IMG/VR virus record: IMGVR_UViG_3300047470_000445
Location: 1-21,881 of that record
Source of the DNA: a virus
Strand: one strand, 5' to 3'
DNA: 21,881 bases
Of this stretch, positions 1 through 21,881 are shown piece by piece. Position 1 is the stretch's first letter. Every line of letters starts with the position of its first letter. The position numbers and the translations under genes are program-made. The notes under the pieces were generated by a model. It was not told the DNA's origin. It searched no databases and was given only the letters and a program-made list of their open reading frames with translations.

Positions 1-2
1 AC

Positions 3-365
3 GGCCAGTCCTTCACCGCGAGGGGCGTCGTCTCGCCGCAGGAGGTCCACCTGGAGACCACCAGCGACTTCCGGGTCCACGGCGGGGACTACGCCATGCG
101 TGCCACCGGTGAACGCCTGCAGCTGCGCGCCCCGCAGCGCACCACGCTGCGCACCGGCTTCGGCACTCCGCACCAGCGCGAGGTGGGGACGGCGTACAAC
201 CTGACCCGGGCGGCCGTCGAGGACGAGGACTCCGTGGCGTACACGATCCCGCCGGACTCCGATTCCCTGATCGAGATCCTGTCCCGTTCTGGGTCAACTC
301 CTCCCAGTTTCGCCGACATAGAAGTAATTCGCGCTCCGCTGATCCCGCTGTACGAACGAGACTGA
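3..365 (+). CDS. 3' end of an unidentified phage gene
   Basis: An open frame enters from the left edge and closes with TGA just before thyX, leaving about 120 codons. The visible end is hydrophilic and ends in IRAPLIPLYERD; I see no membrane segment, signal peptide or catalytic motif. A methionine codon at 96 could begin a shorter product of 89 residues, but the frame is open upstream with the same codon bias, so the true start is probably outside the window. It lies upstream of thyX and the tail-completion genes, where head-tail connector genes often sit. That suggests a structural role, but only by position. I do not recognise the family. Confidence 0.6.
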   Translation, partial: GQSFTARGVVSPQEVHLETTSDFRVHGGDYAMRATGERLQLRAPQRTTLRTGFGTPHQREVGTAYNLTRAAVEDEDSVAYTIPPDSDSLIEILSRSGSTPPSFADIEVIRAPLIPLYERD

Positions 366-398
366 GCCCGTCACACCACCACACCAAGGGGTACCGCC

Positions 399-1121
399 AT
401 GCCCAAGCCTGTAGAGGTCACCTACCGCTCCGACGTCACCGTCGAGCTGGTCAAGCACGCGGCGGAGGACACAGACGTGACCTTCGCAGCCCGTGTGTCC
501 ACGCTCGGCGGAGAGACCCGCTTCAACGAGGCGACAGCCAACGACAAGGGCCTGATCAACTACCTGATGCGCGACCGGCACGGCAGCCCGTTCGAGCACA
601 ACTCGATGACCTTCTTCGTGCAGGCCCCGATCTTCGTCTTCCGCGAGTTCATGCGCCACAGGGTCGGATTCAGCTACAACGAGGAGAGCGGCCGGTACCG
701 CGAACTCCAGCCCGTCTTCTACGTCCCGGACGGCGACAGGAAGCTCGTGCAGGAGGGTAAGCCCGGCGCCTACACCTTCGTCGAAGGGACGGAGGTGCAG
801 AGGACCGACGTCCGCGAGCTGCTCATGGAGAACTCCAACGAGTGCTACTGGATGTACAGGACGCTCCTGGACAACGGCATAGCGCGGGAGGTCGCAAGGA
901 TGGCGCTCCCCCTCAACATCTACTCGTCGATGTATGTCACCTGCAACGCGCGCTCGCTGATGAACTTCCTGACCCTGCGCACTACCAGCACGCTCGCCAA
1001 GGTGCCCTCGTTCCCCCAGCGGGAGATCGAGATGGTGGCCGAGAAGATGGAAGCCGCGTGGGCCACGCTCATGCCCGCCACCTACGAGGCATTCAACGCC
1101 AACGGCCGCGTCGCGCCGTAG
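399..1121 (+). CDS. thyX: Flavin-dependent thymidylate synthase ThyX
   Basis: ThyX makes dTMP from dUMP using methylenetetrahydrofolate as carbon donor and NADPH-reduced FAD, so it raises thymidine supply for phage DNA synthesis. The 240-residue product has the usual family length. It carries the ThyX signature at about residues 87-98, read as RHRVGFSYNEESGRY. By my count this is RHR-X8-S, the longer of the RHR-X7/8-S forms. The surrounding blocks DRHGSPFEHNSMTFF and YSSMYVTCNARSL are also typical. The ATG follows AAGGGGT by six bases, which serves as the ribosome-binding site. It is a metabolic gene placed between structural genes, and hairpins follow it. The close likeness to streptomycete ThyX is from memory, not from a search. 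Confidence 0.96.
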   Translation: MPKPVEVTYRSDVTVELVKHAAEDTDVTFAARVSTLGGETRFNEATANDKGLINYLMRDRHGSPFEHNSMTFFVQAPIFVFREFMRHRVGFSYNEESGRYRELQPVFYVPDGDRKLVQEGKPGAYTFVEGTEVQRTDVRELLMENSNECYWMYRTLLDNGIAREVARMALPLNIYSSMYVTCNARSLMNFLTLRTTSTLAKVPSFPQREIEMVAEKMEAAWATLMPATYEAFNANGRVAP

Positions 1122-1129
1122 AAAAAACT

Positions 1130-1159
1130 GGGCCCCCTGGCACCACACCGGGGGACCCC
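1130..1159. terminator. Hairpin after thyX, A-run on its left
   Basis: GGGCCCCCTGG (1130-1140) pairs with CCGGGGGACCCC (1148-1159) with small bulges. On the + strand no T-run follows. Six A residues at 1122-1127 become a T-run on the minus strand, so the layout fits a leftward intrinsic terminator better than a rightward one. It may block antisense transcription, or simply fold the 3' end of the thyX message. Confidence 0.5.
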
Positions 1160-1168
1160 AAGAGGACT

Positions 1169-1200
1169 GGACCCACCAAAGGCTCAGGCGTCTTGGGTCC
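1169..1200 (+). terminator. Second hairpin in the thyX downstream region
   Basis: GGACCCA (1169-1175) and TGGGTCC (1194-1200) form a perfect 7-bp stem with an 18-base loop. No T-run follows. It may stabilise the end of the thyX transcript or act with the preceding hairpin. Its function is not shown by the sequence. Confidence 0.35.
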
Positions 1201-1222
1201 AACCTAGCCCATGCCGTAGACC

Positions 1223-1270
1223 GCTGTCCGCGCCTCCTCCGCAGCCCTCAAAGGGTGAGCAGAGGAGGCG
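1223..1270 (+). promoter_or_regulatory. Composite late element, site A (box, core, hairpin over the RBS)
   Basis: The box GCTGTCCG (1223-1230) is followed after 14 bases by the core CCCTCAAAGGGTGA (1245-1258). The core is enclosed by a perfect 9-bp inverted repeat, CGCCTCCTC (1231-1239) and GAGGAGGCG (1262-1270). The 3' arm contains the Shine-Dalgarno GAGGAGG for the GTG at 1274. A full-length transcript could therefore hide this ribosome-binding site, while one starting near the core could not. Promoter function is inferred. Confidence 0.7.
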
Positions 1271-1273
1271 CAC

Positions 1274-3022
1274 GTGCTTGCCGAGGTCCCGGAAGTCCAC
1301 CTCGTCACCCACCCCGACCGCATGATCATGGTCGAGAAGGGCCTGTCTCCGAAGCGCGCCCGCGCCGCCGCGCTGGAGGCCGTGCGGCAGGCCCGGCGCC
1401 GGATGCCGAAGATGTCAGGCGCCGCCGCGCGCGGACTCCAGCCGCTGTACGGCAAGGGCTACTTCGGACTCTCCTGGTCCACCGAGGTCGTCTGGTACCA
1501 GGACCACGGCACCAAGCCGTTCACCATGAGGAGCCTGGCGGGAAAATCTCAACCTATGAACGAACCTGTGCTGACGCCGTACGGCTGGAGAGCCATGGGC
1601 GCGCTTGCCGTCGGAGATGCCGTGATCGGCTCGGACGGCAAGCCCACCGAGGTCACCGGCATCTTCCCCCAGGGCGTCCTGGAGTGCTTCCGCGTCACCT
1701 TCAGCGACGGCACGTCCGTCCGGTGCAGCGCAGACCATCTCTGGCAGGCCCGCCGGACCAAGAGCGGCGACGGACGACAGGAGGTCCGGACGACCGAGTA
1801 TCTCCGGGCGCGCCTGAAGGCCAGGTGGCGTGTCGACCTCGTCAAGCCGGTGCAGTTCGAGGGACTCAGCAGCCTGCCCGTGGACCCCTACCTCCTCGGC
1901 GTCCTCCTCGGTGACGGCAGCCTCACCGGGTCATCTCCCTGCCTGTCGGCGGACGGGAACGCCGTTGTCAACGAGGTGCGCGCCGTGCTGCCGGAGGGGC
2001 TGGAGATACGCAAGACCAGCGCCTCGAACTACTCGTGGTCGATCACGAGCGGCAGGCGCGGCACCCGCAGCAACCCCCTCAGCCAGGCCCTGCGGCAGCT
2101 CGGCGTGAACGGCCTCTACAGCCACGAGAAGTACATCCCGGCCGTCTACATGGCCGCGTCCGAGAACGACCGTCTCGGGCTCCTTCAGGGCCTCCTGGAC
2201 ACCGACGGGTCGTGCGACCGCAAGTACACGGGCGTCCGCTTCCACACCTGCAGCCCGGCCCTGGCCGACAACGTCGCCGACCTCGTGCGGGGACTCGGCG
2301 GCAGGGCCTACGTGCACAACGACGGCGGCCGGAAGGGAACGCGCCGCCAGATGTACACCGTCGGCATCGTGATGCCCCAGGACATGGTCCCCTTCCGAGC
2401 GCAGATGCCGAAGCGGCTGCACCGCTACCTCGCCTCCAGCACCCGACGCCCCGCCCTGGGCAAGACCATCGTCTCCATCGAGCCGGACGGCTTCGAGGAG
2501 ATGCAGTGCATCTCCGTGGCAGCCGAGGACCGCCTGTACGTCACCTCCGGCTACACCCTGACGCACAACACCATCCCGATGTGGATTGACGACCCGACCG
2601 GCCAGGAGCGGCGCGACAACCCGAAGGCCAAGACGCGCACCACCGAGTCCGGCAAGATCCAGGTCCTCATCTTCCGGCGCGCGGCGAAGATCGGTGAGCG
2701 GAAGAAGGTCTACCGCAAGGACCCGAAGACCGGCCTGAAGGTGCTCGTCTCCGACAGCCCGGCCCACTACCCGGGTGCGCCCGGCCGTATCGGCTGGCGT
2801 GAGTCCAAGCAGCCCTGGACGCGGCCCGGGAAGCGGCCGGGGGCCATCCACCCGGGCAACATCGGCGTCTGGTGGAGGCACCCGGGCCTGAAGCCCCGGA
2901 GTTTTTTGAACACGTCCATGACCCTGGCGGCGCAGAAGAACGGCCTGGTGGCCGAGCGGGTCTACGTCGCCGACCGGGGCTGGAGAAACAACGTCCGCCT
3001 GCACGGCGAGGAGTTCCGCTGA
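1274..3022 (+). CDS. Tail-completion (HK97 gp10-like) protein interrupted by an intein
   Basis: The 582-codon frame starts at GTG, preceded by GAGGAGG five bases away. Removing the intein (residues 92-432) leaves a host protein of 241 residues. The exteins rejoin as MRSLAGK plus TIPMWIDD. The basic helical start (RARAAALEAVRQARRR), the segment WYQDHGTKPFTM and the place two genes before the sheath fit the HK97 gp10-like neck and tail-completion proteins of tailed phages. That assignment comes from general pattern and position and is moderate. The mature protein would act at the head-tail junction or at the top of the tail. The stop overlaps the next ATG (TGATG), so the two genes are probably translationally coupled. 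Splicing must occur for the structural protein to be made intact. Confidence 0.72.
   Translation: MLAEVPEVHLVTHPDRMIMVEKGLSPKRARAAALEAVRQARRRMPKMSGAAARGLQPLYGKGYFGLSWSTEVVWYQDHGTKPFTMRSLAGKSQPMNEPVLTPYGWRAMGALAVGDAVIGSDGKPTEVTGIFPQGVLECFRVTFSDGTSVRCSADHLWQARRTKSGDGRQEVRTTEYLRARLKARWRVDLVKPVQFEGLSSLPVDPYLLGVLLGDGSLTGSSPCLSADGNAVVNEVRAVLPEGLEIRKTSASNYSWSITSGRRGTRSNPLSQALRQLGVNGLYSHEKYIPAVYMAASENDRLGLLQGLLDTDGSCDRKYTGVRFHTCSPALADNVADLVRGLGGRAYVHNDGGRKGTRRQMYTVGIVMPQDMVPFRAQMPKRLHRYLASSTRRPALGKTIVSIEPDGFEEMQCISVAAEDRLYVTSGYTLTHNTIPMWIDDPTGQERRDNPKAKTRTTESGKIQVLIFRRAAKIGERKKVYRKDPKTGLKVLVSDSPAHYPGAPGRIGWRESKQPWTRPGKRPGAIHPGNIGVWWRHPGLKPRSFLNTSMTLAAQKNGLVAERVYVADRGWRNNVRLHGEEFR
1547..2569 (+). other. 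LAGLIDADG (DOD) intein, 341 residues
   Basis: The intein starts at Ser92 (SQPMNEPVLTP), which keeps the usual spacing from residue 1 to the Val-Leu of block A. Block B is the segment VRCSADHLW, with the conserved His. Two LAGLIDADG-type motifs follow, LLGVLLGDGS and LLQGLLDTDGS, both with the catalytic acidic residue. Block F is RLYVTSGYTLTHN, ending in His-Asn, and Thr433 is the +1 nucleophile. All splicing blocks and both endonuclease motifs are intact by eye, so it should splice and could home into intein-free alleles. The upstream splice point at Ser is inferred from spacing. Confidence 0.92.
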
Positions 3023-3651
3023 TGTACATCACCCGGGTGAAGACCCTCGGTATCGAGGCGCTGCAGGCGGCGTTCGACGACCAGTACCCCGTAACGGAGT
3101 TCCGGGGGCTGCACTGCTCGCTGGAGTACCCGATCGAGAAGTCGTCGTTCCCGGAGGTCTGGGTGCGCTACAGCGACACCGGCCCGCTGCGAAGGGCCGG
3201 TGTCTCGCACGTCGAGGACACCGACGGGAACGACAGCCGTGTCGCGCCGTACACCCGCTTCCGGTTCTCGGGCTCCTGGGAGTTCGTCGTCGTCGCTCTG
3301 TCCAGCGTGGAGCGGGACCGGGTCTACGACGAGTTGGTGGGGACGATCGCCTGGTCCGGGTTCGACACGCTGCGCGGCCGGTTCCAGTCGTACCTGGCAA
3401 CCAACGACTTGATCGACCTCACCGTCCGTACGGACGAGATCGAGTCGACCGGTGAGTCGGCCGAGCCGGGCACACCGTGGGGCACCGATGAGGTGGTCTA
3501 CGAGCGGACCCTGGCCATCGACCTGATCGGCGACTTCACGCCAGACCCGGAGACCGGCATCATCGTCCCGCTCTCGAAGATCGTTGTCACGCCGACCGCT
3601 GACCTCACCCTCGACGACCTCAGCGACAGCGGCTTCGACTCCTGGCACTGA
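3022..3651 (+). CDS. Tail terminator or tail-completion protein (putative)
   Basis: This gene encodes 209 residues. The ATG overlaps the preceding TGA, and GAGGAG lies upstream in the end of the previous gene. The product is acidic and soluble with no membrane segment. I see no enzyme motif. It lies directly upstream of the sheath and downstream of a gp10-like gene, the usual place of the tail terminator or neck-to-tail joining protein in contractile phages. The role is therefore assigned by gene order, not by sequence. The downstream gap holds a cluster of CTACTA repeats and the start of the sheath transcription unit. Confidence 0.5.
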   Translation: MYITRVKTLGIEALQAAFDDQYPVTEFRGLHCSLEYPIEKSSFPEVWVRYSDTGPLRRAGVSHVEDTDGNDSRVAPYTRFRFSGSWEFVVVALSSVERDRVYDELVGTIAWSGFDTLRGRFQSYLATNDLIDLTVRTDEIESTGESAEPGTPWGTDEVVYERTLAIDLIGDFTPDPETGIIVPLSKIVVTPTADLTLDDLSDSGFDSWH

Positions 3652-3690
3652 ACTACTAGTGAGCTACTAATTCCTCCCAGATTAGTAGTT
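3651..3690. repeat. AT-rich cluster of inverted CTACTA/TAGTAG repeats
   Basis: Immediately after the stop codon at 3651, AACTACTA (3651-3658) can pair with TAGTAGTT (3683-3690). Alternatively CTACTAAT (3664-3671) can pair with ATTAGTAG (3681-3688). The two folds share the right arm and exclude each other. The patch is strikingly AT-rich for this genome. There is no T-run. It could be a terminator, an attenuator-like switch or an operator for the sheath promoter region. Confidence 0.5.
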
Positions 3691-3701
3691 CGCGCCGTCT
3701 C

Positions 3702-3749
3702 GCTGTCCGTCGGCCTGCTGCAACCCCCAAGGGGTGACAGCTGACCGAC
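3702..3749 (+). promoter_or_regulatory. Composite late element, site B (sheath gene)
   Basis: The box GCTGTCCG (3702-3709) is followed after 14 bases by the core CCCCCAAGGGGTGA (3724-3737). The core folds as ACCCC-CAA-GGGGT. GTCGGCCTGCTG (3709-3720) pairs with CAGCTGACCGAC (3738-3749) at 10 of 12 positions. Here the 3' arm ends before the likely ribosome-binding site GGTGGG, so the hairpin flanks it instead of covering it. Confidence 0.65.
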
Positions 3750-3765
3750 GCGACTGGTGGGTGGC

Positions 3766-5292
3766 ATGCCCGACATCTCCTCTGCGACGTACACGCCACC
3801 CGGCGTCTACGTCAGCGACGAATCGACTCCCACGGTCACCCCGCGCGGCGTGTCAACCACGACCGTCACGGTGATCGGCCCGGCCCTTGGCTACCAGACG
3901 ACCAGCGAGGTCGCCACCGTCTACTCCGGCTCGGGAACCGCGCTGAGCCAGCGCGGCGTGTACGTCACTGCCGTGACCGGGCCGCCCGCCATCGCGGCAC
4001 CTGTGGTCTCGACCCTGTCGGGCACCCTGCTGGTCTACGGCGAGGACTACACCTTCGTGGTGACCGCCGGTTCCGGCGGCGCGGCCACGGCGGTCACCTC
4101 GATCAAGCGCCTGTCGTCGAGCGGATCCGACCTGACGCTGCCCTCCCCGAAGGGCGTGAAGGACGGCGACCAGGTCCGCGTGACGTACGCGTTCACCAAC
4201 GCGACGTACTACGAGCCGACCGAGTTCGAGGACTACGACCAAATCGTATCCACGTACGGACAGGCCATGGTGACGACGTCGCCGACCAGCCCGACCGCGT
4301 CACAGGTCGCCTCCCCGCTGACCCTGGCGGCGAAGATCGCCCTGGAGAACGGGGCGGCCAGCGTGCTGTGCGTGGCCACGAACCCGGCCGCCGGTGACTT
4401 CCGGGTCCAGCTGCAGGCTGCGTACGCCAAGCTGGAGGCGAACTACCAGGCGCAGATCCTGGTGCCGCTCTTCGTGGACGGCACGTACAACACGCACACG
4501 CCGACCAACGTGGCGAACCTGCTGGCTGACGTCAAGAACCACTGCGAGGCGGCGGCGGCCGACGGCTACGGCCGGATGGCGTTCACCGGCCTGGCCACGA
4601 CGTACGACAACACGTCCGGCCACGACCAGTTGGCGCTGGCCCAGGGCAGCAAGCGGCTGATCCTGTGCTACCCGAACCGGCTGCTGGCCTTCAACTCGGC
4701 CGTGAACGCCTCCACGGAGATCGACGGCTTCTACCTGGGCGCTGCGATGGCCGGGCGGCTGGCTCGGAATGCGGTCGCGCGTGGGCTGACGAACCTGTCG
4801 CTGACGTCGTTCACCGGCCTGCCCGCGCAGATCGCGCAGGCCATGACCCGGACCTTCAAGAACAATCTCTCGAAGTCCGGCGTGAACGTTGCGGAGATCA
4901 ACCAGAACGGCCAGCTGGTCGCCCGGCACGGCGTGTCCACGAGCATGGCGTCGATCCTGACGCAGGAGATCTCGCTGACCCGGATCGGCGACGTCCTGCT
5001 GCAGATGATCCAGGTCGGCATGTCCAACGCCGGACTCATCGGTGAGCCGATTACGCCCGAGACCACGATCAACGTGAAGTCGGCGCTGATCGGCCTGCTG
5101 GAGCAGGCGGTCTCCGACAGCATCATCGTCTCCTACGCCAACGCGCAGGTGCGCCAGCAGGCGGTGGACCCGTCGGTGATCGAGGGGACGTTCAGCTACA
5201 AGCCGCCGATTCCGATGAATTACATCACGGTGAAATTCGCGGTCGACCTGACGACCGGCGACACCACGGACACGGGCGACGAGAACGCCTGA
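3766..5292 (+). CDS. Tail sheath protein
   Basis: The contractile sheath surrounds the tail tube and shortens during injection. The 508-residue product begins MPDISSATYTPPGVYVSDES, a start typical of sheath proteins, in which the N-terminal arm links neighbouring subunits. The C-terminal half, with AGRLARNAVARGLTNLSLTSF and the stretch VARHGVSTSMASILTQEISLTRIGDV, fits the conserved core, and the end SYKPPIPMNYITVKFAVDL fits the C-terminal arm. I chose the ATG at 3766, preceded by GGTGGGTGG. A GTG at 3757 in the same frame would add three residues but has no good ribosome-binding site. It has its own composite element upstream and two strong hairpins downstream, consistent with high expression as a separate unit. 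Confidence 0.93.
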   Translation: MPDISSATYTPPGVYVSDESTPTVTPRGVSTTTVTVIGPALGYQTTSEVATVYSGSGTALSQRGVYVTAVTGPPAIAAPVVSTLSGTLLVYGEDYTFVVTAGSGGAATAVTSIKRLSSSGSDLTLPSPKGVKDGDQVRVTYAFTNATYYEPTEFEDYDQIVSTYGQAMVTTSPTSPTASQVASPLTLAAKIALENGAASVLCVATNPAAGDFRVQLQAAYAKLEANYQAQILVPLFVDGTYNTHTPTNVANLLADVKNHCEAAAADGYGRMAFTGLATTYDNTSGHDQLALAQGSKRLILCYPNRLLAFNSAVNASTEIDGFYLGAAMAGRLARNAVARGLTNLSLTSFTGLPAQIAQAMTRTFKNNLSKSGVNVAEINQNGQLVARHGVSTSMASILTQEISLTRIGDVLLQMIQVGMSNAGLIGEPITPETTINVKSALIGLLEQAVSDSIIVSYANAQVRQQAVDPSVIEGTFSYKPPIPMNYITVKFAVDLTTGDTTDTGDENA

Positions 5293-5296
5293 GCCC

Positions 5297-5330
5297 GCGC
5301 GGCAGGCCTGTGACGGGCCGTCTGCCGCGC
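5297..5330 (+). terminator. First hairpin after the sheath gene
   Basis: GCGCGGCAG (5297-5305) and CTGCCGCGC (5322-5330) form a perfect 9-bp GC stem right after the sheath stop codon. Only TTCT follows, so it is not a classic T-run terminator. In high-GC actinomycetes such stems often end or stabilise transcripts. Confidence 0.6.
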
Positions 5331-5334
5331 TTCT

Positions 5335-5370
5335 AGAGGACCCCCGGTGTGAGGGCGCCGGGGGTCCTCT
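5335..5370 (+). terminator. Second, stronger hairpin after the sheath gene
   Basis: AGAGGACCCCCGG (5335-5347) and CCGGGGGTCCTCT (5358-5370) form a perfect 13-bp stem with a 10-base loop. No T-run follows. It directly abuts the box of site C at 5371, so it separates the sheath and tube transcription units. Confidence 0.75.
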
Positions 5371-5406
5371 GCTGTCCGTAGCTGCCCTGCCCGCCGTAGG
5401 GGGTGA
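5371..5406 (+). promoter_or_regulatory. Composite late element, site C (tube gene), without hairpin arms
   Basis: The box GCTGTCCG (5371-5378) is perfect, and 14 bases later the core reads GCCGTAGGGGGTGA (5393-5406), matching 10 of 14 consensus positions. I find no arms that pair across the core and cover the start region. Box and core therefore keep their spacing without the hairpin, which argues that they are the primary signal, probably a promoter. Confidence 0.55.
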
Positions 5407-5430
5407 GACCTATGGATGGGGTGGTGAGCA

Positions 5431-5934
5431 ATGCCTGCAGGCAAGGTCCGCGTCACTGGCTCCGGCTACAGCACGTTCGTGTACGCCGGTAAGCCGATCG
5501 CGTTCCTCAACAGCGTCGAGGATTCCGGGCAGCGTGCCTGGTCGGACAAGGGGCAGGCGTACGCGTTCATCCAGCCCCTGGGGTCCCGTACGCCGGTTGA
5601 GATCGCGACGTCCCGCGTCCTGGGCGGCGGCACGCTGCAGCTGACGATCCAGGAGCTGTGGAACCAGGCCATCTGGGAGCAGATGGCCGGTATGTCCGGA
5701 ACGAGCAACATCGTCGAGATCTTCGACCGGCTGGCCGCGAGCCCGAACTACGTCACCGCGCAGACGATCATCAAGCCGCCCGGCACGGAGTCCAACCCGT
5801 CCAAGTGGCGCGGCAAGATCTACCACAACGTGACGATCGTCGACATCGCCGACGGCGACACCCTGACGGTCGGCGGCCTGGACGTCGCCAAGCCCGTGGT
5901 CTGCGCCTACACCCACACCACCCGACTGCGCTGA
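5431..5934 (+). CDS. Tail tube protein
   Basis: This 167-residue protein directly follows the sheath and precedes the tail chaperones, the standard position of the contractile tail tube. It starts MPAGKVRVTGSGYSTFVYAG and contains beta-rich stretches such as GGGTLQLTIQELW and TLTVGGLDVAKPVVCAYTH. The length fits gp19-like tubes. It would assemble into hexameric rings stacked around the tape measure, forming the DNA channel. The ATG at 5431 follows a G-rich stretch (GGATGGGGTGGTGAG) that can serve as ribosome-binding site. The segment before it carries composite element C. I did not see any enzymatic motif. Confidence 0.82.
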   Translation: MPAGKVRVTGSGYSTFVYAGKPIAFLNSVEDSGQRAWSDKGQAYAFIQPLGSRTPVEIATSRVLGGGTLQLTIQELWNQAIWEQMAGMSGTSNIVEIFDRLAASPNYVTAQTIIKPPGTESNPSKWRGKIYHNVTIVDIADGDTLTVGGLDVAKPVVCAYTHTTRLR

Positions 5935-5947
5935 CCAGGAGCGAGCG

Positions 5948-6463
5948 ATGACGGACACCTACGGCACCTTCGACCCGGCCGCGCGGCCGGGTCGTAAGGC
6001 CGCCACGCCGGAGGCCAAGCCGACCCTGAAGGCCGAGGACGGCACGGAGCTGCCCAGCTTCGACGAGCGCCACTCCGAGGCCTTCGAGGGGCTCGCCTAC
6101 CTGGGCTCGCTGACCACGAGCTTCAGCTGGCTCGGGCACGAGTTCGTGATCCGCACGCTGGGGGTGGACGAGCAGCTCGCGGTCGCCCAGGTCACCTCCA
6201 AGTACAAGGACGGCGGCGAGCAACTCGCCTACGTCACGGCCGTGGTGGCCATGTGCGTGGTGACGCTCGACGGCGAGGAGCTGCCCACCCCGATCGGGGA
6301 GGACCAGAAGCTGGCCGAGTGGGCGCACCTGCGGTTCGGGTTCGTCAAGGCGAACTGGTTCCAGCCGACGATCAACGAGGTCTTCCAGCGCTACCTGGAG
6401 CTGGAGGACAAGGTCTCGCAGGTCATCGATGCCATGGGAAAAGCCTTCGCCCCGGCCGCATAG
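5948..6463 (+). CDS. Tail assembly chaperone, short form (G-like)
   Basis: This gene encodes 171 residues, starting at ATG after CAGGAGCGAG, 13 bases past the tube stop. Tail assembly chaperones coat the tape measure and guide tube polymerisation and are absent from the finished virion. Gene order (tube, chaperones, tape measure) and the programmed frameshift at its end identify it. It ends GKAFAPAA shortly after the slippery site. The N-terminal 40 residues are hydrophilic and probably flexible. The core has WLGHEFVIRTLGVDEQLAV and WAHLRFGFVKANWFQPTINEVFQRY, both compatible with a helical chaperone. Confidence 0.85.
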   Translation: MTDTYGTFDPAARPGRKAATPEAKPTLKAEDGTELPSFDERHSEAFEGLAYLGSLTTSFSWLGHEFVIRTLGVDEQLAVAQVTSKYKDGGEQLAYVTAVVAMCVVTLDGEELPTPIGEDQKLAEWAHLRFGFVKANWFQPTINEVFQRYLELEDKVSQVIDAMGKAFAPAA

Positions 6464-6882
6464 ACCCGTGGCTGGAGCGCCATCTGCGGATCGTCGAGCG
6501 GCGGGGGCTGCTGTCGGGGCGGCACCTGTCGCGGGTGCAGCAGTTCGGCCTTGAGCTTCTCATCCTGGCCGACAACTGGAAGGTGGCCGCTGACGACGAC
6601 CGGGCGTTCGAGGAGCAGCTGAGGTTCGCGCTGGTGGCTGCGGGCGTGGACGCGACCGACCTGTGGCCAAAGGACGCGGCCGACGTCCCGGAGAGCGAGG
6701 ACGAGGACGTCGACTACGACTACTCCGCCGTGAACTGGCAGCAGGGGTCGACCGACGACTGGGACCAGATGCAGAAGGCGCTCGCTACCTCGCGGGTGCA
6801 GGTGTCCGGGGGCCGTTCGGAGCCGGTTGATGCGCCGCCGGTGCCGGACATGGGTGACGAGTTCGATCGGGAGTGGCAGTAA
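5948..6882 (+). CDS. Tail assembly chaperone, long form made by -1 frameshift (GT-like)
   Basis: After codon 165 (AAA at 6440-6442) a -1 slip moves ribosomes into the frame that reads SLRPGRIDPWLERHLRIVER and continues to TAA at 6880-6882. The fusion has about 311 residues: 165 from the first frame and 146 from the second. The extension contains a helical block around RVQQFGLELLILADNW and an acidic stretch ESEDEDVDYDY. In lambda the equivalent GT extension binds the soluble tail protein while G binds the tape measure. By analogy the long form is made at a low fixed ratio. The downstream frame has no convincing start of its own near the junction, which supports expression by frameshift. The TAA overlaps the tape-measure ATG (TAATG). 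Confidence 0.85.
6436..6442 (+). other. -1 ribosomal slippery heptamer G_GGA_AAA
   Basis: The heptamer GGGAAAA lies in the correct phase (G GGA AAA) for simultaneous -1 slippage of both tRNAs, 18 bases before the TAG of the short chaperone. The -1 frame is exactly the one that stays open to 6882. I see no strong stimulatory hairpin just downstream; CCGCA (6456-6460) and TGCGG (6485-6489) could form only a weak stem. Confidence 0.9.
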
Positions 6883-9014
6883 TGGCGACACCTACGCCGC
6901 CCCCGGGCGGCACTCCTCCGGGCGGCCTGACGGGAGCCCTGCAGGGCCTGGTGATGCAGCTCCAGGCGCTGATGCACCAGAACCAGACGCTGCAGAACCT
7001 GCCGTCGAGCACGGCCACGGCCCTGCGGCAGGCGCGGCAGAACATCCTGAACCCGACGGCGCTGATGGGCGGGCAGGTTCCGCCGCCGGTCGCGCCGAAC
7101 GCGCAGTGGCTGCAGGCGACGGCCGCGCAGTTCCTCAGCCAGGTGGTACTCAACCAGCCCCAGCGCCGCCCCGCTCCGGGCTCCGGCGGTGGTGGCCCGA
7201 CGCCGCCCGGCCCGACGCCGCCGACTCCTACGCCCACGCCGCCGGTCCCGGCTCCGTACATGTACCCGTACATGAACCCGTACGGGCACCCGCACATGGG
7301 CTACACCGGCCCCATGCCGGGCTACGGCGGCCCCCTGGTCGCGCCGATGCAGACAGGCAGCACTGGCAGCCGCTCCTCGGGCATCGGCTCCTGGACGAAG
7401 TCGATGCTGCCCCGCGTCGGCGCGGCCATCGGCGGCCCCTGGGGCGCCGTGGCGGGCGCGGCCATCGGTGCCGCCACTGACATTCCGGCCGAGGTCCGCA
7501 GCCAGCGCGACAAAAACGCGTACTACCAGTCGATCGAGGGCGGCTCGAACTTCGACGGGTTCGCCGAGCGGGCCCACGAGGAGGCATACCGCTGGACGAC
7601 GTTCGGCGTGCTCTCCTCCGACGAGGCCCGCCGGGCGTTCAAGGGCGTCACCAAACTCGGCTACAACAGCAAGGTGGAGGGCGGCATCGGCCGCCAGCAG
7701 GCGCTCAACTTCATCTACCACGGCAAGACCCGGCGCGGTGAGACCGTGGACGAGTCCCTGCAGCAGCTGCAGGTCAACTCGAAGAACGCCCTGGGCAGCC
7801 TCAACGACCTCAACGACGCCCTGAACTCGGTCAGCGACAGCGCGGGCAAGGCCGGGGTCAACGCACAGCAGGCGCGCGCCGAGTTCACCCAGCTGATGGA
7901 CACGGCGATCAAGAGTGGCTACGGCTCCGCCTCGACGGACGTGGCGCGCCAGGAGCAGGACCTGAAGACCAGCTACGGCCGGTCGTTCCAGGACATCGAC
8001 GCCTCGGGCCGCCTGTCGCAGTCGCACGCCTACATGGCGGCGTCCCTCGCCGGGATCTCCGTCTCGCAGTACCTCACGGGCGGGGCCGAGGTAAAGGCGG
8101 GCGCCGACCAGGTCCTGGACCGGGCCACGGCGAAGGCCGTGCTGCGGCCGGGCGTCGAGGACTGGATCAAGGCGCACATCAAGGCGGCCGGGGGGAAGGT
8201 CGACGAGGAGGAGGCGACCCAGCTCGGCCAGCAGATGCTCCAGCAGTTCTACCCGAACGACCCGTACGCCCTCTCGGCCGTCGTGGCGTCGCTGTCGGGA
8301 TACTCGAACCTGGGCAGCGACCCGGTCAAGGCCGCCACGTGGCTCGTGCAGCAGTACAACGGCAAGGGTGCACTCGCCACGGTCAAGGCGGACGAGAAGA
8401 AGACCAGCAAGTCGAACAAGGTCACGGGTGGCCACACCAGCATCAGCTACCCGGACCAGGAGAAGCACGGCGGCTTCCTCGGGTTCGGCAGCAGCAACTC
8501 CAAGGCCTGGGACGCCTACTCGGACTGGGTGCACGAGAAGGGCCACGGCAAGCTCCAGGACGACCCGGTCATCGACAACCTGCTGAACAAGATCAAAGGC
8601 GACGACAAGACGAAGGTCGCTGTCACGACGAAGAACGGCAAGCGGGTGGTGTCGCTGGCCGACGCGATCAAGAACCACCGCAACGAGCTGGCCAGCGGCA
8701 AGGCCGTCATCGTCGAGGGCGACCAGGCGGGCAAGTCCGTCGCCGACATCCTCGGCAAGGGCGGCGTCGACCCGCTGCGCAACTTCTCCAAGGAGGCCAA
8801 GAAGACCGACAAGTCCGGGGAGTCGTACGCCAAGTGGGAGAAGGGCGGCAGCACCAAGGAGCGGAAGGCCCGACAGGACTTTCAGCTCACGCTCACGCCG
8901 GAGGCCCGGCGCCTGCTGACCCTGATGAACACCACCGGGGTCGCCGGATCCTCCGCGACGTCCACTCCGCCGCTGAGCCCGTACCCCTCGAACCCCAGCT
9001 ACGGCGGGGAGTAG
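6882..9014 (+). CDS. Tape measure protein
   Basis: The 710-residue protein follows the frameshifted chaperones, as tape measures do. It sets tail length, lies inside the tube and leaves first during injection. The N-terminal 90 residues are rich in Gln, Leu and Ala. Residues about 100-150 are very rich in Pro, Gly and Tyr (PTPPTPTPTPP, then MYPYMNPYGHPHMGY). A Gly/Ala hydrophobic stretch follows at about 174-197 (AAIGGPWGAVAGAAIGAA), possibly the membrane-active part. The rest is helical and charged, with many Lys residues near the C terminus. At about 1.5 angstrom per residue it would suit a tail of roughly 100 nm, which is an inference. The ATG at 6882 overlaps the previous TAA; an in-frame GTG at 6873 is less likely. 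Confidence 0.78.
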   Translation: MATPTPPPGGTPPGGLTGALQGLVMQLQALMHQNQTLQNLPSSTATALRQARQNILNPTALMGGQVPPPVAPNAQWLQATAAQFLSQVVLNQPQRRPAPGSGGGGPTPPGPTPPTPTPTPPVPAPYMYPYMNPYGHPHMGYTGPMPGYGGPLVAPMQTGSTGSRSSGIGSWTKSMLPRVGAAIGGPWGAVAGAAIGAATDIPAEVRSQRDKNAYYQSIEGGSNFDGFAERAHEEAYRWTTFGVLSSDEARRAFKGVTKLGYNSKVEGGIGRQQALNFIYHGKTRRGETVDESLQQLQVNSKNALGSLNDLNDALNSVSDSAGKAGVNAQQARAEFTQLMDTAIKSGYGSASTDVARQEQDLKTSYGRSFQDIDASGRLSQSHAYMAASLAGISVSQYLTGGAEVKAGADQVLDRATAKAVLRPGVEDWIKAHIKAAGGKVDEEEATQLGQQMLQQFYPNDPYALSAVVASLSGYSNLGSDPVKAATWLVQQYNGKGALATVKADEKKTSKSNKVTGGHTSISYPDQEKHGGFLGFGSSNSKAWDAYSDWVHEKGHGKLQDDPVIDNLLNKIKGDDKTKVAVTTKNGKRVVSLADAIKNHRNELASGKAVIVEGDQAGKSVADILGKGGVDPLRNFSKEAKKTDKSGESYAKWEKGGSTKERKARQDFQLTLTPEARRLLTLMNTTGVAGSSATSTPPLSPYPSNPSYGGE

Positions 9015-9017
9015 GCC

Positions 9018-9686
9018 ATGGCTCTGGCATCCCTGGGGTTCGCCAAGGGCCCCCGGATCACCTTCCGGATCAACCCCTCCTCGATCGACTGGGGCTTCGA
9101 GATCCACACCTCGGTCACCCCAACCGTCGGCGGCAGGGTCGTGCAGATCACCGGCGCGACCCTGCGGGACGTCACCATCACCGGCTACCTCGGCGAGATG
9201 CGCAACGCCGGGCCGTCCCCCGACGACAACAGGGACCACGCCGGGGCCAGCTGGCGCCTGCACGAGGCGTTCATCACCCAGTGCCGGGCCATCATGGAGC
9301 ACCAGTCCAGGGACTCCACCACGCCCGGCAAGATGATGCACGAACCCGCCGTCTTCAACTACCCGGCGCACGGCTGGCGGTGGAACGTCTACCTCACCGA
9401 GGTCGCCGACACCGACGGCCAGGCCTCGATCGAGCACCGATCCGGGAAGTACTCCCACGGCTACAAGCTCACCCTGTTCGTCGTGCAGGGCGGCTCCGAT
9501 TCGCTGGTCACGGCAGGCACCTCCAAGGACGCGATCGACGCCGCGCAGGAAAAGGCCATCGCCTCCTACATCGCCCGAATCAGCGAGGGCATCGGCTGGC
9601 GCCAGAACGAGTACAACGGGCCGCTCAACGATGGCACCGACACCGCCGCCAAGGACACCGACAAGGGCCAGAAGGAGGACAAGTAG
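9018..9686 (+). CDS. Tail-tip or baseplate protein following the tape measure
   Basis: The product has 222 residues. It starts MALASLGFAKGPRITFRINP, with a beta-rich first half (VGGRVVQITGATLRDVTITGYLGE) and a Lys- and Asp-rich C-terminal tail. In contractile phages the gene after the tape measure often encodes a baseplate or tube-end protein that joins the tube to the hub (LysM-type gp53/X families). I cannot see a clear LysM repeat, so I assign it only by position and general fold. It begins three bases after the tape-measure stop, and its TAG overlaps the next GTG (TAGTG), so it belongs to the same transcription unit. Confidence 0.55.
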   Translation: MALASLGFAKGPRITFRINPSSIDWGFEIHTSVTPTVGGRVVQITGATLRDVTITGYLGEMRNAGPSPDDNRDHAGASWRLHEAFITQCRAIMEHQSRDSTTPGKMMHEPAVFNYPAHGWRWNVYLTEVADTDGQASIEHRSGKYSHGYKLTLFVVQGGSDSLVTAGTSKDAIDAAQEKAIASYIARISEGIGWRQNEYNGPLNDGTDTAAKDTDKGQKEDK

Positions 9687-9889
9687 TGGCGAAGACCGAG
9701 CGCGAGTGCATCGTCGAGGTGCTGCGCACCATCGCTCCTGGGCACGCCATCGGCCGGATCTGGGGCCGCTTCGAGGGCGCCACGGCCCACCAGGCCCACG
9801 AGGGCAACGCCTGGGCGGCCGACCCCGAGGACGTCGCCGACCTGATCCTGAAGGCCCTCGCCGAGAACCGTGGAGGCGACGATGTCTAA
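9686..9889 (+). CDS. Small protein of unknown function, 67 residues
   Basis: The GTG start overlaps the preceding TAG and is preceded by GGAGG at about ten bases, a good ribosome-binding site. The product (start MAKTERECIVEVLRTIAPG, end LILKALAENRGGDDV) looks like a small mixed helical protein with no membrane segment. It contains GRIWGRFEGATAHQAHEG. The frame is much longer upstream, but that part overlaps the tape measure and is not the gene. It may be a tail accessory or chaperone-like protein; I do not recognise it. Confidence 0.6.
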   Translation: MAKTERECIVEVLRTIAPGHAIGRIWGRFEGATAHQAHEGNAWAADPEDVADLILKALAENRGGDDV

Positions 9890-10100
9890 CCAGTGGGGCG
9901 CCGACGTGCCCATCTCCATGCCTCAGCCGCTGCGCCCCGACCAGGAGGCCATCGTGCCCATGGGAGGCTTCGTGATGACCGCTGAAGGCCTCTGGCCGGA
10001 CATGTCGGCCGCCGACCACGAGCGGCTCTCCACGCCCTCCTACGCGCCGTACAGCCCCGCCGGATTCGTCGAGACGGTCCCGCCTCCCGAGGAGGTGTGA
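9882..10100 (+). CDS. Small protein of unknown function, 72 residues
   Basis: The ATG at 9882 follows GGAGGCGAC, a strong ribosome-binding site, and overlaps the end of the previous gene by 8 bases in another frame. An in-frame GTG at 9870 is less likely because it lacks such a site. The product is Pro-rich and mildly acidic (start MSNQWGADVPISMPQPLRPD, end VETVPPPEEV) and is probably extended or poorly folded. Its place inside the tail operon suggests a structural accessory role. I do not recognise the family. Confidence 0.58.
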   Translation: MSNQWGADVPISMPQPLRPDQEAIVPMGGFVMTAEGLWPDMSAADHERLSTPSYAPYSPAGFVETVPPPEEV

Positions 10101-10103
10101 CCG

Positions 10104-10787
10104 GTGGCCAAGGACACCCGCAAGGGCCTGAACTGCACCCTGTTCTTCCCTAACGGCACGGACTCCAGGGGGCGGAACACCTACAGCTCCTTCCGCGTGC
10201 GCGCCGACGTCCTCGGGCACGGCATGACGATGGTCGCCGACTCCTCCAGCGCACGGAACGCCCGCGCGTACTACCCGCACCGGCCGACCCCGTCCCGCTT
10301 CTACATCCGGGTGCTGCTCAAGGGGTACAACGAGCGGAAGGCGTTCGCCGACTGGATGCAGGGCTACGCGAACTACGTGATGAACCCGGGCCTGGCGGCC
10401 GGGGACAAGTTCCCCGACATGCGGGTGCTGCTCCCGGCCCGGGGCTTCGACCGCGAGGGCGTGCCCCTGTCCGGCTTCGAGTGGGGCGACTCCATCGGCA
10501 CCATCGTGTGGTCGCCGGTCATCACCTTCGAGTGCACCCGCGAGCCGCAGGACCCCGACTCCATCTCGACCAGCAGGTTCGAGAACGCGGCCGACCCTGA
10601 CATGAAGTACTTCTGGCCCCAGGGCACCCAGCTCGGCGGCAACGCGGTCCCGTCCGGGAACTACCAGACCGTGGACCCCGGCAACGAAGGCGGCAGCGAC
10701 ACGGGCCAGGGGCCTGTCCCAGCGCCGCACGGCCCGGGGAGTGATCCGTCCTCCGACATGATCGACCGCGACGCCTACGGGAACTGA
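10104..10787 (+). CDS. Putative tail or baseplate protein, 227 residues
   Basis: The GTG start at 10104 follows GAGGAGGTG and lies three bases after the previous stop. The first 150 residues look folded and beta-rich, with conserved-looking aromatic segments (RPTPSRFYIRVLLKGYNERKAFADWM and WGDSIGTIVWSPVITFE). The last 60 residues are rich in Gly, Pro, Asp and Ser and look disordered. There is no membrane segment or catalytic motif that I recognise. It is the last gene before the hub and closes the unit that begins at the tube. A baseplate or tube-adapter role is likely by context only. Confidence 0.6.
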   Translation: MAKDTRKGLNCTLFFPNGTDSRGRNTYSSFRVRADVLGHGMTMVADSSSARNARAYYPHRPTPSRFYIRVLLKGYNERKAFADWMQGYANYVMNPGLAAGDKFPDMRVLLPARGFDREGVPLSGFEWGDSIGTIVWSPVITFECTREPQDPDSISTSRFENAADPDMKYFWPQGTQLGGNAVPSGNYQTVDPGNEGGSDTGQGPVPAPHGPGSDPSSDMIDRDAYGN

Positions 10788-10829
10788 TGTCGGCAGCCTG
10801 ACCATCTGCCCCAAGGGGCGGAGGTGGTC
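10786..10829 (+). promoter_or_regulatory. Composite late element, site D (hub gene)
   Basis: The box GATGTCGG (10786-10793) overlaps the previous stop codon and matches 6 of 8 consensus bases. The core at the standard 14-base spacing is GCCCCAAGGGGCGG (10808-10821). GACCATCT (10800-10807) pairs with AGGTGGTC (10822-10829) over 8 positions, one of them G-U. The 3' arm covers part of the GGAGG ribosome-binding site for the GTG at 10832. Confidence 0.55.
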
Positions 10830-10831
10830 TC

Positions 10832-13321
10832 GTGCCGAATTTCGTCCTTGCCCCGGGCGTGAAGGTCTACATCGCGACGGAGAAGCACGGGACGATCGAC
10901 GTCTCGGACGACCTCGTCGAGGGCCAGATGGTCCGGCGCTCGGACGGCGTCTCCTCGTTCTCCTTCAGCCTGCAGAACGCGCGCCGGAAGTACGACGGCG
11001 TGCTCACGCCGAACGACCGCATCTCGGTCCAGATGAAGCGGCTGAAATGGGTGCAGGTCTTCACCGGCTACCTGAACAAGGTGCCCTTGGTGACGGCCTG
11101 GCCCCGCGTCGTGCACCTGACCGCGTCGTGCTCGCTCAAGCGGCTGCAGTACTGGTACTGGGACTCCCACACCGAGGCGTCCCAGTCCATGGTGCGCGAT
11201 GCCCTGTCGAGCACGGAGAAGGGCGTCCACGTCTCCGACGGCGGCATGACCAACGTCGCGCTCACCGTGCTGAAGAAGGTCGTGGGCTGGCCCGAGAGCA
11301 AGGCCCACATCGCCCGCATCCCCGAGAACTGGTACTCGGTCATCGAGGTCCTCGCCAAGCAGCTCGACGCCGAACTCCACAAGGCCGACGAGATCGCGCA
11401 GGCCTTGCTTGACCAGCTCGGCACCGCGTCGGTCGGCGGCACCGGCGGCGCTGACGCCAGCTCGCTGACGGGTACGTACGGCGGGTTCAACAGCGCGGCG
11501 CAGAAGGCCAACGGCGCGATCATCTACAACGTCGGCAAGGAGAAGGGCGGCTCCAGCCGCGACTGCATCATCGCGATCATGACGGCGATGCAGGAGTCCG
11601 GCCTGAACAACGTCAAGGGCGGCGACCGAGACAGCGCGGGCCTGTTCCAGCAGCGGCCGTCTCAGGGCTGGGGCACCTACGAGCAGGTCACGGACCCCCG
11701 GTACGCGTCGGGGAAATTCTTCGAGGCGCTCTTCAAGGTCAAGAACCGCGACAGCATGGAGCTGTGGAAGGTCTGCGACACGGTCCAGCGCTCCGGTGCG
11801 CCGAAGGAGTACGCCAAGCACGAAAAGGGCGCCACGGCCATGGTCCGGGACCTGGAGAAGGGCGGAAGCGGGGACCTCGACTCCAAGCACAAGAAGCCCC
11901 AGGGCACCGTCTCCGGCGTCGACCTGGCCCAGGGGGCGGTGAACTTCTGCGAGAAATACCCGAACATCCCGTACACCCAGGCGTACGGCGGCACGCAGAT
12001 GAAGATCCTGTCGGCGAACCCGCCGCCCGGCTTGGACTGCTCCAGTTTCGTGCAGTCCATGTACCTGCGCGCGCTGGGCTCGCTGTACGGCCTGCCCCGC
12101 ATCGCAGCCGCGCAGTACAGCGCGTGCAAGTCGGTGTCGGTGGAGAAGGCGCTGAAGACGCCGGGCGCGCTGGTCTTCAAGGGCTCCTCGCCGGGCGGCA
12201 TTTACCACGTCGAGATGAGCCTGGGCGACGGCAAGAGCACGATCGGCGCGCACCGCGCGGGCGCCAAGCCTCACGACGTCGGCATCAACCCGCCGTCGGC
12301 GCCGTCGTACTGGGACTACGGCGGCTTCCTGCCCCGGGTCGCGTACACGACCGGCGCGGGCACGGTGATCTTCGACGGGTCGGACGACGCCGGTGGCGGG
12401 GTCCTCGACATGAGGGACCCCGGCGTCGAGCTGGTCACCGGCGCCGACGTGCCCGGGTACAACCCTGACGACCCGTTCGACAAACTCTTCGGCGACAACG
12501 CGTGGCAGGCGATCTCGACGGCCCAGAACGACCCGAACTACGCGCTAGCCCAGGCGCTGGCAGGGCCGCGTGCCCTGCTGAACGACCAGCCGCTGCTGCC
12601 GTACCTGAAGAACCTGTTCAACTCGTCGATGCGGTCGTTCTGCTCCGCGCCGAACGGCGACCTGATCGCCTGGTACCCGGACTACTACGGAATGTGGGGC
12701 ACGGCCGCGAAGATGGTCGTGCAGCCCATCGAGGTCCAGGACTTCGAGGTGTCCTGGAGTGACGACTACATGGTCACCCACCAGTACGTCGTCTCGTCCC
12801 CTGTCGACGGGAACCTCTTCGACCCGGCCACGGGAACCGTGACGACGTCCATCACCGACAGCGTCCTGGCCAACAACGCACTCTTCACCACCGGCGTCGT
12901 CACCATCGACTTCCCGGGCGTGTGGAAGGCCCTCTTCGGGATGGACAAGACGGAGAAGGAGGCGAAGGCGTACGCGGACTGGATCAAGAAGCGGTTCGGG
13001 GCCCGGCCGGACTACCAGCAGATGCCAGCCCTCGTCGGCCCGAAGGCCGCCCTGTTCTCGGCGATCTTCCTCTTCATGCGCCAATTCGCCTTCCAGTACC
13101 AGGCGTCCATCCCGCTGACGTTCATGCCGGAGCTGTGGCCGGGGATGCTGCTGCAGTTCCCCGCCTTCAATTTCCAGGGCTACGTGACGACCGTGACGCA
13201 CGACTTCAAGTTCGGCGAGGACGGCCACTTCACCACCTCGGTGCAGATCGCGGCCCCGGCCCGGCTCACCGGCGGTAAGGACGAACGGCTGCTCGGTCTG
13301 CCGATGGCGGGGGGCAACTGA
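10832..13321 (+). CDS. Baseplate hub with inserted lytic-transglycosylase-like and NlpC/P60 domains
   Basis: This 829-residue protein combines a hub and two cell-wall enzymes. Residues 1 to about 200 (LAPGVKVYIATEKHGTIDVS, then NDRISVQMKRLKWVQVFTGY) resemble the gpD/gp27 hub fold. Residues about 213-345 look like a lysozyme-like transglycosylase domain: AIMTAMQESGLNNVKGGDRD has Glu255 as probable catalytic acid, followed by SAGLFQQRPSQGWG. Residues about 360-510 are NlpC/P60, with Cys403 in GLDCSSFVQ, His459 in IYHVEMSLG and His474 in IGAHRAG. Residues from about 560 to the end return to a hub-like structure (PELWPGMLLQFP, then GYVTTVTHDFKFGEDGHF). It probably cuts both glycan and peptide links of peptidoglycan as the tube tip enters. 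The GTG start has GGAGG upstream, within composite element D. Confidence 0.85.
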   Translation: MPNFVLAPGVKVYIATEKHGTIDVSDDLVEGQMVRRSDGVSSFSFSLQNARRKYDGVLTPNDRISVQMKRLKWVQVFTGYLNKVPLVTAWPRVVHLTASCSLKRLQYWYWDSHTEASQSMVRDALSSTEKGVHVSDGGMTNVALTVLKKVVGWPESKAHIARIPENWYSVIEVLAKQLDAELHKADEIAQALLDQLGTASVGGTGGADASSLTGTYGGFNSAAQKANGAIIYNVGKEKGGSSRDCIIAIMTAMQESGLNNVKGGDRDSAGLFQQRPSQGWGTYEQVTDPRYASGKFFEALFKVKNRDSMELWKVCDTVQRSGAPKEYAKHEKGATAMVRDLEKGGSGDLDSKHKKPQGTVSGVDLAQGAVNFCEKYPNIPYTQAYGGTQMKILSANPPPGLDCSSFVQSMYLRALGSLYGLPRIAAAQYSACKSVSVEKALKTPGALVFKGSSPGGIYHVEMSLGDGKSTIGAHRAGAKPHDVGINPPSAPSYWDYGGFLPRVAYTTGAGTVIFDGSDDAGGGVLDMRDPGVELVTGADVPGYNPDDPFDKLFGDNAWQAISTAQNDPNYALAQALAGPRALLNDQPLLPYLKNLFNSSMRSFCSAPNGDLIAWYPDYYGMWGTAAKMVVQPIEVQDFEVSWSDDYMVTHQYVVSSPVDGNLFDPATGTVTTSITDSVLANNALFTTGVVTIDFPGVWKALFGMDKTEKEAKAYADWIKKRFGARPDYQQMPALVGPKAALFSAIFLFMRQFAFQYQASIPLTFMPELWPGMLLQFPAFNFQGYVTTVTHDFKFGEDGHFTTSVQIAAPARLTGGKDERLLGLPMAGGN

Positions 13322-13554
13322 TGATGGGTCCGGGGAACGCGGCCACGCACGGGATCGGCTGGACGATCAAGCAGGTCAAAGTCCAGTCCCTCGTCCCGGC
13401 CAAGAAGCTCGCCCTGTGCGTCGACACCGAGGGGCAGATCCTGGAGGTCACCACGGCCCTCCACCGAACCGGCATCACGCCGGTGGTCGGCCAGACCTGG
13501 CTTGTCGACCGCACGTACGGGGCGTGGAGCTTCGCCGCCTGGTGGGACCTGTGA
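13321..13554 (+). CDS. Small baseplate-associated protein, 77 residues
   Basis: The ATG overlaps the hub stop (TGATG), with a second ATG at the next codon. The product (KVQSLVPAKKLALCVDTEG, then VVGQTWLVDRTYGAWSFAAW) looks like a small beta barrel of OB type. That would suit a gpV/gp5-like spike or hub accessory piece, but the sequence is too short to be sure. It is the last + strand gene before the minus-strand cassette, and a bidirectional terminator follows it within five bases. Confidence 0.6.
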   Translation: MMGPGNAATHGIGWTIKQVKVQSLVPAKKLALCVDTEGQILEVTTALHRTGITPVVGQTWLVDRTYGAWSFAAWWDL

Positions 13555-13558
13555 CATG

Positions 13559-13590
13559 AAAAAAGTGAGACCCGTGGGTCTCACTTTTTT
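13559..13590. terminator. Bidirectional intrinsic terminator, palindrome copy 1
   Basis: AAAAAAGTGAGACCC (13559-13573) and GGGTCTCACTTTTTT (13576-13590) form a perfect 15-bp stem around GT. On both strands a GC stem is followed by six T residues. It can therefore stop rightward transcripts from the hub unit and leftward transcripts from the parAB-like pair. Confidence 0.93.
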
Positions 13591-13599
13591 CGATCTCAG

Positions 13600-13621
13600 A
13601 CTGAGACCCATGGGTCTCAGT
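13600..13621. terminator. Palindrome copy 2, probable + strand terminator
   Basis: CTGAGACCCA (13601-13610) and TGGGTCTCAG (13611-13620) make a perfect 20-bp palindrome, extended by A/T at the ends. TTTT follows on the + strand. It shares TGAGACCC and GGGTCTCA with copies 1 and 3. TCTCAG (13594-13599) could pair with CTGAGA (13601-13606) as an alternative fold. It lies just past the ParB-like stop codon. Confidence 0.8.
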
Positions 13622-13627
13622 TTTGGG

Positions 13628-14584
13628 CTACCCGGCGATCTCGGCAGCAGCCTCCCAGGCCCGCCTCAGCTCCTCAACGTACTGCTTCACGGCCTCGGGG
13701 TCCTTCTCCTTCGCGTCCCGGAGCACCTCCAGGGGCAGGATGCGGTTCGTGCGCCGGGCCTTGGAGAGCTGGTCCACGACGCTCGGCCCCGCCTCTCCGC
13801 CGGGCTCGATCTCGATGACCTCGGTGTCCCTGCCCAGCATGAGGACCCTGCGGGCCGCGACAGCTCCGGCCGAGGTGATCTTGCCCATCCGCTTCATCTC
13901 GGCGAACTGCTCCCGGAGGAGCTTCTGGCGCTCCGGAGAAACATCCGGCTCACCGTCCTCCGTGAGAGGGATCTCGCCCTTCTCGTCCACGATCGTGGAG
14001 TACAGCTCGCGGATGGTGCGCTCGTTCAGCGCGCCATCGATCATGTCGTGGAGGATCCTGTGGACGGGGACCGCGCGGCGGAGGCGGTAGATGTCCTGCG
14101 TGGAGAGCCCGAGCGGCTCGCCGAACTTCGCGACGGACTTGAACCCCGCATCCTTGAGCCGGGTGCCCTGGGTGACCCACCACAGGTACTCACCGGCCGA
14201 CTTGACGTACCCCAGCTGCAGCTGTCCGAGGCCGTTCTCCAGCCCCCGGTTGGCCCGCGCGATGCCGCGCCGGGCGGCGCCCACAGCCTCCAAGATGTCG
14301 GCGTCCGGGGAGGGCTTGATGAACTCGAAGGGGTTCCCCTCCTCGGACGCCTTCATGACGGCATCCGGGGAGGGGACATGCACGACCGGTTCCGCCTGGT
14401 GCGGGACCTCCGGTTCGACCACGGCCGGGGCGCTCGCGGCGGCCGTGGCCGCCTCGGTGAGCGCGTCGTCGTCCTCTCCCCGGCGAGCGTTGGTGCTGGT
14501 GGCCCGAGAGGCGGCCAGCGCCGACTCGGCCCGCTTCTCAGCGGCGGTCTTCTTCGGCTTCGCTGCAACAGCTACGCGGGCCAT
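13628..14584 (-). CDS. ParB-like DNA-binding partner of the ParA-like ATPase
   Basis: This gene encodes 318 residues on the minus strand; the ATG overlaps the stop of the ATPase gene (TGATG), as in partition operons. The first 60 residues are Ala-rich, charged and probably disordered. Residues about 100-175 are helical and contain a helix-turn-helix-like segment at about 149-172 (SVAKFGEPLGLSTQDIYRLR). The C-terminal half has several charged helices. I do not see the GERRxR box of CTP-binding ParB proteins, so it is not a canonical ParB. Its pairing with a ParA makes a centromere-binding or repressor role the best inference. The stop is followed by palindromes that may be terminators or its binding sites. 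Confidence 0.68.
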   Translation of the reverse strand: MARVAVAAKPKKTAAEKRAESALAASRATSTNARRGEDDDALTEAATAAASAPAVVEPEVPHQAEPVVHVPSPDAVMKASEEGNPFEFIKPSPDADILEAVGAARRGIARANRGLENGLGQLQLGYVKSAGEYLWWVTQGTRLKDAGFKSVAKFGEPLGLSTQDIYRLRRAVPVHRILHDMIDGALNERTIRELYSTIVDEKGEIPLTEDGEPDVSPERQKLLREQFAEMKRMGKITSAGAVAARRVLMLGRDTEVIEIEPGGEAGPSVVDQLSKARRTNRILPLEVLRDAKEKDPEAVKQYVEELRRAWEAAAEIAG

Positions 14585-15357
14585 CAGGCGACCTGTCCCT
14601 TCATGAGGTGGCGGAACAGCAGGCCGAACTCTTCGAGGTGGGGGCGCTTCGGGGTGGTGTCCCAGGAGCGCGGGTAGTCCGGGGAGCCGCTGATCTGGAA
14701 CTCCTTCGGCGCGACAGCCGCCTTTACCCGAGAGAAGTCCTCGCTCTGAACGATGGCCTCCAGGACGGGACGCTGCTCGTCGGCGAGCGTGTTGTTGCCG
14801 GAGCACTTCACCAGGAAGACCGTGACGGTGAGGTCCGGGTTGGCCTTGGCTCCCTTGGTGGCCTGGCGGATCGACGCCGTGAGTCGAGAGATCTCGAAGC
14901 CGGACGGGGCGACGGGGAGGATCACCATGTTGGCGACCTTGCACATCTCCCAGTACGCCTCCTTGCCCGCGCCGCCGATGTCGACGATGACGACCTGGTA
15001 GGACTCCTTGAGTGCCTCGATCACGTCGTCGAGGTCCGGGCCGTTTTCGTCCTTGGGGTCGTAGTTGACCAGGTCGAAGGGAACCTCTTCGTCGCGGCTC
15101 TCCCTGATCTGGTACCAGGCGTCGACCGTCTGGGAGTTGTCGTCGGTGTCGACCACCGCGACCTTCAGGCCGAGGACGATGGCCAGGTACAGCGCCAGGA
15201 AGATCGCGCTGGTCGTCTTTCCGGTGCCCCCCTTGAGGACACCGATCCCGATGACGAGGCAGCCGTTCTCGTCGAGCCACGCGAAGATCTCATCGCGAGA
15301 CGCGGCCTGCGCCATCAACTGCTTGTGCTGCTGTCTGGGGAGCGTAGAAGCCTTCAC
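14584..15357 (-). CDS. ParA-family ATPase
   Basis: ParA/MinD-type ATPases dimerise on DNA with ATP and move cargo bound by a partner protein. The 257-residue product has the deviant Walker A KGGTGKTT (residues 42-49) with the signature Lys, the A' motif VVDTDDNSQ (68-76) and Walker B VVIVDIGG (122-129). There is only a short N-terminal extension and no helix-turn-helix in it, so it looks like a small plasmid- or phage-type ParA. I chose the GTG at 15357, with AAGGGA upstream; an in-frame GTG at 15408 lacks a ribosome-binding site. It runs against all surrounding late genes and would keep an episomal prophage stable, which is an inference. A missing partner would argue against this, but a ParB-like gene follows. 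Confidence 0.92.
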   Translation of the reverse strand: MKASTLPRQQHKQLMAQAASRDEIFAWLDENGCLVIGIGVLKGGTGKTTSAIFLALYLAIVLGLKVAVVDTDDNSQTVDAWYQIRESRDEEVPFDLVNYDPKDENGPDLDDVIEALKESYQVVIVDIGGAGKEAYWEMCKVANMVILPVAPSGFEISRLTASIRQATKGAKANPDLTVTVFLVKCSGNNTLADEQRPVLEAIVQSEDFSRVKAAVAPKEFQISGSPDYPRSWDTTPKRPHLEEFGLLFRHLMKGQVA

Positions 15358-15392
15358 TCCGGTCCCTTCATAGGCGGGTTGTCGCCCCATAT

Positions 15393-15403
15393 CTTGCCGC
15401 AAG
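15393..15403. promoter_or_regulatory. Possible operator in the divergent region
   Basis: CTTGC-C-GCAAG is a short perfect palindrome between the divergent ParA-like and wedge genes. It could bind a regulator of the ParA-like promoter, but at 11 bases it may be chance. I could not identify convincing promoter hexamers on the minus strand. Confidence 0.25.
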
Positions 15404-15448
15404 GTCACGAGTGCGGTGTGCAGGAGCCGTGTTTCGGCCCTGTTTTCG

Positions 15449-15467
15449 AGCGAAAGGGGTGAGGAGG
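15449..15467 (+). promoter_or_regulatory. Degenerate late element, site E (wedge gene)
   Basis: The core region reads AGCGAAAGGGGTGA (15449-15462), matching the second half of the consensus, and runs into GAGGAGG, the ribosome-binding site. No good box occurs at the fixed 14-base spacing, and no arms enclose the core. TTTCG (15443-15447 region) can pair with CGAAA (15451-15455). Confidence 0.4.
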
Positions 15468-15473
15468 TGGCTC

Positions 15474-15902
15474 ATGAAGACGCTCGCGCTCGTCGGCGGA
15501 GACCTGGTGCTCGGTGACGGCGGCTACCGCACGCTCACCGGCGCGGCCCGGATCCGCCAGGACCTCTCGCTCGCGCTCGCCGAGCCGTACGGCCAGGACA
15601 CCTACCACCCGCAGTTCGGGTCGGTGCTGGCCTCGCACATCGGTGAGCCGCTGACGCCCGAGCTGGAGCTGCTGGTGCGTTCCGAGGTGGTCCGGGTGGT
15701 GCAGCAGTACGTGGACGGCCAGCAGGCCCAGATTGCGGCTGACGCCCTGTCCGGCTCCCGGAGCCGGTTCAGCTTCCAGGACGTGGTGCAGTCGGTGCAG
15801 TCCATCAGCACGGACATCCAGTACGACACGATCAAGGTGACGATCACGCTGAAGACGCAGTCCGGCGGAACGATCCGGGTCCTGCGAACGGTGAGCACCT
15901 GA
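15474..15902 (+). CDS. Baseplate wedge protein, gp25/W-like
   Basis: The 142-residue product has the gp25-type core: YHPQFGSVLASHIGEPLTPE followed by a helix and the beta-rich end YDTIKVTITLKTQSGGTIRV. In T4 gp25 and P2 W this protein links the sheath and the wedge of the baseplate. I chose the ATG at 15474, which follows GAGGAGG by six bases; an in-frame GTG at 15411 has no ribosome-binding site. Its stop codon lies inside palindrome copy 3. It is the only baseplate gene between the ParAB-like cassette and J, so the cassette splits the hub and wedge parts of the baseplate cluster. Confidence 0.88.
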   Translation: MKTLALVGGDLVLGDGGYRTLTGAARIRQDLSLALAEPYGQDTYHPQFGSVLASHIGEPLTPELELLVRSEVVRVVQQYVDGQQAQIAADALSGSRSRFSFQDVVQSVQSISTDIQYDTIKVTITLKTQSGGTIRVLRTVST

Positions 15903-15922
15903 GACCCGTGGGTCTCACTTTT
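15899..15922 (+). terminator. Palindrome copy 3 after the wedge gene
   Basis: TGAGACCC (15900-15907) and GGGTCTCA (15910-15917) pair around GT, followed by CTTTT on the + strand. The wedge stop codon TGA is the first part of the palindrome. The inner 18 bases equal copy 1. It probably ends the wedge transcript, and the next composite element starts one base after its T-run. Confidence 0.8.
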
Positions 15923-15969
15923 GCTGTGCGGTGCCTTCCTCTCGTCCTCAAGGGGTGACGAGAGGGAGG
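15923..15969 (+). promoter_or_regulatory. Composite late element, site F (J gene)
   Basis: The box GCTGTGCG (15923-15930) is followed after 14 bases by the core TCCTCAAGGGGTGA (15945-15958). CCTTCCTCTCGTC (15934-15946) pairs with GACGAGAGGGAGG (15957-15969) over 13 positions, with one T-G pair. The 3' arm includes the purine-rich ribosome-binding site for the ATG at 15977. This is the longest hairpin in the family. Confidence 0.7.
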
Positions 15970-15976
15970 GCGCCGC

Positions 15977-17827
15977 ATGGGTGTTTCCAGGGACGACATC
16001 GTCTCGCAGATGCGGGATGCGCTGCTGGTCTCCGACCCGGAGCTGGACACGTCCATCGGTACCCCGGTGCGGAAGATCCTGGACGCGGTGGCCGGGTCGC
16101 TGGCGGACGCGTACGTGGAGAACCACCTGCTGTCGTACGCCTACGACATCGACAGCAAGACCGACGCCGATCTGGACTCGTTCTGCCAGCTGTTCGGCAT
16201 CGCGCGGATCGCGGCCCGGCGCGCGGTCGGCACGGTGACGTTCTCCCGGACCGGTGACCTGACCCCGACCGTGTTCATCCCGGTCGGCACGGAGATCGCG
16301 TCCTCGTCGGACTCCTCGACCGTGGTCACCACGGTGGTCGGCGGCACGATGATGCCAGGCTCCTCCTCCGTCACCGTGCCGGTCCAGGCTGTGACGGCCG
16401 GGCCGGAGGGCAACCTGGGCGCAGGCATGGCGACCACGATTATCTCGCCGATCGCGGGCGTCAACACCGTCACGAACACGGCGGCCCTGACCGGCGCCAT
16501 GTCCCGGGAGGCCGACTCGGAGCTGCGGACCCGCTGGAAGTCCACGGTGTTCCGGTCGCTGGCCGGGACGGAGCAGATGTACCGGGGCGTGGCGCTGGAT
16601 GACGCCGACTGCTACGCCGTCTCGGTCGTCGGCTCCTCGCGGACCCGGTCGGAGATCCTGCAGGTGCCGGTCAGCGGCAACACGGTCTGCCAGATCACGG
16701 ACGCCCGCTACATCTACACCTCGCCGGTGCAGGTGACGAAGTCCGACGGCACGCCGCTGATCAAGGACTACGACTACACCTGGATCCCGTCGAATCCGCC
16801 CGCCATCTCCGGGCTGTCGGCGTCGTTCCCGGCGGCCGGTGAGCTGCTCACGGTGGAGTACCAGTACCTGCCGGTGGTGAGCCGGAACGATCCAGCGAAC
16901 AACATCACGAACCGGGTGGACCTTTTCGTCGGCGGCACCCGGGCACAGTCGGCGCAGACGGCGCTGGTGTTCAAGCAGTCGAAGAGGTTCCAGACCGTCT
17001 CGACGGTGGACCTGTACACCGGCGCGTGGTTGCGGGCGGACCAGACCCGGCCGGAGGCCAACAACGTCTTCCTGCCTCTGCCCTTCGGGCCGATCGTGAC
17101 TGTGCCGACCACGCTGTCGGTCGCGGGGACGACGTACGGTCTGGCGTCCACGGCGCACCCGCTGGGCACCGTGGCCAGCGGGGTGACGTACGCGTACACC
17201 ATCGTCCACGAGGACACGGTGGACGGCTGGACGCCGACGTCGCGGTTCGGCCTGGAGTGGCACCGCACGTACCTGCCTGCCGACAACTCGCCGGTCTCGG
17301 TGGGCGGTAACGGCGACTACACCTACAACGAGGTGCCGTCCTCGGTCCAGGACGCGGTCAACCGGTGGAGGCTGACCGGCATCGACGCCAAGGTGCACCA
17401 GGCCAAGCAGCGCTGGCTCCGGTTCACGCTGGGCGTGATGTACACGGTGTCGTCCAGTGGGTCGGTCGACTCGGTCCAGGATGCCATCCGGTCCGCCTTG
17501 AGCGACTACCTGAACCGGATGGACTTCAACAGCAACGTCCAGATCAGCGACGTCCTCGCGGTCATCCACCAGGTGCCCGGCGTGGACAACTGCCGCCTGC
17601 TCAACGGCGCGGATGTGACCGGCTACAGCTCGGCCAACCCGAACGCGTCGATCGTGGGTGTCCAGCAGATCGCCCCGAACTCGGCGCCGAACTCGGCCGC
17701 GCTGTCCTCGTACGTCGATGCGCCGACCGGCCGGGCCAAGGACATCTACTTCCGCGACGACGAACTGCCCGTGCTCGGCGGCGTGGTCTTCAAGACCCTC
17801 GCCCGGAACTCCTTCGGGGTGCTGTGA
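15977..17827 (+). CDS. Baseplate J-like protein
   Basis: The product has 616 residues. The beginning (SQMRDALLVSDPELDTSIGT, then KILDAVAGSLADAYVENHLL) and the downstream motif DLDSFCQLFGIARIAARRAVGTVTFSR are typical of baseplate J proteins, equivalent to T4 gp6, which form the dimers that ring the baseplate. The middle, with TVFIPVGTEIASSSDSSTVV and SREADSELRTRWKSTVFRSL, is the family core. The C-terminal third has QDAIRSALSDYLNRMDFNSN. The length is larger than P2 J, as is usual in actinophages. The ATG follows GAGGGAGGG and composite element F. The stop overlaps the next gene (TGATG). Confidence 0.88.
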   Translation: MGVSRDDIVSQMRDALLVSDPELDTSIGTPVRKILDAVAGSLADAYVENHLLSYAYDIDSKTDADLDSFCQLFGIARIAARRAVGTVTFSRTGDLTPTVFIPVGTEIASSSDSSTVVTTVVGGTMMPGSSSVTVPVQAVTAGPEGNLGAGMATTIISPIAGVNTVTNTAALTGAMSREADSELRTRWKSTVFRSLAGTEQMYRGVALDDADCYAVSVVGSSRTRSEILQVPVSGNTVCQITDARYIYTSPVQVTKSDGTPLIKDYDYTWIPSNPPAISGLSASFPAAGELLTVEYQYLPVVSRNDPANNITNRVDLFVGGTRAQSAQTALVFKQSKRFQTVSTVDLYTGAWLRADQTRPEANNVFLPLPFGPIVTVPTTLSVAGTTYGLASTAHPLGTVASGVTYAYTIVHEDTVDGWTPTSRFGLEWHRTYLPADNSPVSVGGNGDYTYNEVPSSVQDAVNRWRLTGIDAKVHQAKQRWLRFTLGVMYTVSSSGSVDSVQDAIRSALSDYLNRMDFNSNVQISDVLAVIHQVPGVDNCRLLNGADVTGYSSANPNASIVGVQQIAPNSAPNSAALSSYVDAPTGRAKDIYFRDDELPVLGGVVFKTLARNSFGVL

Positions 17828-19161
17828 TGGCAGACGACTTCCTCCACCAGGGCAGCGGCACCTTCGGGACCGCCGTCATCCCCGGCGGCCTGATTCCGCT
17901 CCAGGCCGACGTCACCGTGCCGCAGTCCACCCAGCTGGCCAGCGGTACCGGCATGCTCGTCGCGGACACGGCTGTCGCCGAGCAGCTGCGCCACTTCCCC
18001 GAGGAGGTCTACGACCTCCGACCCACCAGCCATCTGGTCCGGCTGATGCAGGCCCTCCTCGGCGACTCCGGCGTCGGCCAGCTCCGCAAGCGGCTGATGG
18101 TCTCCCAGCTGGAGAGCCTGTCGGTCTCGGGGGCGAGGTTTTTCGATCTCGACCGGTTCTACGGTGCGATCTTCAACGCCGCGCGGAACGCCGACGAGGT
18201 CCTGCCGATCAACCCGATGGAGACGGCGACTGCCACGGCCGCCGAGTGGGACTCGATTGAGGCCGCCGACGCCTCCTTCCGGGACCGGATGGCCGCCCTG
18301 GCCAAGGCCATCGCGATGGGCGGCACCGTGCCGGGCCTGCAGGCTGCGGCCGAGGCCATCACGGGCGTCGAGGTCGACGTCTACGAGTCCTGGGCGCTGT
18401 TGGATGCCGCCGGGGACACGGACGAGGTCGCGCACGACTGGGAGTGGATGGAGGCCGGGATCTGGAGCGACTACGAGGGCGAGATCTGGGGTGCTCTGGA
18501 GGGCACGCCGTTCTCCGGCCGCTCGGGCTCCCTGACCCGCTCCGAGGTCCTGGTGCAGGTCAACCGCGACTACCCGACGACCCCGGCTGGCCGGGCGCAG
18601 CAGGCCAGCGACGAGTCGGCGCTGGTGCGTGTCCTTGAGCGGATCAAGCCCGCGCACACGCTTCTCACCGTTGACACGCAAGGTACGTCGGCCCTGGTGT
18701 CGCGGGGTATCGCGGGGGTGCGCTCGGACAGTGAGAACTGGGAGATCGTCCCGCAGGTCACCCCGAGCCAGGTGCCGACCAGCACCAACCCGTACCCGCT
18801 GTCGGCGATCCAGCAGCAGGACGGGGTGGACCCGAGTTCGGCCCGGGTGCTGCCCCGGCCGCCGCTGACCACCCGGCTCGGGGACGAGTGGTCGTACGGC
18901 CAGCAGGTCCCGACCTGCCGCTCGTACTCGGTCAGCCCTGACGACCCGGCCGACTTCACCGCACCTGGACCGGTCCCGGACGCCGACCTTGCCTCGGTTG
19001 ACCAGACGGTTGTCTGGAGGGACGGCACCTCGACCATCTACCGGGCCTCCCTCGGCGCGCTGGACCCGCTGCTGAGCCACGCGGCGCGCGCCGGAGGCGA
19101 CGGGGTGCTCATCGCGAACCCGTACTCCGGTGACCGCCGTACCGTCCTGACGGTCGACTGA
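17827..19161 (+). CDS. Baseplate or tail protein (tail protein I type, putative)
   Basis: The product has 444 residues, starting at the ATG that overlaps the J stop; the open frame further upstream is only a shadow of J. In P2-like clusters the gene after J is I, whose product helps attach fibres to the baseplate. The conserved-looking part is residues about 60-200 (LRPTSHLVRLMQALLGDSGV, then DLDRFYGAIFNAARNADEVL). The C-terminal 150 residues are rich in Pro, Ser and Thr and look extended. I do not see an enzyme motif. The function is inferred from gene order. A composite element follows at 19163. Confidence 0.6.
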   Translation: MADDFLHQGSGTFGTAVIPGGLIPLQADVTVPQSTQLASGTGMLVADTAVAEQLRHFPEEVYDLRPTSHLVRLMQALLGDSGVGQLRKRLMVSQLESLSVSGARFFDLDRFYGAIFNAARNADEVLPINPMETATATAAEWDSIEAADASFRDRMAALAKAIAMGGTVPGLQAAAEAITGVEVDVYESWALLDAAGDTDEVAHDWEWMEAGIWSDYEGEIWGALEGTPFSGRSGSLTRSEVLVQVNRDYPTTPAGRAQQASDESALVRVLERIKPAHTLLTVDTQGTSALVSRGIAGVRSDSENWEIVPQVTPSQVPTSTNPYPLSAIQQQDGVDPSSARVLPRPPLTTRLGDEWSYGQQVPTCRSYSVSPDDPADFTAPGPVPDADLASVDQTVVWRDGTSTIYRASLGALDPLLSHAARAGGDGVLIANPYSGDRRTVLTVD

Positions 19162-19162
19162 C

Positions 19163-19211
19163 CCTGTCCGGTCCTCCTCATCCGCCCTCAAGGGGTGAGC
19201 TGAGGAGGACC
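19163..19211 (+). promoter_or_regulatory. Composite late element, site G (hydrolase-fibre gene)
   Basis: The box CCTGTCCG (19163-19170) is followed after 14 bases by the core CCCTCAAGGGGTGA (19185-19198), which is the consensus. GGTCCTCCTCA (19170-19180) and TGAGGAGGACC (19201-19211) form a perfect 11-bp stem around it. The 3' arm includes GAGGAGG, the ribosome-binding site for the GTG at 19216. Confidence 0.75.
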
Positions 19212-19215
19212 ACCG

Positions 19216-21881
19216 GTGGCTGACCTGTACGCCAACTATGCCGCGCTGGCAGCCGCGCGCCAGATCGGTGTGGACTACCGCATTCTGGTCCGTACGCCGC
19301 CGGGCTCCCGACTGGCGCACATCGCCATCCACGGCGGGGGCATCGAGCCGGGCACCACCGAGATCGCCGACTACCTCTCGGGCTCGGCCAGCCGGTTCTA
19401 CTCCTTCGACGGCATGCTGTCGTCGGGCAACGTCGACCTGCACATCACCTCGACGAACTTTGACGAGCCGCAGGCCCTGGACCTGGTGGCCGCAGCCGAC
19501 TACGTCATCTCCTGGCACGGCGCCGCCGGAACCGATCCGATCACCTACGTCGGCGGCCTGGACACGGAAATCGGCCAGCGGATCCAGGACGCCCTGATCA
19601 ACGCCGGGTTCGTCGTCGGGCCGGGCGGCGAGGAGCTGGGCGGCACCGACCCGGCGAACATCTGCAACAAGGGCGCCCGCCACATGGGTGTGCAGATGGA
19701 GCTGACCACGGCTCTGCGGCAGTCGTTCTTCACCGACTTCACCCGGGTCGGGCGGGACAGCGGACCGCGCACGTCGGACTTCTACACCTACATGACGGCG
19801 ATCCAGACGGCGCTCAATGGCCTGGATGTACCGGGCAAGGCCGTGGGCTCGGCGTGGAAGGGGCGGGTTGCCCAGCCCGTGACCGGTACAGGGTCGGCGT
19901 CGGGGGACTTCGGCATCCCGGCGCTGGCGCCCTTGACCGTGGACGGCATGCCCCTTGACTCGCTCAAGGACGCGCTGCGCCTGTCAACCCAGCGGCGGGC
20001 GGCAGGCAATCAGGAGCGGTTCTGGTCCAGCTCGCCCCGGGACAACGGTGACCCGGTGCGCGAGGTCTTCGAGTTCGCCCTGTCCACCGCCCGGCCGGTC
20101 AACCGCATCGCGTTCTCCCTGGCCCGGTTCCCTCAGCGGGCCTGGGTGCAGTACCGCGACACCGACGGACTGTGGAAGCCGCTGCAGAACGCGCGCCTGG
20201 GCGGCCCGGTCCAGATCAGCATCATGGACTCGGTCCCGGCGGTCATCCCCCCGGGTGTACCGGACGACCTGAAGCTCCACCCGCAGCACTTCGGTGCGGG
20301 GCACTGGATGGCGCAGGAGGTCGACGTCCAGCCGGTCACCGCGAGCCGGTTCAGGATCATCATGACCCGCCTGCCCTCGTCGACGGCGCCGCGCAGCTCG
20401 GACAACCAGCCGGTTGCCTACTCGCTGGGAGTCAAGGACGCCCTTGCCTCATACCGTGCCTCCAGCTTGACCGACTTGCCTTGGCTGCCTCAGCAGGATG
20501 CCGAGCACACGGTGCCCCTTGCCGGGTCAACCGACCTGCTCGGTTCGCAGGTTGACTACCTTGTCCGGCGCAACCGGGCGGACAACCTGGTGCCGCCCGC
20601 GTCCGGCGTGTGGCGTTGCGCGCCGCAGCCGGTCCCGAACGCCGTGGTGAGCCTGCACCTGGACCTGCGGACCTCGGACGGCAGCGCTCAAGTCGTTGAC
20701 CGGCTGTACCTTGACCCGGTCACGTCCGGGGTTTCCTGCAACCTGTACTACACCGACGCCACGGCGATACCCGAGCGGTTCGAGCCGTCCGATACGCCTC
20801 TGACCTCGCCTCTTGTCCGGGCGAGCACGGACACCCCGGTGGTTGACAGCGAGGGTGTGCTGTTTGACTCGGCCGACTCCTACCTTGACGTGGACAACCG
20901 GGCCTGCCAGTTCGACCCTGCCCGGCCTTTCCTCCTGGGCATGACGGTCTACCCCCAGTTCACCTCCGGCGACACCGGTACCTTTACCGTCCTGGACACC
21001 CCTGCACTGACCGTCTGGATCAAGTCGGGGTCGGTCAAGGTGCGCCTGGGCGACCGCACGGTGGAGATGGACCCGGTCAACTTCGGAGTGAACCAGCGCA
21101 TCCCGCTGGCGGTTGCCTACGACGGGTCGACCTTGACCGTGCGCACCCCCTGGTTGACCCGGATCCAGGAGGCAACCCACGTCGTGGACCAGGCGCCGCC
21201 GAACGTGATCCGGATCGGCGGCCCGCTCTCCGGTCCAGGCGGTTCGATCCGGCTGCGCAACCTCTTCCTCGCGCTCGGCCGGGCTGCCGACATCGACACC
21301 ATCGAGGCGTACTGGGACGCCCCGGCCGCCTACGCGCTGAGCCCCGGCTACGGGCAGGACGGCACCGCGCACACCAGCGCCAGCGCGATCCTGCGCATGG
21401 ACCCGATCCTGGCTACGGCCGGGATGGAGTCGGTGTGCCCGTGGGGGCTGATCGGCGGGCCGCCGGTCGCCGTGGACAACCTGGCGTGGACGCCGGTCCC
21501 CGGGGACTTCGTGCTGCGCAAGGGGCTGATGAAGTTCCGGCCGATCAAGGCCCGGCACCTGAAGATGGAGTTCACCAACCTCCAGCCGATGGTGCTCACG
21601 CCGTCCCAGGCCAGCCCGCTGGTGGAGACCAAGCTGTTCCCGGCCGACACCGGGCAGGGCTCCAACATCGTGGCCTCCGGTACGAATGTCTCCGGCTCGG
21701 CCCCGGCGGGCGCCCGGGTCGCCACCGACCAGGGCGCGGTCTACCAGTACGTGGACGCCAACCGGATCGTGTCCTCCACGGCCAGCAACGCCCCGTACCT
21801 GCCCACGGAGGCCCTGTACGCCACGGACCCGCTCGCGGCCCAGCAGTTGCGCCGCTCCGGCCAGCGGTTCCCGTACCTGCC
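19216..21881 (+). CDS. Large fibre-like protein with an N-terminal poly-gamma-glutamate hydrolase domain (3' end outside the window)
   Basis: The frame opens at GTG after GAGGAGG and stays open to the window edge, giving at least 888 codons. Residues 1 to about 195 match the poly-gamma-glutamate hydrolase family (phage PghP, bacterial YjqB/YmaC) as I recall it. The motif HGGGIEPGTTE gives His39 and Glu44. It is followed by SSGNVDLHITSTNFDEPQAL, SWHGA with His101, and GVQMELT with Glu162, together the zinc and catalytic set. Residues about 275-390 look like a discoidin-type beta domain. Residues about 548-710 look like a LamG/concanavalin fold (SADSYLDVDN, then SIRLRNLFLALGRAADIDTI). The protein probably decorates the baseplate, degrades a surface polymer and binds the host. 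The 3' end is missing, so total length is unknown. Codon use in the middle part is unusual (see findings). Confidence 0.85.
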   Translation, partial: MADLYANYAALAAARQIGVDYRILVRTPPGSRLAHIAIHGGGIEPGTTEIADYLSGSASRFYSFDGMLSSGNVDLHITSTNFDEPQALDLVAAADYVISWHGAAGTDPITYVGGLDTEIGQRIQDALINAGFVVGPGGEELGGTDPANICNKGARHMGVQMELTTALRQSFFTDFTRVGRDSGPRTSDFYTYMTAIQTALNGLDVPGKAVGSAWKGRVAQPVTGTGSASGDFGIPALAPLTVDGMPLDSLKDALRLSTQRRAAGNQERFWSSSPRDNGDPVREVFEFALSTARPVNRIAFSLARFPQRAWVQYRDTDGLWKPLQNARLGGPVQISIMDSVPAVIPPGVPDDLKLHPQHFGAGHWMAQEVDVQPVTASRFRIIMTRLPSSTAPRSSDNQPVAYSLGVKDALASYRASSLTDLPWLPQQDAEHTVPLAGSTDLLGSQVDYLVRRNRADNLVPPASGVWRCAPQPVPNAVVSLHLDLRTSDGSAQVVDRLYLDPVTSGVSCNLYYTDATAIPERFEPSDTPLTSPLVRASTDTPVVDSEGVLFDSADSYLDVDNRACQFDPARPFLLGMTVYPQFTSGDTGTFTVLDTPALTVWIKSGSVKVRLGDRTVEMDPVNFGVNQRIPLAVAYDGSTLTVRTPWLTRIQEATHVVDQAPPNVIRIGGPLSGPGGSIRLRNLFLALGRAADIDTIEAYWDAPAAYALSPGYGQDGTAHTSASAILRMDPILATAGMESVCPWGLIGGPPVAVDNLAWTPVPGDFVLRKGLMKFRPIKARHLKMEFTNLQPMVLTPSQASPLVETKLFPADTGQGSNIVASGTNVSGSAPAGARVATDQGAVYQYVDANRIVSSTASNAPYLPTEALYATDPLAAQQLRRSGQRFPYL

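Follow-up and report, generated by a model that had tools for sequence, protein, structure and literature searches.

The two-part element that recurs ahead of genes in the window (the whole stretch of DNA analysed, an IMG/VR record of 21,881 bases) probably represents a class of phage-specific late promoters, and the gap between its two parts is not inert. In a subset of genes, the gap would serve as an RNA arm hiding the Shine-Dalgarno sequence (SD) whenever transcripts read through from upstream. We give this full explanation a probability of about 0.6. A literature search retrieved no description of the motif or of the phage genes of pRLB1-9.1, a related plasmid. The motif apparently constitutes a new sequence class of phage late promoter, itself a known kind of element, and late gene control in these Streptomyces phage-plasmids is undescribed as far as literature searches reach.

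An earlier note on this DNA had reported six sites, each made of an 8-base box, 14 further bases and a 14-base core. Direct inspection of the sequence confirmed box, 14 bases and core at all six positions and added a seventh, weaker site that had been missed. The sites are as follows.

1223 to 1258, + strand: site 1 (box 1223-1230, gap 1231-1244, core 1245-1258), preceding the GTG at 1274 of an intein-containing gene
3702 to 3737, + strand: site 2 (box 3702-3709, gap 3710-3723, core 3724-3737), preceding the tail sheath gene, ATG at 3766
5371 to 5406, + strand: site 3 (box 5371-5378, gap 5379-5392, core 5393-5406), preceding a tail tube-like gene, ATG at 5431
10786 to 10821, + strand: site 4, divergent (box 10786-10793, gap 10794-10807, core 10808-10821), preceding an NlpC/P60 hub-like gene, GTG at 10832
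15923 to 15958, + strand: site 5 (box 15923-15930, gap 15931-15944, core 15945-15958), preceding the baseplate J gene, ATG at 15977
19163 to 19198, + strand: site 6 (box 19163-19170, gap 19171-19184, core 19185-19198), preceding a poly-gamma-glutamate hydrolase/tail gene, GTG at 19216
15428 to 15462, + strand: site 7, weaker (box CGTGTTTC 15428-15435, 13-base gap, core AGCGAAAGGGGTGA 15449-15462), preceding a gp25-like baseplate gene, ATG at 15474

Four of the six originally reported sites lay within three mismatches of the consensus, as compared with none in 100 dinucleotide shuffles. The tube site (5371) and the hub site (10786) depart from the consensus at 4 and 6, respectively, of the 22 specified bases, and both are supported by orthologous sites that relatives carry ahead of the corresponding gene (for the hub, for instance, CGTGTCTC...GCCCCAAGGGGCGG). 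Site 7, whose core ends 11 bases short of its ATG, scored under the scan threshold in the window and is retained on the basis of scoring orthologs of the gp25-like gene in relatives.

We trained a weight matrix on gap-14 seeds of the first contigs and applied it to 21 contigs, a check that the earlier note had suggested. The box-gap-core arrangement recurred ahead of gene starts in the relatives, where 34 gene families account for 154 distinct sites. Although the training seeds had a gap of 14, box and core each received a score of their own, independent of the gap, for all gaps between 8 and 20 bases. The gap of the pairs found ahead of gene starts was 14 bases in 114 cases, 15 in 22 and 13 in 15 (counts that include close relatives), making 151 of 153, with two elsewhere in the 8-20 range. 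The spacing, claimed to be the same at all sites, is therefore near-constant (14 in 114 of 153) but not absolute, and 17 families contain orthologous sites whose spacing is one base longer or shorter. Similarly, the 8-base box and the 14-base core are both present, but strong conservation, as judged from the information content, is concentrated in the CTGT of the box and in CAAGGGGTGA, the last ten bases of the core. A palindromic pair (G005 81479, minus strand, and G002 13178; 'fam 24') turned out to be a false positive and was excluded from the pairing, information, position, accessibility and spacing analyses, so that 33 of the 34 families entered the pairing tests. Among contigs with a less similar J protein, the motif persists in G016 and G017 (45-50% identity), which have 5 and 4 sites, respectively, with GAAGGGGTG in the core, and the motif matches of G018 (44% identity) were near noise. 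In the gap of most G016 and G017 sites there is an additional TGAG, located a few bases 5' of the core and absent from the closer group.

The J protein of the window is 94% identical to one encoded on pRLB1-9.1, a circular plasmid of 154,158 bases from Streptomyces sp. RLB1-9, and 81-82% identical to those on contigs of Streptomyces sp. MH60 and A0642. The host is a soil Streptomyces and the replicon is a contractile-tailed phage-plasmid of about 155 kb, like pRLB1-9.1 and its relatives. The window and pRLB1-9.1, taken together, carry sheath, tube, baseplate, portal and major capsid genes alongside ParA and ParB-like genes. We call the group phage-plasmids because of this co-occurrence, the name reflecting gene content. 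Named phages encoding related versions of the sheath and J proteins were distant, with at most 31% identity among the matches listed. Two other loci of pRLB1-9.1 may be mentioned: positions 139588-143064 encode a 1158-aa protein with a head maturation protease family match near its N-terminus and weak matches to ParB-like families in its middle, and positions 69862-71032 (minus strand) carry an annotated ATP-grasp-modified RiPP precursor (tgmA) together with its ATP-grasp protein.

The sites are specific to the phage and are located mainly among its structural genes. A search of the A0642 host assembly (8.2 Mb) for CTGT-N21-CAAGGGGTGA, allowing one mismatch, gave five matches, every one of them on the phage contig. 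On pRLB1-9.1, 18 of the 20 sites were inside the structural arc (P 4e-9), which comprises 55 of the 186 genes by a hand count from the annotation. The genes preceded by sites include those for the portal, the maturation protease, the tube, the hub and J, and it is from these functions that we infer their late expression. Not all of the genes preceded by a site are necessarily late, the dCTP deaminase gene being an example, and this counts against a late class.

The earlier note had also described the 14 gap bases as unconserved. They nevertheless hold information: the gap is complementary to the downstream ribosome-binding region. The hairpins found at four of the sites, and the terminator-like structure next to one of them, are listed below.

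1230 to 1271, + strand: site 1 hairpin, 5' arm 1230-1239 pairing with 1262-1271, which includes the SD GAGGAGG; fold z -4.4; family significant for pairing
10800 to 10829, + strand: site 4 hairpin, GACCATC 10800-10806 pairing with GGTGGTC 10823-10829; fold z -2.6; family not significant
15924 to 15980, + strand: site 5 hairpin, a long stem over the SD and the start codon; fold z -7.7; family significant
19170 to 19211, + strand: site 6 hairpin, GGTCCTCCTCA 19170-19180 pairing with TGAGGAGGACC 19201-19211 (SD); fold z -3.4; family significant
15900 to 15922, + strand: terminator-like hairpin and T-run abutting the box of site 5

The leaders of sites 2 and 3 had fold z values of -1.9 (with a stem not significant as a family) and -1.1. 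For RNA started at the core, the values ranged from -0.1 to +1.3 over the four window sites for which they were computed.

Across the 33 families, which are not fully independent, the complementarity of the gap to its own leader exceeded that of gaps taken from other families (KS p 4.5e-4). Applied to windows just 5' of the box, the same cross-family test indicated no excess (p 0.18 and 0.22). When the arm was slid along the leader, the mean duplex energy went from about -9 kcal/mol upstream to -14 to -16 kcal/mol in the gap, with its peak between box and core. Individually, 6 of the 33 families were under 0.05 and 8 under 0.1. Strong gap complementarity concerns about a fifth to a third of the families. 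Pairing was strong in the families of J and of the genes at 19216 and 1274, and absent in those of gp25 and dCTP deaminase. The unpaired fraction of the SD was 0.289 with the true gap, as compared with 0.355 with shuffled gaps (p 1.6e-5) and 0.357 with foreign gaps (p 0.0014). The shuffled-gap control is the fairer test of accessibility; the SD was also less accessible in whole RNA than in core-started RNA, a difference that is partly trivial, since a longer RNA pairs more.

In the mechanism that we propose, CTGT would be the upstream, -35-like part of the promoter and CAAGGGGTGA the downstream, -10-like part, and RNA polymerase steered by a phage factor would start in the core or a few bases past it. 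The product would be a short leader carrying the ribosome-binding site. With such a start, the gap arm would be missing from the late RNA and present in RNA reading through from upstream, in which, for a subset of genes, it would fold onto the ribosome-binding site and hide the SD. The core-started RNA, devoid of the 5' arm, would be translated. Within the window, this hairpin step is clearest for the 1274, J and 19216 genes. The suggestion of late promoters is well supported by the sequence, through a spacing that tolerates one base more or less, the coding-strand placement before gene starts, the concentration in the structural arc and the lack of matches on the host chromosome, late timing and 5' ends being what we infer from them. 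The other suggestion of the earlier note, a conserved RNA element, stands in part, in that the gap is the 5' arm of an SD-hiding hairpin, but in a minority of families only. The two are compatible if the promoter sits inside the hairpin.

The evidence also bears on simpler explanations. The sites could be late promoters and nothing else, the complementarity between gap and SD being a by-product, for example, of pyrimidine-rich gaps facing purine-rich SDs. The gap is indeed 46% C, most families are not individually significant for pairing, and covariation within the J alignment was not significant, the sequences being too alike. Yet the cross-family and shuffled-gap controls keep the composition and the excess persists, which makes a by-product rather unlikely in our view. 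Conversely, box and core might be bound as RNA, in a conserved element that serves translation or RNA processing in transcripts reading through from a distant promoter. The strong folds at several sites and the pairing excess would agree with this, but the motif is kept in families devoid of a stem (gp25, dCTP deaminase), so that an RNA hairpin alone would not explain it. Furthermore, a spacing held to within one base over a gap of unconserved sequence, even where there is no stem, fits a two-part promoter and is hard to reconcile with an RNA element. The terminator-like hairpin directly 5' of the J site is another argument against read-through, and its T-run, which abuts the J box, counts in favor of a promoter. 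An Rfam search of the window yielded no match at or above the gathering score (just two sub-threshold microRNA matches). An element acting purely as RNA is therefore quite improbable.

Still less probable is that the sites bind a phage DNA-binding regulator acting on promoters elsewhere. They are repeated, oriented, associated with starts and phage-specific, as such sites would be, but the asymmetric two-part motif, its spacing and its promoter-like distance from the gene argue otherwise, as does the lack of a TTGACA/TATAAT-like host sigma-70-type promoter, the one type scanned for, in positions 1-20000 of the window. A point against late promoters of the kind that we favor is the GGGG-rich core, which resembles no known -10 element. 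A more far-reaching form of the mechanism would be a genome-wide double lock, in which the gap doubles as an anti-Shine-Dalgarno arm fitted to each gene, so that only transcripts made by the late system are translated, with a split, sigma-region-4-like phage factor bringing host RNA polymerase to the promoters. This extension is tentative and we regard it as doubtful.

We searched the relatives for a factor that could read the putative promoters. No sigma region 2 (Sigma70_r2) and no gene for a multisubunit RpoB-like polymerase were found in the relatives searched, and no T7-like single-subunit RNA polymerase (PF00940) in four full-length relatives, the T7 positive control being matched. A 130-residue protein, one half of which is sigma-region-4-like, is conserved in every long relative tested, where its gene adjoins a DUF7236 gene. 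Its predicted structure (mean pLDDT 78) was nearest to sigma region 4 domains, with matches (Foldseek E no better than 0.02, Z at most 7.3) that possibly reflect just a common arrangement. Because it is also present in G018, which is devoid of the motif, we regard this protein as just a candidate, alongside a WhiB-family gene. The region-4-like gene (51744-52136 on pRLB1-9.1) and the DUF7236 gene (the pair spanning 51744-52426) remain neighbors in each of the long relatives tested, G018 among them.

The closest parallel that we found is in phage T4, where the late promoter of gene e lies inside an SD-hiding hairpin and the late RNA is made without the 5' arm; genes soc, 49 and I-TevI are likewise arranged (PMC3014915). 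As in T4, the SD here is predicted to be hidden in the long RNA and the putative late promoter is placed such that late RNA would lose the 5' arm. By computation, and in a subset of families, the SD was paired in the read-through RNA and less so in the promoter-started RNA, as for gene e. T4 shows this at a few genes, and its late promoter, which gp55 reads, is single-part, whereas the arrangement here concerns many genes and a two-part GC-rich motif known from sequence. The sigma-like domains 2 and 4 of T4 are separate proteins, gp55 and gp33 (PMC2988020). If the hairpins act as proposed, the gene e arrangement would have arisen in an unrelated GC-rich phage and be used there at several genes. 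Phage 7-11 also has a two-part phage-specific motif ahead of late genes, GTAAtg-(16)-aCTA, with mapped starts (PMC8948821). Its sequence is unrelated to that of the present motif, and it is read by a known phage sigma factor, whereas no region-2 sigma factor was found here. The SAS of Cluster K mycobacteriophages, 13-bp GGGATAGGAGCCC-like sequences located 3-7 bp ahead of the start in the non-structural half of the genome (PMC3203893), and the related ESAS resemble the present sites as repeated, oriented actinophage elements just ahead of start codons, some with inverted repeats. We rejected an identity with SAS/ESAS, as both motif and distance differ: the sites described here have two parts, lie farther from the start and precede mainly structural genes. 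The arms of ESAS share a consensus, with no support for RNA pairing, whereas the arms here vary from gene to gene and pair. The proposal is directly testable, since the motif is defined, the start region is predicted, each genome has about twenty sites and strains carrying the replicon have been sequenced.

The surroundings of the J site vary among relatives. In L089 and L095 a different hairpin occupies the place of the terminator-like hairpin 5' of J, and in L082, L096 and L105 the element is absent and J overlaps the upstream stop codon. The cassette therefore appears to come and go. The palindrome GAGACCC[GA]TGGGTCTC occurs three times (13567, 13603 and 15901) on the two sides of the ParA pair of the window; the copy at 15901 forms the terminator-like hairpin, and the palindrome may be a terminator or a partition site. 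The pair itself, a ParA-like gene and an unnamed neighbor (13628-15357, minus strand), lies inside the tail module, and the same pair is found in pRLB1-9.1. Finally, the gene at 1274-3022 is apparently interrupted by an intein that has a LAGLIDADG endonuclease domain; its product has 582 aa versus 241 aa in relatives, and its PHROG matches are intein-bearing terminases and primases.
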